Source of the DNA: Algoriphagus lutimaris
GTDB taxonomy: Bacteria > Bacteroidota > Bacteroidia > Cytophagales > Cyclobacteriaceae
NCBI RefSeq assembly: GCF_017051705.1
Contig: NZ_JAFIDJ010000002.1
Location: 640,384 to 704,383, forward strand
Direction: 5' to 3'
Length of the DNA: 64,000 bases
The position numbers and the translations under genes are program-made. The notes beneath the pieces are model-generated. The model did no database searches, was not told where the DNA came from, and saw only the letters and a program-made list of their open reading frames with translations. This document shows, piece by piece, positions 1 through 64,000 of the stretch (position 1 is the stretch's first letter; every line of letters starts with the position of its first letter).

Positions 1-3000
1 AATGATCAAAATGGCATCAATGCATCCACGGTAGTAGGTCATGCCAATTCGGAAGGGGCAATGACGGTAGGCGCCGTACTATATGCCAATACTGCAGTAT
101 ATGGATTTGACCCAGCATTAGTACCTAGTGGAACAGAGCCCTTTACAGTGGCTTCCTTCTCCTCCCGAGGAGGAACCACCACCAATGGGGTGGTTCGGGC
201 CAAACCGGATTTCACAGCTCCCAATGGGGTAAATACCACTGTCAATTTAGGAGCTCCCAATCTAGAGGATGATGATTTTCCAAATTTCTATGGTACTTCT
301 GCCGCAGCTCCGCATGCAGCCGCTTTGGCTGCCCTCATCAAGCAAGCCCGACTCAAATATTACCCAGAAACTTCTCCTCCTAATTGGGAAGGTGAAGTAG
401 GTTCCACCACACCTGAAGACATCCGGCGGGTACTCAAATCAACGGCACAAGACATGCATGATCCCGGAGAGGACTTTCTTTCCGGTGCTGGGATGGTTCG
501 GGCAGATAAAGCTTTATTGACCTTAGCAACTCCTAATCCCAATAACATTGAATTGGTATATGAGGAAGGAATAACTCCTGGAGAGGTAGAGTTTCAATTG
601 ATCATTCAGGGAACCAACCTCTATGAAGGTTCGAATGTGTACTTGAGAGAAGAACAATTAAACGCCGTCTATGGTGTGGATGAATTTGGTACCGGCTATT
701 TGGAAGTGACGGTACCAACTTTTGAAGGAAACCCAGGGGTAACCGTTGTAAATAATTTCATTTCCGACAGTGAATTGGATGGGGGTACTGCCGGACCGGA
801 ATATTTCTTTGATGTGGTTAAAAGAACCATAGCCATCCGGGCAGATGATCTATCCAAAAACTATGCACAGACAGTACCTGCTTTCGCAGCAAGCGTCTAT
901 GAAAGAATTGATAATAATTGGGTGTTAAGTGAGCTGACATTGGAGGAAATAGGATTGACTTTAGATCCTGAAAACCCGGACCCTTCTTTACAATTATTGA
1001 CCTTATCCAGTACCATCACTGGTAATTTGGCCGAGGTAGGGACTTATATTATTACCGCTTCCCATCCTCAAACAACCTTTACCTATTCGGATTTTTTCAA
1101 TTATGTAGGAGTGCTTCAAGAAGATGGCTCCTTATTCTATGATGGAACAAATAATGATTTTGGAAATTATGGTCCAGGTATCATCACAGTGGAAACCTTA
1201 CCTATTACTATCAAGCCGAAGGACCTAGTAGATCAATTTGCCATTGAATATGGAGAGTCCATAGGAGATGCATTGGAGTTTGAAGTATTGATTGCAGATA
1301 GCCTGATAGGCCCAGAAAGCAACCCGAAAATCATCGATGTGGCCGGGTTGAAAAATAGCGTTCTTACCCAATATATGGAGGACTTGGAACTTGCCAAAAG
1401 AACGGGAGACAATAGCCTTCCATTGGGAATATTTAATGGAAGATCCATTATCAATAAGGAAAGCTTTGTCAACAAAAGTTTCATGGTCAGCGGACGTAGC
1501 ATTATTAATGGAAGAACAATCATCAACGGCAGATCCATCATCAATGGGCGAACCATTATAAATTCTGCATTTGATGTCCCTGCCAACTCCTTCTTAGATT
1601 ACCTAGAAGATCCTGAAAATCAAGATTTGCAAGCCGTCAGCATCAATGGAAGGACGATGATCAATGCTCGGACCATGATCAACGCCCGAAGTATGATCAA
1701 TGGAAGAACCATCATCAATGGACGGACCATTATCAATGCTAGAAGCATTATCAATGGAAGAACCATCATTAATTCTAGAACCATCATCAATAGTACAGGA
1801 GGTGAAGAAGAAGAGACAAACTTCAATAACCTGGTCATTTTTGGAGAAAAAGATCTAGAATTAGCTGAGGAAGGGGAAAATGCAGAAATCGGGAAATACT
1901 ATGACTTCGGCGCTGAAACGGGAGAAAATAACGATGATTTCAACTTGGAATTCTTCTCCATCACGATGGTAACTGGTACTGATGTAGGACCACAAGTAAT
2001 TATCCCCGGTACTTTTGAATCCAGAAATTTTACCTCTTACTATTTACCTGCCGATCTTACCATTACTCCTGCCTCCTTACTTGCAGAAACTTCAGCGACT
2101 CCAGATGCAATGATTTACGGAGATTCTATTCCTCCACTGAACACATCATTTGAAGGTTTTAAAATTAGTACCAGCTTCCTTAATTCTGAAGAAACGGAAC
2201 TAACCTTAGAGGAAAATACCGAATCAATAGTGGATACTGTTACCTATCGATTGCTGTATCAGGAAATTGCATTTCCAAGAGTGGGTGTGATTCCAGTAGG
2301 ATCCTATGTAATAGATCCAGAAATCACCCTGTTTGAACCTTCTAATTATATCATTGACCCTATTAATAAAGGAATGCTTTCAGTAGGAAAGGCAACACCT
2401 ACTGTCATCGTTACAGGTGGTGAATTCGAATATTTGGGAGAACCGATTGAAGCAAGTGCCTACGCATATGGAATTGGCGGAGAAGAAGATTTTCTGGATA
2501 GAAAACTAATCTCCATTGAATACGAAGGAGTTGGCCAAACCAGCTATGGACCTACCACCTTTGCTCCCGTATTCCCTGGTACTTATCAGGTAATTGCACA
2601 GTATGCAGGAGATGAAAACTACACTTCAGCCAGTTCGGAATACGCTCCTTTCCTAATTGTAGGATGTGCCAATGAGGCACCTGAGATAGGGGATTTTGAA
2701 ACCGCTATGGGAGCTGGAAATACCAGTAACCCTGCAATCATTAAAAAACCTGCCAATACCAAAATCGGTGATTTGTTGATTGTCGGATTAATGTTCGAAA
2801 AAGGAGAAGCTCCTTTGGTAACTCCTGAGGAAGCTGGGTGGGTCCTAATCCAGCGAGTCAATCAAGAAAACCAAGTCGCTATGGTCACCTACTACAAAGT
2901 GGTGGAAGACAATAATGAGCCGGAAACTTATGGGTTCCGTATCAACCAAGCGCCAAAATGGACCATGGGAATTACTAGAATTGAAGGGGCTGATATCCAT

Positions 3001-3675
3001 CATCCGGATGGTCCGATTGTCACCTTTAGTGGAGATTCAGGATCTCAGAGTTTAGTAGGAACTACTCCTTCTTTAACCACCACGGACTGCAATACCCTGA
3101 TCATGTTATTCTACACCAACAAGAAAAATGCTACCTGGACTCCACCGGCAGGTACTATTGAAGTGTACGATGATCCGAATGATCAGCAAGGTCTGACCTC
3201 CAATATGATGAGCTATTTTATTCTGAGCGATGCGGGCGAAACCGGAGCCTTAAGCGCTGAGGCTTCTGAAAGCGAGCATTGGGTGGCCCAAGCCATTGCA
3301 ATCAGGCCAATCGTTACAAATTTTGAAACAGCCAGAGTAAAACCAATTACCGGAGAAACCAATCCTGAAATTTCACTATCTTATGAAAGTAAGCAGCTGA
3401 AGCAGGAGGAAATTCCAAGTGAATTGATTGCCTACCCTAATCCAGTAAATGACCGATTAAACCTAAATCTGAAAGGGTTGGTCAATGAAGAGCCTAGTGA
3501 TTTCTCTTTGGTCATTCTTGATGCCATGGGAAGAATCCGTCAATTGCCTAGAGTATGGCATGAAAGGGAAAGAAGACTTGAGTTGGACTTCTCTCAAATG
3601 AATGTTGGTTTCTATATTATCAATATCAATACCACCAAAGGGATGAAAACCATTCATATCATCAAAGACCCGTAA
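1..3675 (+). CDS. Secreted S8 (subtilisin-like) peptidase with hexapeptide repeats, MBG domains and a T9SS sorting domain, 5' truncated
   Basis: The frame is open from base 1, so the gene starts upstream of the window; the first internal ATG (61) lies inside the protease domain and is not the start. The catalytic serine is visible in GTSAAAPHAAALAALIKQ (Ser codon 298-300); the Asp and His of the triad would lie upstream. After the protease come MBG/YDG-like beta domains (around 1200-1320, 2050-2160 and 2390-2640, with 'ITIKPKDL', 'LTITPASL' and 'ATPTVIV' entries), two blocks of hexapeptide repeats, a lectin-like or fibronectin-like segment (about 2690-3310), and at the C-terminus a type A type IX secretion signal starting YPNPVNDRLNLNL. 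Known for such proteins: export by Sec, then outer-membrane passage and surface anchoring through T9SS. The substrate is unknown. The TPR kinase follows after 84 bp. Confidence 0.9.
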   Translation, partial: NDQNGINASTVVGHANSEGAMTVGAVLYANTAVYGFDPALVPSGTEPFTVASFSSRGGTTTNGVVRAKPDFTAPNGVNTTVNLGAPNLEDDDFPNFYGTSAAAPHAAALAALIKQARLKYYPETSPPNWEGEVGSTTPEDIRRVLKSTAQDMHDPGEDFLSGAGMVRADKALLTLATPNPNNIELVYEEGITPGEVEFQLIIQGTNLYEGSNVYLREEQLNAVYGVDEFGTGYLEVTVPTFEGNPGVTVVNNFISDSELDGGTAGPEYFFDVVKRTIAIRADDLSKNYAQTVPAFAASVYERIDNNWVLSELTLEEIGLTLDPENPDPSLQLLTLSSTITGNLAEVGTYIITASHPQTTFTYSDFFNYVGVLQEDGSLFYDGTNNDFGNYGPGIITVETLPITIKPKDLVDQFAIEYGESIGDALEFEVLIADSLIGPESNPKIIDVAGLKNSVLTQYMEDLELAKRTGDNSLPLGIFNGRSIINKESFVNKSFMVSGRSIINGRTIINGRSIINGRTIINSAFDVPANSFLDYLEDPENQDLQAVSINGRTMINARTMINARSMINGRTIINGRTIINARSIINGRTIINSRTIINSTGGEEEETNFNNLVIFGEKDLELAEEGENAEIGKYYDFGAETGENNDDFNLEFFSITMVTGTDVGPQVIIPGTFESRNFTSYYLPADLTITPASLLAETSATPDAMIYGDSIPPLNTSFEGFKISTSFLNSEETELTLEENTESIVDTVTYRLLYQEIAFPRVGVIPVGSYVIDPEITLFEPSNYIIDPINKGMLSVGKATPTVIVTGGEFEYLGEPIEASAYAYGIGGEEDFLDRKLISIEYEGVGQTSYGPTTFAPVFPGTYQVIAQYAGDENYTSASSEYAPFLIVGCANEAPEIGDFETAMGAGNTSNPAIIKKPANTKIGDLLIVGLMFEKGEAPLVTPEEAGWVLIQRVNQENQVAMVTYYKVVEDNNEPETYGFRINQAPKWTMGITRIEGADIHHPDGPIVTFSGDSGSQSLVGTTPSLTTTDCNTLIMLFYTNKKNATWTPPAGTIEVYDDPNDQQGLTSNMMSYFILSDAGETGALSAEASESEHWVAQAIAIRPIVTNFETARVKPITGETNPEISLSYESKQLKQEEIPSELIAYPNPVNDRLNLNLKGLVNEEPSDFSLVILDAMGRIRQLPRVWHERERRLELDFSQMNVGFYIININTTKGMKTIHIIKDP
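1435..1791 (+). repeat. In-frame 18-nt/hexapeptide repeats (consensus G-R-[ST]-[IM]-I-N) in two blocks
   Basis: Seven units (1435-1563, two of them degenerate) and eight units (1645-1791) of a six-residue motif such as GRTIIN, ARTMIN or SRTIIN, separated by about 26 non-repeat residues rich in acidic and aromatic positions. The period is exactly 18 nt. Alternating polar (R, S/T, N) and hydrophobic (I/M) residues suggest a short beta-helix or beta-roll wall; that structure is an inference. Confidence 0.9.
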
Positions 3676-3759
3676 TTATGCACTTCCATACAATCGAAAT
3701 ATCCACCGACAAAATGAAGGTAACGTAATCCGCAAAAACTAAGGAACCAGGACCATTAT

Positions 3760-5898
3760 ATGACTACTTTTAGATATGTGCTCATTCTATTTTTGTTTAC
3801 ATCTCTCTATTTACCCAAAAGTTTGGCCCAAACGAATAGGATAGATAGTCTAATTCAGTCTATAGGAAAACTAGAGGAAGATAGTGTAAAGGTTTCTGGC
3901 TACATAGATTTAGGTCGCGAATACTTTGATTCTGATTTGAGTAGGACAATCTTTTACATGGATTCAGCCATTCAATTAGGTGAAAAAGTCAATTACAAAA
4001 AAGGGCTGGCCGATGCATACAATCTGAAAGGAAGAGCATATGCTCAACAGGGAAATTTCCAAGAAGCCATCCTGACTTTTCAGGAAGCATTAAAATTCTA
4101 TCAGGAAATTGGAGACCAAACAGGAGAGGCCAATATTCTGAGTAATCAGGGTTCCATTTATTTTAGACTTGGAAACAGTACCAAAGCTCTGGAATTACAT
4201 TTTCAATCCCTCAATATATCCGAAAGACTGGATAATAAGCTTCGGATTGGAACCTCTCTAAATAATATAGGGACTGTTTACAGTAAAAATAACTCGACCA
4301 TCCAGGAAGCTCTCACCTACTTTAAAAGATCACTTCAGGTATTCGAAGAAATTAATTTGGAGACGGGAATGGCCATAGCAGCAATGAATATTGGGGAAGT
4401 CTATTTTTTAGACTTAAACTATGACTCTGCTACCTTCTACCATCAGAAGGCTTTAAAATTATGTGATGGAACAATAGATGCAACCTTTCCACTCACCCAA
4501 CTCGGAGAGATTAGCTCCCAATTGGGAAATTTTCAGGATGCCTACGGATACCACCAAAGAGCATTGGATATTTCAGAAAAGTTAGATGCTAAATTTGAAT
4601 TGACACAAAGTTTGATCGGGCTGGCCAAAACCCAGATTAAGCAGCAAGATTATAGAGCGGCCATTTCCAGTTTTGAGCGGGCTAAAACCTTGGGGATAGA
4701 AATTGATGCCAAAAATGAATTAGTAGATATCTATGAAAATCTCGCCAACACCGAAGCGCAGATTGGAAACTACAAGGCTGCATATGAAAATGAAATCAAT
4801 GCCAAAAGCGTCAAAGAAGAAATAGCAAAATCAAGTACAGAAAAGAAAATACAACAACTTCAATTCGAATTTGAGCTGGACAAAAAAGAGGCAGAAATCG
4901 AACTTCTACAAAAAGATACAGAGTTAAAAAATGCCGAAGTATTTAACCAGAGAGTTATCATTTTCGCTTCATTGGGAGGCCTGGCGATGTTTGTCATCAT
5001 CAGTATTTCTTTATTCCGAAACAATCTGAGTAAGCAAAAGGCTAACCGTCTATTACAAATCCAAAAAGAGGAAATCCGCATACAAAGAGAAAATGTCGTT
5101 TCGGCATATGATAAATTGAAATCTACCCAGGCCCAACTGATCCAATCCGAAAAAATGGCTTCTTTGGGAGAACTTACCGCAGGGATTGCACATGAGATTC
5201 AGAACCCCCTCAATTTTGTAAATAACTTCTCTGAGGTTAGTGAAGAAATGGTGGATGAAATGAAGGAAGAACTGGAAAAAGGTGATTATGATGAAGCAAA
5301 ATCCATAGGAGAAGAAATCAAACAAAATCTTTCCAGAATCAGATTACATGGAAAACGAGCGGACTCCATCGTCAAAGGGATGCTGGAACACAGTAGATCC
5401 AATGCAAGAGAAAAAGTACCTACAGATTTGAATCTGTTAGCCAATGAATTTTTACGATTGTCCTATCATGGTATTAGAGCAAAGGACAAAGCATTTAATG
5501 CAGACTTTGAACTGGAAGTAGATGACCAGCTTCCCAAAGTGACTGTGGTGCCTCAAGACATTGGTCGGGTTATCCTCAACATGGTAAACAATGCTTTTTA
5601 TACAGTCAACGAAAAATCAAAAACCGGAATTCCTGACTACCAACCGATGGTTCGTGTAAAAACCAAAAAAACTAAGAACGGTATAGAATTGAGCATTCAG
5701 GACAATGGAAGTGGTATCCCAGATGCCATCAAGGACAAAGTATTCCAACCATTTTTTACCACCAAACCAACCGGGTCTGGAACAGGCCTTGGCCTAAGTT
5801 TAAGCTATGACATTATTAAAGCACATAATGGCGAATTAAAAGTAGAAAGTAAAGAAGGGGAAGGAACTGAATTCATCATTTCATTACCCCTAAAATAA
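3760..5898 (+). CDS. TPR-containing membrane sensor histidine kinase
   Basis: 712 residues. The order is signal peptide (residues 1-24, ending LAQ), about eight tetratricopeptide repeats in a periplasmic sensor (roughly 45-345), a coiled coil, one membrane helix (about 399-420), a second coiled coil, HisKA dimerisation with phospho-acceptor His478 in [16 protein letters not shown], and an HATPase_c domain with N box, DNGSGI and the [10 protein letters not shown] lid. The kinase core is almost the same as in the two kinases downstream (6438-10136, 10205-11605), while the sensor differs. No receiver is fused, so phosphotransfer to the stand-alone receivers at 11.7-13.1 kb is plausible (inference). 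The input ligand or partner is unknown. Confidence 0.93.
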
Positions 5899-6437
5899 AT
5901 ACCTCCATTGTAGCCCTCTCCTTTTCATGGTACAAATACATTTTACGCGAGCCCTTCAATTTCAACCTAGGCTGGTTTAAAAACTCCTGCCTTCTCATTT
6001 GGAAATTCAACAATCCTCATTTTTCATACTGCAAACATTAGATTTAAGGATACCTATTGCTTGGTTTTGAAGGATTTAGTTTCAATTCTATTTCAGAATA
6101 CCTATGGAAATTCCCGTAATAAAATGTAGATTAAAATGCCAAACAGGACGGAAGGGTGATGGATAGAAATGAATACCAAGTTGTGTGAGCTTTTTTAAAT
6201 GAAACCCAATAAATAAAAGCAAAATAACTCTGAGTACTTTTTCTATTGATTACATTCGGTGAACAACTGGTTTCATTTTTTCGAAGGATATACCAGGTAA
6301 ACACCTCTAGAGTAGGTTGCTCTCAAATGCACATTTTTGAAACCTACATGACCTCCACCCTATTTGGAAAAATTTGTAAAGGTGGAATACTAGTTTATGA
6401 TTCATCAATTCTTCACGTGTTTATCAAACCACATTAG
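5899..6437. other. 539-bp intergenic gap without a convincing gene
   Basis: The only longer reading frame (6246-6437, 63 codons) has no recognisable domain, no signal peptide and no leader, and looks random. I see no strong terminator hairpin and no TAnnTTTG box that I would defend. It probably holds the promoter of the propeller kinase. Confidence 0.5.
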
Positions 6438-9400
6438 ATGAAAACCTCCTATTTTTCATTTGTAGTGCCTTTGGTTTTTATTTTTTCTTGCTCAGAAAGC
6501 CTGGATAAAACGGCAACTGAGGTAAAAACCCCGATCTCCAAACCCACTGTAGTACAGCTGGATGCATTACCTGATTCTTTACAGCCTATTCCCCGATTTA
6601 TAACAGAAGTACAAGCACCGCAAGTAGTAAGAGTTCCGCTGAGTTCCTCAGAACAAAGAAGCTATTTCAACGATGGGGAGCTGATTAGCCTAACCCCACC
6701 AGTGATATCTCCTTTGTTAGTCCTTCAGGATGAAGATGGAAGTACCGTAGCAGGCAGCAATGGACCCTTCATTCTTGGAGAAGGAGGAAGAGCACAATTT
6801 ACCACCTACACTTCTGACAACGGATTGGCATTGGATGCGGTTAACTCTTCCCTATTAGATCGACATGGTCATCTATGGTTTGGAACTTCAGGAGGAGGAG
6901 TAAGTCATTTTGATGGAAATACTTTTACCAATTACACTACGGTACAAGGTTTGGCCGCCAATAACTTAAGATCCATTATTGAGGACCAAAATGGAAATAT
7001 TTGGTTTGGAACGGTCGGCGGTGGGGCCAGTAAATATGATGGAGTAAGTTTTACCAATTTCAATGCTGGCAATGGATTGGTGGATGATATTGTTTTCATC
7101 ATCAAAGAAGACCAGCAAGGAAATCTTTGGTTTGGAACCAACGAAGGAGTAAGCAAATACGATGGGAATACCTTCACCAATTATACCACCGAAGAAGGGC
7201 TGGCCGGAAATGTAGTGGTGAGTATAGAGGAGGATAAGGAAGGTAACCTTTGGTTTGGAACCTATGGTAATGGTGTCAGCAAATATGATGGCAACCAATT
7301 TCATTCAATCGCAGCTACCGAAGGCCTGTCTGGGGATCGGGTTCGGGTAATCCTAAAAGATTCCAAAGAAAACTTATGGTTTGGTACCGTAGGAGAAGGG
7401 GTCACAAAATATAATGGAGAAACTTTTGAAAACTATCGTATTGAAGATGGGCTTGCCAGCAACTTGATTCGAAATATTGCAGAAGACAAAAGAGGAAATT
7501 TGTGGTTTGCCACCTCAGGGGGAGGAATCAGCAAATTTGATGGAAATACATTCACCACCTACACCACGGGACAAGGCCTAGCGAGCAACAATGTCCTCAG
7601 TATTACAGAGGATAAATCAGGAAAACTATGGTTTGGAACGGACGGAGGAGGAATCAGCAGGTATGATGGGCTAGGTTTTACCACCTTTACCACTGCTCAA
7701 GGACTGGCGGCAAATATTGTAATGAGCATAGCCGAAGATCAGCAACAAAACCTATGGTTTGGAACACCTCTGGGAGGTATCAGCAAGTTTAACGGTAAAA
7801 ATTTCACCAACTACACCACTGCTCAAGGCTTGGCTTCGGATGTCGTATTCAGTCTATATGCGAACCAAAATGAAGAATTGTGGATAGGCCGAGTGGGTGG
7901 AATCAGCTTGTTTGATGGCAAGAGTTTTACCAACTATTCATCTGACCAAGGTCTCACTGGATATGATGTTTTTAGCATTCTGGAAGATAAAAATGGAATT
8001 CTCTGGATCGGCACCGATGGAGGTGGTGTCACTCAATTTAACGGAGAATCATTCACCAATTTCACTCCAGATCAAGGCCTGGCAGGATATGCCATACTCA
8101 GTATCTTAGAAGACAAATCCGGTAGAATCTGGTTTGGAGCTGCCGATGGAGGAATCAGTATTTTTGACGGTAAAAGCTTTACTAATCTCACAACAGAACA
8201 AGGATTAATTGATAACTCAGTCCTTAGCATTGAGGAAGATTTTGCAGGGAATTTCTGGGTCGGTACTGAGCATGGATTAAACTTTATCAGTTCCAATGAT
8301 TTGAATGCCCTGCTTCAAGGAAACTTTTCGGAAACAGAAAATCTTTTCAAATCCTTTACCACTACCGAAGGATTACCCAATGATGTCATCCTACAAATCG
8401 AATCATTCCCTACTGGGAAAATTGCCGTTGGAACGAACTTAGGCTTGGCGATTTTTGATAGTCCTATGGCTAATGAGCCCCTGCAGGAGCTCAAAAACCT
8501 TGAGCTTTTTAATTCCAACACAGGCTATCCCGTCAAAGACCTCACAGATGGTCAAAAAGGAATGTTTTTGGATAGCAGAGGCATTCTCTGGGCAGGTACA
8601 GGGAGCAACAAAACGGCTTTGAGCAGGTTGGATTACTCCTCTTTATTAAGAAATGAGAACTTACCAGAGGTAGCGTTAATGCAAGTAAAGATCAATGAGG
8701 AAAACCTCTCTTGGAACCTCTTAGCTCAAGCTGCCAACAATCCAGAAAGTGAAGGAATAACGACTTCTCAAATCAATGAAGAAGTCAGTGTTTTTGGAAG
8801 AAGTCTAAGTGAGAAAGAGCGGGAAGCCATGCGCAACCGATTCAATTCCATCGCGTTCGATAGTATCGCTCCTTTCCATCCTATTCCACTTAATTTGGTG
8901 CTACCCTATAAAAACAATCACCTGACTATTGATTTTGGTACTAACGAAATTTCCAAACCCGAATTAATAGAATATCGGTACATGCTGGAGGGCTATGATC
9001 AGGAATGGAGCCCCATTCTCAAAAAATCCGAGGCCACTTTTGGTAATATCAGCGAAGGAACCTACACCTTCAAGGTCATGGCCCGATACAATGGTCCTGC
9101 AGTAGCTGGAGCTAGCGAATGGACCACTCCAACCAACTATACCTTTACTGTTTTACCTCCTTGGTTTAGAAGCTGGTGGGCCTATGGCTTGTATACCCTG
9201 ATCTTTCTTTCATTGATTTACCCTGCCTCCCGATACCAAAAGAATCAAGTATTAAAGGCTGAACAAAAGAAAGCCCGTGAACGGGAATTGGCACATGCAC
9301 GGGAAATTGAAAAGGCTTATGCAAAGCTAGAAGCCTCCCATGAACACTTGAAAGAAACCCAGTCTCAATTGATCCAAGCTGAAAAAATGGCCTCCTTGGG

Positions 9401-10136
9401 AGAGTTGACCGCAGGCATCGCACATGAAATTCAAAACCCCTTGAATTTTGTTAATAATTTCTCCGATGTCAGCAATGAATTGATGGATGAAATGATGGAG
9501 GAATTAGAAAGTGGGGATATGGAGGAAACCAAAGCCATTGCCGAGGACATCAAACAAAACCTCGAGCGGATCAACTTGCATGGAAAGCGTGCCGACTCCA
9601 TCGTCAAAGCCATGTTGCAGCATAGCCGGGTAGGTTCGGGTAAAAAAGAACCTACAAACCTCAATGCTCTGGCAGACGAATGTTTACGCTTGAGTTTCCA
9701 TGGACTCAAAGCCAAAGACAAAACGTTCAATGCGGATTTTCTCACTGACTTTGATGAAAAACTGCCGCAGTTAGAAGTCATTCAGCAAGATATAGGAAGA
9801 GTGATTCTGAATATGGTAAACAATTCATTTTATGCAGTAAACGAGAAATCAAAAGCAGTAAACGGTACTGAATACCATCCCTATGTTAAAATTACCACCA
9901 GGCAAATCTTAGGAGGTGCAGAAATTACCATAGAGGATAATGGGCCAGGAATCTCTACAGAAATCATCAATAAGATATTCCAACCCTTTTTTACCACAAA
10001 ACCAACAGGGCAAGGAACCGGATTGGGACTTTCTCTCAGTTATGACATTATTAAGTCACATGGAGGGGATTTAAGAGTAAAAAGTAGTACCACAACTGAC
10101 CAAGGAACCGCATTTACTATTTATATTCCAGAATAA
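6438..10136 (+). CDS. Lipoprotein-type two-component regulator propeller sensor kinase
   Basis: 1232 residues. A lipobox (LVFIFSC, Cys18) predicts a lipid-anchored N-terminus. From about residue 115 there are 12-13 regulator-propeller repeats of about 42 residues, each built around 'G-L--N-V--I-ED--GNLWFGT-GGGVSKYDG--F', which fits a double seven-bladed periplasmic propeller. A Y_Y_Y domain follows (about 830-905), then one membrane helix (about 915-935), a coiled coil, HisKA with His996 (GIAHEIQNP) and HATPase_c ([17 protein letters not shown]). Known relatives are the hybrid two-component systems that sense polysaccharide fragments in Bacteroidota, but here the C-terminal receiver and AraC output are absent, so it must signal to a separate receiver. 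The start at 6438 is chosen because it gives the lipoprotein signal. Confidence 0.93.
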   Translation: MKTSYFSFVVPLVFIFSCSESLDKTATEVKTPISKPTVVQLDALPDSLQPIPRFITEVQAPQVVRVPLSSSEQRSYFNDGELISLTPPVISPLLVLQDEDGSTVAGSNGPFILGEGGRAQFTTYTSDNGLALDAVNSSLLDRHGHLWFGTSGGGVSHFDGNTFTNYTTVQGLAANNLRSIIEDQNGNIWFGTVGGGASKYDGVSFTNFNAGNGLVDDIVFIIKEDQQGNLWFGTNEGVSKYDGNTFTNYTTEEGLAGNVVVSIEEDKEGNLWFGTYGNGVSKYDGNQFHSIAATEGLSGDRVRVILKDSKENLWFGTVGEGVTKYNGETFENYRIEDGLASNLIRNIAEDKRGNLWFATSGGGISKFDGNTFTTYTTGQGLASNNVLSITEDKSGKLWFGTDGGGISRYDGLGFTTFTTAQGLAANIVMSIAEDQQQNLWFGTPLGGISKFNGKNFTNYTTAQGLASDVVFSLYANQNEELWIGRVGGISLFDGKSFTNYSSDQGLTGYDVFSILEDKNGILWIGTDGGGVTQFNGESFTNFTPDQGLAGYAILSILEDKSGRIWFGAADGGISIFDGKSFTNLTTEQGLIDNSVLSIEEDFAGNFWVGTEHGLNFISSNDLNALLQGNFSETENLFKSFTTTEGLPNDVILQIESFPTGKIAVGTNLGLAIFDSPMANEPLQELKNLELFNSNTGYPVKDLTDGQKGMFLDSRGILWAGTGSNKTALSRLDYSSLLRNENLPEVALMQVKINEENLSWNLLAQAANNPESEGITTSQINEEVSVFGRSLSEKEREAMRNRFNSIAFDSIAPFHPIPLNLVLPYKNNHLTIDFGTNEISKPELIEYRYMLEGYDQEWSPILKKSEATFGNISEGTYTFKVMARYNGPAVAGASEWTTPTNYTFTVLPPWFRSWWAYGLYTLIFLSLIYPASRYQKNQVLKAEQKKARERELAHAREIEKAYAKLEASHEHLKETQSQLIQAEKMASLGELTAGIAHEIQNPLNFVNNFSDVSNELMDEMMEELESGDMEETKAIAEDIKQNLERINLHGKRADSIVKAMLQHSRVGSGKKEPTNLNALADECLRLSFHGLKAKDKTFNADFLTDFDEKLPQLEVIQQDIGRVILNMVNNSFYAVNEKSKAVNGTEYHPYVKITTRQILGGAEITIEDNGPGISTEIINKIFQPFFTTKPTGQGTGLGLSLSYDIIKSHGGDLRVKSSTTTDQGTAFTIYIPE

Positions 10137-10204
10137 TTCTTTTGGAAGGGCTTAAAATTCTTTTAAAACTATTTAATTAATAGATCAAATAACAAAACAA
10201 CGTC

Positions 10205-11605
10205 GTGCTTTCAGTAAATATCATTTCCATCATTCTTCTATTTACCCTCAAGAGGCCGCTGAGTACTAAACAGGTTTCTGAAGAGTGGAAACGTTTATTC
10301 AATTATGGAATAATAGCTGCGATAGCCTTAATGGTGATTGAGTGGGTTCCCATGCCCTCCCTCATTTCCTTCATTGCCAGCATCGCAGGATATCTATTGA
10401 TCAGTGCGATTGTCTTTGTGACCCTACAATTTCCTGCGCTGGAGCACAAGAAAGGTGTGGTCTATGCCTGGTTGCCAATTATCGTCATTTCCATCATTTC
10501 GGAAATTTTTGTGGCGCTGGCCCCGGAATTTTACAATAAATGGGATTCCTATTTCGAAACCGCTGAAGCATTTGCGTTTATCTGGGCCATTGCTATGTGG
10601 ATCATCAATGCCAAGCAAAAGAAAAACTTGGAGAAAGAGCGAATCAAGGCGTTGGAGAAGGAAAAGGAACTGGAAATCACTGAGCAGTTAAAAAATCAGT
10701 TTGAGCAACAGGTGAAAGCCCGAACAGCAGAATTGACAGCCCAGAAAAACGAATTGGAGAAAATTGTGCAGGAACTGAAATCCACTCAATCCCAATTGAT
10801 CCACGCAGAAAAAATGGCTTCACTCGGGGAACTTACCGCAGGCATCGCGCATGAGATCCAAAACCCCCTCAATTTTGTGAATAATTTCTCTGAATTGAGT
10901 AATGAGCTATTAGTGGAGATGAAGGAAGAAATCGAGGCGGGAAATTATGAATTGGCACTGGAAATTGTGGATGACATCACGCAAAACCTACAAAAAATAG
11001 CCCACCATGGTAATCGCGCTGATTCCATTGTTAAAGGAATGCTTCAACATAGCCGAATCAATTCTGGAGAAAAGGAATTAACAGACCTAAATAATCTGGC
11101 GGATGAATTTCTAAGACTTTCCTATCACGGGCTTCGAGCCAAAGACAAAAGCTTCAATTCGGATTTCAAGCTAAACCTGGATCCTAATCTTCCCAAAGTA
11201 AAGGTGGTAGCTCAGGATTTCGGTAGACTGATCTTAAACCTCGTCAACAATGCCTTCTTCGCTGTCAATGAGAAAAAGAGCAAGTTAGATCCCAATTCGG
11301 AGGAGGGGAAAAACTACCAGCCTACAGTAGAAGTCACCACTTCTCTCGAAAATAATAAGATCAAAATCACGGTATCGGATAATGGAAGTGGAATTCCTAA
11401 AGCCATCAAAGAAAAGATATTTCAGCCATTTTTTACCACCAAACCTACTGGGTCTGGAACAGGCTTAGGTTTGAGTTTGAGTTACGATATTGTCAAAGCA
11501 CATGGGGGAGATTTCAAAGTGGATTCAGTAGAAGGAGAGCAAACCACTTTTACCATAATTCTTCCTCTTGATAAGCTCGAGAAATCAGATAAAGCTGAAG
11601 AATAA
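10205..11605 (+). CDS. Multi-pass membrane sensor histidine kinase
   Basis: 466 residues from a GTG start; no in-frame ATG would keep the first membrane segment. Four to five membrane helices lie within residues 1-135, followed by a charged coiled coil (about 138-195), HisKA with His216 ([16 protein letters not shown]) and HATPase_c with DNGSGIP and the [10 protein letters not shown] lid. There is no periplasmic sensor domain, so the membrane part itself is probably the input (inference). The core is paralogous to the two kinases upstream. The receiver genes begin 45 bp downstream, which suggests one transcript. Confidence 0.9.
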   Translation: MLSVNIISIILLFTLKRPLSTKQVSEEWKRLFNYGIIAAIALMVIEWVPMPSLISFIASIAGYLLISAIVFVTLQFPALEHKKGVVYAWLPIIVISIISEIFVALAPEFYNKWDSYFETAEAFAFIWAIAMWIINAKQKKNLEKERIKALEKEKELEITEQLKNQFEQQVKARTAELTAQKNELEKIVQELKSTQSQLIHAEKMASLGELTAGIAHEIQNPLNFVNNFSELSNELLVEMKEEIEAGNYELALEIVDDITQNLQKIAHHGNRADSIVKGMLQHSRINSGEKELTDLNNLADEFLRLSYHGLRAKDKSFNSDFKLNLDPNLPKVKVVAQDFGRLILNLVNNAFFAVNEKKSKLDPNSEEGKNYQPTVEVTTSLENNKIKITVSDNGSGIPKAIKEKIFQPFFTTKPTGSGTGLGLSLSYDIVKAHGGDFKVDSVEGEQTTFTIILPLDKLEKSDKAEE

Positions 11606-11650
11606 AAAAAGAGTAAAAAGTCAACATGAGTTTACTTTAAAGAAAGAAAA

Positions 11651-12046
11651 ATGAATATTTTGATAGTAGATGATGAAATGGATGTAGAAATACTTTTTCG
11701 TCAAAAATTCAGGAAAGAAATAAAGAAAGGAGAGATCAGCTTATCTTTTGCCTTTTCTGGACAAGAAGCATTGGATTTTTTAGAACAAGAAAATCCTCCC
11801 CAAGTTGTATATGTGTTTTCGGATATCAATATGCCCGGGATGACCGGCTTAGAATTGTTGAAAAAAATAAAGGAACGTTTTCCACAAATCAATGTCAGCA
11901 TGATATCCGCATATGGGGATACCGAAAACTATGAAAAAGCGATTGATTCAGGGGCAAAAGAGTTTTTTACAAAACCCATAGACTTTGAATTTTTAAAATC
12001 AGAAATCGCCAATTTGGTTCATAAACAAAAATCAAATAAGCCATGA
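11651..12046 (+). CDS. Single-domain response regulator (receiver only)
   Basis: 131 residues forming only a receiver: acidic pair in VDDEMD near the N-terminus, phospho-acceptor Asp58 in FSDINMPGMTG, and the conserved Thr/Ser (ISAYG) and Lys (FFTKPIDF) switch residues. No output domain. It overlaps the next gene by four bases (ATGA), a typical translational-coupling junction, so the receiver and the receiver-cyclase are made together. It may act as a shared phosphate acceptor or sink for the three kinases (inference). Confidence 0.95.
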   Translation: MNILIVDDEMDVEILFRQKFRKEIKKGEISLSFAFSGQEALDFLEQENPPQVVYVFSDINMPGMTGLELLKKIKERFPQINVSMISAYGDTENYEKAIDSGAKEFFTKPIDFEFLKSEIANLVHKQKSNKP

Positions 12047-13083
12047 TCAGAATATTAGTGGTAGATGATGAGGCGGATCTAGAGGTACTTATCAGACAGA
12101 AATTTAGAAAGAAAATCCGTTCTAAGGAATATGAGTTCCATTTTGCCCTCAACGGTAAAAAAGCATTGGAACTCATGGAGGAATCAAAGAATATTGACAT
12201 GATTCTGAGTGACATCAATATGCCTGAGATGGACGGATTGACACTGCTTTCGCGGGTAAAAGAACAAAACTCCTTATTGAAAACGGTCATTATATCCGCC
12301 TATGGAGATATGGAAAATATACGTACCGCCATGAACCTGGGTGCTTTTGATTTTATCACCAAGCCGGTGGATTTTCAAGACTTGGAAATTACTATTGAGA
12401 AAACCATCACCTACATCAATCAGATCAAGGACACCCTCAAAGCCATGAAGGAAAATAACATCCTGAGAATGTATGTGGATGAGACTGTACTGAACTTTAT
12501 GGGAGGCAGGGAAATAGAAAGTGGACTGATCGAAAACGAAACCATGGAAGCGGCAGTAGCTTTTATCGATCTCTGCGGATTTACGGCCATCAGTGAAAAT
12601 GAAGAACCCAACGTAGTGGTGGGCCAGCTCAATGATTATTTTGACATGATGGTGCGGGAAATCATCGCCGAACAAGGCATTATTGACAAGTTTATTGGCG
12701 ATGCGGTAATGGCAGTGTTCAAAGGAGAAGATTATGAAAAGCGGGCTATTCGTGCAAGTATCGCCATTCGGGATAAGATGAACGCCATGCCAGTATTTTC
12801 AGAGAAATCCGGATTCCAACCCAAAGTTTCCATCGGAATCAATAAGGGCGAAATGGTCTCAGGTAACATTGGGTCCATTTCATTGAAGAGACTGGACTAC
12901 ACCGTGATTGGGGATACCGTCAATGTAGCATCCCGATTACAATCCAAAGCCAGCCCAGGGCAGATCCTAATTTTGGAACAATACCAACATGACGTGAAAG
13001 ATGATTTTAAGATCTCCAAGATTGGGGAAATGGTCTTGAAAAATAAAGCAAAACCTGTCACCGTCTATGAAGTAAACTCCTAA
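12043..13083 (+). CDS. Receiver-class III nucleotide cyclase fusion
   Basis: 346 residues. An N-terminal receiver (1-120; phospho-acceptor Asp57 in LSDINMPEMDG; ISAYG; FITKPVDF) is joined by a helical linker to a class III adenylate/guanylate cyclase domain (about 168-345). Both metal-binding aspartates are present (Asp176 in FIDLCGF, Asp220 in FIGDAVMAVF), as are the purine-selecting Lys216 and the transition-state Asn294/Arg298 in NVASRL, so the enzyme should be active. The Lys and Asp/Thr pattern favours ATP as substrate, but this family has exceptions. Phosphorylation probably gates cyclic-nucleotide production (inference). It is translationally coupled to the preceding receiver. Confidence 0.93.
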   Translation: MIRILVVDDEADLEVLIRQKFRKKIRSKEYEFHFALNGKKALELMEESKNIDMILSDINMPEMDGLTLLSRVKEQNSLLKTVIISAYGDMENIRTAMNLGAFDFITKPVDFQDLEITIEKTITYINQIKDTLKAMKENNILRMYVDETVLNFMGGREIESGLIENETMEAAVAFIDLCGFTAISENEEPNVVVGQLNDYFDMMVREIIAEQGIIDKFIGDAVMAVFKGEDYEKRAIRASIAIRDKMNAMPVFSEKSGFQPKVSIGINKGEMVSGNIGSISLKRLDYTVIGDTVNVASRLQSKASPGQILILEQYQHDVKDDFKISKIGEMVLKNKAKPVTVYEVNS

Positions 13084-13121
13084 CTTATTCAGCCACAGCA
13101 GCTATCAAATACTCACTAATT

Positions 13122-13155
13122 AAAAAAATTGGCCGCAATCGGTCAATTTTTTTAA
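13122..13155. terminator. Rho-independent terminator after the kinase/receiver cluster
   Basis: A 13-bp stem (13122-13134 with 13141-13153, one G-U pair) closes a 6-nt loop and is flanked by an A tract on the left and a T tract on the right, so it could work in both directions. It separates the signalling genes from the amidohydrolase. Confidence 0.85.
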
Positions 13156-13221
13156 TTTCAGGGCCAATCATTTGCCTTCAAACAAGATTAAGCTGTAGAT
13201 TATTTACCCAAATACCACTAT

Positions 13222-16200
13222 ATGAAAAAATTTACCCAACCTGCCTTGTTGGTTGCATTGGGAGCATCGGTGAGTTTTGCCACGATGACTCCAAAACCAA
13301 CAAAGAAACTGGTACCCATGGATCATGCAACAATGGTTCAGACGGACAGCACCAAAAAAGATTCCATTGTAACCCCAAAGTTTAAAGACCTTCCCCTCAA
13401 GCCCGAACGAGAAGTAAAATTCAATACCAAACAAGGTACTTGGATGAGTGTGGATGTGAGCCCGGATGGAAAAACTTTGGCTTTTGACTTACTGGGAGAT
13501 ATTTACACGATTCCGATCGAAGGTGGAAAAGCCTCTCCAGTAACCACAGGTATGGCTTATGAAACCCACCCTAGATTTTCTCCGGATGGAGAGAAAATCC
13601 TCTTCACGTCCGATCGCGCCGGAAACGACAACCTTTGGTACATCGATCTGGTCAAAAAAGACACCGTTCAGATCACCAAAGACAAAAATGGGGACGTTCC
13701 AGGTGCAGACTGGACCCCAGATTCCGAATACATCGTGGTCAGTAAAGGAAGAAGGATCTCCAAATTGTGGATGTACCATAAAGATGGAGGTGGCGGCATT
13801 CAATTGAATGAAAATCCGAGCAACATTAAAACCATCGATCCTTTTGTCAGCCCGGATGGAAAAAAGGTGTACTATTCCCTGAGAAGCGGAGCCTGGAATT
13901 ACAATGCCTTGCTTCCACAATACCAAATTGGAACCTATGACTTTGAAAAAGGAGAGGTCAACCGAATTACCTCCCGATATGGTTCTGCTTTCACTCCAAC
14001 CCTGAGTGATGATGGCAAATGGATGGTCTATGGTTCTCGTTGGGAAGAAAAAACTGGCTTGGTACTTAGAAACATGGAAACAGGAGAAGAAAATTGGTTG
14101 GCTTATCCAGTACAACGAGATGAGCAGGAATCCATCGCTCCCCAAGGAGTATTACCAGCCATGGCCTTCACGCCTGATAGCAAACATGTCATCGCTTCTT
14201 ATGATGGTAAAATCTGGAAAATCTCCGTGGATGGCGACAGCCCTCAGGAAATTCCATTCGAAGTAGATGTGAACCTGGCTATGGGACCTCGCTTGTATTT
14301 CAATTACGAAATCAAAGATACGACAGCAGCAAGAGCCACTCAGATCCGGGATGCAGTTCCTTCTCCTGACGGAAAGAAATTAGCATTTACTGCTCTAAAC
14401 AGATTGTATGTAATGGACTATCCTGATGGGGAGCCAAAACGAATCACCAATCATGATTTCACCGAAGCCATGCCTACCTGGAGTCCTGATGGAACCCAAC
14501 TGGCATTTGTAGGTTGGAATGAAACCGAAGGAGGACATATCTACAAGGCTACTTTAGGAAACAGAGGCAGCGTATCCCAACTCACTACCGAAAGTGCGCT
14601 ATACATGCAGCCCGCTTGGAGTCCAAGAAATAGAATCGCCGTATTCAAAGCATCCAATCAAGTGATGAAAGATGCAGAAGGCCCAGGAATCAATGGTTCA
14701 GAAGCAGAATTGGTGTGGATCCCAGCTACCGGTGGGGAATTCAGAAAGATTATGGATGCAGGAAACCAGGGCAACGTACATTTCACCAAAGACACTTCAC
14801 GAGTATTCTTGAATGGTCCTGGTGGCACCTTGCTAGGTGTAAGATGGGATGGAACTGACGAAAAAGAATACGCAAAAATTACGGGCATCACTCCATTTGG
14901 GTCGGTCGCTGAATCCCATGATGATCATGGACATACCACCAATCCAGAAGAAGCATCAGATATCCGCTATGTGATGGGACTTCCTAGATCCAATGCCGAT
15001 GCAGTCAATTATTGCATGCTTCCTGAAGGCGCCAGCGCACAGGAACCACAGATGAGACCAAGCAGTGCCAGCACTATTTTGATGGCTCCGGAAGGAGATT
15101 TGGCAGTAGCCCAGGTGAATAACAATATTTATGTGGTGCAGATCCCGAAAGTTGGGAAGACTCCAAGCATTAATGTGGGTAATCCAGAATCCAGTAATTT
15201 CCCTTCCCGCCAACTCACCGAAATCGGAGGAGAATGGCCGGCTTGGGAAGCGAATGGCAAGAAAGTTCACTGGTCTTTGGGCAATGGACATTGGGTGTAT
15301 GACATCGACCGGGCTGAGTTTATCGAAGATTCAGTCAAGACTGCCAAAAAAGCAAAAATGATGGCAGATGCGGATTCTGTTGCTGCCTTGAAAGCTTTGG
15401 GACCTGAAGCGGTGAAAGCTGCCGATTCTGTAGCCAAAGCCAAAAAAGAAGCTTTGGCAGAATTGCTGAAAAATGACAAGGAAAAAGCAAAAGCAGATAG
15501 CATTTACAAAGCCGAACAAAAAGAAAAAGAAAGCTACAAACCTGTAGAAAAGCAAGTTTCGGTTTACTATACTAAAGACATTCCGAAAGGAACTGTCTTG
15601 CTAAGCAATGCCCGAATCGTCACCATGAAAGGGGATGAAATCATCGAGCGGGGAGATATTCTGATTGAAAATAACCGAATCAAAGCCGTTGGTGCCACCG
15701 GTACTTTGGATGCCGGAAATTCAAAAGTCATGGACATGTCTGGCAAGACCATTACCCCAGGCTTTATCGATACCCATGCGCACATGTGGCCAACTTGGGG
15801 ATTACATAAAAACTCGGTTTGGATCTATGCGGCCAACTTGGCATATGGAGTAACCACTACCCGGGATCCACAGACAGCTACTACCGATGTATTGACTTAC
15901 GGAGATATGGTGGAAGCTGGAATGGTGCCAGGACCTAGAGTGTACAGCACCGGACCAGGTGTAGGCTATTGGATGTATAATCTGAAGTCTCTGGATCAGA
16001 CCAAAAATGTACTGAAGCAATACAGCAAGTATTACAATACCCAATACATCAAAATGTATCTCGTAGGGAACCGTCAGCATAGACAGTGGGTGATTATGGC
16101 TGCCAAAGAACAGGAACTGATGCCTACCACGGAGGGTGGCTTGGATTTCAAACTAAACATGACCCAGCTGATCGATGGTTATCCAGGACATGAGCATTCT

Positions 16201-16851
16201 ATTCCGATTCATCCACTGTATCAGGATGTGACCAAGACCATTGCAGAAAGCAAGATGGCGGTGACTCCTACCCTCTTGGTAGCTTATGGTGGACCTTGGG
16301 CTGAGAACTATTACTACACTACCGAAAGCCCACTTCATGATCCGAAGCTGAACCGCTTCACTCCTTATGAGGAACTGAATGCCAAAGCAAGAAGAAGAGC
16401 CGGTGGATTAGGTGGCTGGTTTGCTCCGGAAGACCATGTATTTATGAAACATGCAGAAGGCATTAAATCCATCTTCGAGCAAGGTGGTTTAGCAGGTGTG
16501 GGTTCCCATGGTCAGCTACAAGGATTAGGTTATCACTGGGAACTTTGGTCTGTAGCCAGCGGAGGCATGGAAGCGCATGATGCACTAAAAGTGGCAACGA
16601 TCTCGGGAGCGGAAGCTTTGGGATTGGATAAAGAACTGGGAAGTATCGAAGTGGGGAAACTAGCCGACTTGGTGATTATGGATAGCAATCCATTGGAGAA
16701 TATCCGAAACACCAATAGCATTTCCCATGTGGTGAAGAACGGAAGAATCTATGATGGCAATACCTTGGATGAGGTCTATCCAACTCCTAGAAAGATGGAT
16801 GTAAGTCCTTGGACTAAAGTCGCTCCGGTTCCGAATACCAGTTTGAAGTAA
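13222..16851 (+). CDS. Secreted PD40 beta-propeller/amidohydrolase fusion protein
   Basis: 1209 residues. Signal peptide (about 1-22), then two TolB/DPP-IV-type propeller stretches with repeated 'SPDG-K' and 'WSPDG' blades (about 60-690), an Ala/Lys-rich helical linker (about 706-776), and a metal-dependent amidohydrolase domain to the end. Metal-ligand candidates are His852 and His854 (GFIDTHAHMWP), His990/His992 (GHEHSIP) and His1096 (GVGSHGQ); the end of the domain shows the usual GSIEVGKLADLVIMD. Known architecture in Bacteroidota and related phyla; substrate unknown, often suggested to be peptides or cyclic amides. A strong terminator follows. It is the last gene before the cassette region, and a stray copy of its last 60 bases plus terminator lies at 31.8 kb. 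Confidence 0.92.
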   Translation: MKKFTQPALLVALGASVSFATMTPKPTKKLVPMDHATMVQTDSTKKDSIVTPKFKDLPLKPEREVKFNTKQGTWMSVDVSPDGKTLAFDLLGDIYTIPIEGGKASPVTTGMAYETHPRFSPDGEKILFTSDRAGNDNLWYIDLVKKDTVQITKDKNGDVPGADWTPDSEYIVVSKGRRISKLWMYHKDGGGGIQLNENPSNIKTIDPFVSPDGKKVYYSLRSGAWNYNALLPQYQIGTYDFEKGEVNRITSRYGSAFTPTLSDDGKWMVYGSRWEEKTGLVLRNMETGEENWLAYPVQRDEQESIAPQGVLPAMAFTPDSKHVIASYDGKIWKISVDGDSPQEIPFEVDVNLAMGPRLYFNYEIKDTTAARATQIRDAVPSPDGKKLAFTALNRLYVMDYPDGEPKRITNHDFTEAMPTWSPDGTQLAFVGWNETEGGHIYKATLGNRGSVSQLTTESALYMQPAWSPRNRIAVFKASNQVMKDAEGPGINGSEAELVWIPATGGEFRKIMDAGNQGNVHFTKDTSRVFLNGPGGTLLGVRWDGTDEKEYAKITGITPFGSVAESHDDHGHTTNPEEASDIRYVMGLPRSNADAVNYCMLPEGASAQEPQMRPSSASTILMAPEGDLAVAQVNNNIYVVQIPKVGKTPSINVGNPESSNFPSRQLTEIGGEWPAWEANGKKVHWSLGNGHWVYDIDRAEFIEDSVKTAKKAKMMADADSVAALKALGPEAVKAADSVAKAKKEALAELLKNDKEKAKADSIYKAEQKEKESYKPVEKQVSVYYTKDIPKGTVLLSNARIVTMKGDEIIERGDILIENNRIKAVGATGTLDAGNSKVMDMSGKTITPGFIDTHAHMWPTWGLHKNSVWIYAANLAYGVTTTRDPQTATTDVLTYGDMVEAGMVPGPRVYSTGPGVGYWMYNLKSLDQTKNVLKQYSKYYNTQYIKMYLVGNRQHRQWVIMAAKEQELMPTTEGGLDFKLNMTQLIDGYPGHEHSIPIHPLYQDVTKTIAESKMAVTPTLLVAYGGPWAENYYYTTESPLHDPKLNRFTPYEELNAKARRRAGGLGGWFAPEDHVFMKHAEGIKSIFEQGGLAGVGSHGQLQGLGYHWELWSVASGGMEAHDALKVATISGAEALGLDKELGSIEVGKLADLVIMDSNPLENIRNTNSISHVVKNGRIYDGNTLDEVYPTPRKMDVSPWTKVAPVPNTSLK

Positions 16852-16870
16852 GAAACTCTAGAACTAATAG

Positions 16871-16903
16871 AAATCCCTCAGAGCGATCTGGGGGATTTTT
16901 TTG
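16871..16903 (+). terminator. Terminator T1 of the amidohydrolase
   Basis: AATCCCTCAGA pairs with TCTGGGGGATT (one G-U pair) around a short loop, followed by seven T. Versions of this terminator recur at 23001, 27080 (degenerate), 31895 and 43510 (degenerate), usually directly ahead of the 145-bp module that leads into a cassette gene. Confidence 0.88.
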
Positions 16904-16908
16904 TTTTA

Positions 16909-17050
16909 GGGGAAAAATAAAACCGAAACTATCCTAAATCGCCAAGGAAGTCCAACCCGAAATCCTTACTTTACATTCTATACCCCTATGGACAAGGGGG
17001 ATAGCTTCGCAATAGAATAGTCTGACTTGGGTTTATACCTGAATTGTGCT
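16909..17050 (+). repeat. Cassette-leader module, copy 1 of 9
   Basis: About 142 bp starting GGGGAAAAATAAA, containing CCAAGGAAGTC, TACCCC-TGTGGACAA, CGCAATAGA-TAGTC and ACTTGGGTTTATAC, and ending at the GTT-type core (here decayed to ATTGTGC). The 3' end of every copy lies at the start of a cassette. This copy follows the amidohydrolase terminator and could be the anchor end of the array (inference). Confidence 0.85.
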
Positions 17051-17073
17051 TCAAATGGAAACCCAAATAACCA

Positions 17074-17808
17074 ATGATTAAATTCTTCAGAAAAATTAGA
17101 CAAAACTTGCTTTCAGAAGGTAAAACTGGAAAGTACTTTAAATATGCTATTGGTGAAATCATACTTGTAGTTATTGGAATTTTGATTGCACTATCAATTA
17201 ATAATTGGAACCAAAAAAGAATCAATTCCCTAAGCGAAAGCCTATTGCTAAAGGAAATTAACACTGAATTTAAATTCAATAAAAAAGAGCTGGAAAGCAC
17301 CATTAGAACTTATACTCTTATTCGAAACCAGTGTAACTATTTAAGAAAGTCATTCCCTTTAGTCCAAAATGAAATAGATAGAGACTCTTTATCAAGAGCA
17401 TTACGTCAGCTACGAAATCTTGGTTCTGCAGATCTATCGATGGGATCTATTTCAACTTTAATCAATACATCATCTTTTGAAATTATTTCAAATACAGAAC
17501 TTCGAACTTTGCTAATTCAATGGGATGACTTGATATCTGATTATTTCGAAAGAGAGAAGCAAGCAATAAATTATACCAGACATACCATAATTCCCTATTT
17601 GGCGAAAAGAATCCCACAGCCCTATATTAAAGGGTTAGATGATGACCGTGTTGATTTATCATTTTTAAGCTCAATAGAATTTGAGAATTTAATTAACGAC
17701 CGACACCTAGATGCAAATACATTGTTGAACATTGTAGAACATGAAGACGATGAAATCCGAAAAGCAATAAATAGAATAATATTTCTAAGTAACGGTAGCA
17801 CGGAATAA
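17074..17808 (+). CDS. DUF6090-type small membrane protein, copy 1
   Basis: 244 residues. The N-terminus MIKFFRKIRQ is basic, followed by 'GKYFKYAIGE' and one membrane helix (about 27-46, ILVVIGILIALSINNW), then a long helical, charged C-terminal part. This N-terminal signature recurs in six other loci of the window. Function unknown; the shape (one helix, coiled C-terminal part) suggests a membrane-anchored protein of unknown partner. The leader CTTC-(about 22 nt)-ATG right after the core is shared with the other DUF6090 cassettes. Its upstream core (TTGTGC) does not pair with its downstream core (GGCTAAC), so this cassette looks like a hybrid or a decayed one. Confidence 0.82.
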   Translation: MIKFFRKIRQNLLSEGKTGKYFKYAIGEIILVVIGILIALSINNWNQKRINSLSESLLLKEINTEFKFNKKELESTIRTYTLIRNQCNYLRKSFPLVQNEIDRDSLSRALRQLRNLGSADLSMGSISTLINTSSFEIISNTELRTLLIQWDDLISDYFEREKQAINYTRHTIIPYLAKRIPQPYIKGLDDDRVDLSFLSSIEFENLINDRHLDANTLLNIVEHEDDEIRKAINRIIFLSNGSTE

Positions 17809-17847
17809 TAAAATGAATAATTTATTTGTTCCAAATAGATAACGAAA

Positions 17848-17977
17848 GGCTAACATCGGCTACACCCCAAGGCCTGGATCTTAGTACACCTCACACCCTC
17901 AAATCCTAAAAAAACCTATCTTTAGATGAACGCTATGCAATTAATACCGGCAACGGGGCATAGCCGTAACCGGTGGC
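17848..17977 (+). other. attC-like site S1
   Basis: Core GGCTAAC (17848-17854), 3-nt spacer ATC, arm GGCTACACCCC (17858-17868), a variable stretch, arm GGGGCATAGCC (17955-17965; 9 of 11 positions pair), 5-nt spacer GTAAC, then the degraded core CGGTGGC. The 3/5-nt spacer asymmetry is the same as at the other sites. Confidence 0.65.
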
Positions 17978-17994
17978 AATAATTAAATCAAATC

Positions 17995-18813
17995 ATGTTG
18001 AAAATAATATCTGTTATAATTTCATTGCTCTTCCTGGCTGGTTGCAGTCAAAAAGCAGAAAATAGAACTAAAGAACTAATAATTTTAGGTTCAGTCCATT
18101 TCCCTACAAGTGGGATAAATTCCGACTCGATTTACCTCGCTATAAAGAAAGTGAAGCCCGAGGTCATCTTAATGGAAAGGGACTCGGTTAGCTTTGACTC
18201 TGCATTTAACAGGAAGGTTGAGTATGAAGAGAACGAAGATCAGGCCGTTACCCGATATTTAAAAAATCATCCCAATACGATTCTCAGGCCTATTGAATTT
18301 GAAGGAAGAAACTCGTATCGAACCGAGGTGGGCTTGTATCCTCAAGCCGGAGAGGTGTATCAGAAACTCAATGAACTAAGTAAGGCTGGAAAATTCACCC
18401 CTAAAGAGAGTCAAATATGGAGCAGGTTTGCCAGTTATTGGGTTCATTTAGATAGTCTTTCTTCGGATAACCTAAAAGCGCTAAATAATGATGAGACTGA
18501 TGCTGTTATGGACAGCATCAAGTATTATCAGTATACAAAAATGAAGCAGATTGTGAATAACCGAGATGAATTCAATGAACAAATACTTGACTCAAAAGGA
18601 GACTCTGTTTCTTTAGTAGACTATTTCAATAAATGGGAACAGTTTGAACATTATGATCGAAATAATGCAATGGTATCTAATATTATAAGAACTTTAGACC
18701 GTTTACCAAATGATCGATTTATGCTGATTGTTGGATATCATCACCGCTATTACATTAAAAAGGCATTAGCAAGTAAAGCGCCTCACATTAAGCTGATTGA
18801 GTTTTATGAATAA
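17995..18813 (+). CDS. Lipoprotein resembling the TraB/TIKI fold
   Basis: 272 residues with a lipobox (FLAGC, Cys17). GSVHFP near residue 35, MERDS near 60 and a C-terminal VGYHHRYY are placed like the Gly-x-x-His, Glu-Arg and His-rich motifs of TraB/TIKI-like proteases, but I cannot confirm the family. Otherwise helical. Upstream core GGTGGCAAT pairs with the downstream ATTACCAAC at 7 of 9 positions, so it is a probable cassette. Function unknown. Confidence 0.65.
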   Translation: MLKIISVIISLLFLAGCSQKAENRTKELIILGSVHFPTSGINSDSIYLAIKKVKPEVILMERDSVSFDSAFNRKVEYEENEDQAVTRYLKNHPNTILRPIEFEGRNSYRTEVGLYPQAGEVYQKLNELSKAGKFTPKESQIWSRFASYWVHLDSLSSDNLKALNNDETDAVMDSIKYYQYTKMKQIVNNRDEFNEQILDSKGDSVSLVDYFNKWEQFEHYDRNNAMVSNIIRTLDRLPNDRFMLIVGYHHRYYIKKALASKAPHIKLIEFYE

Positions 18814-18821
18814 AACTTATT

Positions 18822-18872
18822 ACCAACAAGGTATAAAATGCATTAAAACGCATTTTATACAAAACGTAGGGA
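18822..18872. other. Compact attC-like site S2 that also forms a terminator
   Basis: Core ACCAAC (18822-18827), spacer AAG, arm GTATAAAATGC (18831-18841), 8-nt loop, arm GCATTTTATAC (18850-18860; all 11 bp pair), spacer AAAAC, core-like GTAGGGA. It sits between converging genes and should act as a bidirectional hairpin terminator as well. Confidence 0.72.
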
Positions 18873-18890
18873 TTCTCAATAATATTTTCG

Positions 18891-19655
18891 TCAACTCCCA
18901 TCGAGCCAAAGCTTAAAACGACCAGACCTCTCCTTGCTAACAATTACCTCAGTTGATGAAGATGGAGACAACTCTAATTTAAGCTTAGAATTAAAATAAT
19001 CATGAATGGCGCTTATTGAATTAATACGAGCTAAAAATGATCGGTTAAGCCTAAAAAACACTTTTGGATCTAACATTTTCTCCAATTCCTCTAAAGAATA
19101 GGAAACACTATACTTACTACCATCTAACGTATGAACTAACACAATACTATCATCTCTCTGAAAATAAGCAATTTGATCTACTGAAAGACTGATTAACTTA
19201 CTCCCATGACGAATTAGAAATCGTTCTTTATGCGCTTCTTTTGAATTTATTGAAATAGAATTTAATAAGCCCTGCCAATCATCCCTCTTCAAGGGAGAGG
19301 ACAACTGTCCACGCAGTTTTTTAATAGCATTTTTAAAATGATCTTCATCAACAGGTTTTAGTAGATAGGCCAAACTATTCAAATCAAATGCTCTAATGGC
19401 ATATTGATTGTAGGCCGTTGTAAATATCACAAAAGAGTCAATTTCGACCTCTGTTAAAATGTCAAAGCATTGCCCGTCAGTAAGCTCTACATCCATAAAA
19501 ATCACATCAGGAGAAGGATTAGACGATAACCAGTTTACTGCCTCTCGTACACTTTGCACGGGGCCTGAAATTTCAAACTCTGTAAGGTATTTTTCACACA
19601 ATCGTCGCAATTGGCGATATGCAGCCGCTTCGTCTTCAATTATTAATAACCTCAT
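18891..19655 (-). CDS. LytTR-family response regulator
   Basis: 254 residues. N-terminal receiver with IEDEAAA, phospho-acceptor Asp55 (FMDVELTDG) and KPVDEDH; C-terminal LytTR DNA-binding domain from about residue 150 (FLIRHGSKLISLSVDQIAYF; VHRS-like region RLNRSFLARINSI). It overlaps the kinase gene upstream by 20 nt, so both are on one transcript and form a classical LytS/LytR pair. The target genes are not evident from the window. Confidence 0.93.
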   Translation of the reverse strand: MRLLIIEDEAAAYRQLRRLCEKYLTEFEISGPVQSVREAVNWLSSNPSPDVIFMDVELTDGQCFDILTEVEIDSFVIFTTAYNQYAIRAFDLNSLAYLLKPVDEDHFKNAIKKLRGQLSSPLKRDDWQGLLNSISINSKEAHKERFLIRHGSKLISLSVDQIAYFQRDDSIVLVHTLDGSKYSVSYSLEELEKMLDPKVFFRLNRSFLARINSISAIHDYFNSKLKLELSPSSSTEVIVSKERSGRFKLWLDGS

Positions 19656-20679
19656 GCTTACCTATATTTAATAATGGTAATGAAACTCGAAAGATTGTCC
19701 CTTCCTTTTCAAAGGAGGGAAGTGATTGGCCTAATAAGCGATAGCGTTCACTTAAATTTACGAGCCCTATACGTGTAGAAGGATTCTTTTTCTTCCGCAG
19801 TTGCAGATTATTCTCAACAACTAAAACATCGTTCTCTACAAATATGTTGATATTGAGCGGATTAGCAACCTCTGCTATGTTATGCTTAAATGCATTTTCC
19901 ACTAATAATTGTAAAGACATTGGAGGAATATATTTAGTCCGAGCTTCTTTGCTGACCTCTATGGTGGATTTAAAAGAATCCTCGAAACGCTTTTTCAAGA
20001 GAAAAAGATAAGATTCAATCATATTTAGCTCATTTTCCAAAGTCACAAGCTCCTCATCTTGATGTTGCAATGAATAGCGGTACACCTCAGAAAATACGGA
20101 TAGGAATTTACTAGCTACTTCTGGGCTCTCATGAATCAGCGAATTCAAGGTGTTAAGATTATTGAATAGAAAATGAGGACTTATCTGATGCTTCAGGTTT
20201 TGGAATAAAGTTTCGGCTTGCTCCTTATGTAAACGTTCCGTTTCTAGCTGAGACTTTTGCCATGCTAAGAGATAAAATATACCCATCTGAAATCCCCCTA
20301 TGGCTAATACCAAAAATACACCCGGGATAGAGACTGTGACATTTTGTTCAAGGCTAAACCCATTTCCTGTATTTCCTTGTATATAAATTTCATACAAGCG
20401 AAGTATATAATAGGAAATATTGAAGGCCATCATCCCAAAAACGAGAAGAACAACTAGTTGCCATGTTAACTTTTTCAGTAAAGAGGCTTTAACTGAAAAC
20501 TTTCTATCAATCCATTTAGAGATCAGGTAACTGCCTTCCCATAAAACACTTGACATAGCAGTTAACCAAATAATTACTGGCCAATTTGCATCTTCGGTAA
20601 AGTGTCTTATTAAACTAAAAAACACCACTCCAAATAGCACCGGTACAGCTATGCGGAATATATTATTTATTCTCTCCAT
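19636..20679 (-). CDS. LytS-like sensor histidine kinase
   Basis: 347 residues. Four membrane helices in the first 150 residues, a short coiled coil, then the His_kinase domain (PF06580 type) with the phospho-acceptor motif ISPHFLFNNLNTLN and an HATPase region with LLVENAFKHN. Partner of the overlapping LytTR regulator. No known sensory domain. Confidence 0.92.
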   Translation of the reverse strand: MERINNIFRIAVPVLFGVVFFSLIRHFTEDANWPVIIWLTAMSSVLWEGSYLISKWIDRKFSVKASLLKKLTWQLVVLLVFGMMAFNISYYILRLYEIYIQGNTGNGFSLEQNVTVSIPGVFLVLAIGGFQMGIFYLLAWQKSQLETERLHKEQAETLFQNLKHQISPHFLFNNLNTLNSLIHESPEVASKFLSVFSEVYRYSLQHQDEELVTLENELNMIESYLFLLKKRFEDSFKSTIEVSKEARTKYIPPMSLQLLVENAFKHNIAEVANPLNINIFVENDVLVVENNLQLRKKKNPSTRIGLVNLSERYRLLGQSLPSFEKEGTIFRVSLPLLNIGKHEVINN

Positions 20680-20804
20680 TGTAATGGTTATTGACTATTT
20701 ACGGGTTAGTTAAGACCAACAATTGGCTTACAAATTAAGTTTTTTCTTTTGATTGCCTCCCAGCATAACTTAACTGTGAAAACAAATGACATTAAGATCA
20801 TTAT

Positions 20805-20841
20805 AAGGGTTCCTGACCATTTATGATGGTCGGGAACCCTT
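20805..20841. terminator. Long hairpin between two minus-strand units
   Basis: AAGGGTTCCTGACCAT (20805-20820) pairs with ATGGTCGGGAACCCTT (20826-20841), 15 of 16 bp, 5-nt loop. It lies downstream of the 20871-22121 gene on the minus strand and probably ends its transcript, though the T tract on that strand is weak. Confidence 0.7.
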
Positions 20842-20870
20842 TCTTAGATAAACTTGATCAGACAATTTGC

Positions 20871-22121
20871 TTATCGGTTAAATTCTGGCTTTTCGTCCGC
20901 TGGTGGGAAAATTAATAAATCAAAACCCTTGATCATTCTGTTTAAATCTTGATAGTCAGGATGTGTTATGATTTGAAATTTATTAGCATTCAAGTCCTCT
21001 CGCAACTTTCTTAGATCGATAACAGTCCAGCTATCTGTTTGATGAAAGTCAAGGAAGGTCTGAGCTCGATCTTTAAAATCCTTGCCTTCATAGGTCGCTC
21101 TGGATATAATTATATTAGTACTCTTTACCTGCTCTATTTCAGCAATTTCATGGGTTAAAGCCCCAATATCATAACAATCAAAAGAAATACTAGTCGTTGC
21201 CGCATGCTTAGAACCTATTTTTATAAAATAACGAGCATCTTTGTTTTCCTTTTCAAAAGCTTCATATTTATTCAGGAAATTTGACCTTATATAATTTACC
21301 CTATCCTCATGAGAATTATTTGATTTTTCGTAGATGTACCAACTATCATAAAGTTTCTTTAAAACATCTTGTGCATAGTGGTCATCCGCATCAAACATCT
21401 TCTCAAAGTTTTTAAAATCTTCATGCTCATATATAGAAGTTAGCATAGAGTTAGAGTTATTATTGTCTATGTTTTCAAACTCAGCTTCTATGCTTGCCCT
21501 AGCTTTTCCCCAAGCCGCTTTAATCTCTTTGTAGTTAGCATCATTGGACTTTGAAGCCACCATTTCATCTCCAAGAAATACTACTGAGAAAAAAAACTCC
21601 TGATCAATACCCCAGAAATCCATCTTGGTGTCCGCAAATTCCTCTAAGAAGTTTGCATCATCAACATAAAAAAACATAGGAATAGCAGACATTTCCATTG
21701 AAGGAATAAAATATTCTTTATTGAAGGCCTTAAGACTTTCTAGGGTTTGAACAGGATTGCTTGATAATTCTTTGAGCTTCTCGGCAGAATGAGGCCCCAC
21801 TTCAAAAGAAGCCACTTTATATCCTGATTGATCTAGCAAAGGAACCAGGTTTTTAGTTAAGATGGATATTTGCTTAGAATTATGGTTTTCTCCTAATACT
21901 AAGAATTTAGAACTGCTTACAGCATCTTTTAAAACAGCTGCACCATTTCCTTCAAATGAATTATCCTTAATATCAAAGTAGCTTACGGAGTTAGCCACTG
22001 TCAAAGAATCAAGTACAGGGATATCTCTTAAAGATTTTTGACCGAAAAGATTTGTGGAAGATATCATTGCCACAAACAGTGCAATGCATAAAAATCTGAC
22101 TTTATTTTTTGAATTTTTCAT
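20871..22121 (-). CDS. Secreted Ere/ChaN-like (erythromycin esterase superfamily type) hydrolase
   Basis: 416 residues with a signal peptide (about 1-27). The core motif VLGENHNSKQ (about residue 75) and a following conserved Glu (VASFEVGPHSAE) match the GE-x-x-H ... E arrangement of the EreA/ChaN-like fold; the C-terminal part carries IGSKHAATT. Related in design, but only distantly in sequence, to the gene at 46025-47266. Substrate unknown. The family assignment rests on motifs only. Confidence 0.6.
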   Translation of the reverse strand: MKNSKNKVRFLCIALFVAMISSTNLFGQKSLRDIPVLDSLTVANSVSYFDIKDNSFEGNGAAVLKDAVSSSKFLVLGENHNSKQISILTKNLVPLLDQSGYKVASFEVGPHSAEKLKELSSNPVQTLESLKAFNKEYFIPSMEMSAIPMFFYVDDANFLEEFADTKMDFWGIDQEFFFSVVFLGDEMVASKSNDANYKEIKAAWGKARASIEAEFENIDNNNSNSMLTSIYEHEDFKNFEKMFDADDHYAQDVLKKLYDSWYIYEKSNNSHEDRVNYIRSNFLNKYEAFEKENKDARYFIKIGSKHAATTSISFDCYDIGALTHEIAEIEQVKSTNIIISRATYEGKDFKDRAQTFLDFHQTDSWTVIDLRKLREDLNANKFQIITHPDYQDLNRMIKGFDLLIFPPADEKPEFNR

Positions 22122-23000
22122 GAGTAATGGTTTATTAAATGAATATCGTTTTGAATCAATTTATTTTTCCGAAAGGTGTAGAAATTGAGGTAGTGACTCA
22201 AGAGTCTACCTCCCGAAGCGTCTTAAATTGATTCCGAACCGACACTAAATGATAGCGAAAATTTTGAGTAAATCATTTCAAGTTCTTCCATAGGTAGATG
22301 TAGGTACTCACGGAATATTGGAGGCAAATTCATTTTGGCTAACAGAAATGGCTATGAAGCACTTCGATACAAGCTATTGGTAACTTTTATTAGCTCTACC
22401 ATAAAGCAAAATTGTAATTCATTGGATTGATATTATCCTTCTGCCTCAAGGAAGATCATATCCTCATTATCGATAAATTAAAAAAGTGAGATCAGCTGTT
22501 ACGATCAGGAGAAATTTGCCGTAAAATGGCTTTTATTGCTTCTGGTATTTAAGGATGTTTGATTTAGCAGATGGAAAAGGAATAAACGAACCTGCAACAT
22601 GCCATAGAACCCATTTGCTTACTCATTTCATAGCAGGATTCTCTGCATGTGAACCGCAAGTTATGCTTTCGCCTCGGGCTAGCTTCAGTGAAGCGGGACG
22701 ACAGATTGTAGAAATAAAAGGCAGCTAAGGTTAAGCAAACTGCAACAGCATTGGAAAATTTCGCGGGACTTTACATGATCACTTTCAATTAACATCTGCG
22801 TGACGATCAATCAGTTTCTCTAGCTGCCAACTTCAACGAAAGGACTAAGTTTGACCTACCGTATTGGGAAATGGTATATTCTGGTATATATGCCTTGGCA
22901 AGACCCTTTGGGTTATCTTATGCATGCGCTAGGTGCAATTTTAGAGATTTTTGTAGATAGAATATTAATTAAAAGATTGTTTGAATTTTGGGATTAGGCT
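22122..23000. other. Long gap with no gene recognised
   Basis: About 880 bp with no coherent reading frame in any of the six frames. It is bounded on the right by terminator T1 (23001) and the leader module. It may hold decayed cassette material; I could not identify any remnant with confidence. Confidence 0.5.
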
Positions 23001-23030
23001 CCTCAGAGCTATCTGGGGGATTTTTTGTTT
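23001..23030 (+). terminator. Terminator T1, second copy
   Basis: CCTCAGA pairs with TCTGGGG (one G-U pair) and six T follow. No intact gene lies directly upstream, so the terminator seems to have travelled with the leader module. Confidence 0.75.
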
Positions 23031-23033
23031 TAT

Positions 23034-23171
23034 GGCGGAAAAAAACGGAACTATCCAATATCCCCAAGGTAGTCATAACCGAAATTCTTATTTTACATTC
23101 TATACCCCTGTGGACAATGCGGATAGTTACGCAATAGACTATTCGGACTTGGGTTTATACATGTGTTGTGC
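23034..23171 (+). repeat. Cassette-leader module, copy 2 of 9
   Basis: Same blocks as copy 1 (CCAAGGTAGTC, TACCCCTGTGGACAATGCGGATAG reduced to key blocks, CGCAATAGACTA, ACTTGGGTTTATACATGTGTT), ending in the core TGTTGTGC of the next cassette. Confidence 0.85.
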
Positions 23172-23195
23172 TTCATTAAGACTAACCGCTATCCA

Positions 23196-24002
23196 ATGAT
23201 AAAATTCTTTAGAAAAATTAGACAAAACTTGCTCATGGAAAATAAAACTGGGAAGCCTGCCTGGCCGGTAGGCAGGTATTTTAAATATGCAATCGGAGAG
23301 ATTGTTCTTGTCGTTATTGGAATCTTGATTGCTTTACAGATTAATAATTGGAACGAGCAAAGAAAAGATAAAATAAAGGAACAAGGTTTACTTAAACAAC
23401 TGCAAGAAGATTATCAATCTAATCTTTTACAATTAGAAGAAAAAATGGCGACTAGGGAAATCTTGCTTAATTCGGCAGTTCAACTTTTGAATGCTATTGA
23501 TGAACCTGTTGGTGTTGTAAGAGATTCAGTAATTAAAGATCTCGCGAATATTAGGCATGATCCGACATTCGATCCTATAAGAAATAACTTAACCAGTTCG
23601 GAGAATTTAAGATTGATTCGCAACAACGAATTGAGGCGTTTACTATCAAACTGGTCATCTGATGTAGTTGGAGTGAAAGAAATCGAAACGACTTGGAGTC
23701 AATTAGTGAATGAGCAGTATCATCCAATTATCTCAGAATTAGGTTTGGGCAGAGATATCTATAATAGTTTTGTTAACGATTCTGAACATAATTGGCTATT
23801 AGATAAGAACTCAAATTCTTTTAAATCAGAAATTGGAATTTCAAAACTAAAAACAACATTAAATGAAATATTAATAAGTAAAAAATTGGAATCTATGATT
23901 TCTGCCTCTATTGTTTTTAATAGAGGTGCAAATCTGCAATCTGAGGCATTACGCCAAAGAATCTTGGAGATTTTAGAATTAATAGCAGACGAAATAAAAT
24001 AA
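23196..24002 (+). CDS. DUF6090-type small membrane protein, copy 2, with an in-frame palindromic insertion
   Basis: 268 residues from the ATG at 23196, chosen because it aligns with MIKFFRKIRQ in the paralogues. Membrane helix at about 38-56 and a helical C-terminal part. Compared with the paralogues (N-K-T-G-K-Y-F-K-Y), seven extra residues lie between TGK and YFKYAIGE, coded by a 21-bp near-palindrome. Function unknown. Flanked by perfectly matching cores. Confidence 0.83.
   Translation: MIKFFRKIRQNLLMENKTGKPAWPVGRYFKYAIGEIVLVVIGILIALQINNWNEQRKDKIKEQGLLKQLQEDYQSNLLQLEEKMATREILLNSAVQLLNAIDEPVGVVRDSVIKDLANIRHDPTFDPIRNNLTSSENLRLIRNNELRRLLSNWSSDVVGVKEIETTWSQLVNEQYHPIISELGLGRDIYNSFVNDSEHNWLLDKNSNSFKSEIGISKLKTTLNEILISKKLESMISASIVFNRGANLQSEALRQRILEILELIADEIK
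23256..23276 (+). repeat. 21-bp near-palindrome inserted in frame
   Basis: CCTGCCT and AGGCAGG form a 7-bp stem around GGCCGGT. It adds 21 nt (7 codons) relative to all other DUF6090 copies and keeps the frame. Confidence 0.75.
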
Positions 24003-24026
24003 CGAAAGCCAGCCTTCTGCAGACAG

Positions 24027-24157
24027 GCACAACAATGGCAATAAGTAATTGCTTGTTCTCACCTACTTCTTAAAATCCCTGCGGAATTTCCAATTTGGTG
24101 TATACTGGCAAAGTTAAGTGCTAACCAACGCAACTACTCATAGCCGAGACGTTGTCT
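24027..24157 (+). other. attC-like site S3
   Basis: Core GCACAAC (24027-24033), spacer AAT, arm GGCAATAAGTAATTGC (24037-24052), variable loop, arm GCAACTACTCATAGCC (24130-24145; 13 of 16 pair), spacer GAGAC, core GTTGTCT (24151). The left core pairs with the core at the start of its own cassette (23165) and less well with the right core of the same site. Confidence 0.78.
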
Positions 24158-24182
24158 TTCATTAAAACCTCCCAATAACTTA

Positions 24183-24666
24183 TCATATAAATTTTTAGAA
24201 AAATTCGTTTTGCTCTTATCGAAAACAATAAAACTGGAAAGTATTTAAAATATGCTTTTGGAGAAATTATTCTAGTCGTGATTGGTATCCTCATCTCATT
24301 ACAAATCAATAATTGGAATGAAGCTAAAAAGCTTAACAAGGAAGAATTAATAATACTTACCCATCTGAATGAGGATTTTAAAGAAAATAAACTAATGCTT
24401 GAAGAAACTATTAATCTCGAGAGAAATGTGATTTCTCACAGCAAAGCTCTTATTAATATTTTACAAACTAAAAATGCAGATGTCAGTTCAGATTTTGTAA
24501 TCAATTGTGTTGTAAAAGGAGCCAAATCCTGATGGAAACCAGAATTTATAACAGGAACCTAGGATGCTATGTAAGGTTCTGGCAAATTGAATGCATTATC
24601 TGATGATAATTTAAAACGTTTGCTTGCGCAATTTTCTACAGAGGTATAATTGGGTTTTGAGGTTAT
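24183..24666 (+). pseudogene. Dead DUF6090 cassette, copy 3, killed by nonsense changes only
   Basis: By eye about 95% identical to the intact copy at 39555-40313 over some 480 nt without any indel, but the start is ATC instead of ATG, codon 3 is TAA, and three further codons are stops (Trp to TGA near 24531, Ser to TAA near 24571, Glu to TAA near 24646). Homology stops near 24660 and the 3' part is missing. Homology on the left begins exactly at the GTT core (24151). Confidence 0.85.
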
Positions 24667-24749
24667 CAAGTGGAACGGTTTTTTTTTCTAAATCAGTGGC
24701 TCAAACACGCAACAAACCATACACAAAACCGCTGCAATAAAAATCATCC

Positions 24750-24814
24750 TAGGGACTAGTCCCTATTTCAACCCTTATTTGTGCCAGGTTTACCTTGTCT
24801 GCAGGGTATATTTG
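24750..24814 (+). promoter_or_regulatory. Palindromic operator plus TAnnTTTG promoter for the 24837 gene
   Basis: A perfect 16-bp palindrome TAGGGACTAGTCCCTA (24750-24765) lies 41 bp upstream of TATATTTG (24807-24814), which matches the Bacteroidota -7 element. The same arrangement occurs upstream of 55535 (minus) and 58055 (plus). Leader to the ATG is about 22 nt. Confidence 0.75.
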
Positions 24815-24836
24815 TCTGAACAAGACACATGAACTA

Positions 24837-25592
24837 ATGAAAAAAACTACATTTCTTTTTACTCTGATTCTTTTAAACTCCATTTATTCGTTTTCGCAAG
24901 ATTTAGGAACTAAAACACTAGAAGAGATTCGTCTAAAACAGATTGAAAACATCAAAAATCCTGAATTATGGGATATGGAACGAATGAAAGATGTTGATAT
25001 TGAACCAGAAAATGAACGTCTGCCTATCAGGTTTGGCGCTTTCCCCGTACCTCATTACAATAGCCTTTTTAGCTTTGACTATAGAGGAGGCGGAGAAGTT
25101 AATAATCGAATGGCTCGATCTTTACCAGACTATAAGATTACCGTGGAAGATAAGGAAATTGTGTTTCAAAGTTTTTGGATAGGCAACAGTGAATTATATA
25201 AAGAAGAACAACGAAATACAGCATTTTTTACTGTTCTTACAGTTATTGATACTGTTGATACTAATAATTTCGCTTTAGGTGCTTCTAATTTCATTTCAAG
25301 AAATCACCCGGATTATACTGGCCAGGGATCATTTATTACAAAAGACAACAAGGTCGAATTTGTTGCTTTTGCAACACCAGATAAAGGGAGCTATGCCATT
25401 GTGAACATGAGGCTTTTTCATCTGGAATATGGAAATATTATTTTAATCACTCCTCAAAAAGATGGTTCTTTTAGGTCTCTCCAGATAAAAGGCTCAGTAC
25501 CTCCAGCAGAAGCTAGTTTTGATTACATAAGAAGCAATGTCTTACAGAGAGAAGAAGTAATTAAGTTTTTTACTGCGGATGGAGTAATATAA
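24837..25592 (+). CDS. Secreted protein of unknown function (family with a decayed copy at 60.9 kb)
   Basis: 251 residues with a signal peptide (about 1-20, SFSQ). The start at 24837 gives the signal peptide and fits the promoter. No catalytic motif that I recognise; the middle holds RFGAFPVPHYNSLFSF and the C-terminal half is beta-rich (DNKVEFVAF, FHLEYGNIILITPQKDGSF). A frameshifted 3' copy lies at 60875-61216 directly behind an esterase that is under the same type of operator, so the protein may belong to that regulon (inference). A T2 terminator begins 9 bp after the stop. Confidence 0.7.
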   Translation: MKKTTFLFTLILLNSIYSFSQDLGTKTLEEIRLKQIENIKNPELWDMERMKDVDIEPENERLPIRFGAFPVPHYNSLFSFDYRGGGEVNNRMARSLPDYKITVEDKEIVFQSFWIGNSELYKEEQRNTAFFTVLTVIDTVDTNNFALGASNFISRNHPDYTGQGSFITKDNKVEFVAFATPDKGSYAIVNMRLFHLEYGNIILITPQKDGSFRSLQIKGSVPPAEASFDYIRSNVLQREEVIKFFTADGVI

Positions 25593-25600
25593 AACCCCCT

Positions 25601-25648
25601 AAGCGTAGATCACGATAACTATCGGTGCATCTACGCTTTTCTATTTTT
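25601..25648 (+). terminator. Terminator T2
   Basis: AAGCGTAGAT (25601-25610) pairs with ATCTACGCTT (25629-25638), 10 bp perfect, followed by TTCTATTTTT. A second small hairpin GGAATTTGTAATTCC follows. T2 recurs at 30668, 37988 and 51089 and, truncated, near 27040. Confidence 0.85.
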
Positions 25649-25776
25649 AGGAATTTGTAATTCCACTAGCCATTTCACAACAGAAAAACCAGCTCCAACA
25701 ACTACGTTATACAAGTCAAGATAAGTGTCACTATTTCCATACCCCGACAGTACTACCTATGGGATTTTTTTGCTTT

Positions 25777-25919
25777 CGGGAAGAATAAATTCGAAACTAT
25801 CCATTATCGCCAAGGAAGCCATACGCTAAATTCTTATTTTACATTATAAACCCCTGTGGACAATGCGTATAGTTACGCAATAGACTAGTCGGACTTGGGT
25901 TTATACAAGTGTTAGTGGA
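25777..25919 (+). repeat. Cassette-leader module, copy 3 of 9
   Basis: Contains AATAAATTCGAAACTATCC, CCAAGGAAGCC, CCCCTGTGGACAATGCG, CGCAATAGACTAGTCGGAC and ends GGGTTTATACAAGTGTTAG. Confidence 0.85.
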
Positions 25920-26983
25920 TATAAATCAAAAAGAATATGAAAAAAATCACAACTATTATTCTCACTGCATTTTTTTCCCTTCCTGGAATTACCTATGCCC
26001 AATCCATTGCAAATGAAATTATTGCATCTGGTACAGAGTTGATAGAACTGTTTGATGGTGGAGAGGGTTTCCTCTTAGAGGGACCTTGCATGTCCCCTAG
26101 TGGTGAACTATTCTTTACCGATATTCCATTTACTATGTTTAGTGGTTTAAAAGCTGGAATTATCTGGAAATACAATCTTGAATCAAAAGAACCAACAGTA
26201 TTTCGATCACCAAGTGGAATGGCAAATGGGATGGCATTTGATGCTGATGGGAATCTAATTGTTTGTGAAGGGGCTGATTTTGGAGGTCAGAGGGTAATTA
26301 GGACTGACATGTCAACCGGCAAAAGTGAGATAATAGCAGGTCTTTACAATGGCGAACCTTTTAATGGGCCTAATGATGTGGTCATAGATGAATCTGGTCG
26401 AATATATTTTACGGATCCAAGGTATTTCGGGCATGAACCCATTGAACAAAAAGTAATGGGAGTTTACAGAATTGACAATCAGGGTAAAGTAGAACTGATC
26501 ATTGCAAATGCGAGCAATCCTAATGGGATTATCATTTCTCCAGATCAAAAATCGCTATACATCGCAAATTTTGCAGTTCCCGGAAATTATGAATTTCCAA
26601 CTGCTAATTTCACAGGGGTAAGGCAAGTGAGTGAAGGGGAAATTTTAGCATATGACTTATTACAGGATGGTTCAGTCAAGTTTCGCAAAGAACTTATTAA
26701 CTTAGGGAACTTAGGACCTGATGGAATGACCATTGACATGGAAGAGAACTTGTATATTGCTCATGGTAACAAGGTTGGTATTTATAATAATCAAGGAGAG
26801 AAATTATATGAAATTGAAATCCCTAAAAGTCCGGTCTCCAATTTAACTTTTGGAAGAGAAAAGTATAGTAAAACGCTATTTATTACTGCTGGAAAAAGTT
26901 TGTTTTCAATTCAAACGCAAAAAGAAGGATATCATATTCCATTTAATAAATAAATGGCCGTGATAAATTGAACATCCACTAAC
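25911..26983 (+). mobile_element. Gene cassette with matching end cores (GTGTTAGTGGAT / ATCCACTAACAC)
   Basis: The 12-mer at 25909-25920 is the exact reverse complement of the 12-mer at 26974-26985. One gene (SMP-30 family) lies between. Behind the right core come ACC and GGCTATGCGATAATGCC, the usual start of a left stem arm, but the matching right arm is missing because other sequence follows. Confidence 0.85.
25937..26953 (+). CDS. Secreted SMP-30/gluconolactonase-family protein
   Basis: 338 residues with a signal peptide (about 1-22, TYAQS). Beta-propeller typical of the SMP-30/gluconolactonase/LRE family: LEGPCMSPSGELFFTDIP, FNGPNDVVIDESGRIYFTDPRY, NPNGIIISPDQKSLYIANF, LGPDGMTIDMEENLYIAHG. 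The Glu of LLEGP, the Asn of GPNDV and the Asp of GPDGM are at the places of the metal ligands. Likely hydrolyses a lactone or ester in the periplasm; substrate unknown. Single gene in a cassette with 12-bp matched ends. Confidence 0.88.
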   Translation: MKKITTIILTAFFSLPGITYAQSIANEIIASGTELIELFDGGEGFLLEGPCMSPSGELFFTDIPFTMFSGLKAGIIWKYNLESKEPTVFRSPSGMANGMAFDADGNLIVCEGADFGGQRVIRTDMSTGKSEIIAGLYNGEPFNGPNDVVIDESGRIYFTDPRYFGHEPIEQKVMGVYRIDNQGKVELIIANASNPNGIIISPDQKSLYIANFAVPGNYEFPTANFTGVRQVSEGEILAYDLLQDGSVKFRKELINLGNLGPDGMTIDMEENLYIAHGNKVGIYNNQGEKLYEIEIPKSPVSNLTFGREKYSKTLFITAGKSLFSIQTQKEGYHIPFNK

Positions 26984-27343
26984 ACCGGCTATGCGATAAT
27001 GCCCCCTCTAAACAAAGACCTCGATACCTATTAGGCACATCTACGCTTTTCTATTTTTAGGAATTTGTAATTCTCTTAGAGCGAGATCTGGGGAATTTTT
27101 TTTACCCCATCCAAGAATAGCAATATTGTTTGAACTGGTTAAGTTTCCAATTCCGCCCTATTAAAAAAATAATTTGATTTTTAGAAAATGTTGGTTTTAC
27201 TCCCTGCCACTACTCCACCTAAATCTTACCTATCTTTTATCAGTTCTTTTGTTAATCTAACCTAGATCAAATAACTTATCTAAAAGTATTGTATCATCAT
27301 CTATTTCAGCATTTTGCTGATTGATTAACATAAACCCGACCTT
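26954..27343. other. Composite intergenic region with truncated terminators
   Basis: Holds the right core and arm of the SMP-30 cassette, then the 3' half of a T2 (ATCTACGCTTTTCTATTTTT near 27030-27055) fused to a degenerate T1 (27080-27110), with no leader module. The last 200 bp before the glucosidase are not repetitive. Confidence 0.6.
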
Positions 27344-29629
27344 ATGAAATATCTAAGTACTATTATTATTTCGTGCATTATTCTTTTGATATCTCTGGGT
27401 TTCCAGAACATAAAGCCTGTTGCCAAGGGTGATCCTGCATTAGACGCGCGTGTAGATTCTTTATTGTCTTTGATGACTTTGGAAGAGAAAGTAGGCCAAA
27501 TGAACCAATACAATGGGTTTTGGGAAGTTACTGGCCCTGCTCCAAAAGATGGAGATGCTGCAAGAAAATATGAACACCTTCGCAAAGGACTTGTTGGCTC
27601 GATGCTCAATGTAACTGGATCAGAAAATGTAAGGGCTGTTCAGCGTATCGCGGTTGAGGAAACCCGATTGGGTATTCCTTTAGTAATCGGGTATGACGTA
27701 ATTCACGGGTTTAAAACCTTAAGTCCAATTCCATTGGCGGAAGCAGCAAGTTGGGATCTAGCAGCGATCCGTAAATCTGCAGAAGTGGCAGCTAAAGAAT
27801 CAAGTGCTGCTGGGGTCAATTGGACCTTTGCTCCAATGGTAGATATTTCTAGAGATGCCCGCTGGGGCAGGGTGATGGAAGGAGCAGGAGAAGACACCTA
27901 TTTGGGAAGCAAAATCGCATATGAGAGAGTGAAGGGCTTCCAAGGGGAAGATTTGTCTCAGCCTCACACCATTCTGGCCACAGCCAAACACTTTGCTGGT
28001 TATGGGTTTTCCGAATCCGGTAGAGATTACAACACGGTCGATGTGGGCACTTCTACACTTTACAATGATATTTTTCCTCCATTCCAAGCTGCATTGGAGG
28101 CCGATGTGAAAACCTTTATGAATTCCTTCAATATCCTAAATGGCATTCCTGCAACAGGTAATTCCTTTTTACAGCGGGATATTCTAAAAGGAAAGTGGGC
28201 ATTTGAAGGCTTGATGGTTTCTGATTGGGGTTCTATTCGAGAAATGATTCCCCATGGATTTGCCAGAGATGGAAAACATGCCGCAGAACTAGCAGTCAAT
28301 GCCGGCTCAGATATGGACATGGAGTCTGCTTTGTATGTAGAGCATTTAGTCTCACTGGTTAAAGAGGGTAAAGTCAAGGAAAGTGATATTGACGATGCAG
28401 TCAAAAGGATTCTAAAACTAAAATTTGAATTGGGACTGTTTGAAGACCCTTACAAATACTGTAATTCGGATCGAGAAAAAGAGATTACAGGAAGTAAAGA
28501 AATCCGCGATGCAGTTTTAGATATGGCTCAAAAGTCAATCGTCTTGTTAAAAAATGAAGGCGGACTTTTGCCTTTGAAGAAAAGTGGAGCCAACATAGCT
28601 TTGATCGGTCAATTAGCGGCAGATAAAGACAGTCCTTTGGGAAGCTGGAGAGCATTGGTCGAAGCCAATTCTGCAGTTTCTGTTTTGGAAGGATTGATTT
28701 CAAGTGGGCAGAATAAGATTCAATATGAAAGAGGCCCTTTGGTTTTTGATGGTACACAGAATTTTGCTTTCGAAGTAAAAGTCAATGAAGAGGACAGGAC
28801 AGGTTTTCAGGAAGCCATTCAAGCAGCAAAACAAGCGGAGGTAGTAGTTATGGTTCTTGGTGAAAATGGGTTTCAGTCAGGCGAAGGCAGAAGTCGAACT
28901 GATTTGGGACTTCCTGGACTTCAGCAGGAACTGCTTGAAGAAGTCTATAAAGTCAATCCCAACATTGTTTTGGTCCTTATGAATGGACGTCCTTTGGTTA
29001 TAGACTGGGCTGCCGAACATATCCCTTCCATCGTAGAAGCTTGGCATCTGGGCAGCGAAAGCGGGAATGCAATTGCTAAAGTATTGTATGGTGACTATAA
29101 TCCAAGCGGAAAACTACCGATGACATTCCCAAGGAATGTAGGGCAAATTCCAATCTATTATAATCACAAAAATACAGGTCGCCCAGATTATCCAGGACAA
29201 GATTTAGTGTTTTGGTCGCATTATATGGATTCGCCCAATACTCCGCTATATCCGTTCGGGTATGGTTTGAGCTACACCAGTTTTGAATACAGTGATCTTA
29301 AACTTTCGGCTTCTCAAATGAACAAAGGAGGGAATATGGAACTCAGCGTGGTATTGAAAAACACAGGTGCGGTGAAAGGTAAAGAAACGGTCCAATTGTA
29401 TGTCCACGACCTTGTTGCTTCCACAAGTCGACCAATAAAAGAATTAAAAGGGTTTCAGCAAATAGAATTAGCCCCTGGCGAATCCAAAGAGGTGAAATTC
29501 ATCATTGATGAAAAAAGTCTTGGGTTCTACACGCCAGAGGGAAACTGGATAGTTGAATCAGGAGAATTCAAACTGTTCTTGGGTGGAGATTCCGCCAGCG
29601 AGATGAATGTTGACTTGGTTATTGATTAG
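27344..29629 (+). CDS. bglX: Glycoside hydrolase family 3 beta-glucosidase (BglX-like)
   Basis: 761 residues, the same length class as Escherichia coli BglX. Signal peptide (about 1-20), GH3 N-terminal TIM barrel (about 35-370) with the nucleophile Asp294 in MVSDWGSIRE and the substrate-binding KHFAGYG, GH3 C-terminal domain with the acid/base candidate Glu514 in SGEGRSRTDLGLPG, and a C-terminal fibronectin III-like domain (GYGLSYTSFEYSDL onward). Removes terminal beta-glucosyl residues from oligosaccharides in the periplasm. No cassette cores were found around it, and its codon use looks more like region 1 than like the AT-rich cassette genes (impression, not computed). The symbol is by similarity. 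Confidence 0.93.
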   Translation: MKYLSTIIISCIILLISLGFQNIKPVAKGDPALDARVDSLLSLMTLEEKVGQMNQYNGFWEVTGPAPKDGDAARKYEHLRKGLVGSMLNVTGSENVRAVQRIAVEETRLGIPLVIGYDVIHGFKTLSPIPLAEAASWDLAAIRKSAEVAAKESSAAGVNWTFAPMVDISRDARWGRVMEGAGEDTYLGSKIAYERVKGFQGEDLSQPHTILATAKHFAGYGFSESGRDYNTVDVGTSTLYNDIFPPFQAALEADVKTFMNSFNILNGIPATGNSFLQRDILKGKWAFEGLMVSDWGSIREMIPHGFARDGKHAAELAVNAGSDMDMESALYVEHLVSLVKEGKVKESDIDDAVKRILKLKFELGLFEDPYKYCNSDREKEITGSKEIRDAVLDMAQKSIVLLKNEGGLLPLKKSGANIALIGQLAADKDSPLGSWRALVEANSAVSVLEGLISSGQNKIQYERGPLVFDGTQNFAFEVKVNEEDRTGFQEAIQAAKQAEVVVMVLGENGFQSGEGRSRTDLGLPGLQQELLEEVYKVNPNIVLVLMNGRPLVIDWAAEHIPSIVEAWHLGSESGNAIAKVLYGDYNPSGKLPMTFPRNVGQIPIYYNHKNTGRPDYPGQDLVFWSHYMDSPNTPLYPFGYGLSYTSFEYSDLKLSASQMNKGGNMELSVVLKNTGAVKGKETVQLYVHDLVASTSRPIKELKGFQQIELAPGESKEVKFIIDEKSLGFYTPEGNWIVESGEFKLFLGGDSASEMNVDLVID

Positions 29630-29648
29630 ATTTTATAAATAAGAATTG

Positions 29649-29694
29649 GTGCTTGGGTGGTAAAAAATGGCTACGCTTTCCCAAGCACTTTTTA
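29649..29694 (+). terminator. Terminator of the GH3 gene
   Basis: GTGCTTGGG (29649-29657) pairs with CCCAAGCAC (29680-29688), followed by TTTTTAA. Confidence 0.8.
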
Positions 29695-29763
29695 ACTTCT
29701 TGCATGGTATATCATCAAGTTTTTCAATATGATTCCGAATATTAGATATCCAAACTAGAAAAA

Positions 29764-30564
29764 ATGCTGAAATTCTTTCGAAGATTACGACACTATTATA
29801 TCGAGAATAATAAAACTGGAAAATACCTGAAGTATGCCATTGGAGAAATTTTACTTGTTATGATTGGGATTTTATTAGCATTACAAGTAAATACTTGGAA
29901 TCAAGAGAGACAAAATAGAAAGCTCGAAAAAGAATATCTAAAAGGATTTATTCAAGACTTGAATCAAGATTCTCTTGATCTTTCTAAGGCAAGCGTCAAT
30001 ATTAAATTATGTGTTGATGTCATAATAGAATTAGGAGATAGTATTCCTAAGAATTATTATGAAAACAAATTTTTTAATACTGCTATGAATCAAGTAAAAA
30101 TTGATGGAGGCAATGTAGTTACTTATAAAAACTATTCTGAATTGGTAAGAAGTTTTGGTGAAAAAACAACTCAGCTCACACAACATAGATCATTTGATTT
30201 AGCGAGAGTTACTTTTGATGATTTATTGTCAACTGGAAATATTGATGTCATACAAAATGAAAAACTCCGCAATGAAATACAAAACTACTATAGTGGAATG
30301 ACAGCAGAATTAGACTATGAATCAAACGCAATAAATCCTTCTTTTAATACATATTTAAATGTCTTACAGGAAATTGGATTGACTCCTTATAATGAAACAC
30401 CAATTGAAGAAATCAAGGACAATTCAGAATCTCGCCAAAAGTTAATAACCTCACTTAAATTTCTCCTTGAAGCAAATGTAAGACATCTCTATTGGTCAAG
30501 TGGACTTAATGAGAAAGTAAAGAAAATGGAATATGCCATTGAGATGGAGTCAACTAAATTATAG
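29764..30564 (+). CDS. DUF6090-type small membrane protein, copy 4 (divergent)
   Basis: 266 residues. N-terminus MLKFFRRLRHYYIENNKTGKYLKYAIGE followed by one membrane helix (ILLVMIGILLALQVNTW, about 28-46) and a long helical C-terminal part. The most divergent copy, and the only intact one with neither a recognisable GTT core nor the shared leader upstream; it follows the GH3 terminator by 70 bp. Function unknown. Confidence 0.8.
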   Translation: MLKFFRRLRHYYIENNKTGKYLKYAIGEILLVMIGILLALQVNTWNQERQNRKLEKEYLKGFIQDLNQDSLDLSKASVNIKLCVDVIIELGDSIPKNYYENKFFNTAMNQVKIDGGNVVTYKNYSELVRSFGEKTTQLTQHRSFDLARVTFDDLLSTGNIDVIQNEKLRNEIQNYYSGMTAELDYESNAINPSFNTYLNVLQEIGLTPYNETPIEEIKDNSESRQKLITSLKFLLEANVRHLYWSSGLNEKVKKMEYAIEMESTKL

Positions 30565-30667
30565 ATTTTAACTTAAAATAGACCTTCAAAAATGTGGATA
30601 AATACAGTACCTCCGTCGAGTCTATAAAGCACATACACTCGCGGTAGCATTCATTATTACTCCCTCT

Positions 30668-30700
30668 AAGCGTAGATTGCATCTACGCTTTTCTATTTTT
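30668..30700 (+). terminator. Terminator T2, copy
   Basis: AAGCGTAGAT / ATCTACGCTT with a 3-nt loop, followed by TTCTATTTTT. The following 120 bp (30700-30830) are almost identical to 38020-38150. Confidence 0.85.
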
Positions 30701-30831
30701 AGGAATTTGTAATTCCACTAGCCAAGCAATATTCAAACAGAAAAATCAGATAAGCATCTCCAATATAAATACCGAAAAAAGGCTCACTATTTCCATAGCC
30801 TCCTCATTACGATTTGGTTTTTTTGCATTAA

Positions 30832-30976
30832 AGGGGATGAAAATAAATTCCGAACCACCCAATATCTCCAAGGAAGTCATCTACAAAATTCTTAATTTGA
30901 TATTAAATACCCCTGTGGAAAATGCGGATATATACGCAATAGACTTTTCAGACTTGGGTTGATACAAGTGTTAGCC
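30832..30976 (+). repeat. Cassette-leader module, copy 4 of 9
   Basis: GGGGATGAAAATAAATTCCG, CCAAGGAAGTCATCTAC, TACCCCTGTGGAAAATGCGG, CGCAATAGAC, ACTTGGGTTGATACAAGTGTTAG. It ends at the core GTTAGCC (30970-30976). Confidence 0.85.
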
Positions 30977-31000
30977 TTCATTATGACCAACCATTAACCG

Positions 31001-31765
31001 ATGATAAAATTCTTTAGAAAAATCAGACAAGAATTACTGATGGAAAATAAAATTGGAAAGTATTTTAAATATGCCATTGGAGAAATTATTCTTGTGGTTA
31101 TTGGTATTCTAATCGCTTTACAAATAAACAATTACAACAACTACAAAGAACAGAGGAAAACAGAACAAGAGCTTTTAATATCACTTCAAACAGAATTTAA
31201 ATCGAACCTTGAAAAACTTAATGTATCGATTGATGATAATAAAGTACGTAAAAATGCTCTTGAGGACCTCTTAACTTTATTCGATATTTCTGTGCTCGAT
31301 AGTGTCAGCAACAAATCTATATCGTTCATGCTTGACCCTATTTTTGGTTCGGATTTAAGTTATAAACCTTCACTAGGCGTCGTAAGTGATATGATAAGTT
31401 CTGGAAAATTGAATATCATTTTGAACAAAAACTTAAGGCAGAAATTGGCCTCCTTTGAAAGTTCATTAGATTATTTAAAAATTCAGGAGGAAGAAGCCAA
31501 TAACATAAAGCAAAGTTTGAAATCCTTGTTATTTAAAGAGTTGAGTATTCGTAATATTCAAAAAGATATAGGTAGACAGTTTGAAAACCAATCTATTTCG
31601 GATAGCATAAATAATAAACGAATATTCAATTCAGTTGAATTGGAAAATCATCTATTGGATTACTCACTGGTAACAAATGCTGCAAATGATTCACGCTTTT
31701 TTGGAGGTTTAAAAGAAGAGATAGAATACATATTAAAAGAAATTGAAAATGAACTGAATAAATAA
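31001..31765 (+). CDS. DUF6090-type small membrane protein, copy 5
   Basis: 254 residues. MIKFFRKIRQELLMENKIGKYF, one membrane helix (about 26-44, ILVVIGILIALQINNY), then a coiled, charged C-terminal part. Leader from the core to the ATG (CTTCATTATGACCAACCATT) is shared with copies 2, 3, 6 and 7. Downstream core is weak (AAGCTCAAT, followed by ATTGGCTATAAAT), so the right end is decayed. Function unknown. Confidence 0.83.
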   Translation: MIKFFRKIRQELLMENKIGKYFKYAIGEIILVVIGILIALQINNYNNYKEQRKTEQELLISLQTEFKSNLEKLNVSIDDNKVRKNALEDLLTLFDISVLDSVSNKSISFMLDPIFGSDLSYKPSLGVVSDMISSGKLNIILNKNLRQKLASFESSLDYLKIQEEEANNIKQSLKSLLFKELSIRNIQKDIGRQFENQSISDSINNKRIFNSVELENHLLDYSLVTNAANDSRFFGGLKEEIEYILKEIENELNK

Positions 31766-31811
31766 AAAAGCTCAATATTGGCTATAAATTATTGTGGTTT
31801 TGTGCCACGCC

Positions 31812-31875
31812 AAGGAAGATGGATGTCAGTCCATGGGCTAAATCCGCTCCGGTTTAGAATACCAGTTTGAAATAA
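31812..31875 (+). pseudogene. Displaced 3' tail of the amidohydrolase gene
   Basis: About 64 bp closely matching 16788-16851, the last codons and stop of the amidohydrolase, with one in-frame TAG and a few substitutions. It is followed by a T1 terminator at the same distance as at the parental locus, then by the leader module. Confidence 0.88.
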
Positions 31876-31894
31876 GATTTTCTTAAAATGCTAA

Positions 31895-31928
31895 AAATCC
31901 CTATGAACGATCTGGGGGATTTTTTTTG
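31895..31928 (+). terminator. Terminator T1 copied with the amidohydrolase tail
   Basis: AATCCC and GGGGATT form the stem, T8 follows. Confidence 0.8.
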
Positions 31929-32040
31929 GCTTAAGTAGCATAAGTAATACTTAAAATAGAATTTATTCGTCATTACAAGGAGAAGGTTACGAAGACGCGG
32001 CAATCCCGATCAATTTGAAATCTATAACCTTTAAAGAATC

Positions 32041-32180
32041 AAAAGAAGAAACTGGAACCATCCAATATCCCCAAGGAAGTCATCTACAAAATTCTTAATT
32101 TGATACTAAATACCCCTGCGGATAACGAGGATATATATGCAATAGACTAGTCAGACTTGAATTTATACAAGTGTTGGCAA
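32041..32180 (+). repeat. Cassette-leader module, copy 5 of 9
   Basis: CCATCCAATATCCCCAAGGA, CATCTACAAAATTCTTAATT, TACCCCTGCGGATAACGAGG, GCAATAGACTAGTCAGACTT, TTTATACAAGTGTTGGCAA; core GTTGGCAA at 32173-32180. Confidence 0.85.
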
Positions 32181-32239
32181 TCATTTGAGTTACTCAGAAT
32201 GAAAGTTGGAAAAGCCGCCAATAACATATAAAAAACTTT

Positions 32240-32905
32240 ATGAAGTATTTTTTAGAAGCAATTAAAAACTATTCCGTTTTCCAAGGCAGATCTAGTAGAA
32301 AGGAATTTTGGATGTTCGCACTATTTGGACTCTTAATATTCCCTATGGGGTTAAAATTCCTTTTTGGTGATTGGCTTGAAATTATTTTCCTTACTAGTTA
32401 TAGTCTTTTCATACTCATTCCCACCTTAGCCATTATGACAAGAAGAATACGCGATACCGGAACAAATGGATCATCAGTACTTCTTGCTTTAATACCTTTT
32501 TTTGGGTTTTTGATTATTTTAATTTTATGTCTTCTGGAGAGTTATAATAATGAGAATGAGTTTGAACCTGGTTTTGTGGACAACAACAAACTTGAACCCA
32601 ATCAGTCCGAAAATCCAAATTTATATTCTAAGACTGCTCAATTAGATCATACATCCCTTGCCAAAAAGGAATATATGATACCTCAAGAGGCAAGCAAAAA
32701 TAAAGGATATGGATGCGCATTAGCCTCTGGCGGTCTATTTTTTGGCGCCCTGACCGGCGGAATTATTGGATATATTATTGGTGATTCTCAGGCTAAACCA
32801 GGGGAAGCTATATTGGCTATTTTATATTTAATAATTGGAATACCAATTGGAGCAATTATAGGAATGGTAGTTGGCGGGATTTTGGGAAGTAAAAGAAAGA
32901 GTTGA
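32240..32905 (+). CDS. DUF805 membrane protein with a glycine-zipper tail
   Basis: 221 residues. The N-terminal 100 residues are a DUF805 domain: YSVFQGRSSRKEFWMFALF, three to four membrane helices, the conserved 'RIRDTG-NG' loop and a further helix. A polar linker (about 105-155) leads to two glycine-rich membrane segments (FFGALTGGIIGYIIGD and IPIGAIIGMVVGGILG), glycine-zipper-like. Inner-membrane protein of unknown function. Core GTTGGCAA lies upstream; the expected TTGCCAAC downstream is decayed to ATTGCTTCA followed by TGTATAAAG. Confidence 0.85.
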   Translation: MKYFLEAIKNYSVFQGRSSRKEFWMFALFGLLIFPMGLKFLFGDWLEIIFLTSYSLFILIPTLAIMTRRIRDTGTNGSSVLLALIPFFGFLIILILCLLESYNNENEFEPGFVDNNKLEPNQSENPNLYSKTAQLDHTSLAKKEYMIPQEASKNKGYGCALASGGLFFGALTGGIIGYIIGDSQAKPGEAILAILYLIIGIPIGAIIGMVVGGILGSKRKS

Positions 32906-33531
32906 TGAATTTTTATTTCTGAGAATTGCTTCATGTATAAAGGAACTCCTACTTTTTCTATTTGGTAAGATCTCTGAAACTATGAATACCGGGGTAATGG
33001 CAGATATTTCAGAATAGAAAAAAATTAAAATAACTATTGCAGAAAAGATATATAAGCCATTAAGACGACTCATACACTAACCATTAAAAGTAACGCGCAC
33101 GAATTGCATTGTTAGGTAACGCGGTCCAAGACAAATAGTAAACATAATTCTAAATCACGCATAATTCTGTACCCCAGAAATCATTGACGTTTGATTTCTA
33201 GTACTTACCAAGTAGAAGTTCATTACTCTTGATAAAATCCTTTTACCCTCAATAGAAGTAACTTGGCTCTTGGAAGCGATAAATGATATATGAACCTGAA
33301 CTTCCATAAAAGGACATAACATTAAACTATCAACGCTACATCCAGACTTTTTGGAGCAAGGATATATCGAGATAGAAAACTTTTTTTGCGGATGAGTTGA
33401 TGGATCATTTGAATAAAGTGATTTTGTCAGACTATAGATCGAAAGGAGGTGCGGTAAGGGAAGTATTCAAAAAATGTTGAAATTAGAGGTGTAGAATCTA
33501 TGTCAACAGGCTAAGTCAACTAATATAAATC
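32906..33531. other. Long gap with possible gene-tail remnant
   Basis: Contains a GTT core-like stretch (GTTAGGTAACGCGG near 33110) and, at about 33388-33480, an open stretch reading ADELMDHLNK..VREVFKKC followed by a stop, which looks like the C-terminal end of some lost gene. No complete gene is present. Confidence 0.45.
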
Positions 33532-36336
33532 ATGAAGTACATTTTTAGAGCATTCCTTTTTTTTCCACTCCTCAGTATGCTGTTGCTGCAAAGCTGTGAC
33601 GATGCTACACCAAGCAATTGGCATTGGGAAACTGTCCAAACAGTGGGAGAACCAACAGCACGTCATGAGGCTGGCCTTATAGCATACAAAGACAAATTAT
33701 ATTTAATGGGTGGAAGAAGGATTAATCCTACTTCAGTATTTGATCCTGCCACAAATACCTGGACTGAAAAATCAGCAACGCCTATTGAATTACATCATTT
33801 TCAACCCGTGGTTTATAAAGATGCCATTTATTTGGTTGGGGCCATGACTGGAGAGTGGCCAAACGAAACTCCAGTGGACAGAATCATTAAGTATTATCCC
33901 GAGCGTGATGAATACGTTTACGGTGATTCAATTCCTAAACATAGAAGTAGAGGAGGTGCCGGAGCAGTGGTTTACAATAATAAAATATATTTAATCGGAG
34001 GAATTACCAATGGCCATATGAATGGCTACAAACCATGGCTTGATGCATATAATCCAGAAAATGGTGTATGGGAAACATTAGCTGATGCACCGAATGCAAG
34101 AGACCATTTTCAAGCGGTGGTTCTTGATGACAAACTCTATGCTTTTGCGGGAAGAACCACTTCGAAAATAACTGACCAAGATATGGCTTTGACAGTGAGC
34201 CATGGCAATATTTATAACTTCACAACCAATAAATGGGAAACTGTAACCAACAATTTAGAGATCCCTACTATGCGAGCAGGCAATTTCGCATTTAGATGGA
34301 ATAACTCAATTATAATTGGCGGAGGTGAAACCGCTGAACAAGTTGATGCGCATAACGAGGTGGAGGCATTTAATACCAAAACAAATTTATGGAGTAAATG
34401 GCCTTCTCTCAATCAAGGTAGACATGGAACTGGATTTGCCGTAATTGGAAACTATGTTTATGTTGCTTCAGGTTCTGGAAAACATGGTGGAGAACCTGAA
34501 CTTACCACAATTGAACGGTTGGAATTACCTCAGGGAGATGCAGAACCAATATCTGAAAATGTAGATAGCACAACAATACACATGCAGTGGCACCCCCTAA
34601 CCCTTTCCTTCAAAGGGCCCGAATCATCTGAATTGGCTCAGGAAAATCCATTTTTGAACTATCGGTTAAGTGTTGATTTTAAGAACGAGGAAACCCAATA
34701 TACAATACGTGGATTTTATGCTGCTGACGGAAATGCTTCTGAAACAAGCTCAGAGGCAGGATCGATCTGGAGAGTTCATTTTAATCCCGATAAAACAGGG
34801 ACCTGGTCGTACTCGGCAAAATTAATCAAGGGGGATAGCATTGCTTTAAACGATGATCCAACTAGTGGCGAAACAGTATTTATCTCGAATGCCAAAGGCA
34901 ATTTCAAAGTGATCAAATCAGATAAGGAGGGAGATGATTTTCGAGCTCATGGACGAATAGAAGCCTATAATGGGTACTTTAAATTTACTGGCACTGATAA
35001 TTATTGGATTAAAGCCGGAACAAATAGTCCTGAAAACTTATTGGCTTACATTGATTTTGATGATACCTATAGAATCAAAGCGGAAGCAAGAGAGGGAGAA
35101 GCTGCTACGTCCGGCGAAATTCATAGTTATGAACCACACCTGAAGGATTGGAATACTGGAGACCCCACCTGGAAAGGCGGGAAAGGAAAATCATTGATCG
35201 GGAGCATCAATTATTTAGCGTCAAAAGGCATGAACGTTGCCTATTTCTTGACTTTAAATATTCTAGGCGATGGCAAAGATGTATGGCCTTATGTGAGCCC
35301 TGATGATTTTACACGATTTGATGTGAGTAAATTAGATCAATGGGAGATCTTATTTAAACACATGCAATCAAAAGGAATATTATTACATGTGGTGATCCAA
35401 GAAACTGAAAACGAAACCATGTTAGATGGTGGTGATACAGGTCCATTGCGTCAATTATACCTTCATGAATTGATTGCTCGGTTTGGACATCACAATGCTT
35501 TAATATGGAATTTAGGAGAGGAAAATGGACTTGCCCCATGGGTTACCACCGGAGCTCAAACGGATGCACAACGGAAATCGACAGCTACATTTATTAAAAA
35601 GAATGACCCCTATAATCACCCAGTGGTAAACCATACATTGCCTACGGAAGAGCTAAGAGCAACTGTATTAGATAGTCTACTTGGATTTCCTTATGTGGAT
35701 GGAATATCGTTACAACATCACGAGCGAAAGAGTGCACCAGAGGTGGTTCAAGGCCTTAAAGAAATATCCATTAATTCCGGACACGAATGGCTAGTCACTA
35801 TGGATGAAATTGGTATGTGGTATGATGGCGCCATGACTGATACCGAAGATCCAAATCATTCCACACTTAGACGCTATGCACTTTGGGGAACCTTACTATC
35901 AGGAGGAGCCGGTGTAGAATGGTATTTTGGAGCACAACATCCACATACCGACCTAACCTCCGAAGACTGGCGGCAAAGAAACCGACTTTGGGAAATCACC
36001 AACTACGCGAAGGCGTTTTTTAACACCTATCTGCCGTATTGGGAAATGCAACCTGAGCATAGTTTGATAAACTCGAAAGAAGCCTATTGCCTACGCAAAA
36101 AGGATGAAGTTTATGCTATTTATTTACCCAATTCTAAGACCTATACGATTGATTTAAGTAGCGCAAATGGAAGCTTTACTGTACAATGGTTTAACCCATT
36201 AATGGGAGGTGAATTACAAATTGGCTCAGTGCATAAAATTGAAGGAGGTCGAATTCGCTCATTGGGAAATCCTCCTAAAATTGAGAATATGGTACCTGAT
36301 CAAGATTGGGTCGTATTGATAAAACGCTCCTTGTAA
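33532..36336 (+). CDS. Lipoprotein with Kelch propeller, DUF5060 and a putative glycoside hydrolase barrel
   Basis: 934 residues. Lipobox LLLQSC (Cys22). Residues about 35-340 form a Kelch-like propeller (repeated Y--K-YL-GG and W entries). A DUF5060 beta domain follows (about 350-470, MQWHPLTLSFKGPESS). The rest resembles the collagenase-like/DUF4038 glycoside hydrolases: INYLASKGMNVAYFLTLNIL, a candidate acid/base Glu in WNLGEENG and a second Glu in TMDEIGMWYDG, then a small C-terminal beta domain (YAIYLPNSKTYTIDL..VQWFNP). Probably surface or periplasmic polysaccharide processing; substrate unknown. The Kelch part fused ahead of DUF5060 is the unusual element. Confidence 0.82.
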   Translation: MKYIFRAFLFFPLLSMLLLQSCDDATPSNWHWETVQTVGEPTARHEAGLIAYKDKLYLMGGRRINPTSVFDPATNTWTEKSATPIELHHFQPVVYKDAIYLVGAMTGEWPNETPVDRIIKYYPERDEYVYGDSIPKHRSRGGAGAVVYNNKIYLIGGITNGHMNGYKPWLDAYNPENGVWETLADAPNARDHFQAVVLDDKLYAFAGRTTSKITDQDMALTVSHGNIYNFTTNKWETVTNNLEIPTMRAGNFAFRWNNSIIIGGGETAEQVDAHNEVEAFNTKTNLWSKWPSLNQGRHGTGFAVIGNYVYVASGSGKHGGEPELTTIERLELPQGDAEPISENVDSTTIHMQWHPLTLSFKGPESSELAQENPFLNYRLSVDFKNEETQYTIRGFYAADGNASETSSEAGSIWRVHFNPDKTGTWSYSAKLIKGDSIALNDDPTSGETVFISNAKGNFKVIKSDKEGDDFRAHGRIEAYNGYFKFTGTDNYWIKAGTNSPENLLAYIDFDDTYRIKAEAREGEAATSGEIHSYEPHLKDWNTGDPTWKGGKGKSLIGSINYLASKGMNVAYFLTLNILGDGKDVWPYVSPDDFTRFDVSKLDQWEILFKHMQSKGILLHVVIQETENETMLDGGDTGPLRQLYLHELIARFGHHNALIWNLGEENGLAPWVTTGAQTDAQRKSTATFIKKNDPYNHPVVNHTLPTEELRATVLDSLLGFPYVDGISLQHHERKSAPEVVQGLKEISINSGHEWLVTMDEIGMWYDGAMTDTEDPNHSTLRRYALWGTLLSGGAGVEWYFGAQHPHTDLTSEDWRQRNRLWEITNYAKAFFNTYLPYWEMQPEHSLINSKEAYCLRKKDEVYAIYLPNSKTYTIDLSSANGSFTVQWFNPLMGGELQIGSVHKIEGGRIRSLGNPPKIENMVPDQDWVVLIKRSL

Positions 36337-36469
36337 AATAAATCGAAATAAAAATCTTCTTAATTATAATATTGTTACTTGATGTTTGTTTATGACCAAA
36401 AGGCAAAAACTTAAACACCACAATTTGCCCCAAATCTCTAATAGTAACCTAGTATTCATACCTTGAAAA

Positions 36470-36542
36470 CAAAACCCCTGTAGACAATACGAATATATAC
36501 GCAGTAGACTAGTCGGACTTGGGTTTATACAAGTGTTAGCGG
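36470..36542 (+). repeat. Cassette-leader module, copy 6 of 9 (3' half only)
   Basis: Only the right half remains: ACCCCTGTAGACAATACGAA, CGCAGTAGACTAGTCGGACT, GGGTTTATACAAGTGTTAG; core GTTAGCGG at 36535-36542. Neither T1 nor T2 precedes it. Confidence 0.82.
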
Positions 36543-36598
36543 TTACGCCGTTTCACAAAAAAATAATTACCCGAAAAAAACTTACAAAACATTAATAA

Positions 36599-37852
36599 AT
36601 GAAGTCCTTAACAGCACTACTTATCGGCCTATTACTAGTTGGATGTAATCAAAAAAAATACGATTACGGAGGACTAAGGGTTGGAGTTTCTTACCAATCC
36701 ATTACCCCTAATTTGGGGGCCTTTATTGCCGGTGACCAAAATAATCGTCGTTTTACAACAGTCCATGACTCTTTATATGTGAAAGCAATGGTTCTGTCTG
36801 ATTCAAAGAATACAATGGCATTTCTTGTATTCGATTGCATTGGAATGCTTTATCCGACCTTGATTGAAATTAGGAAAGAAGTTTCGTCCAGGATTTTACC
36901 TTCTGAATTAGACCCGTCTCACATTGTTATGGCTTCCACTCATACACATTCTGGTCCTGATGTTGTTGGTATTTGGGGACCGGACCAAGGAACCCCAGGA
37001 GTTGATTCAATATACATGGAAAAAATTATTAAGAAATCGGCAGATGCGATCTACACAGCATGGCAAAACATGCAAAGTGCAAAAGCTGTATACGCAGAAA
37101 CTCAATTCGGAGAAGATTGGGTGTTTAATATTTCTGATTCTTTGAATTTAGACCGGTCATTAACAATCCTGCAATTTTTGGATAATAAGGGTAAATCAAT
37201 CGCAACCCTTAACAATTTTGCTTGTCACCCAACCATAATGGATGGCGTCTCGAGTGCCGTTTCGGCAGACTTTGTATCCTCCATGTATTCATTTCTCGAA
37301 GAAGAAATCGGGGGAGTCAATTTCTTTCTTCAAGGAGCTATTGGTGGCTGGGTACAACCCGAATACGAAGCTAAAACTTTTGAAAGTGTAAATAAAAGAG
37401 GCTTAGAGTTAGGAAGAAAAATTATAACTGCTTTGAAAGATCCAATCAATTTGGAATCAGAATCTATTCAATTCAAAAGTAAAATAGTCAATTTGCCCGT
37501 ATCGAATCCCAATTTTCAACAATTGGCAAAAATAGGAGTGATAAACCGAACTATGACAGATAGTGTAAGCACGGAAATTGCTTGGTTTTCTATTGGTAAT
37601 GCACAATTTGTCACTCACCCTGGAGAAACTACTCCCACTCACTCATGGGAATCAAAAAGACTAATGAATAAACAAGGTCCCAAGTTTGTGATCGGTTTGG
37701 GAATGGATGCTTTAGGGTATATTCTAACCACGGAGTTTTACGAAGAAAAACCCAAAGTGAAACATGCAGAATATTTAACCGGTATGTCTATTGATGAAAA
37801 AGCAGGGACTCTTTTAATGGAGAATATAAAATCATTGGCCAATAAAGATTGA
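36599..37852 (+). CDS. Lipoprotein of the neutral/alkaline non-lysosomal ceramidase N-terminal family
   Basis: 417 residues. Lipobox LLVGC (Cys16). The start of the mature part (LRVGVSYQSITPNLGAFIAGD) and ASTHTHSGPDVVGIWG match the neutral ceramidase family, whose zinc ligands include the His of THTHSGPD; NNFACHPTIM supplies the next conserved His, and HPGETTPTHSW the C-terminal motif. It is shorter than true ceramidases (no C-terminal immunoglobulin-like domain), so amidase activity on a lipid or another amide is inferred only. Probable cassette: GTTAGCGG upstream, CCTTAAC downstream (imperfect). Confidence 0.85.
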   Translation: MKSLTALLIGLLLVGCNQKKYDYGGLRVGVSYQSITPNLGAFIAGDQNNRRFTTVHDSLYVKAMVLSDSKNTMAFLVFDCIGMLYPTLIEIRKEVSSRILPSELDPSHIVMASTHTHSGPDVVGIWGPDQGTPGVDSIYMEKIIKKSADAIYTAWQNMQSAKAVYAETQFGEDWVFNISDSLNLDRSLTILQFLDNKGKSIATLNNFACHPTIMDGVSSAVSADFVSSMYSFLEEEIGGVNFFLQGAIGGWVQPEYEAKTFESVNKRGLELGRKIITALKDPINLESESIQFKSKIVNLPVSNPNFQQLAKIGVINRTMTDSVSTEIAWFSIGNAQFVTHPGETTPTHSWESKRLMNKQGPKFVIGLGMDALGYILTTEFYEEKPKVKHAEYLTGMSIDEKAGTLLMENIKSLANKD

Positions 37853-37860
37853 CAAAACTG

Positions 37861-37986
37861 AATCCTTAACAATGAATAATAATGATAGCCTAGTTATAAG
37901 TAAATTCAAGTACTGTATTATGCATCAACTTCCTTGTATTTTGGAAGGAAATTCACACACAGTCGGCTAATATTCTTATACCCCTC
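37861..37986 (+). other. attC-like site S4 whose right core is replaced by T2
   Basis: Core TCCTTAAC (to 37870), spacer AAT, arm GAATAATAATGATAGCC (37874-37890), variable stretch, arm GGCTAATATTCTTATAC (about 37965-37981; roughly 12 of 16 pair), spacer CCCTC, and where GTT is expected the T2 terminator begins (TAAGCGTAG). Confidence 0.6.
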
Positions 37987-37987
37987 T

Positions 37988-38020
37988 AAGCGTAGATTGC
38001 ATCTACGCTTTTCTATTTTC
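37988..38020 (+). terminator. Terminator T2, copy
   Basis: AAGCGTAGAT (37988-37997) pairs with ATCTACGCTT (38001-38010); TTCTATTTTC follows. Confidence 0.85.
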
Positions 38021-38151
38021 AGGAATTTATAATTCCACTAGCCAAGCAATATTCAAACAGAAAATCAGATAAGCATCTCGAATATACAAGCCGAAAAAAG
38101 GCTCACTATTTCCATAGCCTCCTCATTACGATTTGGTTTTTTTGCATTAAG

Positions 38152-38296
38152 GAGGATGAAAATAAATTCGGAACCATCCTATATCACCAAGGAAGTCATC
38201 TACAAAATTCTTAATTTGATACTAAATACCCCTGTGGATAATCCGGATATATACGCAATAGACTAGTCAGACTTGAGTTTTTACAAGTGTTGGCAA
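38152..38296 (+). repeat. Cassette-leader module, copy 7 of 9
   Basis: GGAGGATGAAAATAAATTCG, CACCAAGGAAGTCATCTAC, TACCCCTGTGGATAATCCGG, CGCAATAGACTAGTCAGACT, GAGTTTTTACAAGTGTTGGC. Nearly the same as copy 4, including the 120 bp before it. Confidence 0.85.
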
Positions 38297-39407
38297 CCAT
38301 AAAAAGGAATGAAATTACTTGCATTTTCAATATTATTCATATTTGTATTTATCCTAAATGGACAATCTCAGGTTCAATCAAAGGATATGCAAATTGAAGT
38401 GAATGAGGTCGATAATTCCATGTTCACTGCTGATAAATTCTGGAGAGGTGCAGATGGTGCAGCTTCAATTGATTTAGAGAATGGAAAAATTCTATGGTTA
38501 TTCAGTGATACATTTATTGACCCTCAAGGAACAGGCAAGCGAAGTGATTCAAAGATGATCAACAATAGTATTGCTATTCAAGAAGGTTATTCTTTAGATA
38601 AAGGAAAAATTTCTTTTTACCATAAAGGAAGACAAGGAAAACCAAAATCATTCTTTGAGTTGCCCGGTAAGACATGGTTTTGGACTGGACATGGTATTGT
38701 TGCGAATGATAAACTTATCATATTCTTATTTGAAGAAAAGAGCACACATACAGGAATTGGATTTGAAGCAATAGGATGGTATATAGGTTTAATTGACAAT
38801 CCATTTGAAAACCCTCTTAATTGGAATATAAAGTATATCAAGGGATCAGATACTTTTGGAGTTATTGCTGGATCTTCCGCTATTCTAAAAGATAAAGAAT
38901 TTATATATGCCTATGGTGTCACAGAACCTTCTTCACATGAAGTCTACCTTTTGAGATTCCCAATTGATAAAATAGTTGAAGGCGATATCTCTGGGTTAGA
39001 GTGGTGGAATGAAGATAGTTGGACCACAAGAAAGGAGAAAAACCCAGCTCCTTCCCCACTTTTTATTGGACAGACTGAATTTTCTGTTCATTACCAGGAA
39101 AATCTTCATCAATATGTTCAAGTTCAAACATATGGCTATGGTGCTGCTTCTATAGGATATAGATTAGCCGAACGACCTGAAGGCCCTTGGTCACAGCCTG
39201 TAATTTTTTACCAGACACAATTGAAAAGTCCGGAGGAATTTGTCTATTCAGCAAATGCACATCCAGAGATAACAAATGATGGAATTTTGGTTACTTACAA
39301 TGTTAATAATGGGAATTTTAATGAGTTGATGAAAAATGAAAACATATATTTCCCAAAATTCATAAGTGTTAAAATTTCAAAATGAAACATTAATTACTAT
39401 TGCCAAC
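38289..39407 (+). mobile_element. Gene cassette with matching end cores (TGTTGGCAA / TTGCCAACA)
   Basis: TGTTGGCAA at 38288-38296 is the exact reverse complement of TTGCCAACA at 39400-39408. One gene lies between, and its start is only 13 bp from the left core. Confidence 0.83.
38309..39385 (+). CDS. Secreted propeller-like protein resembling DUF4185/DUF5005
   Basis: 358 residues with a signal peptide (about 1-21, GQSQ). DKFWRGADGAASIDLENGKILWLFSDTF is the characteristic start of DUF4185/DUF5005-type five-bladed propellers related to glycosidase folds; WFWTGHGIV, VIAGSSAILKD and YSANAHPEI follow as further blade motifs. Probably binds or cleaves a carbohydrate, but no catalytic assignment can be made. 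Single gene of a cassette with 9-bp matched ends; followed by site S5. Confidence 0.72.
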   Translation: MKLLAFSILFIFVFILNGQSQVQSKDMQIEVNEVDNSMFTADKFWRGADGAASIDLENGKILWLFSDTFIDPQGTGKRSDSKMINNSIAIQEGYSLDKGKISFYHKGRQGKPKSFFELPGKTWFWTGHGIVANDKLIIFLFEEKSTHTGIGFEAIGWYIGLIDNPFENPLNWNIKYIKGSDTFGVIAGSSAILKDKEFIYAYGVTEPSSHEVYLLRFPIDKIVEGDISGLEWWNEDSWTTRKEKNPAPSPLFIGQTEFSVHYQENLHQYVQVQTYGYGAASIGYRLAERPEGPWSQPVIFYQTQLKSPEEFVYSANAHPEITNDGILVTYNVNNGNFNELMKNENIYFPKFISVKISK

Positions 39408-39530
39408 AATGTATAAAAATAATAGCCGAGACAGTAGTAACTACAAGAGTTGAAGCCAGCTTCAACTTTCTTGTAACTTGACTGGAAAGTGCCACGCAGT
39501 CGGCTACTATTCTTATACTTACCGTTGTCC
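39400..39530 (+). other. attC-like site S5
   Basis: Core GCCAAC (to 39407), spacer AAT, arm GTATAAAAATAATAGCCGA (39411-39429), a loop containing a second hairpin AGTTGAAGC-CA-GCTTCAACT, arm TCGGCTACTATTCTTATAC (39500-39518; 17 of 19 pair), spacer TTACC, core GTTGTCC (39524-39530). The two cores of the site do not match each other fully; the left matches the start of its own cassette at 38289. Confidence 0.82.
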
Positions 39531-39554
39531 TTCATTATGACCACCCAATAACTT

Positions 39555-40313
39555 ATGATAAAATTTTTTAGAAAAATTCGTTTCGGCCTTATCGAAAACA
39601 ATAAAACTGGAAAGTATTTAAAATATGCTTTTGGAGAAATTATTCTAGTCGTGATTGGTATCCTCATCGCATTACAAATCAATAATTGGAATGAAGCTAA
39701 TAAGCTTAACAAGGAAGAATTAAAAATACTTACCCAACTGAATGAGGATTTTAAAGAAAATAAACTAAGGCTTGAAGAAACTATTAATCTCGAGAAAAAT
39801 GTGATTTCTCATAGCAAAGCTCTTATTAATATTTTACAAACTAAAAATACAAATGTCAGTTCGGATTCTGTAATCAATTGTGTTGTAAAAGGTGCCAAAT
39901 CCTGGTGGAGAACAGAATTTATAACAGGAACCTACGATGCTATGTCAGGGTCTGGCAAATTGAATGCATTAACTAATGATAATTTAAAACGTTTGCTTGC
40001 GCAATTTTCTACAGAGGTAGAATTGGGTTTTGAGGATCATAATGAGTCGATTAATTATCTTATTGAATTAAATAAAATCTCAGCGAAGCTGACTCCCTCA
40101 TTTATCATGGATGACCAACTCGTCCAGCTAGGAATGACTAAAAACCAAGAGCAAATTACTGAATCAATAAATGAACTTATAAATAATGAGGTTGTATTAG
40201 GATTAGTATTAAGCAAAACTTGGCTAGAAATAAATCGATTGGACTATTTATTTAAAATTCAAGATTACAATAATGACATTCTCAACATTATTGATTCAGA
40301 ATTAAAAAAATGA
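39555..40313 (+). CDS. DUF6090-type small membrane protein, copy 6
   Basis: 252 residues. MIKFFRKIRFGLIENNKTGKYL, one membrane helix (about 26-44, ILVVIGILIALQINNW), charged coiled C-terminal part. It is the intact twin of the dead copy at 24183-24666 (about 95% nucleotide identity by eye), with homology starting exactly at the GTT core at 39524. Leader CTTCATTATGACC shared with the other copies. Function unknown. Confidence 0.85.
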   Translation: MIKFFRKIRFGLIENNKTGKYLKYAFGEIILVVIGILIALQINNWNEANKLNKEELKILTQLNEDFKENKLRLEETINLEKNVISHSKALINILQTKNTNVSSDSVINCVVKGAKSWWRTEFITGTYDAMSGSGKLNALTNDNLKRLLAQFSTEVELGFEDHNESINYLIELNKISAKLTPSFIMDDQLVQLGMTKNQEQITESINELINNEVVLGLVLSKTWLEINRLDYLFKIQDYNNDILNIIDSELKK

Positions 40314-40318
40314 CGGAA

Positions 40319-40464
40319 GTACAGCAATGGCTATAAGTAATTGCTTGTTTTCTCCTCCTTATAAATCCCGCTAGCTATCGGGAACCACGGATTTTTAAGT
40401 TTGGCGTGTCATTGCGAAGTTAACTGCTAAACCATGCAAATACTTATAACCGTAACCACTAGCC
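40319..40464 (+). other. attC-like site S6
   Basis: Degenerate core GTACAGC (to 40325), spacer AAT, arm GGCTATAAGTAATTGC (40329-40344), variable loop with a TCCCG/CGGGA hairpin, arm GCAAATACTTATAACC (40436-40451; 14 of 16 pair), spacer GTAAC, degenerate core CACTAGCC. The left arm is nearly the same as in site S3. Confidence 0.72.
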
Positions 40465-40489
40465 TCAACTACTAGAAAACTAAAATTAC

Positions 40490-41392
40490 ATGAAACAACA
40501 ACGACTGTTTATATTTATAAATTTATTGATATTATTTTTTCATACTTCGCTATTTGCTCAGTCTCAAAAAGATCAACAGAATATATTTGAAATAGGGGTT
40601 TCTGATAGTTTGTATTCAAAAACATTAGATGAATATCGAAAGATCTGGGTGCATGTACCTGAAAGTGCAATGGATAACAAAAACAAAAAATATCCAGTTC
40701 TTTTCGTTTTAGATTGAGATTCATAACTACCTAAAATTAGCGCTATTATTCAACAACTTGAAAGGATTAAATTGCCGGAAATGATTGTCATAGGAGTTGA
40801 TAATAATTCTAATAGACTAAGAGATTTAACCCCAACAAAACCTCATAATCCAAGTCCGGAGTCTCCTGTTCCTGGTGGTGGATAAAAATTCACGGAGTTT
40901 ATTGAAAATGAATTAATTCCCTATTTAGATAGTAAATACCCCACTACATCTTATCGTACCCTTTGGGGACATTCTATTGGCGGTTTACTTGTATTGAATG
41001 TACTGTTTTTACATTCTGATACATTTGACAACTACATTGCTATTGACCCCAGTCTATGGAGAGGTGGTGATTATGATTATTTAAAAGAGTATTCGGCTTA
41101 CTTAAATAACAGGCAGTTTCACGATAAATCACTTTTTATAGGAGTAGCTAATACGATGTCTCGATTAAATTTAAATCTTGATACGGTGTCTGTTTTAAAA
41201 GATAGATCAAGGGCAACAGAACATATTCGTCATATTTTGACCTTCTCAAAAATAGCTAATTCAAACAAGCAAAATAAATTGAATTTTGCTTGGAAATATT
41301 ATGATAATGAGGACCATAACAGTGTTGTCTAAATATCCACCTATGACGCCTTATATTATCTCTTTAGTTGGTATCCAGAAAATGAAAAATGA
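40490..41392 (+). pseudogene. Secreted esterase pseudogene with four in-frame stops and no frameshift
   Basis: One frame reads through a signal peptide, YPVLFVLD, a conserved esterase D-type core (WGHSIGGLLVLNVL with nucleophile Ser; ELIPYLDSKYPTTSYRTL) and the C-terminal half, interrupted by TGA (40715), TAA (40724), TAA (40883) and TAA (41330). Not a single indel is needed. Related to alpha/beta hydrolases of the putative esterase family. Left core CTAGCCTC and right core GAAGCTAAC pair at 7 of 9 positions. Confidence 0.85.
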
Positions 41393-41431
41393 TTTAATCA
41401 AAGTAAATGGCCTAACCCACAATAAAATACT

Positions 41432-41500
41432 GAAGCTAACAAAAGCTAAAACATCCATCCGCCCCAAACGGGCGCCCAGTCTTTAGCCTTTCCGTAAGCA
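41432..41500 (+). other. attC-like site S7
   Basis: Core GAAGCTAAC (41432-41440), spacer AAA, arm AGCTAAA..GCCC, loop CAAAC, arm GGGC..TTTAGCC (41470-41488), spacer TTTCC, core-like GTAAGCA (41494-41500). Short variant with an interrupted stem. Confidence 0.6.
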
Positions 41501-41699
41501 ACAATTTGAAATCAATGCGGATAAAGTCTATTTGAGAAAGAAATAATAGTGATACCTCAATTCTTAACTTTGATAAAAACATCAAGTCGTTAAAAGCACT
41601 ACTTTTCAAACGTTTTTCCAATTCGAAAAACCTATTTTGCAATCATCATTTCGTCAAGCATTCAATTTCGTTTAGTCCTTTAATTCTCAGAATGAATCA

Positions 41700-43067
41700 T
41701 TAATCATTCCCAACAAAATTGGCCCTTCCAAAAAATCTTCGATTCACGAAGTTATTGAGATTAGAACCAAAGCGATAATTAAACCCAAATCTGGTATCGA
41801 TGTTATATGCTGATGGTAGGGTTACCCTCCCACTCAAAATATCCTGTTCGGTGTAATCTCCCGATGCCAGGTAAATCTGGTCCTTTACGTAGTTCCCTTC
41901 TACCCTCATAAAAAAAGAAAAATTCCCAGTGACACGGACTTGTGCACTAATATTCAAGCCTGTGGACCAAGAGCTAAAATCATCTAGGTAATTTCTAATT
42001 CGGTATCCCACTTCCAGACTACCCCAACGTTGATTTAACCCTAGGCTGGCTCTCAAACTATGGAGGACCCTGGTTTCTTTAAGAACACCGGAAATCGTTT
42101 CTTCTACATATTTATTATTCCTGACTTCTACCCCGTAGTTCACTCTTAGAAATCTGGAATTCTGCACTGATTCCGGAAAGAAATTGTACTCTATAGCTGG
42201 TCTAAAGCTGGTCTGAAACTGATAATTAAAGCGGGTGTTCTGACGACCTGCAATATCATACCCATAAGACCATTGGGGTGAAATAGACTTCACCAACTGG
42301 TGACTAAATCCAAATTCTGATACATCAAAATTATTCTCCACTTCATCGATGATCGGATTACCAGTTTCATCAAGAACCGGATTTCCATCATCATCAACTC
42401 TTGGTACTTTTTGAATCGTTCTTCTCAACCTTTCATCTATTCTCCCAGATAAGGAAATTTTCCATTTATCCGTGATACGATTAATATTGATGTCTCCACC
42501 AAAATTGATTTCCTTGCTCAATTCTTCTAATTCAATGTTTGCATCACTACCCACATTAAAAACCCAATAATTCCAAGGATCAATGCTTTCCTGCACGGTA
42601 TCTTCCTGACTGCCAGAGACAGTCTTCATATTGATTTCAACCTCCTCTCCAGCATTGGTTTTCGCAACATAGGGAGCTAAACCTAATTTGATAAACCGGG
42701 TAAGTCTTTCCCGTACTTCAAAGTCGGTGTCGGTCTGTTTGGTATTTACATAGAGAGTGTCGCTTCTTCCCGCATGGATGTTTTGTTGACCTATAAACAA
42801 AAGTTGATACTGTCTTCCACCCCCACCAGACCTGTTATTGTTTATCAACAGAAAAACATCAGCCGATTGATTATCCCTGTAAAAGTCAACCGCTGTAATT
42901 TCAGTTCTGATAAAATCCATATCACAGCCTCCATCCCACCGATCACAACCATCAATAAATACCCTGAGTTTATTGGGTAGGCTGTTATTATCAATTAACG
43001 TTTGACTAATTGCAGGAGGATTTAAGGAAAAAAATGTCAGAATTAATAACAGTGGTAATTTTCTCAT
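41700..43067 (-). CDS. Outer-membrane beta-barrel protein of unknown function
   Basis: 455 residues with a signal peptide (about 1-21, AISQ). N-terminal part (about 25-140) has a Cys-containing segment (IDGCDRWDGGCDMDF) and a soluble beta domain; from about 175 the sequence alternates polar and aromatic residues in amphipathic strands (WKISLSGRID, WSYGYDIAG, FLRVNYGVEVR, GSLEVGYRIRNY, FSFFMRVEGNYV) with an aromatic-rich end, as in outer-membrane barrels. A small insertion carries acidic repeats (VDDDGNPVLDETGNPIIDE). No recognised family. It is transcribed against the cassettes and no matched cores flank it. Confidence 0.75.
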   Translation of the reverse strand: MRKLPLLLILTFFSLNPPAISQTLIDNNSLPNKLRVFIDGCDRWDGGCDMDFIRTEITAVDFYRDNQSADVFLLINNNRSGGGGRQYQLLFIGQQNIHAGRSDTLYVNTKQTDTDFEVRERLTRFIKLGLAPYVAKTNAGEEVEINMKTVSGSQEDTVQESIDPWNYWVFNVGSDANIELEELSKEINFGGDININRITDKWKISLSGRIDERLRRTIQKVPRVDDDGNPVLDETGNPIIDEVENNFDVSEFGFSHQLVKSISPQWSYGYDIAGRQNTRFNYQFQTSFRPAIEYNFFPESVQNSRFLRVNYGVEVRNNKYVEETISGVLKETRVLHSLRASLGLNQRWGSLEVGYRIRNYLDDFSSWSTGLNISAQVRVTGNFSFFMRVEGNYVKDQIYLASGDYTEQDILSGRVTLPSAYNIDTRFGFNYRFGSNLNNFVNRRFFGRANFVGND

Positions 43068-43542
43068 GTTTTTAGGGGTAACTCAGGTTGATCGCTTTAT
43101 TTCAATCAAATTCAAGTGGCATTTATCAACCTACATACTGTTTTTACCCTACATTGTTTGAAATGAATATACATTTTACACGAAAGGGCAAAGAAAATAA
43201 CACCCGATCCGTTGCTACCCCATTATTTGAATCAAGCAAGTCGCCTTCCCTTTTTATGAAAGAAATAAATCAAATGATTTGAAGCAGATACAAACGTCGG
43301 GTACCGGTATGTATTTAGAATTATATGAAGGTATAAACAAACTACTTAGCTAACAATGGATATAGGCATTAGCGGTTTCTTTGGGTATTCGAGCGGTAGT
43401 GTTTCTAATCAATCCCCCCAAACCTGAAAACCTAAAAAAAAAGAAAACAACACAGCACTATTTCAAGTACATGGCAATTTTAAAAACCATAGTTATTTGA
43501 ATTTTTCAAAGCCCCCTCAAAACGATCTGGTTTTCTTCTTTA
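43068..43542. other. Gap with remnants of a cassette junction
   Basis: Near 43347 TTAGCTAACAATGGATATAGG has the form of a left core (AGCTAAC), the AAT spacer and the beginning of an arm, but no gene is left in front of it. A degraded T1 (CCCCCTCAAAACGATCTGG) follows at about 43511. No gene seen. Confidence 0.55.
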
Positions 43543-43689
43543 TTGGGAGAAAAAATAAATCCAAAACTATCCAATATCCCCAAGGAAGTCCTATCTGAAA
43601 TTCTTATTTTACATCTAATACCCCTGTGGAAAAGGTGGGTTGCTTCGCAATAGACTAGTCGAACTTGGGTTTATACAAGTGTTATCACC
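43543..43689 (+). repeat. Cassette-leader module, copy 8 of 9
   Basis: GGGAGAAAAAATAAATCC, CCAATATCCCCAAGGAAGTC, TACCCCTGTGGAAAAGG, CGCAATAGACTAGTCGAACT, GGGTTTATACAAGTGTTATC. Confidence 0.85.
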
Positions 43690-45975
43690 AATACATACTA
43701 TGAAGAAACTCAATATTTTTTTACTAATAATTATACTTACAAGTCCACTAGCTTTTAGTCAAACTGGAAATGAACGCGTTTTCTTTTCTTCGTATAGACC
43801 ACAGGGTTGGGATATTTGGATTGCTAACGGCCAAACAGAGGAAATTAATCAGGTGACTACCAACGAAGCTTTGGAATATAACCCAGTAATCAGCCCGGAT
43901 GGAAAATGGATTGTCTTTACCTCTGAGCGATTTGGCAATCCTAAAATTTTCATCAAATCTCTAGAAGAAAAAGGTGAAGCTCGTCTATTTATCAACCATG
44001 AATCCTCCATGCAGGATCAGGCCGCAATATCTCCCGACAATAATTGGATTGTATTTACTTCAACACATGAAGGACAATCGGATATTTACCGGCTTCCCTT
44101 CCAGCCTAGCGATACATTAAATCTTGATGCTGCAATAAATCTTACTCATGACAAAGGCGGTGATTTCAGGCCGTCATTTTCACCTGATGGATTGCAAATC
44201 GCATTTTCAAGTGACCGCAACCATTCCATTAAATCGCATCCTTCTTTTGTGTTTGCTATGAGCCGAACTGCCGATATCTATAGTATGGATATCGATGGGG
44301 AGAATCTAAAAAGACTAACGAAAAACGATCATTGGGATGGAAGCCCTTGCTATTCAAATGACGGAAAGCAGATATTTTTCTATAGCGGTCCGAGAAATTC
44401 GTACCGAATCTATTCGATGGATCTCGATGGCATGAATCAGGAAGCCATTTCACCTGAGGGCATCAATGCCATTTCACCTTCAGTTAAAAATGATTCGACT
44501 TTAGTCTTTACTACATTCCAAGGAAGAGCATTTCGGCTAATGAGTTTAAATCTCATTTCGATGGAAGTGGATTCGTTATTTAAATCTACCTCAAATTTCT
44601 TAGGGGCAAAACTCCAACAAAATGGGATGATGACTTTTTACGGAGGAGAGCCTCCTATGGAAACGGCTTATAATTTAGGTGGATTTGAGGGTGATTTGTT
44701 AGTTAAAGGATCCCCATTTTCTAAAGATTTGAACCAAAAAGTAGTCGATATGTATGCTGTTAGGAGAGCATTTGCCGCTCCTCCAAATCCTAATAATAGC
44801 ACACTAATTTTTGATAACACCGATATAAGAGGAGTGGAAGATGCACTTACTCCGTGGGCTTATAGCCTACTAACTATCGTAGTTTTATTAATCCTCTTTA
44901 TTGGGTTAGGCAATCGAAACCTTAAAGTAGCTAAAGCAAAAACCCGTTCATTCCTTCTTTTCAATATCATTTCGGTTTTAATTATCGCTTTACTGGTATT
45001 CGAATTGTATTATTTCTTTATCGATCAACTTGCACCAATCAATACGATGCGAGTGTATCTTGGATTAGTAGCTGTATTCTTGGCCATCTGCATTGGTTTT
45101 GTTCATTATAAGAGAACACAAATGCTATCCGAACAATTAAGAACTATTTTAATCTTAAATTTTGTGAGCACACTTTTTCTGATTGCTATACTCCCTCTGC
45201 TGATCCGGATCCCAATTCAATTCTATGAGGTGAATTATAAAACGAATGAAGTAGACCCAATTTATTCTTTTGTCAAGCCATCAAATTATAATCCTTTAAA
45301 TGGGATGGTTATTGATACTAAATTTAATCCGTCAGGAGACGAACTCGTATATTCTGTGGGTAATTTCAGAGGAGGACCATTAAATCAGGGAGATGTCTTC
45401 ACTCTAAACCTAAACTCATCAAAAACTACCAGGCTTACATCATCTGATTTCAATGATGGCTTTGGCGACATAACCTCTGATAAATCAAAAATCGTTTTTA
45501 GAAGTGGTAGAAGTGGTTTTTTCGACATTTACTTACAAGAAGGAGAAATGGTTAAAAACATCACCTCAGATGAACACAGAGACAATTTCCCAATTATCTC
45601 TCCTCAAGGGGATAAGATCGCTTTCTGCTCAGATCGACTAGGAACTGACATAGAAGGAAAAGTGAAAACAATGGATATCTTCCTTACTGTTTTAAATGTT
45701 GATGGAACTTGGAGCGATGCAAAGAGAATGACATTTGATGGTGGTCAGGATGCACATCCACATTTTTCTCCTGATGGTGATTGGCTCATTTACGCTTCAG
45801 AAGAAGGAGGTATTAATGACGAAGAACCACTGGTACAACCAGTGATTTTTGGGCCTCAGATGTATGGAGAAATCTTTGCCATTCATATCAGCTCAGGTAA
45901 AAAAATCAGACTTACCCATAATAAATGGGAAGATGGAGCACCACTTTGGACAAAAGGATTAAAATAGGTGATAAC
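43681..45975 (+). mobile_element. Gene cassette with matching end cores (AAGTGTTATCACC / GGTGATAACACTT)
   Basis: The 13-mer at 43677-43689 is the exact reverse complement of the 13-mer at 45967-45979; the right copy overlaps the last base of the stop codon. This is the longest perfect pair in the window. Confidence 0.87.
43700..45967 (+). CDS. Membrane protein with N- and C-terminal PD40/TolB-like propeller halves
   Basis: 755 residues from ATG 43700, chosen for its signal peptide (about 1-21) and its place just after the core. Residues 25-330 hold PD40 blades (VISPDGKWIVFTSERFGN, FSPDGLQIAFSSDRN), residues about 400-535 contain four membrane helices, and residues about 545-755 hold further blades (FNPSGDELVYSV, FSPDGDWLIYASEEGG). 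So two propeller halves face the periplasm, joined by a four-helix membrane bundle. Probably a sensor or scaffold; no catalytic motif. The right core overlaps its stop codon. Confidence 0.82.
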   Translation: MKKLNIFLLIIILTSPLAFSQTGNERVFFSSYRPQGWDIWIANGQTEEINQVTTNEALEYNPVISPDGKWIVFTSERFGNPKIFIKSLEEKGEARLFINHESSMQDQAAISPDNNWIVFTSTHEGQSDIYRLPFQPSDTLNLDAAINLTHDKGGDFRPSFSPDGLQIAFSSDRNHSIKSHPSFVFAMSRTADIYSMDIDGENLKRLTKNDHWDGSPCYSNDGKQIFFYSGPRNSYRIYSMDLDGMNQEAISPEGINAISPSVKNDSTLVFTTFQGRAFRLMSLNLISMEVDSLFKSTSNFLGAKLQQNGMMTFYGGEPPMETAYNLGGFEGDLLVKGSPFSKDLNQKVVDMYAVRRAFAAPPNPNNSTLIFDNTDIRGVEDALTPWAYSLLTIVVLLILFIGLGNRNLKVAKAKTRSFLLFNIISVLIIALLVFELYYFFIDQLAPINTMRVYLGLVAVFLAICIGFVHYKRTQMLSEQLRTILILNFVSTLFLIAILPLLIRIPIQFYEVNYKTNEVDPIYSFVKPSNYNPLNGMVIDTKFNPSGDELVYSVGNFRGGPLNQGDVFTLNLNSSKTTRLTSSDFNDGFGDITSDKSKIVFRSGRSGFFDIYLQEGEMVKNITSDEHRDNFPIISPQGDKIAFCSDRLGTDIEGKVKTMDIFLTVLNVDGTWSDAKRMTFDGGQDAHPHFSPDGDWLIYASEEGGINDEEPLVQPVIFGPQMYGEIFAIHISSGKKIRLTHNKWEDGAPLWTKGLK

Positions 45976-46024
45976 ACTTTATAAAATGCATTTAAACCCA
46001 ACGTGGTGCTCCATCATCTTAAAG

Positions 46025-47266
46025 CTAAAATCTTAACCCCTCACTGTTCCTTACTAAAATCAGGTAATCGTAATAATCTGAAGTAACATTATTTTCTCCT
46101 GCATTGACTACCTGCCCAAATGGAAGGATTTTAAACATACTAGATAATCTTTTAGAATGATTATACGGTGAATCTATTCCATTTAATTTTATAAGATTAA
46201 AACTTTTCTCATCTGTTATTCTTCTTAAATCGTCGATACCAAATAGATAAGACATAAAAATATTATCATAAGAAACGCTGAGGTTAGTATACTCGCCTTC
46301 GTCCTGCATAAAACCTGGTAAAGCATTGCTATGAAAGGACATTTTACTATCCAAGAATACAAAATTTGTTGATAGAATCTCATCCTTTAAATCTGGCTTT
46401 ATTTCTGCAAATCTTGCAGCCATTGATTTGTAACCACTTTCAAATGGTGCCAACACGGTATGTCCTAAACCATATGACCCATACACCTTTTCATTGCTCA
46501 AATTATATCTATCGTAAAGGGCTATAAGATTTTCTGTTAAGATTTCTTCCCTGTTTTTCTCAGTAATGGAATATTCAATATTTTTTAAAACATAATCTGC
46601 CAGCCAATTAAGATTGGTAGGTACTTGTGATTTTATAAATTTCTCCTGTGTCTCAATCAACTGAATAGAATCATTTTCCTTCGATTCCAGACTAAAAGTC
46701 TGATTTAAAACCTCATTAGAGAATCGTTTCACTAAATGAATATCTGATATATTGTTATTTCCGAAATAGGTGAATTCTCCGTCACTTAGATAAATTTGCC
46801 TAAGTTTTTTAAATTTATTTTTATAATCTACACTCTCCCGCCCTATTCGCACTACCCATTTACTTAAAACTTCTTCTAGTAATTGTTCATTGCCGGTTCT
46901 ATTATAAACATTCAAATAATGAGCCTGGGCGAAATCCATTTCAACCAAAAAATGCTTGATATTAAATTTCTTTCTCAAAAAGGAAAAAAATACAGGATCA
47001 AATTTGGTAGCGTCCTGGAAACCATGAATTTCACCAACCAGAATTAATTTTGATTTTTGGATATCTTCGGTCATTATCTCAAAACTCAGACCTTCCGGAT
47101 TTGGTGAAGATTCAATATTTCTATCAAGATATGACACAAAATTATTTCCCTTTAAATGTTCCCTTGCTTTAAACAAACTAAACATGATTATTAGTAGACT
47201 TAATAAAGTCAATAATCCTATACCTAAGAATTTGAATATTCGTCCCATCTTTCTTTTTTTGAGCAA
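46025..47266 (-). CDS. Membrane-anchored Ere/ChaN-like hydrolase homologue
   Basis: 413 residues. One N-terminal membrane helix (about 12-32), then a soluble domain with LILVGEIHGFQDATKF (about 75-90) and the conserved Glu in HFLVEMDFAQAH, plus YGSYGLGHTVL (His near 278), which together fit the GE-x-H ... E ... H layout of erythromycin-esterase/ChaN-like proteins. Reaction unknown; there is no basis to call it a resistance gene. A frameshifted 3' relative lies at 57313-57863. Downstream of the LytTR regulator gene by 92 bp on the same strand, probably co-transcribed. Confidence 0.65.
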   Translation of the reverse strand: MLKKRKMGRIFKFLGIGLLTLLSLLIIMFSLFKAREHLKGNNFVSYLDRNIESSPNPEGLSFEIMTEDIQKSKLILVGEIHGFQDATKFDPVFFSFLRKKFNIKHFLVEMDFAQAHYLNVYNRTGNEQLLEEVLSKWVVRIGRESVDYKNKFKKLRQIYLSDGEFTYFGNNNISDIHLVKRFSNEVLNQTFSLESKENDSIQLIETQEKFIKSQVPTNLNWLADYVLKNIEYSITEKNREEILTENLIALYDRYNLSNEKVYGSYGLGHTVLAPFESGYKSMAARFAEIKPDLKDEILSTNFVFLDSKMSFHSNALPGFMQDEGEYTNLSVSYDNIFMSYLFGIDDLRRITDEKSFNLIKLNGIDSPYNHSKRLSSMFKILPFGQVVNAGENNVTSDYYDYLILVRNSEGLRF

Positions 47267-47358
47267 AGAACATGGTCAAGTTTAACAACTGAAAATCTTA
47301 GTGACGAATAACTTATTAATGTGATGAAATCGTATAGGATGGGACGAATTTTACATTT

Positions 47359-48171
47359 TTAGGGCTTACTTTGAAGGTAACTTTTAATAGCATCATGGTA
47401 CTTTCTACTAACAGGAATTTCTTTTTCAATGCCTTTCAATCTTAATGCTCTCTTTCTGGAGTTTCCCTCTAACTTATCAAAAAAATAGGGGTTTACTAGA
47501 TAGGATCTATGAACCTGATAAGCATGCCTTAACTGTTCTGCTAATTGGCCAAAAGTAGAACGGAAAACTCTTTGAGTTAAATTTTCATCATTATCAAGGT
47601 AAGTTAAGCTGACGTAGTTTTGTTGCGCCTCTGCATAAATAAATTGATTGAAGCTTATTATAAATTCTTCTTCCTTACCCTCTCCAGAAATTTTCACTAT
47701 TAAATTCTGAGCCTCACTTTGATTTTTGACGTAGATATGACCGAATCTAAACCTCAAATAAGCTAATAGAGGAATCACTATCGGGAAAAAAGGAATGCAA
47801 TAGTTTAAAAAGTATTGGAAGAAATATGAAATAGATAATTGATTATCTGAAAATACAGTAGTTTGATATACATAACTTAGTGCCGAAATAAATATGACGG
47901 TTATGGAAATATAAATCACTTCATAGACCAGTCTCCAATCCCTGGAAGGATAATAAACGAGCCTTTCAATAAAATGAAGAATTAGAATAGGGAAAAATAC
48001 TGTAAGTCCATAGCCGACAAGTTTGAAAGTTTTATATGAAATATCATTCTGAAAAGTATCGAATGGTTGTAGAAAAACCATGATAAAAACAATAAACGTG
48101 GAAAGCAGCATAGCTATCAAAAAAGTAAACTTCCAATTGTCTACAAAAGAGACTTGCTTATTTAAATTCAT
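47359..48171 (-). CDS. Membrane-bound LytTR transcriptional regulator
   Basis: 270 residues. Four membrane helices (about 15-35, 50-66, 85-105, 120-143) and a C-terminal LytTR DNA-binding domain (from about 160: FIISFNQFIYAEAQQNYVSL, YQVHRSYLVNPYFFDKLEG). There is no receiver, so the membrane part is likely the sensor (inference). Same design as the truncated gene at the right edge of the window. Probably regulates the neighbouring 46025-47266 gene. Confidence 0.9.
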   Translation of the reverse strand: MNLNKQVSFVDNWKFTFLIAMLLSTFIVFIMVFLQPFDTFQNDISYKTFKLVGYGLTVFFPILILHFIERLVYYPSRDWRLVYEVIYISITVIFISALSYVYQTTVFSDNQLSISYFFQYFLNYCIPFFPIVIPLLAYLRFRFGHIYVKNQSEAQNLIVKISGEGKEEEFIISFNQFIYAEAQQNYVSLTYLDNDENLTQRVFRSTFGQLAEQLRHAYQVHRSYLVNPYFFDKLEGNSRKRALRLKGIEKEIPVSRKYHDAIKSYLQSKP

Positions 48172-48327
48172 CGAGTTATAATATTAAATCGAACTAAAAA
48201 TAAGAAAGCCAGTGCACATCATCAACTAAGCGCCATGGCTAGGTTAGCGCCTTATGTTCCATTTTCGGTGTGTGTTCTCTCTTCTATATTTTACATCGGT
48301 AGGACCCCACTTCCGTTTAGTGAGAGC

Positions 48328-49632
48328 GTTATCAGAAAGGCTTCAATAGAACCGATCACCCAATGAACAGGATCACACCTTTAACAATCATTATATTACT
48401 GGCTTTCTGCTCTTGTCAAGCTCCTTCAGGATCAACTAAGAATCAAGACTTATCTAATGTGCGTGACTCGCTAACAACCGAGCTACAGAGAATCTACGAA
48501 CAGGGTTTCATAAATGGCTTTTCGGTTTCAATAGTAAACAAATCAGGTTCTATGTACCAAAATGGATTCGGATATGCTAACAAGAATCCTGAAATAGATT
48601 TCACAGAAAACACTATAATAAATATTGGATCAATATCTAAATCCCTAGTCGGTTTATCATTGATGAAAGCTCAAGAACTAGGCTTGTTATCACTCGATGA
48701 TCCAATTAATGATCATTTACCTTTTACAGTTGAAAATCCGCACTTTCCGACCGAAACCATCACTATTCGTCAACTAGCAAATCATACATCCACAATTATT
48801 GATACAGAGTATTTTGAGAGAACCTGCTATGTAATGATTGCTGAACCCAATACCACAGATATTTACCCAATTGAAGTTCCATACTTCTTTAACGATCCAA
48901 AAGACACAATCTCACTTGCTAACTACATAGAAAGCATGCTAAGAAAAGGGGCCAATGCTTATTCAAAAACAGCCTTCTTAGAAGTAAAACCAGGTGAGAA
49001 ATACCAATACTCCAACACTGGCGCAGGTCTTGCTGCGCTGATCATTGAGATAGCTTCAGAACAATCTTTTGCCGAATTTTCCACAAAAAATATCCTTAAA
49101 CCATTAAAAATGGAGTCTTCCGGATGGAAACGAGATGACCTAGAAGAAAATCGAATCTCTAAAAATTATGCAACAACTGACACTGTGTATGCAGATTATC
49201 ATTTAATCAACTACCCAGATGGAGGCTTGCTGACTTCGGCGGCCGATTTAAGTAAATTATTAGTGGAACTGATCAAAGGATACGACGGAGAAGGATCTCT
49301 TTTAACCTCAGAAAGTTTTGAAACTTTGTTTGCGAAAGACATAGCAGAAGACCTTTATTGGAATCTTGGAGAGGATGTAATTCCTGTGATTAACACGCGA
49401 TTGGATAAAGGTATTTTCATGGGACTTGCTCCTAAAAACACCATTGGCCATTCAGGAGGCGATCCTGGAGTTGTTTCATTTATGTTCTTCAATTCTGAGA
49501 CAGGAATTGGTAGGATACTTTTGATCAACATGAGCATTGATAATCCGAGCCAAGGGGTATTTACTGAACTTTTTGATGTTTGGAATAAACTTGAAGCATA
49601 TCAAGAGAGATTGATCAATGCCAGCTGATAAC
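48328..49632 (+). mobile_element. Gene cassette with matching end cores (CGTTATCAG / CTGATAACG)
   Basis: CGTTATCAG at 48327-48335 is the exact reverse complement of CTGATAACG at 49625-49633, which overlaps the stop codon. Outside the cores, TTTAGTG-AGAGC precedes the left core and GGA-CACTAA follows the right one, again a 5-nt and a 3-nt spacer next to pairing arms. This site family differs from the leader-module family. Confidence 0.83.
48363..49628 (+). CDS. Lipoprotein serine hydrolase (class C beta-lactamase/DD-peptidase fold)
   Basis: 421 residues. Lipobox LAFCSC (Cys17 or Cys19). The three signature elements of the penicillin-binding/class C fold are present: Ser90-x-x-Lys93 (NIGSISKSLVG), Tyr216-Ser-Asn (YQYSNTGAG) and His363-Ser-Gly (GHSGGDPG). 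Likely a periplasmic serine peptidase or esterase; true beta-lactamase activity cannot be claimed. Single gene in a cassette with 9-bp matched cores. Confidence 0.9.
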   Translation: MNRITPLTIIILLAFCSCQAPSGSTKNQDLSNVRDSLTTELQRIYEQGFINGFSVSIVNKSGSMYQNGFGYANKNPEIDFTENTIINIGSISKSLVGLSLMKAQELGLLSLDDPINDHLPFTVENPHFPTETITIRQLANHTSTIIDTEYFERTCYVMIAEPNTTDIYPIEVPYFFNDPKDTISLANYIESMLRKGANAYSKTAFLEVKPGEKYQYSNTGAGLAALIIEIASEQSFAEFSTKNILKPLKMESSGWKRDDLEENRISKNYATTDTVYADYHLINYPDGGLLTSAADLSKLLVELIKGYDGEGSLLTSESFETLFAKDIAEDLYWNLGEDVIPVINTRLDKGIFMGLAPKNTIGHSGGDPGVVSFMFFNSETGIGRILLINMSIDNPSQGVFTELFDVWNKLEAYQERLINAS

Positions 49633-49756
49633 GGACACTAAGCTCAATCGGCTCACTTAGTTTATTTGCAAAGGGCGTTTAGATCGGATGCTTTTGATAT
49701 ATTTAAAACACTAAGCCGACAAAGCTTAATTTTATGTGAACCTCTATGTTAAAACC
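49625..49756 (+). other. attC-like site S8
   Basis: Core CTGATAAC (49625-49632), spacer GGA, arm CACTAAGCTCAATCGGCT (49636-49653), variable stretch, arm AGCCGACAAAGCTTA (49714-49728; about 12 of 15 pair), and a right core GTTAAAACC (49749) that is farther from the arm than at other sites. Confidence 0.58.
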
Positions 49757-49812
49757 CTACTTATCCAGTACCATCGTCAAATTTTAGTAGGAATTACTAA
49801 AAGCAAACAAAT

Positions 49813-50253
49813 ATGAATGTAAAAAAAACCTCCTCCAGATCACTGACTGATTATAATGTTAACATCAAAATTAAGCTAGCAGCTCTCTGGACCTCATTGA
49901 TGTTTTTGTATATATATGCTGACTTTTTTCAGCTGATGACTCCAAAAAAGTTGGAGAAAATGATTGATCTTCAAACCCCAATGGGACCAACATCTCCTGG
50001 GATTTTGGTTGTTTTCTCAATGATTTTAATTGTTCCTTCACTGATGGTTTTTTTGTCCGTTTTTCTGAAACCCCAAATTAATAAATGGTTGAATATCTGT
50101 ATTGCGGCCTTATATGCAAGCATGTCTATTTTGATTATTGTCTCCACACTAGGTAGTGAATGGCACATATTTTACATCTTGTTCAATCTGATAGAAGTTT
50201 TTGTTTTTGCGATGATAATTTATCAAGCATGGAATTGGCCAAAAGCGGTATAG
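49813..50253 (+). CDS. Small four-helix membrane protein (DUF6326-like)
   Basis: 146 residues with four membrane helices (about 23-42, 62-83, 92-110, 117-138) and short loops. LAALWTSLMFLYIYADFFQLM resembles the DUF6326 family. Function unknown. The next membrane protein starts 60 bp downstream, so this is a likely two-gene unit. Confidence 0.72.
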   Translation: MNVKKTSSRSLTDYNVNIKIKLAALWTSLMFLYIYADFFQLMTPKKLEKMIDLQTPMGPTSPGILVVFSMILIVPSLMVFLSVFLKPQINKWLNICIAALYASMSILIIVSTLGSEWHIFYILFNLIEVFVFAMIIYQAWNWPKAV

Positions 50254-50313
50254 CATTATTGGATACCGAAAAGTCATGATAATCATAAAATTTAAAAACA
50301 AGGCGAATAATCT

Positions 50314-51015
50314 ATGAGTGTAATTAACGAACAAAAGCAATTGATTAAAACCGCAAGAACAACTGGCCTGTGGTATTTAATGATGGCCATTTCAGGAATT
50401 TTAGGATTTATGGTCTTTCATTCTCAACTATTTGTGCCGGGTAATCCCGAACAAACACTAACGAATTTAATAGAATTAGAATCTACTGCCAGAATTAGGT
50501 TACTCTTAGAGTTTGCTATTGTCATATCTCAGGCACTTACCGCAGTTTGGTTTTTCAAATTATTCAAAGAAAACTTTGAGTGGGAAGCTTGGACTCTAGG
50601 AATATGGGGAATGGTGAATGCTCTAGTCATTATGATCAGTGCAATTTCAATCGCTTCCGCAATAGGTATTGCAAATTCTGACATCAGTGCCATGAAAGAC
50701 AAAGTTGTACTAATTCAGGGCTTTCAAACTGTAATTTCAAATGCTTGGGGAATTGGAGGTCTTTTCTTTGGGCTTTGGCTTTTTCCTATGGGATACATAG
50801 TAATCAAATCTAAAAGAATGCCTGTCTGGTTAGGGAGAGTTATTATTTTAGGGGGAATTGGCTATCTAATTACCACCGTTATCCGATACACAGGAATTGA
50901 TTTTGGGTTCAATAGATTTCTTATCCTACCCGCAACTATTGGAGAATTTTGGATGATCGGTTATTTACTGATTTTTGGGATACGGCCTAAAGAGGACGAA
51001 ACAAGACAAAATTAA
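50314..51015 (+). CDS. DUF4386-type membrane protein
   Basis: 233 residues with about six membrane helices. The N-terminus (ARTTGLWYLMMAISGILG), the long periplasmic loop after helix 1 and the end (FWMIGYLLIFGIRP) agree with DUF4386 proteins. Function unknown. Second gene of a probable pair with 49813-50253; followed by a T2 terminator 74 bp downstream. Confidence 0.82.
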   Translation: MSVINEQKQLIKTARTTGLWYLMMAISGILGFMVFHSQLFVPGNPEQTLTNLIELESTARIRLLLEFAIVISQALTAVWFFKLFKENFEWEAWTLGIWGMVNALVIMISAISIASAIGIANSDISAMKDKVVLIQGFQTVISNAWGIGGLFFGLWLFPMGYIVIKSKRMPVWLGRVIILGGIGYLITTVIRYTGIDFGFNRFLILPATIGEFWMIGYLLIFGIRPKEDETRQN

Positions 51016-51088
51016 GTGCTCTCTCATCAAACAAAACCAGCATTGATCAATGATAAAAATATTTGGATAAATTCTTTTGATCCCCTCA

Positions 51089-51136
51089 AAGCGTAGACCA
51101 CCATAGTTATCGGGTACATCTACGCTTTTCTATTTT
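51089..51136 (+). terminator. Terminator T2, copy
   Basis: AAGCGTAGA (51089-51097) pairs with TCTACGCTT (51119-51127); TTCTATTTTTT follows. The next 100 bp resemble the linker seen after the other T2 copies, but the leader module proper is lost (51240-51476), apart from a trace TTTATACCACC before the DUF6090 gene. Confidence 0.8.
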
Positions 51137-51476
51137 TTGGAATTTGCAATTCCTATAGTATAAACCATTTCACAGGAGAAAATCAGCAATAGCAAATCCG
51201 TTATACCGGTCAAAAAAAGGCTCACTATTTACATATCCCAATTTTGGAGGCCGAGAAAATTTAGAATTGGTGATATCATGGATTTGAAGAAGCGTTGAAT
51301 ATCGTCTCAAACCTTTTAAGTTAAAAGCCGGGAAACTCGAAAAAAGGGATTATATTCCTTTTAGACAACATTCCTAAGTCCCAAAGACTTAACCCATTTA
51401 GCCAGTCAAAAAAACCGGATAAACACCTTTATACCACCACTAAAATTTGTGGTTCCTTTCGACCAACCAATAAGCA

Positions 51477-52232
51477 ATGATAAATTTCTTTAGAAAAATA
51501 CGCCAAGACCTGATAGAGAAAAACAAAATGGGAAAATATTTGAAATATGCTTTGGGAGAAATAACCCTAGTGGTGATCGGGATATTGATTGCATTAGGAA
51601 TTAATAACTGGAATGAAAAAGAAAATAATATAAATCAAGCGAATAAACATTTAGAAACAATTCGCCTAAACCTAAAAGATGATATAGTACAAGCAGAAAA
51701 ACTACTGGCTGAAACGCAAACCACTGTTGACTATTCAAATATCTTTTTAGACCAATTCAAGACACTAAAACCAATTGATAGAAATATTCAGATGTATATT
51801 ATCTATCTGATGTTCGAACGAAATATTGAAGTTAATGATAGCGGGTTAACGGCACTATTAAATTCGAATAGTATGTCATTTGTAGATGAAGATTTACAAG
51901 TCAAAATATTCAATTATTACAGGCATATCGAACAATTAAAAAGTAGAGAAATAAATGCCAATTCAGAAATTAAAACAATGTATGAGCCCTATGTGAAAGA
52001 AAATTTTTATTGGATTTACAACAAAACAAATCCTTGGCACAGGCAAGCTGATGTGTATAAAAATGACCCAAGGCCTATAGAAAATATTGACGGAAAATTA
52101 AAAAATGTAATAGAAGATAAGAGATTTGAAATAATGGTGAATCACAGGAGATACCAAACATTAATATTATCTGATTTCTATATTCAAACTATTGAACTAG
52201 CTAAGGAAATAATTTCCGAGATTAAAAAATAG
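51477..52232 (+). CDS. DUF6090-type small membrane protein, copy 7
   Basis: 251 residues. MINFFRKIRQDLIEKNKMGKYLKYALGE, one membrane helix (about 26-44, ITLVVIGILIALGINNW), helical charged C-terminal part. Leader TCGACCAACCAATAAGCA is a version of the shared DUF6090 leader, but the GTT core is decayed (TTTGTGGTTCC). The 288 bp after it hold no gene, only a weak core-like GCTCAAC. Function unknown. Confidence 0.82.
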   Translation: MINFFRKIRQDLIEKNKMGKYLKYALGEITLVVIGILIALGINNWNEKENNINQANKHLETIRLNLKDDIVQAEKLLAETQTTVDYSNIFLDQFKTLKPIDRNIQMYIIYLMFERNIEVNDSGLTALLNSNSMSFVDEDLQVKIFNYYRHIEQLKSREINANSEIKTMYEPYVKENFYWIYNKTNPWHRQADVYKNDPRPIENIDGKLKNVIEDKRFEIMVNHRRYQTLILSDFYIQTIELAKEIISEIKK

Positions 52233-52520
52233 CGAATGCTCAACAGCGAGTAAAAATAATTTCACGTCAGTTTCAATTGGAAATCCTGAGCATCTCCTTA
52301 CAACTTTTTACCGGTTGCTAACTTTAAGGCAGAAGCTGGAATCCATCCCAAAACCCCTGAAAACCAGCAGGCTAAACCATCCACCACAACCCATTCAACC
52401 TTAAGTTGTAACGATTATTCCTCGAATTGATTGAAAGAAAGTTGGAAAGAGAAAATAAAGTTAGATTAAGATTATATCCTTATCCAAAAGAGGGCGAAAG
52501 ACTGTTTCGATAAATGGAGC

Positions 52521-53573
52521 CTAATCCCTAGAATGATTTTTAAGCTTATCTACAAATTCTTGTCTATTGGCCACCTCTAACTTTGCGTAAATATTTCGGA
52601 TGTGGGTCTTTACAGTACTTAAGGAAATGAAGAGTTCGTCTGCAATTTCTTTATTGCTTTTATCCTGAATGATAAGTTCGGAAATACGTTCTTCTTGATT
52701 AGTTAAATTGATATTCTCCTGTGGTAACCCTACGTTCTTTTTTTGCTTTAATTTCACAAACAATAAGACCACACCCATACTTAAAATAAAACTAACAGCT
52801 CCTAGGATATAGGCCACTAGTCTATAGAATTCCAATTCTTTTTGTGTTTCAGTTTTAGAAAGATCAATAATTAATTCGTCCAATTGGTTTGCATAGGCAG
52901 TATTATTGTAATAGACATTCAGGCTGTCTTGAAGCTTTTTATAAAACTCAGGATCACTTTCAAGATCATCCTTGAGAAAATGATCTTGAACATTCGCAAG
53001 CAAAACTAAAGTCACTAATGGATGAACATCATTTCTATCGGCATAGGACTTCAATTCTGATATCATCTGAGTAGACGATTGATTTTGTAGTTTTGGGTCG
53101 GTTACGGAAGAGAGTTCTCTGTTTAATTGAAGGGTGTAGCTATTGAATTCTTGTAATTCAATATCAACAGGATTTGTAGTGGTATAACTAGAAAACCAGG
53201 ATCTGCTATTTTTTCGAAAAACGATGGTATCCTTGTTAGAAAATACAAAGTTCTGAAAGTTCTTGTACACCCCATCATCTAACATTTGTAATGTGGGCCC
53301 ACTCTCATCAACTCTAGCATGAATACGGTATAGTGCATACTTATCAGAAAGTAATTTACCTTCAAAAGAAAAATATCCTAAGCTATCCGTCAAAGTAGAC
53401 ATTAGCACTTGACTTGTAGCAATTGTATTTTGTTCGTTAAATCTCAACAGACTTAAATAAACCCTCTTGTTCTTGGTGGGGGAATCTAGATATCCTGAAA
53501 TAGAATACTGCCCATAGCAGAAATTGCTACAAACATAGAATGCAAGTCCGAAAAGAAATAAGTTACGCTTCAT
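52521..53573 (-). CDS. Membrane-anchored LuxR-type transcriptional regulator
   Basis: About 350 residues from the ATG at 53573, which gives a clean signal peptide (MKRNLFLFGLAFYVCSNFCYG); an ATG at 53600 would add nine residues. A periplasmic beta domain (SISGYLDSPTKNKRVYLSL, DUF4369/carboxypeptidase-regulatory like) is followed by helices, one membrane span (about 260-283) and a C-terminal LuxR/GerE helix-turn-helix (NKEIADELFISLSTVKTHIRNIY). It therefore senses outside and binds DNA inside. It lies directly next to the operator-controlled esterase gene and is my best candidate for binding the TAGGGACTAGTCCCTA palindrome (inference). Confidence 0.87.
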   Translation of the reverse strand: MKRNLFLFGLAFYVCSNFCYGQYSISGYLDSPTKNKRVYLSLLRFNEQNTIATSQVLMSTLTDSLGYFSFEGKLLSDKYALYRIHARVDESGPTLQMLDDGVYKNFQNFVFSNKDTIVFRKNSRSWFSSYTTTNPVDIELQEFNSYTLQLNRELSSVTDPKLQNQSSTQMISELKSYADRNDVHPLVTLVLLANVQDHFLKDDLESDPEFYKKLQDSLNVYYNNTAYANQLDELIIDLSKTETQKELEFYRLVAYILGAVSFILSMGVVLLFVKLKQKKNVGLPQENINLTNQEERISELIIQDKSNKEIADELFISLSTVKTHIRNIYAKLEVANRQEFVDKLKNHSRD

Positions 53574-53736
53574 GCCAAGGCTAAAAGTAAAGAATTTCAA
53601 TCATTGACCAAATCGAACTGAAACTTTAACCTTTAGACTTTACTAATAAAAATTTGCAGGTTTGAACTGAAATTGAACGCTTCCCAAAAGAGGGCAAACA
53701 ACCAAACGCAGTTTTCACGGTAACTTATTCAATGGA

Positions 53737-53773
53737 AAAATGAGGCTAACAAACCTGTTATTAGCCTCATTTT
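53737..53773 (-). terminator. Strong terminator of the CBM20/esterase gene
   Basis: AAAATGAGGCTAA pairs perfectly (13 bp) with TTAGCCTCATTTT around an 11-nt loop. On the minus strand it follows the 53808-55535 gene and ends in a T tract. Confidence 0.88.
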
Positions 53774-53807
53774 AAGTTAATTATCAAAACTTAGAAAGCT
53801 TTTGCTA

Positions 53808-55535
53808 TCAATCCATTTTAGTCAAGTAATTCTTTTGCAATCCTTCAAGCTCTTCTGCGGTAAAGATTCCATTTTTCTTGTAATTATCTTTACAATAAGC
53901 TAATGCTTTTTCTCCTTCGTTTCGTTTAATATTATGTTCATTAGCCAGTTTCGCGATGTGATAATTGAAAAACAACTGATAGTAGTTCACACTCTTTGGT
54001 TCGAGATCTGTATTTGAATTTAAATAGGCTTTGGTGTCCAGCATAAGATTCATTAAGCCATCATAATCTTTAATTTGTTTGAATGCTGAGATGGCTTTTT
54101 CAAAGTTTGCCAAATAAATTTCTGGAGGAAGAAACGTTTGAATTTGGTCAAATGCCAAGGCATAACTTTCCGCACTTTTCTTATAATCTTCTACGATGAA
54201 GTAGAAATTCCCTTTGTTTGCACCATCAAATCCACCTCCTTCTTTCATTTTAGGAAGCTGCCATAGTTTTTGATCTTCAACAAACTTTAATAATACCTCT
54301 AGTTCATCCTTTTTCTTTCCGATCATAATATCCGAAAATACGGGCTCTAAATCTCGTATAGAATACTCCTCTTCTATCCCATAATTAGTCTTCATATCTT
54401 CTAAATAATAGTCTCGATAAGAAGCTAAATTCTTGTAGTTTTCTACATTTCTGTAATCTTTAAAAATAAACTGAATCCCATCTACTAATGCGAGAGGTAC
54501 AACTGAATTATGATTGGCCTCATAGGTTTGCTTTTTGAACTGGAAATTGGGATTCAAATTTTCCTGATAAATTTCTTCATAATCATTTCCTGCTTCAATT
54601 CTATCTGGCGAATCTGCTGTAGCATTAGCCACGAAATAATAAAGGTTATTACCCTGGTAGTTTTTCATGAGTTTACCAATTTCTTGTCTGACATCTCTGG
54701 CGTAGAAATTCGTTGATAACGATATAAATCCTCTAAAAGGGTTTTCTTCCTCGAGTAAAAGGAAGTGATTATACTCAGCCCCATTGGAATGTCCGATCAT
54801 CACATTGAAATCCGAGGTGCTATACGTACTATTGATGTATGGGACTAGTTCCTCGAAAACGAAATTTTTAAACTTCTGACCAGTTTCTTTGTAATAAACA
54901 TCTAAGTCGTCATTTCTATTAGAGCGGTCGTTAGTCGTTCCATGAACGATGCCCACTAAAATACTTTCAGGCATCAGCCTATATTCATCCAAAGAAAGAT
55001 TTGAAATATAATTTTTGGCCACTGAAAACATATTCCATCCAGCATCAGTGGTATAAAAAACAGGATACTTTTTAGCAGGATCATAGTTCTCAGGTAAAGC
55101 AATTTTAACTAAACGCTCTGCTCCTAAATAGTTGGATTGAAATATTTTAGTGCTGTATCCTAGTCCTAAAGACTCCGCATTAGATTCGTTGGCCCAACCC
55201 TTAACGAAAAATATATTTTTGGAACTAGAATCGGATAATTTTTGATTCGGATTATTATCTAGTTGATTAATAATCCCTTCATTTTCCCATTTTCCTTTTG
55301 TGAATTTGAATTCAGCTGGGTAAGTAATAGCTGCTGTGATTTCTCTCTCGAAATCTGATACTTTATTCATTTTCACAACACCTGGGTCCCAGTTTCCTAA
55401 AGATTCTTGGTTACCCGTAATAAAAACCTCATCGGTTTTATTAGGCACAATGACCTTGATGGTTACGTTCTCTTGAGCAAATGCTTTCCCTATAAAAAGC
55501 ATTGATAGTGCGAATACAATTATTTTTCGATTCAT
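53808..55535 (-). CDS. Secreted CBM20-esterase-TPR protein
   Basis: 575 residues. Signal peptide (1-20), CBM20-type starch-binding domain (about 22-90, VFITGNQESLGNWDPG), esterase D-like alpha/beta hydrolase (about 125-370) with nucleophile Ser250 in MIGHSNGAEYN and a candidate His in ANHNSVVP, then a helical region with TPR-like repeats (about 400-570). Predicted to cleave ester groups on carbohydrate or siderophore-like substrates outside the inner membrane. Paralogue of 59237-60871 in the same domain order; both are controlled by or linked to the same operator. Transcribed away from 55.6 kb. Confidence 0.88.
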   Translation of the reverse strand: MNRKIIVFALSMLFIGKAFAQENVTIKVIVPNKTDEVFITGNQESLGNWDPGVVKMNKVSDFEREITAAITYPAEFKFTKGKWENEGIINQLDNNPNQKLSDSSSKNIFFVKGWANESNAESLGLGYSTKIFQSNYLGAERLVKIALPENYDPAKKYPVFYTTDAGWNMFSVAKNYISNLSLDEYRLMPESILVGIVHGTTNDRSNRNDDLDVYYKETGQKFKNFVFEELVPYINSTYSTSDFNVMIGHSNGAEYNHFLLLEEENPFRGFISLSTNFYARDVRQEIGKLMKNYQGNNLYYFVANATADSPDRIEAGNDYEEIYQENLNPNFQFKKQTYEANHNSVVPLALVDGIQFIFKDYRNVENYKNLASYRDYYLEDMKTNYGIEEEYSIRDLEPVFSDIMIGKKKDELEVLLKFVEDQKLWQLPKMKEGGGFDGANKGNFYFIVEDYKKSAESYALAFDQIQTFLPPEIYLANFEKAISAFKQIKDYDGLMNLMLDTKAYLNSNTDLEPKSVNYYQLFFNYHIAKLANEHNIKRNEGEKALAYCKDNYKKNGIFTAEELEGLQKNYLTKMD

Positions 55536-55557
55536 TTTGTTATGTGGTTGTTTCGAA

Positions 55558-55624
55558 CAAATGTATCCTGCATACTAGATAAAGTCGATAAAAACCTAGG
55601 TGGAAATTGGTACTAGTCCCTAGG
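55558..55624 (-). promoter_or_regulatory. Operator and promoter of the 55535 gene
   Basis: On the minus strand CCTAGGGACTAGTACC (55609-55624) lies 43 bp upstream of TACATTTG (55558-55565), a TAnnTTTG element, about 22 bp before the ATG. Practically the same 95 bp lie upstream of 58055 on the plus strand. Confidence 0.77.
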
Positions 55625-55700
55625 ATGATATTTATTTATCTGACTGTAACTTATTAATATTAAGGATTTTAGCTTCAAAAATAATGGAAGTCTACCGTGC

Positions 55701-55791
55701 AGCTATTAATCCCCTTTACACACTAAGAGGCCCATTAGAACTTGACCAAAATGATGCAAATGTCAGATTTATAGGTGATGTTTTGATTTAG
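55701..55791 (+). pseudogene. Degenerate 3' fragment of a metallo-hydrolase gene
   Basis: Reads INPLYTLRGPLELDQNDA..GDVLI and a stop, corresponding to INSLYTLRGLLELDRSDA..GDVFD near the end of the intact gene 56003-56959. Only the 3' part is present. Confidence 0.75.
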
Positions 55792-55887
55792 AAACTGGTA
55801 TTAAGTCAAGACAATTATTAAGTCAAGATTTGTAACTTGAATTTCAATCCTTCAGATCCAAAACTTTTTAATTGTGTGAGGGATGGA

Positions 55888-55982
55888 AGGCATGAAATTC
55901 TTACTTTACATAAAAAAACCCTGTGGACAAGATTGTCAGGAAGGCAATAGACCAGTCGGATCCGGGTGTATCCAAGTGTTTT
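55888..55982 (+). repeat. Cassette-leader module, copy 9 of 9 (divergent)
   Basis: GAAATTCTTACTTTACATA, ACCCTGTGGACAAGATTG, GCAATAGACCAGTCGGATCC, GGGTGTATCCAAGTGTT. The core is decayed to GTGTTTTTAA. An open frame runs through it into the next gene, but this is not coding in the other copies. Confidence 0.75.
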
Positions 55983-56002
55983 TAATAATAGATATAGGAT
56001 TT

Positions 56003-56959
56003 ATGGTAATAAGAAAATATTTGGCGCTTCTCATCCTAATCATTTTAAACACCAATTTACTTTTTGGTCAGCAAGGGGATCATTCTGTTTCTCAATTAAA
56101 GATTACAACCTTATCCACGATGTTGGTAAACTTAAAAGGTGTAGGGGAATGGGGATATTCGGCATTAATTGATGTGGATGGAAAGAAAATACTTTTTGAT
56201 ACAGGGGCAAAACCTGAAACTGTTTTACAAAATGCGCGGGAAATGGACATTGATTTATCTGATGTAGAAGATGTTTTGCTCAGCCATAATCATTGGGATC
56301 ACATTGGCGGTCTTCTTACCCTTAGACAGGAGTTGAAAAAACAAAACCCCAATGCTCTCAAAAGAATCCATGTAGGAGAGGGCATATTTAGTAAAAGGGT
56401 GAATTCCGAAAATACCATTTTGGCAATTCGAGAAGAATTAGAAGCCGATGATGTGGAGTTTTACATTTATGAAAATCAACAGGAATTATTTCCTGGCGTC
56501 TGGATAACAGGGCCCATAAACCGAATTCATAATGAGCGAAATTGGTCTGGAAATGGTAAAATAGAAACAGCCAGTGGGCTGGTAGAAGATACTATACCTG
56601 AAGATCAGTCTTTGGTGATAAACACAAAAAATGGACTTGTTCTGATTTCAGGGTGTGGGCATGCAGGTCTTATCAATACCCTTGATCATATTGTTGCAAA
56701 TAGTGAAGAAGAAAAGGTGTTTGCGATTATTGGAGGATTTCATCTATTCAATGCCTCAGAAGAGCATTTGAACTGGACGGCAAGTAAACTTAGGGATTTT
56801 GGAGTTTCGAAAATAATTGGAGCCCACTGTACAGGTATTAATTCGCTATACACTTTAAGAGGATTATTAGAACTAGACCGTAGTGATGCTGTGTTTGGAT
56901 CTGTAGGTGATGTTTTTGATTTAGCAAATGGTATTAAAGCGGGGCCTATTGCAAGGTAA
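56003..56959 (+). CDS. Secreted metallo-beta-lactamase-fold hydrolase (COG1237-like)
   Basis: 318 residues from ATG 56003, which gives a signal peptide (VIRKYLALLILIILNTNLLF); a longer frame from 55883 would translate the repeat module and is rejected. The zinc motif is H95-N-H97-W-D99-H100 in LLSHNHWDHIGG; SGCGHAGLIN gives the next His and GAHCTGI the last. KITTLSTML..YSALIDVDGKKILFDTG matches the COG1237 group (7,8-dihydropterin-methyl-ribofuranosyl-aminobenzene synthase-like), but the substrate in this secreted form is unknown. Two 3' fragments of relatives lie at 55701 and 61621. Confidence 0.88.
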   Translation: MVIRKYLALLILIILNTNLLFGQQGDHSVSQLKITTLSTMLVNLKGVGEWGYSALIDVDGKKILFDTGAKPETVLQNAREMDIDLSDVEDVLLSHNHWDHIGGLLTLRQELKKQNPNALKRIHVGEGIFSKRVNSENTILAIREELEADDVEFYIYENQQELFPGVWITGPINRIHNERNWSGNGKIETASGLVEDTIPEDQSLVINTKNGLVLISGCGHAGLINTLDHIVANSEEEKVFAIIGGFHLFNASEEHLNWTASKLRDFGVSKIIGAHCTGINSLYTLRGLLELDRSDAVFGSVGDVFDLANGIKAGPIAR

Positions 56960-57312
56960 AAAGGAGACTTAGAAAAATGACAAATAGATAAAGGGAGAAG
57001 GAGATTAAAAAGTATCCCTCATATCTGCAAAGGGTTTTGTAAAGAGTTCGTTTGGGAAAATGGAAATTGCTAATCCATAAACATGGTGTTTTCAGGACAA
57101 AAAAAGAGTCTGGCCATTCACTACTTTGATGCCTTTAGCAGCGGCGGTCTTCCGCTTAATTTGATTCTAGTGTAGCTGGACCTTTTCAGCTCGCATACCA
57201 ACGACCGTACTGATCAGGAGGGATATTTCATGCCAAATGGTAAGTTAAATAATACTGAAATCAGGAAAGCTTCGGGAAAATTTCGGGCTTTTAATAGATA
57301 CTTTCTTTGTAG
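56960..57312. other. Gap without a recognised gene
   Basis: Short open stretches such as MPLAAAVFRLI (near 57131) break off quickly. It may contain remnants of lost genes; nothing identifiable. Confidence 0.4.
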
Positions 57313-57863
57313 AATATCGACTATTCCCTAAATGCCAAAAACCGTGAAGAGGTATTAACAAATAACCTGATTGATCTACATGATCATTTTAATCTATCCC
57401 AGAAGCAGGTATATGGCTACTACGGACTTGGACATACCATGCTAAACCCAATAAGTGGAGGTTATGAGTCTATGGCATCAAGGTTCAAAAATGCCAAACC
57501 AGAAATGGAGGGCAAAATCCTGACTGCGAATTTAATTTAGATAGTCATATGACTATGAACAGTGATAATCTCTCATCGATTTTAAGAGATGAGGGTGAGT
57601 TTACTATGCTATCTGTGTCCTACGATAACATTTGGATGAATTATTTACACGGTATAGATGAACTAAGGAGATCCTCTAATCCACATTCCATTAATATAGT
57701 AAAGCTGAACGGCAAAAACTCCCCATATATGGAATCGCGAAGACTCTCAATGATGTCGCAGATTTTGCCCCTAGGGCCGCTCCTAAATTCCTTAGAAGGA
57801 TCAGTAACCACTGATATTAATCAATATATGATTCTAATAAGGAACTCTGAGGGAGCATTATAG
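57313..57863 (+). pseudogene. 3' fragment of an Ere/ChaN-like hydrolase gene, frameshifted
   Basis: NREEVLTNNLIDLHDHFNLS and YGYYGLGHTML match the second half of the 46025-47266 product (NREEILTENLIALYDRYNLS, YGSYGLGHTVL). A small deletion near 57538 shifts the frame; from 57549 the other frame continues (DEGEFTMLSVSYDNIWMNYL .. MILIRNSEGAL) to the normal C-terminus. The 5' half is absent. Confidence 0.87.
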
Positions 57864-57964
57864 TTGCGATACATTTATTGGAGAATGAAACAGATCTTAA
57901 GTGTATTAAAAACATTAAAACACTTAAAAATGAAGAAGTTATTGTCCGATAAAATAAAAATCAT

Positions 57965-58031
57965 CCTAGGGACTAGTACCAATTTCAACCTAGGCTTCTA
58001 TCAAGTTTATCTAGTATGCAGGATACATTTG
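57965..58031 (+). promoter_or_regulatory. Operator and promoter of the 58055 operon
   Basis: CCTAGGGACTAGTACC (57965-57980) lies 43 bp upstream of TACATTTG (58024-58031); ATG is 23 bp further. Sequence nearly identical to the region upstream of 55535 on the other strand. Confidence 0.77.
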
Positions 58032-58054
58032 TTTGAAACAACCACATAACAAAA

Positions 58055-59215
58055 ATGAAAAAGTTACACTTATTAATATTTCCATTAATTTTTATTGTAT
58101 CGGGTGTGTTTGCTCAAAAGTTTGAGGAAATCACAATTGATTCAAAAGAATTAAATCAAAAAAGAGAAATCGTGGTATACACGCCCGTGAATTATTATGA
58201 TGAGTATACCTATTATAACGTCATATATGTTTTTGATGCCCATGATCGGCCTCTTTTTGACTATGTAAACTCCATAGCACATCTTATTAGTGGAAATCAT
58301 GAAGGATTTATTGTGGTGGGCATCAAGGCTACTTATGATCCAGTCAATTTCTATGCTAGAAATCATGATTTTCTTCCTTCTACAACAACTAGAAATATGG
58401 GACCTAAGTCCAAAGGGAATGCGGAAAACTTCTTGAAATATTTGAAAAATGAAGTGATTCCTTATGTCGATAATAATTACAGAACATTAAAGCATAAAAC
58501 CGCTGTTGGTCATTCGCTTGGGGCCTCCTTTCTATTTTATACTATGATGAATGAACCTTCGCTATTTGATAATATAATTGCTGTTTCTCCCAATTTAGCA
58601 GATGATAATGAGCGGCTAGTAAAGCAACTTGCAACTTTTGATCCCAATCAATATTCTTCTACCAAATTCCTATATGTAAGTAATGCCGATGAAGGAAAAA
58701 ACAGTAATTATAGAGGCTGGGGAGAAGCCTATGAAAAAACCTATAAAATTCTAAAAAATGATTTAGCTACAGAGAATCTAAAGGTTGTAGTAGAGGAATA
58801 TCCAAGTGAATCGCATAGATCAGGCTATATCCCAAGCGTTAAATCGGCTATCTCGATATACATGAATGAAATTGAGCCAATTCAAGAGAAATTACTCTCC
58901 CAAGAAAAATTTGAAGTCACTTTTAAGGTAAAAGTACCAAATGAAAATGATGAGATTTTTATCACTGGTAATCAAGAAAGCTTAGGGAATTGGATGCCTG
59001 AAAAAATCAAAATGAATAAAACGTCACCGTTAGAACGTGAAATCACTTTAAAAGTACAGGACCCTGTCCAGGTAAAATTTACAAAAGGAAGCTGGGAAAG
59101 TGAAGCTTGGATGTCATTTTCAGATAATAGTCAAGGTAAGACAAGTGTGGCGAGAATGTTTAGACCTAAGGCAGGTATGAAAGTATCTTTTGAAATAGCC
59201 GGATATATGCAGTAA
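58055..59215 (+). CDS. Secreted esterase-CBM20 protein (swapped domain order)
   Basis: 386 residues. Signal peptide (1-20, GVFAQ), esterase domain (about 22-275) with nucleophile Ser154 in AVGHSLGASF, acidic candidates in NADEGKNS and catalytic His in PSESHRSG, then a C-terminal CBM20-like domain (about 288-370, IFITGNQESLGNWMPEKI). The domain order is the reverse of the two paralogues. The next gene starts 21 bp downstream: operon. Probably a starch- or glycan-targeted esterase (inference). Confidence 0.9.
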   Translation: MKKLHLLIFPLIFIVSGVFAQKFEEITIDSKELNQKREIVVYTPVNYYDEYTYYNVIYVFDAHDRPLFDYVNSIAHLISGNHEGFIVVGIKATYDPVNFYARNHDFLPSTTTRNMGPKSKGNAENFLKYLKNEVIPYVDNNYRTLKHKTAVGHSLGASFLFYTMMNEPSLFDNIIAVSPNLADDNERLVKQLATFDPNQYSSTKFLYVSNADEGKNSNYRGWGEAYEKTYKILKNDLATENLKVVVEEYPSESHRSGYIPSVKSAISIYMNEIEPIQEKLLSQEKFEVTFKVKVPNENDEIFITGNQESLGNWMPEKIKMNKTSPLEREITLKVQDPVQVKFTKGSWESEAWMSFSDNSQGKTSVARMFRPKAGMKVSFEIAGYMQ

Positions 59216-59236
59216 TACAGAAAACATTATTTATTT

Positions 59237-60871
59237 ATGAAAACATCATTGACTATCATTTTTGGCCTACTCTCTTTCATCTCTTTTGGACAAGAGTTAA
59301 CCACCATTCAAGTGTCTGTCCCAAATAAATCGGACGAAGTATATATTGTGGGAAATCAGGATGCTCTAGGAAACTGGCAGCCCAATCAGGTTAAAATGGA
59401 GAAAGCCTCCGACTATGAACGAACCATAACATTGGAACTTAATTTCCCGGCAGAGTTTAAGTTCACAAAAGGAAGTTGGGAAAGCGAAGGAATAGTAACA
59501 ACCTTATTGGACAACCCTAACCTTAAAATCGAAGACGGAAATGCTAGTAATTCTTTTAAAGTAAAAACCTGGAGGGATAATATTCAGGCAGACAAACTTG
59601 GTCTCGATTATGACATCAAATACATAAACTCCAAACTCTTCGGTGATGAAAGAATGCTCAATATCTATGTGCCCGAAAATTATTCGCCAAACAGAAAATA
59701 CCCCGTCATTTATCTTACTGACGGCTCAGGCACAAATTTCCCTGCAGTTAAAGGATATGTAACCGCCTTTTCTCAACCCAACTTTAAGCTTGTTCCACCT
59801 TCCATTGTCGTAGGAGTCGTACATAAATCCCGAAATGAAGAACTTTACAATGAAGGGAATGGCAAGCACTTTACTGAATATTTACTTAATGAGGTGATGC
59901 CATACATTGAATCGACCTACAGCACCTCAGGTTTCAACATCATGGTAGGCCATTCGAATGGAGCTGAATTCAACCATACATTATTGGTTAGAGAGGATAA
60001 CCCATTTAGAGGTTTTATATCACTCTCAACGTCCTTTTACGGAACAAAGGATATCAAGGGCAATCTCCCTTCATTTCTCAAGGATTATAATGGAAAGAAG
60101 ATGTATTATTTTATAGCCAATGGCACATATGATTCACCAGATAGATATCAGGCAGGACTAACCTTTGATAGTTTGTATCAACATAACCCCAGTTCAAAAA
60201 TCGACTTCAAAAGCCAAACCTATAAAGCAAACCATCAAACCATAGTCCCTCTCGGCTTATACGATGGTCTTCAATTTATTTTTAGAGATTACAGCGATTT
60301 AGATGTCTACCCGACTATATACGATTACGCTCAAAACTATCTAAAAAATGTAAAAGAGAATTATGGAATTGAGGGTCAAATTACCAGAGATGAGTTGGAA
60401 GGGTATGTCTTAAACTTAATGAAAACAAAAAATAAAAAGGAGTATGAATATATAATGGAGTTTATGGATGAGAACCGCCTTTTTAATGGCGGAAAAGTAG
60501 ATCCTGTTAACAAAGCAATGGGTTACTTCATGATTGAGTCTTATGACGAGACTATCAGCTATTTCAATCAAGCCCTTGAAGAAATTGAGAATATAAATCC
60601 TGATTTATTTTATAAAAATGCCTTGTATGCAGCTACCAGAGCCTATAAAGCTGAAGGTAAAATTGCTGAGGGTATAATTTTCCTTGAGAAAGGAAGAGAA
60701 AAACTCCCTGAGCATTTCTCCCTAGGCTTTGCCTATCACATCGCAAAGCTATCATTGGAGAATATGGTTGAAATTCAAAAGGGGAAAGAAGCTTTAGAAT
60801 ATTGCAAAACCAATTACAGAGAGAACAAGGATTTCTCTATGGACGATCTTTTTGCTTTAGAAAAAAAATAA
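59237..60871 (+). CDS. Secreted CBM20-esterase-TPR protein, second paralogue
   Basis: 544 residues. Signal peptide (about 1-19, SFGQ), CBM20 domain (about 20-90, VYIVGNQDALGNWQPNQV), esterase with Ser240 in MVGHSNGAEFNH and candidate His in ANHQTIVP, C-terminal TPR-like helices (about 400-540). Close paralogue of 53808-55535. Second gene of the operon that starts at 58055. Its stop codon abuts a fragment of another gene (60875), so the original C-terminus may be altered by a few residues: it ends FALEKK, compared with KNYLTKMD in the paralogue. Confidence 0.88.
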   Translation: MKTSLTIIFGLLSFISFGQELTTIQVSVPNKSDEVYIVGNQDALGNWQPNQVKMEKASDYERTITLELNFPAEFKFTKGSWESEGIVTTLLDNPNLKIEDGNASNSFKVKTWRDNIQADKLGLDYDIKYINSKLFGDERMLNIYVPENYSPNRKYPVIYLTDGSGTNFPAVKGYVTAFSQPNFKLVPPSIVVGVVHKSRNEELYNEGNGKHFTEYLLNEVMPYIESTYSTSGFNIMVGHSNGAEFNHTLLVREDNPFRGFISLSTSFYGTKDIKGNLPSFLKDYNGKKMYYFIANGTYDSPDRYQAGLTFDSLYQHNPSSKIDFKSQTYKANHQTIVPLGLYDGLQFIFRDYSDLDVYPTIYDYAQNYLKNVKENYGIEGQITRDELEGYVLNLMKTKNKKEYEYIMEFMDENRLFNGGKVDPVNKAMGYFMIESYDETISYFNQALEEIENINPDLFYKNALYAATRAYKAEGKIAEGIIFLEKGREKLPEHFSLGFAYHIAKLSLENMVEIQKGKEALEYCKTNYRENKDFSMDDLFALEKK

Positions 60872-60874
60872 ATA

Positions 60875-61216
60875 CTGTTGACACTAATAATTTTGCTTTA
60901 GGAGGGTCCTATTTTCTTTCCGGAAATCACCCAGATTATGGAGGCGAGGGATCAATTATTACAAAAGATAATAAGGTCGAATTTGTTGCATTTACAACAC
61001 TTGATAAAGGAAGCTTTGCAGTCGTGCAACATGAGGCTGTTTCATCTGGAATATGGAAGTATTATTCTAGTCACTCCCCAAAAAGATGGCTCATTTAGGC
61101 CCCTTCAAATACAGGGCTCTGTACCCCCTGAAGAAGGTAGTTTTGATTATTTAAAAAGAAATGTGTTACAAAGAGAAGAAGTAATTAAGTTTTTTACAGA
61201 GGATGGAGTTATATAA
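60875..61216 (+). pseudogene. 3' fragment of the 24837-type secreted protein gene, frameshifted
   Basis: NTVDTNNFALGGSYFLSGNH and TKDNKVEFVAFTTLDKGSF match the 24837-25592 product; a frameshift near 61025 separates it from RLFHLEYGSIILVTPQKDG and the proper end FFTEDGVI. Only the last 110 or so codons remain, joined directly to the esterase stop codon. Confidence 0.88.
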
Positions 61217-61279
61217 TACGGATTTCAGCAATTAAAAGAATAAATCTGTAAAGTAAATAGTGGGTATATCAGAAACAAT

Positions 61280-61620
61280 ATCAATCGAGTATTTACAAGA
61301 ATTATCATCTTGATTAGCATTTCAGGTAAATGGAATACCTATTTTAGTCTTGTTGATGGCCCGACATTTTATCAAAACTTTCATATTCTTACAACCTTCA
61401 TATGGCTCGGACTACTTTTAACACAATTGATTTACATAGATTCAAGAAAGACTTTGATACATAGAAGATTAGGTGAAAAATTTATTGTTGGACCAATACT
61501 TATTTCACCCTAGTTTCGCTATCTGTTTTCCCAGCATCAAAATCAGCTGCTCGTGGTGAATCTGAAATATTTGCGATTCAGAATATTTTTCCTGCATTAG
61601 AAGTTGCTATACTAAGTGTA
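61280..61620 (+). pseudogene. Fragment of a multi-pass membrane protein gene
   Basis: FHILTTFIWLGLLLTQLIYI and HRRLGEKFIVGPILI, then a one-base frameshift near 61508 and continuation TLVSLSVFPASKSAARG and IFPALEVAILSV. Breaks off at 61620, where the next fragment begins. Family not determined. Confidence 0.7.
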
Positions 61621-61845
61621 CTAGGATTTCATCTATTCAATGCATCAGAAGAGCATTTGAACTGGACGACAAGCAACCTGAGAGTTTGGAGTCTAGAAAA
61701 TAATTGGAGCCCATTGTACAGGTATTAATTCGCTATATACTTTAAGAGGCTTATTAGAACTAGACCGTAGTGATGCTGTGGTTGGATCTGTAGGTGATGT
61801 TTTTGATTTGGCAAATGGTATAAAAGCGGGGCCTATTGCAAGGTA
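61621..61845 (+). pseudogene. 3' fragment of the metallo-hydrolase gene, second copy
   Basis: Closely matches 56737-56959 (starting GGATTTCATCTATTCAATGC), with an indel near 61680 that shifts the frame, and ends at the same stop codon (GCCTATTGCAAGGTAA). Inserted directly between two other gene fragments. Confidence 0.9.
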
Positions 61846-61846
61846 A

Positions 61847-62176
61847 AATAAGGGCTTAAAAATCCTGCAAGGTCAATCTACCTTAACAAGTCAAAAGCCC
61901 TGGACAGTCGCATTTATTTTTGGTTTACTCCATGGATTTGGATTCGCAGGAGCATTACAAGACATCGGATTGCCTCAAAATGAAATCCCCTTGACTTTGA
62001 CTACCTTCAATGTGGGAGCAGAATTAGGACAAATTTTTTTTGTCTTGGTGGTTTTGCAGATCATAAGATTCACACAATTTATTCTGCCATCAAAAAGTTG
62101 GACCGAAAAACTTGTTCCTTATGCCATAAGCTCAAAGGCTGTATTCTGGTTGATCGAACGGATTACAGGATTTTAG
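61847..62176 (+). pseudogene. 3' fragment of a HupE/UreJ-type membrane protein gene
   Basis: Open from 61847 with no proper start: KPWTVAFIFGLLHGFGFAGA, LPLTLTTFNVGAELGQIF-like segment and a final helix. LLHGFGFAGAL is the HupE/UreJ family signature. The N-terminal half (beta domain and first helices) is missing. Confidence 0.8.
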
Positions 62177-62331
62177 AATAACTATGAACTTCCCCTCGAG
62201 ATGTTGTAAAAAAATCAATGGAAGCATTAAAAGAATCTATCAGGAAATATAATTCGCATATAAAGACTGTTACCAGATAATCCCAACTTTGGAGAAGCAT
62301 CAACCAATTGATAAACACGAACCCTGAAAAA

Positions 62332-62850
62332 ATGGAGATCGAACTACTTAAAGGAGATATCACCCAACTAGCCGTAGATGCCATTGTCAATGCAGCAAAT
62401 ACTTCCTTATTGGGTGGAGGAGGAGTGGATGGAGCAATTCACCAAGCTGGAGGACCCGAAATCCTAGCTGAATGTCAAAAAATCCCAGCTCAACAAGGAG
62501 GATGTAAGGTCGGTGAAGCAGTGATTACGACTGCGGGAAATCTAAAAGCAAACTATGTCATTCACACCGTAGGACCGATTTGGAAGGGTGGTAAGTTCGG
62601 AGAAGCAGAGCTATTGAAGAATTGCTATATCAACTCCCTGAAAATTGCCAGTGAACATGGGGTCAAATCCATTGCCTTCCCCAATATCAGCACAGGAGTC
62701 TATGAATATCCATTGGAAGAAGCCGCGGAGATTGCCATAAAAGCAGTATCGGAAGCCAATTTCCCGGAAATAGAAATCCTCACCTTTGTATGTTTCAATC
62801 AGGAAGACTATGAGCTCTATGACCAAAAACTGAATCAAATGCACAAATGA
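62332..62850 (+). CDS. Macro-domain protein (O-acetyl-ADP-ribose deacetylase type)
   Basis: 172 residues from ATG 62332. A complete MacroD-like domain: [34 protein letters not shown] (ADP-ribose loop), [10 protein letters not shown], and [14 protein letters not shown] (diphosphate loop). Such enzymes hydrolyse O-acetyl-ADP-ribose or remove mono-ADP-ribose from proteins in the cytoplasm. Length equals that of the bacterial YmdB group. An upstream in-frame TTG (62308) is a less likely start. Coding style returns to that of region 1 here. Confidence 0.94.
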
Positions 62851-62965
62851 TCCCCCTCTTTTAACTTTTCGTTCAAGTTAGCACTTTACCTTGTCAACTA
62901 TACCAACCTCCAAAATTGAAGTTGATTGAATTCACTAACTTGTCATTGGTTCTTAATAACAAATA

Positions 62966-63175
62966 ATGAAACTCATCTTACAATCGACAATCACTTGCCC
63001 TGCTTGTGGACATCAAAAAGAAGAAACCATGCCTACCGATGCATGTCAATTCTTTTACGAATGTGAAAACTGTAAGAAAATTTTAAAACCTAAACAGGGT
63101 GACTGTTGTGTTTATTGCAGTTATGGAACAGTGAAATGTCCTCCGATTCAAAAAGGAACGAACTGCTGTGGATAA
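62966..63175 (+). CDS. GDCCVxC-domain protein, cysteine form of a putative selenoprotein family
   Basis: 69 residues with ten cysteines: CPACGH near residue 11, YECENCKK near 31 and the signature GDCCVYCSYG near 45, then CPPIQ and a terminal CC. In this family one Cys of the signature is selenocysteine in some species; here it is an ordinary cysteine codon (TGT). Probably a small metal-binding or redox protein; the role is unknown. Single-gene unit. Confidence 0.85.
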   Translation: MKLILQSTITCPACGHQKEETMPTDACQFFYECENCKKILKPKQGDCCVYCSYGTVKCPPIQKGTNCCG

Positions 63176-63353
63176 TTTTGATTTGAATCAGTAATACTTA
63201 AAACTATATCCTCACCAAGCATTCTTAAAACACCCAAGCTTTCAATCTCTGAATCTTTGCTAAATTAGTACATCACTTGGCAAAACTTCATTCCGTTTTA
63301 TTAGCGATTTGAATGATAATCAGGTATTCCACTCTAAAACAGGTTGAATAATA

Positions 63354-64000
63354 GTGACCAAAGAATTGAAAATAGCAGGATCCATCAATTTTAACAAACG
63401 CTATTTGTCCAGGTATTTTCCAGTAATTTTTGGTATTCTTTCTGGCTTTTCGGTCTTCTATTTTCTGTATTTTTTTGAAGCTTATGGAATTCAAAAAGGA
63501 CTGTCTTACTCAGGCCATTCCCATCTATTTCGAAGCATCAGTTTCGGTGTGTTGACTTTTACCTATCTCACACTGTTCGAAACTTGGCTCAAGCCAAAAT
63601 GGGCAAAAGGTCGCTGGCTGAATCAAACCGCCTGGTATGTAGGTTTAGTGATGTTGGGCAGCCATCTCATCTTTATCCTATTCAATTATTTCTGGAATTG
63701 GCAAGAGTGGGATTTAATAGGCTATGGATTGATTATTAAAGAATTCCCTTTGATGATGGTACTCCCGCTATCCTTTTATTTGGTTCTAAATGCCATGACC
63801 AAACCAAAAGGGATCGACGCGGATTATTTACTATTCCAATCTGAAAATGGCAAAGACCTCTTAAAGGTGAAGTTGAGTGATTTTATGTTTGCAAACTCTT
63901 CTGATAACTACATCACCATTTTTTATCTGTCTCATAACCAAAGCAAGCAGCACTTGATCCGAAAACCCTTGAAGGTGCTGGAAGAAGAATTAAAAACCCA
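63354..64000 (+). CDS. Membrane-bound LytTR regulator, 3' truncated by the window end
   Basis: 215 codons visible from a GTG start; a TGA lies in frame three codons upstream and no ATG is available before the first helix. Four membrane helices (about 22-43, 58-78, 93-113, 125-147) and the start of a LytTR domain (LLKVKLSDFMFANSSDNYITIFYL, HLIRKPLKVLEEELKT). Same design as 47359-48171. The rest of the DNA-binding domain lies beyond base 64000. Confidence 0.85.
   Translation, partial: MTKELKIAGSINFNKRYLSRYFPVIFGILSGFSVFYFLYFFEAYGIQKGLSYSGHSHLFRSISFGVLTFTYLTLFETWLKPKWAKGRWLNQTAWYVGLVMLGSHLIFILFNYFWNWQEWDLIGYGLIIKEFPLMMVLPLSFYLVLNAMTKPKGIDADYLLFQSENGKDLLKVKLSDFMFANSSDNYITIFYLSHNQSKQHLIRKPLKVLEEELKT

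Follow-up and report, generated by a model that had tools for sequence, protein, structure and literature searches.

The evidence supports the view that the window, i.e., the whole stretch of 64,000 nucleotides of Algoriphagus lutimaris that was analyzed, carries an old, partly decayed, integrase-less cassette array, which belongs to an integron-like system widespread among Bacteroidia. This reading is very probable. The recombinase platform of this genome lies on another contig. The cognate recombinase gene of the same genome is found at C1:1668675-1670036, directly before a fresh array that has one homologous cassette in common with the window array; a look for a recombinase encoded elsewhere in such genomes had been proposed as a check. 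At the level of sequence, this reading is carried by the architecture of the arrays, their linkage to the recombinase, the signature of the sites, the sharing of cassettes with breakpoints at GTT, and a phylogeny built on few outgroups.

The cassette array of the window

The five exact GTT…AAC core pairs claimed in the original prediction are all present in the window sequence; the claimed lengths exceed those counted from GTT by one to four bases before GTT, and these bases match too. The features of the array are as follows.

23165..24033, + strand: cassette body with a gene labeled DUF6090-like on the basis of similarity to other window copies; exact 7-bp pair, 8 bp with the preceding T (start GTTGTGC, 23165-23171; R'' GCACAAC, 24027-24033)
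24031..24153, + strand: decayed attC-like hairpin of the 23165 cassette, from AAC (24031-24033) to GTT (24151-24153); wobble scanner, 14/19 pairs, A.C mismatch at stem position 15
24151..24662, + strand: duplicated cassette, pseudogene-like copy; self-BLAST, 94% identity to 39523-40035
25911..26983, + strand: cassette with an SMP-30/gluconolactonase-like gene (Pfam SGL); exact 10-bp pair, 12 bp with flanks; GTTAGTGGAT (25911) / ATCCACTAAC (26974-26983)
37990..38291, + strand: example copy of a non-coding repeat of about 300 bp; in several cassettes the start core coincides with the end of such a copy
38289..39407, + strand: cassette with a DUF4185 gene; exact 8-bp pair; GTTGGCAA (38289) / TTGCCAAC (39400-39407)
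39405..39526, + strand: best preserved attC-like site of the window; scanner score 16.9, 17/19 pairs, A.C mismatches at arm positions 10 (read by eye) and 15
39524..40331, + strand: the duplicated DUF6090 cassette in its second copy (core GTTGTCC), right edge approximate; next to it, a degraded attC-like stretch in which no AAC core is clear
40460..41402, + strand: decayed cassette, 82% identity over 944 bp to the contig C1 cassette L031:17395-18333; homology starts at the core, ACTAGCCTC in the window and GTTAGCCTC in L031
43681..45975, + strand: cassette-like unit with a PD40 beta-propeller gene (Pfam); exact 9-bp pair, 13 bp with flanks; GTTATCACC (43681) / GGTGATAAC (45967-45975)
48328..49632, + strand: cassette-like unit whose gene encodes a serine hydrolase (PF00144 fold, Pfam); exact 8-bp pair, 9 bp with the preceding C; GTTATCAG (48328) / CTGATAAC (49625-49632), in violation of the A-after-AAC rule

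An array is recognizable, but instead of the nine or more intact cassettes that had been announced it is a worn one, with two hairpin sites confidently recognized. At least four imperfect pairs had also been proposed; the one at 40490 falls within the cassette with a decayed start, while those at 17995, 32240, and 36599 were unconfirmed. The genes were said to lie mostly on the same strand; several genes of the interval are on the minus strand. A strict site scanner gave two matches with scores of at least 11 in the window, one of which (24939-25242) was judged to be a chance match inside a coding region, and a wobble scanner added the second, decayed site plus a doubtful third. No Rfam match at the gathering threshold and no tRNA were found within the window. 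Other copies of the repeat of about 300 bp end near 23167, 25917, 30974, 32175, 36539, and 43684; full-length copies were found in this genome only among the 148 searched.

A CALIN has been defined as two or more attC sites that are clustered in the absence of an integrase (PMC9024848). The window contains two such sites, as judged by the site model of the present system, and no match to the integron-integrase profile, in agreement with the predicted lack of a recombinase. The original prediction left the choice between a divergent array of the CALIN type and a separate system that follows integron logic, and each side is borne out in part: the array has no integrase of its own, and it belongs to a distinct integron-like system whose recombinase groups with IntI.

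Taken alone, the excess of core pairs over chance in the window is modest. GTT pairs of at least 8 bp flank 4 of the 38 called genes (2.0% under a mismatched-gene null; binomial P 0.007), and pairs of at least 9 bp flank 2 of the 38 (0.5% under the same null; P 0.016).

Linkage of the arrays to a recombinase family

In other genomes, core pairs of at least 9 bp surround 93 of 344 genes downstream of the family recombinase (null 2.3%) and 2 of 585 genes upstream of it (null 0.6%), so that the enrichment over chance that had been proposed as a check in related genomes is found on the downstream side. Moreover, attC-like sites number 121 in 347,029 bp downstream (35/43 loci) and none in 672,674 bp upstream (0/74 loci), counting on each side the loci with at least 2 kb there. 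The scanner used was tuned while the training sites were in view, and it ignores mismatch polarity, with both transition types scoring alike. Twenty later loci, hand-picked from the family hit list and most of them with long contigs, gave 40 sites in 226,696 bp downstream (12/20 loci) and 0 in 114,471 bp upstream. None of them has 1 kb at 90% identity in common with the first 80 loci, and within this set L181/L182 and L186/L187 each have such a block in common. Five of the six upstream pairs of the later loci are found in L186-L188 of one genome, where arrays may perhaps lie on the other side.

Cassettes are on the strand of the recombinase in 106 of 108 cases. With regard to a putative attI adjacent to the recombinase gene, a palindrome with arms of at least 7 followed by GTTR within 15 bp occurs in 21 of 71 loci, compared with 2 of 71 control segments.

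The pairs might also be due to chance, to terminators, or to palindromic repeats flanking ordinary genes, a notion to which the modest window-only excess (P about 0.01) and the occasional pairs of 9-11 bp in control loci lend some color. Nevertheless, the strong one-sided enrichment by the recombinase contradicts it, as do the conserved anatomy of the sites, the duplication of a cassette, and the sharing of cassettes across orders with breaks at GTT, and such an explanation is hardly conceivable.

The hairpin site signature

An A.C mismatch on the top strand (T.G on the bottom strand) at position 15/16 is present in 34/35 and 39/40, i.e., 73/75, of the family sites, compared with 1/28 of the IntI sites. 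These counts, which were confined to sites with at least 12 aligned arm positions and an arm score that was not low, took in 35 of 41 extracted sites, 40/40 from the later loci, and 28/28 IntI sites, the latter coming from the 9 of 18 fetched IntI loci that had several pairs. The mismatch is also found in 142 of 158 distinct sites (55 loci) and in 51 of 64 sequence clusters. The classical bulged base was looked for in family sites and is mostly absent, the fixed A.C mismatch being found instead: an extra left-arm base occurs in 3/35 and 1/40 (4/75) of the family sites, compared with 27/28 IntI sites, and an extra right-arm base in 2/35 and 6/40 of the family sites.

The core rule of classical integrons is GTTRRRY, and cores of family arrays fit it in 3 of 100 cases. 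The break of this rule in the window, pointed out in the original prediction, is real but non-diagnostic, since only 15 of 61 pairs next to true IntI genes from this phylum obey it; the rule was accordingly dropped as a discriminator.

The array could also be seen as a classical integron, its cassettes being IntI cassettes (CALINs) left after loss of IntI and the adjoining tyrosine recombinase being unrelated to their movement. The attC-like anatomy, the single-gene, same-strand cassettes, and the cassette-specific cores are integron features, and IntI arrays of the same phylum are similar at the core. However, IntI above the family cut-off was found in 1 of 247 sampled Bacteroidia genomes and the new family in 129 of 247, the sites differ in kind, being mostly devoid of the bulged base and having the fixed A.C at 15/16, and the arrays adjoin the family recombinase, nearly always on one side. 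This origin of the cassettes is, thus, decidedly unlikely.

Signs of cassette mobility

The window holds a duplicated cassette whose similarity breaks at GTT, beginning at (C)GTTGTC, and the attC sequences upstream of the two copies differ. The DUF4185 cassette has a 69% homologue in two genomes that starts at the core, and one cassette is found at 86% identity both in Algoriphagus chordae and, in two copies, in a genome of Flavobacteriales, with breakpoints at GTT. A comparison of L053 and L054 was set aside as a case of cassette gain or loss, as the indel of about 2.2 kb between common blocks has edges without clear GTT cores.

The attC body at 39405..39526 has homologues in 24 of 147 other genomes, 21 of them near full length, and in the loci examined homologous bodies carry differing cores. 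A matching start core of 9-10 bp lies upstream of the attC body in 5 of 8 loci, two of these five having the same cassette. Differing cores on homologous bodies could indicate that the hairpins are fixed and that nothing but the gene bodies, from GTT to AAC, is exchanged, as could L048 and L117, which have the same gene with unlike attC bodies. Two L117 copies, in contrast, are alike in gene and attC and unlike in the sequence outside both GTT points; therefore, the moving unit includes the attC, and an exchange of gene bodies alone is very improbable.

The recombinase family and its relation to IntI

The recombinase scores 219.8 bits against the integron-integrase profile TIGR02249 (cut-off 265), model positions 185-238 being missing. 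The additional domain near patch III, which serves as the criterion for IntI (PMC2426708, PMC9668308), is absent, with 19 residues in the family recombinase compared with 57 in IntI (2A3V). Among 46 members, R304, K329, H398, R401, and H424 are invariant and Y433 is present in at least 90%. The best structural match is VchIntIA bound to attC, and a C-terminal SPLDxL-like end is common to the family and IntI. The N-terminal region usually consists of one to three HARP-like units (a weak match to the HARP domain, PF07443 and the SMARCAL1 structure being the references), and fold searches with this domain gave middling matches only, among the matches listed. L105 is a member without the N-terminal domain that nonetheless has core pairs downstream.

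In a tree with four Xer outgroups, the family and IntI form a clade (support 96.1/99; family 93.2/92, IntI 100/100) that stands apart from XerA, XerC, and XerD; an earlier, re-rooted tree gave a support of 52 at the family node. The family thus seems to group with IntI as its sister lineage, although the few outgroups leave room for doubt. In a convergent scenario, a Xer-type recombinase of other origin would have gained cassette capture independently of IntI, in line with the lack of the additional domain, the different N-terminal domain and strand signal, and the match to the archaeal XerA profile NF040815, whose 210.9 bits nearly equal the integron score. This scenario is unlikely: on sparse outgroups, the family clusters with IntI to the exclusion of XerA and XerC/D, and it has the SPLDxL-like end in common with IntI. 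Shared ancestry with IntI is favored over pure convergence because the recombinase groups with IntI.

Proposed mechanism

In the platform of this genome, the tyrosine recombinase gene is followed by a putative attI, in the form of an AT-rich palindrome located a few bases ahead of a GTT, and then by an array in the same direction whose cassettes mostly hold one gene each. In the proposed mechanism, a cassette circle would carry one attC-like hairpin site consisting of an R'' ending in AAC, a stem-loop, and an R' starting with GTT. The bottom strand of this site would fold, and the family enzyme, the likely agent of recombination, would cut beside GTT in R' and join the circle to the attI or to another attC. 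This would explain why the start of a cassette and its R'' are reverse-complementary and cassette-specific. Strand choice may depend on the fixed mismatch that lies some 15 nt from R'' and forms a T.G wobble in the bottom strand; the HARP-like domain could perhaps recognize it. In this scheme, catalysis, single-strand folding in vivo, the crossover point, and the role of the N-terminal domain are inferred.

Implications

A wider reading would recognize two sister classes of integrons, the second, with its family in about half of the sampled Bacteroidia, lacking the additional domain. Its folded sites would be read largely by HARP-like (mismatch- or fork-reading) domains, with the strand set by the T.G wobble; it would have been overlooked as surveys required the additional domain, and tet(X3), a resistance gene thought to originate in Bacteroidota, would have been picked up from its platform before the spread by ISCR2. 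This joint reading is tentative, somewhat short of an even chance, and is weakened by L105, which lacks the N-terminal domain and yet has core pairs downstream.

Integron integrases are held to be defined by the additional domain (PMC9668308), and the first bulged base is given as the primary determinant of strand choice in attC (PMC2727003). With a sister system that has neither trait but retains cassettes, hairpins, and strand asymmetry, the origin of integrons would become open to test: one could ask which components go back to the ancestor and by what other means a recombinase can select a single strand. Moreover, the account of IntegronFinder 2.0 reports complete integrons in Chlorobi and Ignavibacteriae and, for Bacteroidetes, one in Salinibacter ruber (PMC9024848), and the family may explain this near absence from Bacteroidetes in surveys. 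Searches that demand the additional domain, as in PMC2426708, would probably miss the family.

Comparison with known systems

Among the best matches in the open-licence literature, no account of such a system was found. As in IntI integrons, a tyrosine recombinase adjoins an array whose cassettes mostly consist of one gene and lie on the same strand, sites have the R''…AAC, stem-loop, GTT…R' organization, the cassette start is complementary to its own R'', and integrase-less arrays occur elsewhere. Unlike IntI, the family recombinase is devoid of the additional domain, its N-terminal region is HARP-like in most cases, and its array is 3' of the gene and co-directional, whereas IntI pairs of the phylum are mostly 5' (50 vs. 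11). The sites differ in mostly lacking the bulged base and in the fixed A.C/T.G mismatch at 15/16, and the putative attI differs in being a palindrome just before GTT. The catalytic core and overall fold are shared with Xer recombinases (XerC/XerD, archaeal XerA), whose profiles (NF040815, XerD/XerC) match the recombinase; from these, the family is distinguished by adjacent cassette arrays, an IntI-like C-terminus, an extra N-terminal domain, and a separate clade.

An 'integron-like subgroup' of simple tyrosine recombinases has been reported (PMC8138268); for its members, neither cassette arrays nor an attC signature nor a HARP-like domain seem to be described there. The xerD of the ISCR2-xerD-tet(X3)-res module is carried by Acinetobacter plasmids, and its spread has been attributed to ISCR2 (PMC8635130). 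This xerD has 70% identity over 225 aa to the recombinase of the present genome and is followed by an attI-like palindrome and GTT before tet(X3), but it differs from the family in being a 5'-truncated gene on plasmids of another phylum. The membership of this truncated xerD in the family suggests how tet(X3) could first have been captured, namely via a platform of the same family.

Core Pairs in the Window and a Recombinase in the Same Genome

The five exact GTT...AAC core pairs that the original prediction had placed around single genes, as an integron-like array without an integrase, were all found in the window at their predicted positions. Core pairs were then assessed gene by gene, as the longest exact reverse-complement match that starts with GTT upstream and ends with AAC downstream, with mismatched genes (the upstream side of one and the downstream side of another) as the null. 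Pairs of at least 8 bp flank 4/38 window genes against 2.0% in the null (P 0.007), and pairs of at least 9 bp flank 2/38 against 0.5% (P 0.016), an excess that, taken alone, is only suggestive of an integron-like array. The ten window genes tested with Pfam include gluconolactonase-like, ceramidase-like, DUF805, DUF4185, PD40 propeller, PF00144 serine hydrolase and DUF6326 genes, together with three DUF6090 genes.

In a profile search of the whole 4.7-Mb genome, in which the window belongs to contig C8, no gene passed the integron-integrase cut-off. The best match to this profile is a tyrosine recombinase with an array directly after it, so that the recombinase that had been proposed to be sought elsewhere is indeed encoded outside the window:

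C1:1668675-1670036, tyrosine recombinase of 453 aa, followed by the array in L031 (a stretch of contig C1)

In this array, genes lie between cores such as GTTAGCAAC, GTTGTGGGC and GTTAGCCTC and their reverse complements, with hairpin-forming spacers in between. The nearest named relatives of the recombinase in a scan of an 84,980-species collection belong to Algoriphagus, with up to 72% identity, which makes the genome probably that of an Algoriphagus or a near relative. Some 4 kb before the intact gene, on its upstream side, there is a remnant of a second, broken recombinase copy (L030:14708-14929, corresponding to C1:1664708-1664929).

Linkage of the Arrays to the Recombinase

The same scan yielded 226 recombinase relatives, and the analysis was based on the best 80 loci among them. 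Pairs of at least 9 bp flank 93/344 genes downstream of the recombinase (null 2.3%) and 2/585 genes upstream (null 0.6%); the search for such pairs in related genomes, which the original prediction had called for, thus revealed an enrichment over the null on the downstream side. Moreover, a scanner for stems located after AACA and before GTT[AG], restricted to loci that extend for 2 kb or more in the direction concerned, detected 121 attC-like sites downstream in 347,029 bp (35 of 43 loci) and none upstream in 672,674 bp (74 loci). Twenty further loci, picked from the hits of a family search in 247 Bacteroidia genomes and without overlap with the first 80, gave 40 sites downstream in 226,696 bp, at 12 of the 20 loci, and none upstream in 114,471 bp, while pairs of at least 9 bp were present at 22/200 genes downstream (null 1.8%) and 6/106 upstream (null 1.0%). 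Five of these six upstream pairs belong to three short recombinase paralogues from one genome (L186-L188), perhaps a subgroup with its array on the opposite side. Cassettes are encoded on the recombinase strand in 106/108 cases. One member of 290 aa that lacks the HARP-like N-terminal domain (L105:9983-10852) is nonetheless followed by two core pairs, and could serve as a natural test of the role of this domain.

Features of the attC-Like Sites

The cores have the form GTT[AG]NNNNN(N), with A or G at position 4 in 96/100, A after AAC in 97/100 and C before GTT in 86/100. The original prediction had stated that the window cores break GTTRRRY, and 3/100 family cores fit this motif. However, it fails as a means of separating the two systems, because pairs at genuine IntI loci (those of classical integron integrases) in this phylum frequently deviate from it too: 7/11 pairs fit on the 3' side and 8/50 on the 5' side, and the core was discarded as a divider. 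In IntI arrays of Bacteroidota from outside the class of the window (L211-L228), cores mostly start with GTTA and often deviate from GTTRRRY; those of L211, L216 and L218 have their pairs 3' of intI.

It is the stem that separates family sites from IntI sites. At position 15 or 16, counted from AAC, a left-arm A faces a right-arm C in 34/35 core-defined and 39/40 later family sites, in contrast with 1/28 IntI sites; over all distinct family sites, the mismatch occurs in 142/158, from 55 loci, and in 51/64 sequence clusters. The extra left-arm base that forms the classical bulge is present in 27/28 IntI sites and in 3/35 core-defined and 1/40 later family sites, and an extra right-arm base in 1/28, 2/35 and 6/40, respectively. 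When gaps were made easier to open in the alignment, a single extra base in the left arm, with no extra base in the right arm, was counted in 11/28 IntI sites and in 2/36 and 3/40 family sites. Since A.C on the top strand becomes T.G on the bottom strand, the bottom-strand stem is predicted to be more stable, with a mean bottom-minus-top difference of about -2.1 kcal/mol and a more stable bottom strand in 29/35 and 33/40 family sites, whereas the difference is -0.2 in IntI sites (bottom more stable in 10/28).

With the mismatch included in the site model, two credible attC-like sites were located in the window:

24031-24153, plus strand, attC-like site
39405-39526, plus strand, attC-like site

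A third plus-strand site is doubtful, and the minus strand of the window gave none. Elsewhere in this genome, 11 stretches with 215 kb in total gave 0 sites on the plus strand and three on the minus strand; of these three, the one in L040 looks real. Lone attC-like sites with the position-15 mismatch occur in this genome at L041:757-870 and L040:8330-8227 (minus strand). The remainder of the window array is decayed or broken up by a repeat of about 300 bp. Copies of this non-coding repeat, about 140-300 bp long, run up to the start cores of several cassettes in the window:

16913-17038, repeat copy
23046-23167, repeat copy
25781-25917, repeat copy
30842-30974, repeat copy
32043-32175, repeat copy
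36472-36539, repeat copy
37990-38291, repeat copy
43551-43684, repeat copy
55895-55980, repeat copy

Among 148 genomes searched, the full-length repeat is found only in that of the window, and its first 50 bp in five others too.

Probable Movement of Cassettes

One cassette is shared, at 86% identity, by Algoriphagus chordae (L048) and a Flavobacteriales chromosome that carries it twice (L117). Similarity between L048 and one L117 copy starts exactly at GTTGGCGTGC, and with the other copy 13 bp earlier, where similar attC ends precede both. The two L117 copies have a gene-plus-attC unit in common and diverge at the GTT on either side of it. In L048, the attC attached to the shared gene is a different one, with the junction at the AAC of R'' (L048:16680-16780 versus L117:15505-15660). 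Such a difference in attC bodies on one gene could be a sign of attC exchange and may be relevant to the way in which cassettes gain their attC.

Within the window, 24150-24662 is a 94% repeat of 39523-40035 that starts at (C)GTTGTC after two unlike attC sequences, and the array beside the recombinase of this genome contains a homologue, at 82% identity, of the window cassette at 40460, with homology from the core onward. In the family sample, homologues of the attC body at 39405-39526 (71-91% identity) are present in 24 of the 147 genomes other than that of the window, and 21 are nearly full length; at the loci looked at, likeness is limited to AAC...GTT and the cores differ. At 5/8 such loci, the upstream sequence contains a cassette start that matches R'' over 9-10 bp; two of these five loci, from two genomes, carry one and the same cassette.

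Proposed Mechanism and a Putative attI Site

The system most likely works like an integron. The recombinase would capture circular cassettes at an attI adjoining its gene, and cassettes would be shuffled among attC sites that the bottom strand forms on folding. The architecture, linkage, sites and breakpoints are seen at the sequence level; that the cassettes recombine, that the sites fold and that one strand is preferred is our inference. A putative attI, consisting of an AT-rich palindrome, a few bases and then C/GTTR, is seen after many recombinase genes (21/71 loci in a strict count versus 2/71 control segments). In line with a single-stranded substrate, an SSB gene directly follows the recombinase in 4/64 loci that offer 300 bp or more on the downstream side; Pfam identified SSB in the three tested:

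L055:11381-11728, SSB gene
L061:11649-12014, SSB gene
L064 from 11639, SSB gene
L067:11385-11747, SSB gene

A Truncated Family Member Beside tet(X3)

On Acinetobacter plasmids, the neighbour of tet(X3), a gene called 'xerD' or TnpF, is a family member truncated at its 5' end (70% identity over 225 aa), with 51 plasmid records, 50 of them from Acinetobacter:

L239:4052-6230 (NZ_CP041297.1), truncated 'xerD' and tet(X3), also in L240 and L241

An attI-like palindrome and GTT directly precede tet(X3), and AAC with left-arm-like sequence follows the gene; the flanking cores are not complementary, the longest GTT match being 5 bp. The arrangement is consistent with a capture of tet(X3) beside a recombinase of this kind, which would have preceded the spread of the gene with ISCR2. 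The nearest DNA relatives of the xerD fragment reach only 69-71% (three genomes) and, therefore, no close donor was found among 395 Bacteroidia genomes.

Distribution and Relationship to Known Integrons

A profile of 46 members (E up to 1e-70) detected the family in 129/247 Bacteroidia genomes, a count of recombinase matches, whereas IntI exceeded its cut-off in one genome of a draw of 247 under the same settings. IntI is present in 84/296 genomes of a phylum-wide sample, one of the 84 being listed in the class of the window. Thus, the family and IntI are nearly complementary within the phylum.

A genome survey used the additional domain or patch as its criterion for selecting integrases (PMC2426708), and a later paper presents this domain as defining for integrases (PMC9668308). 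A classification of tyrosine recombinases mentions incomplete conservation of the insertion within its integron-like subgroup (PMC8138268). The IntegronFinder 2.0 report mentions complete integrons in Chlorobi and Ignavibacteriae and, for Bacteroidetes, one in Salinibacter ruber (PMC9024848). Among the matches listed from the open-licence literature, no title or abstract start describes the present system. Most likely, the family system works as the IntI integron does, to which it is related, but it differs in two tested hallmarks, since the recombinase lacks the additional domain and the sites mostly lack the bulged base.
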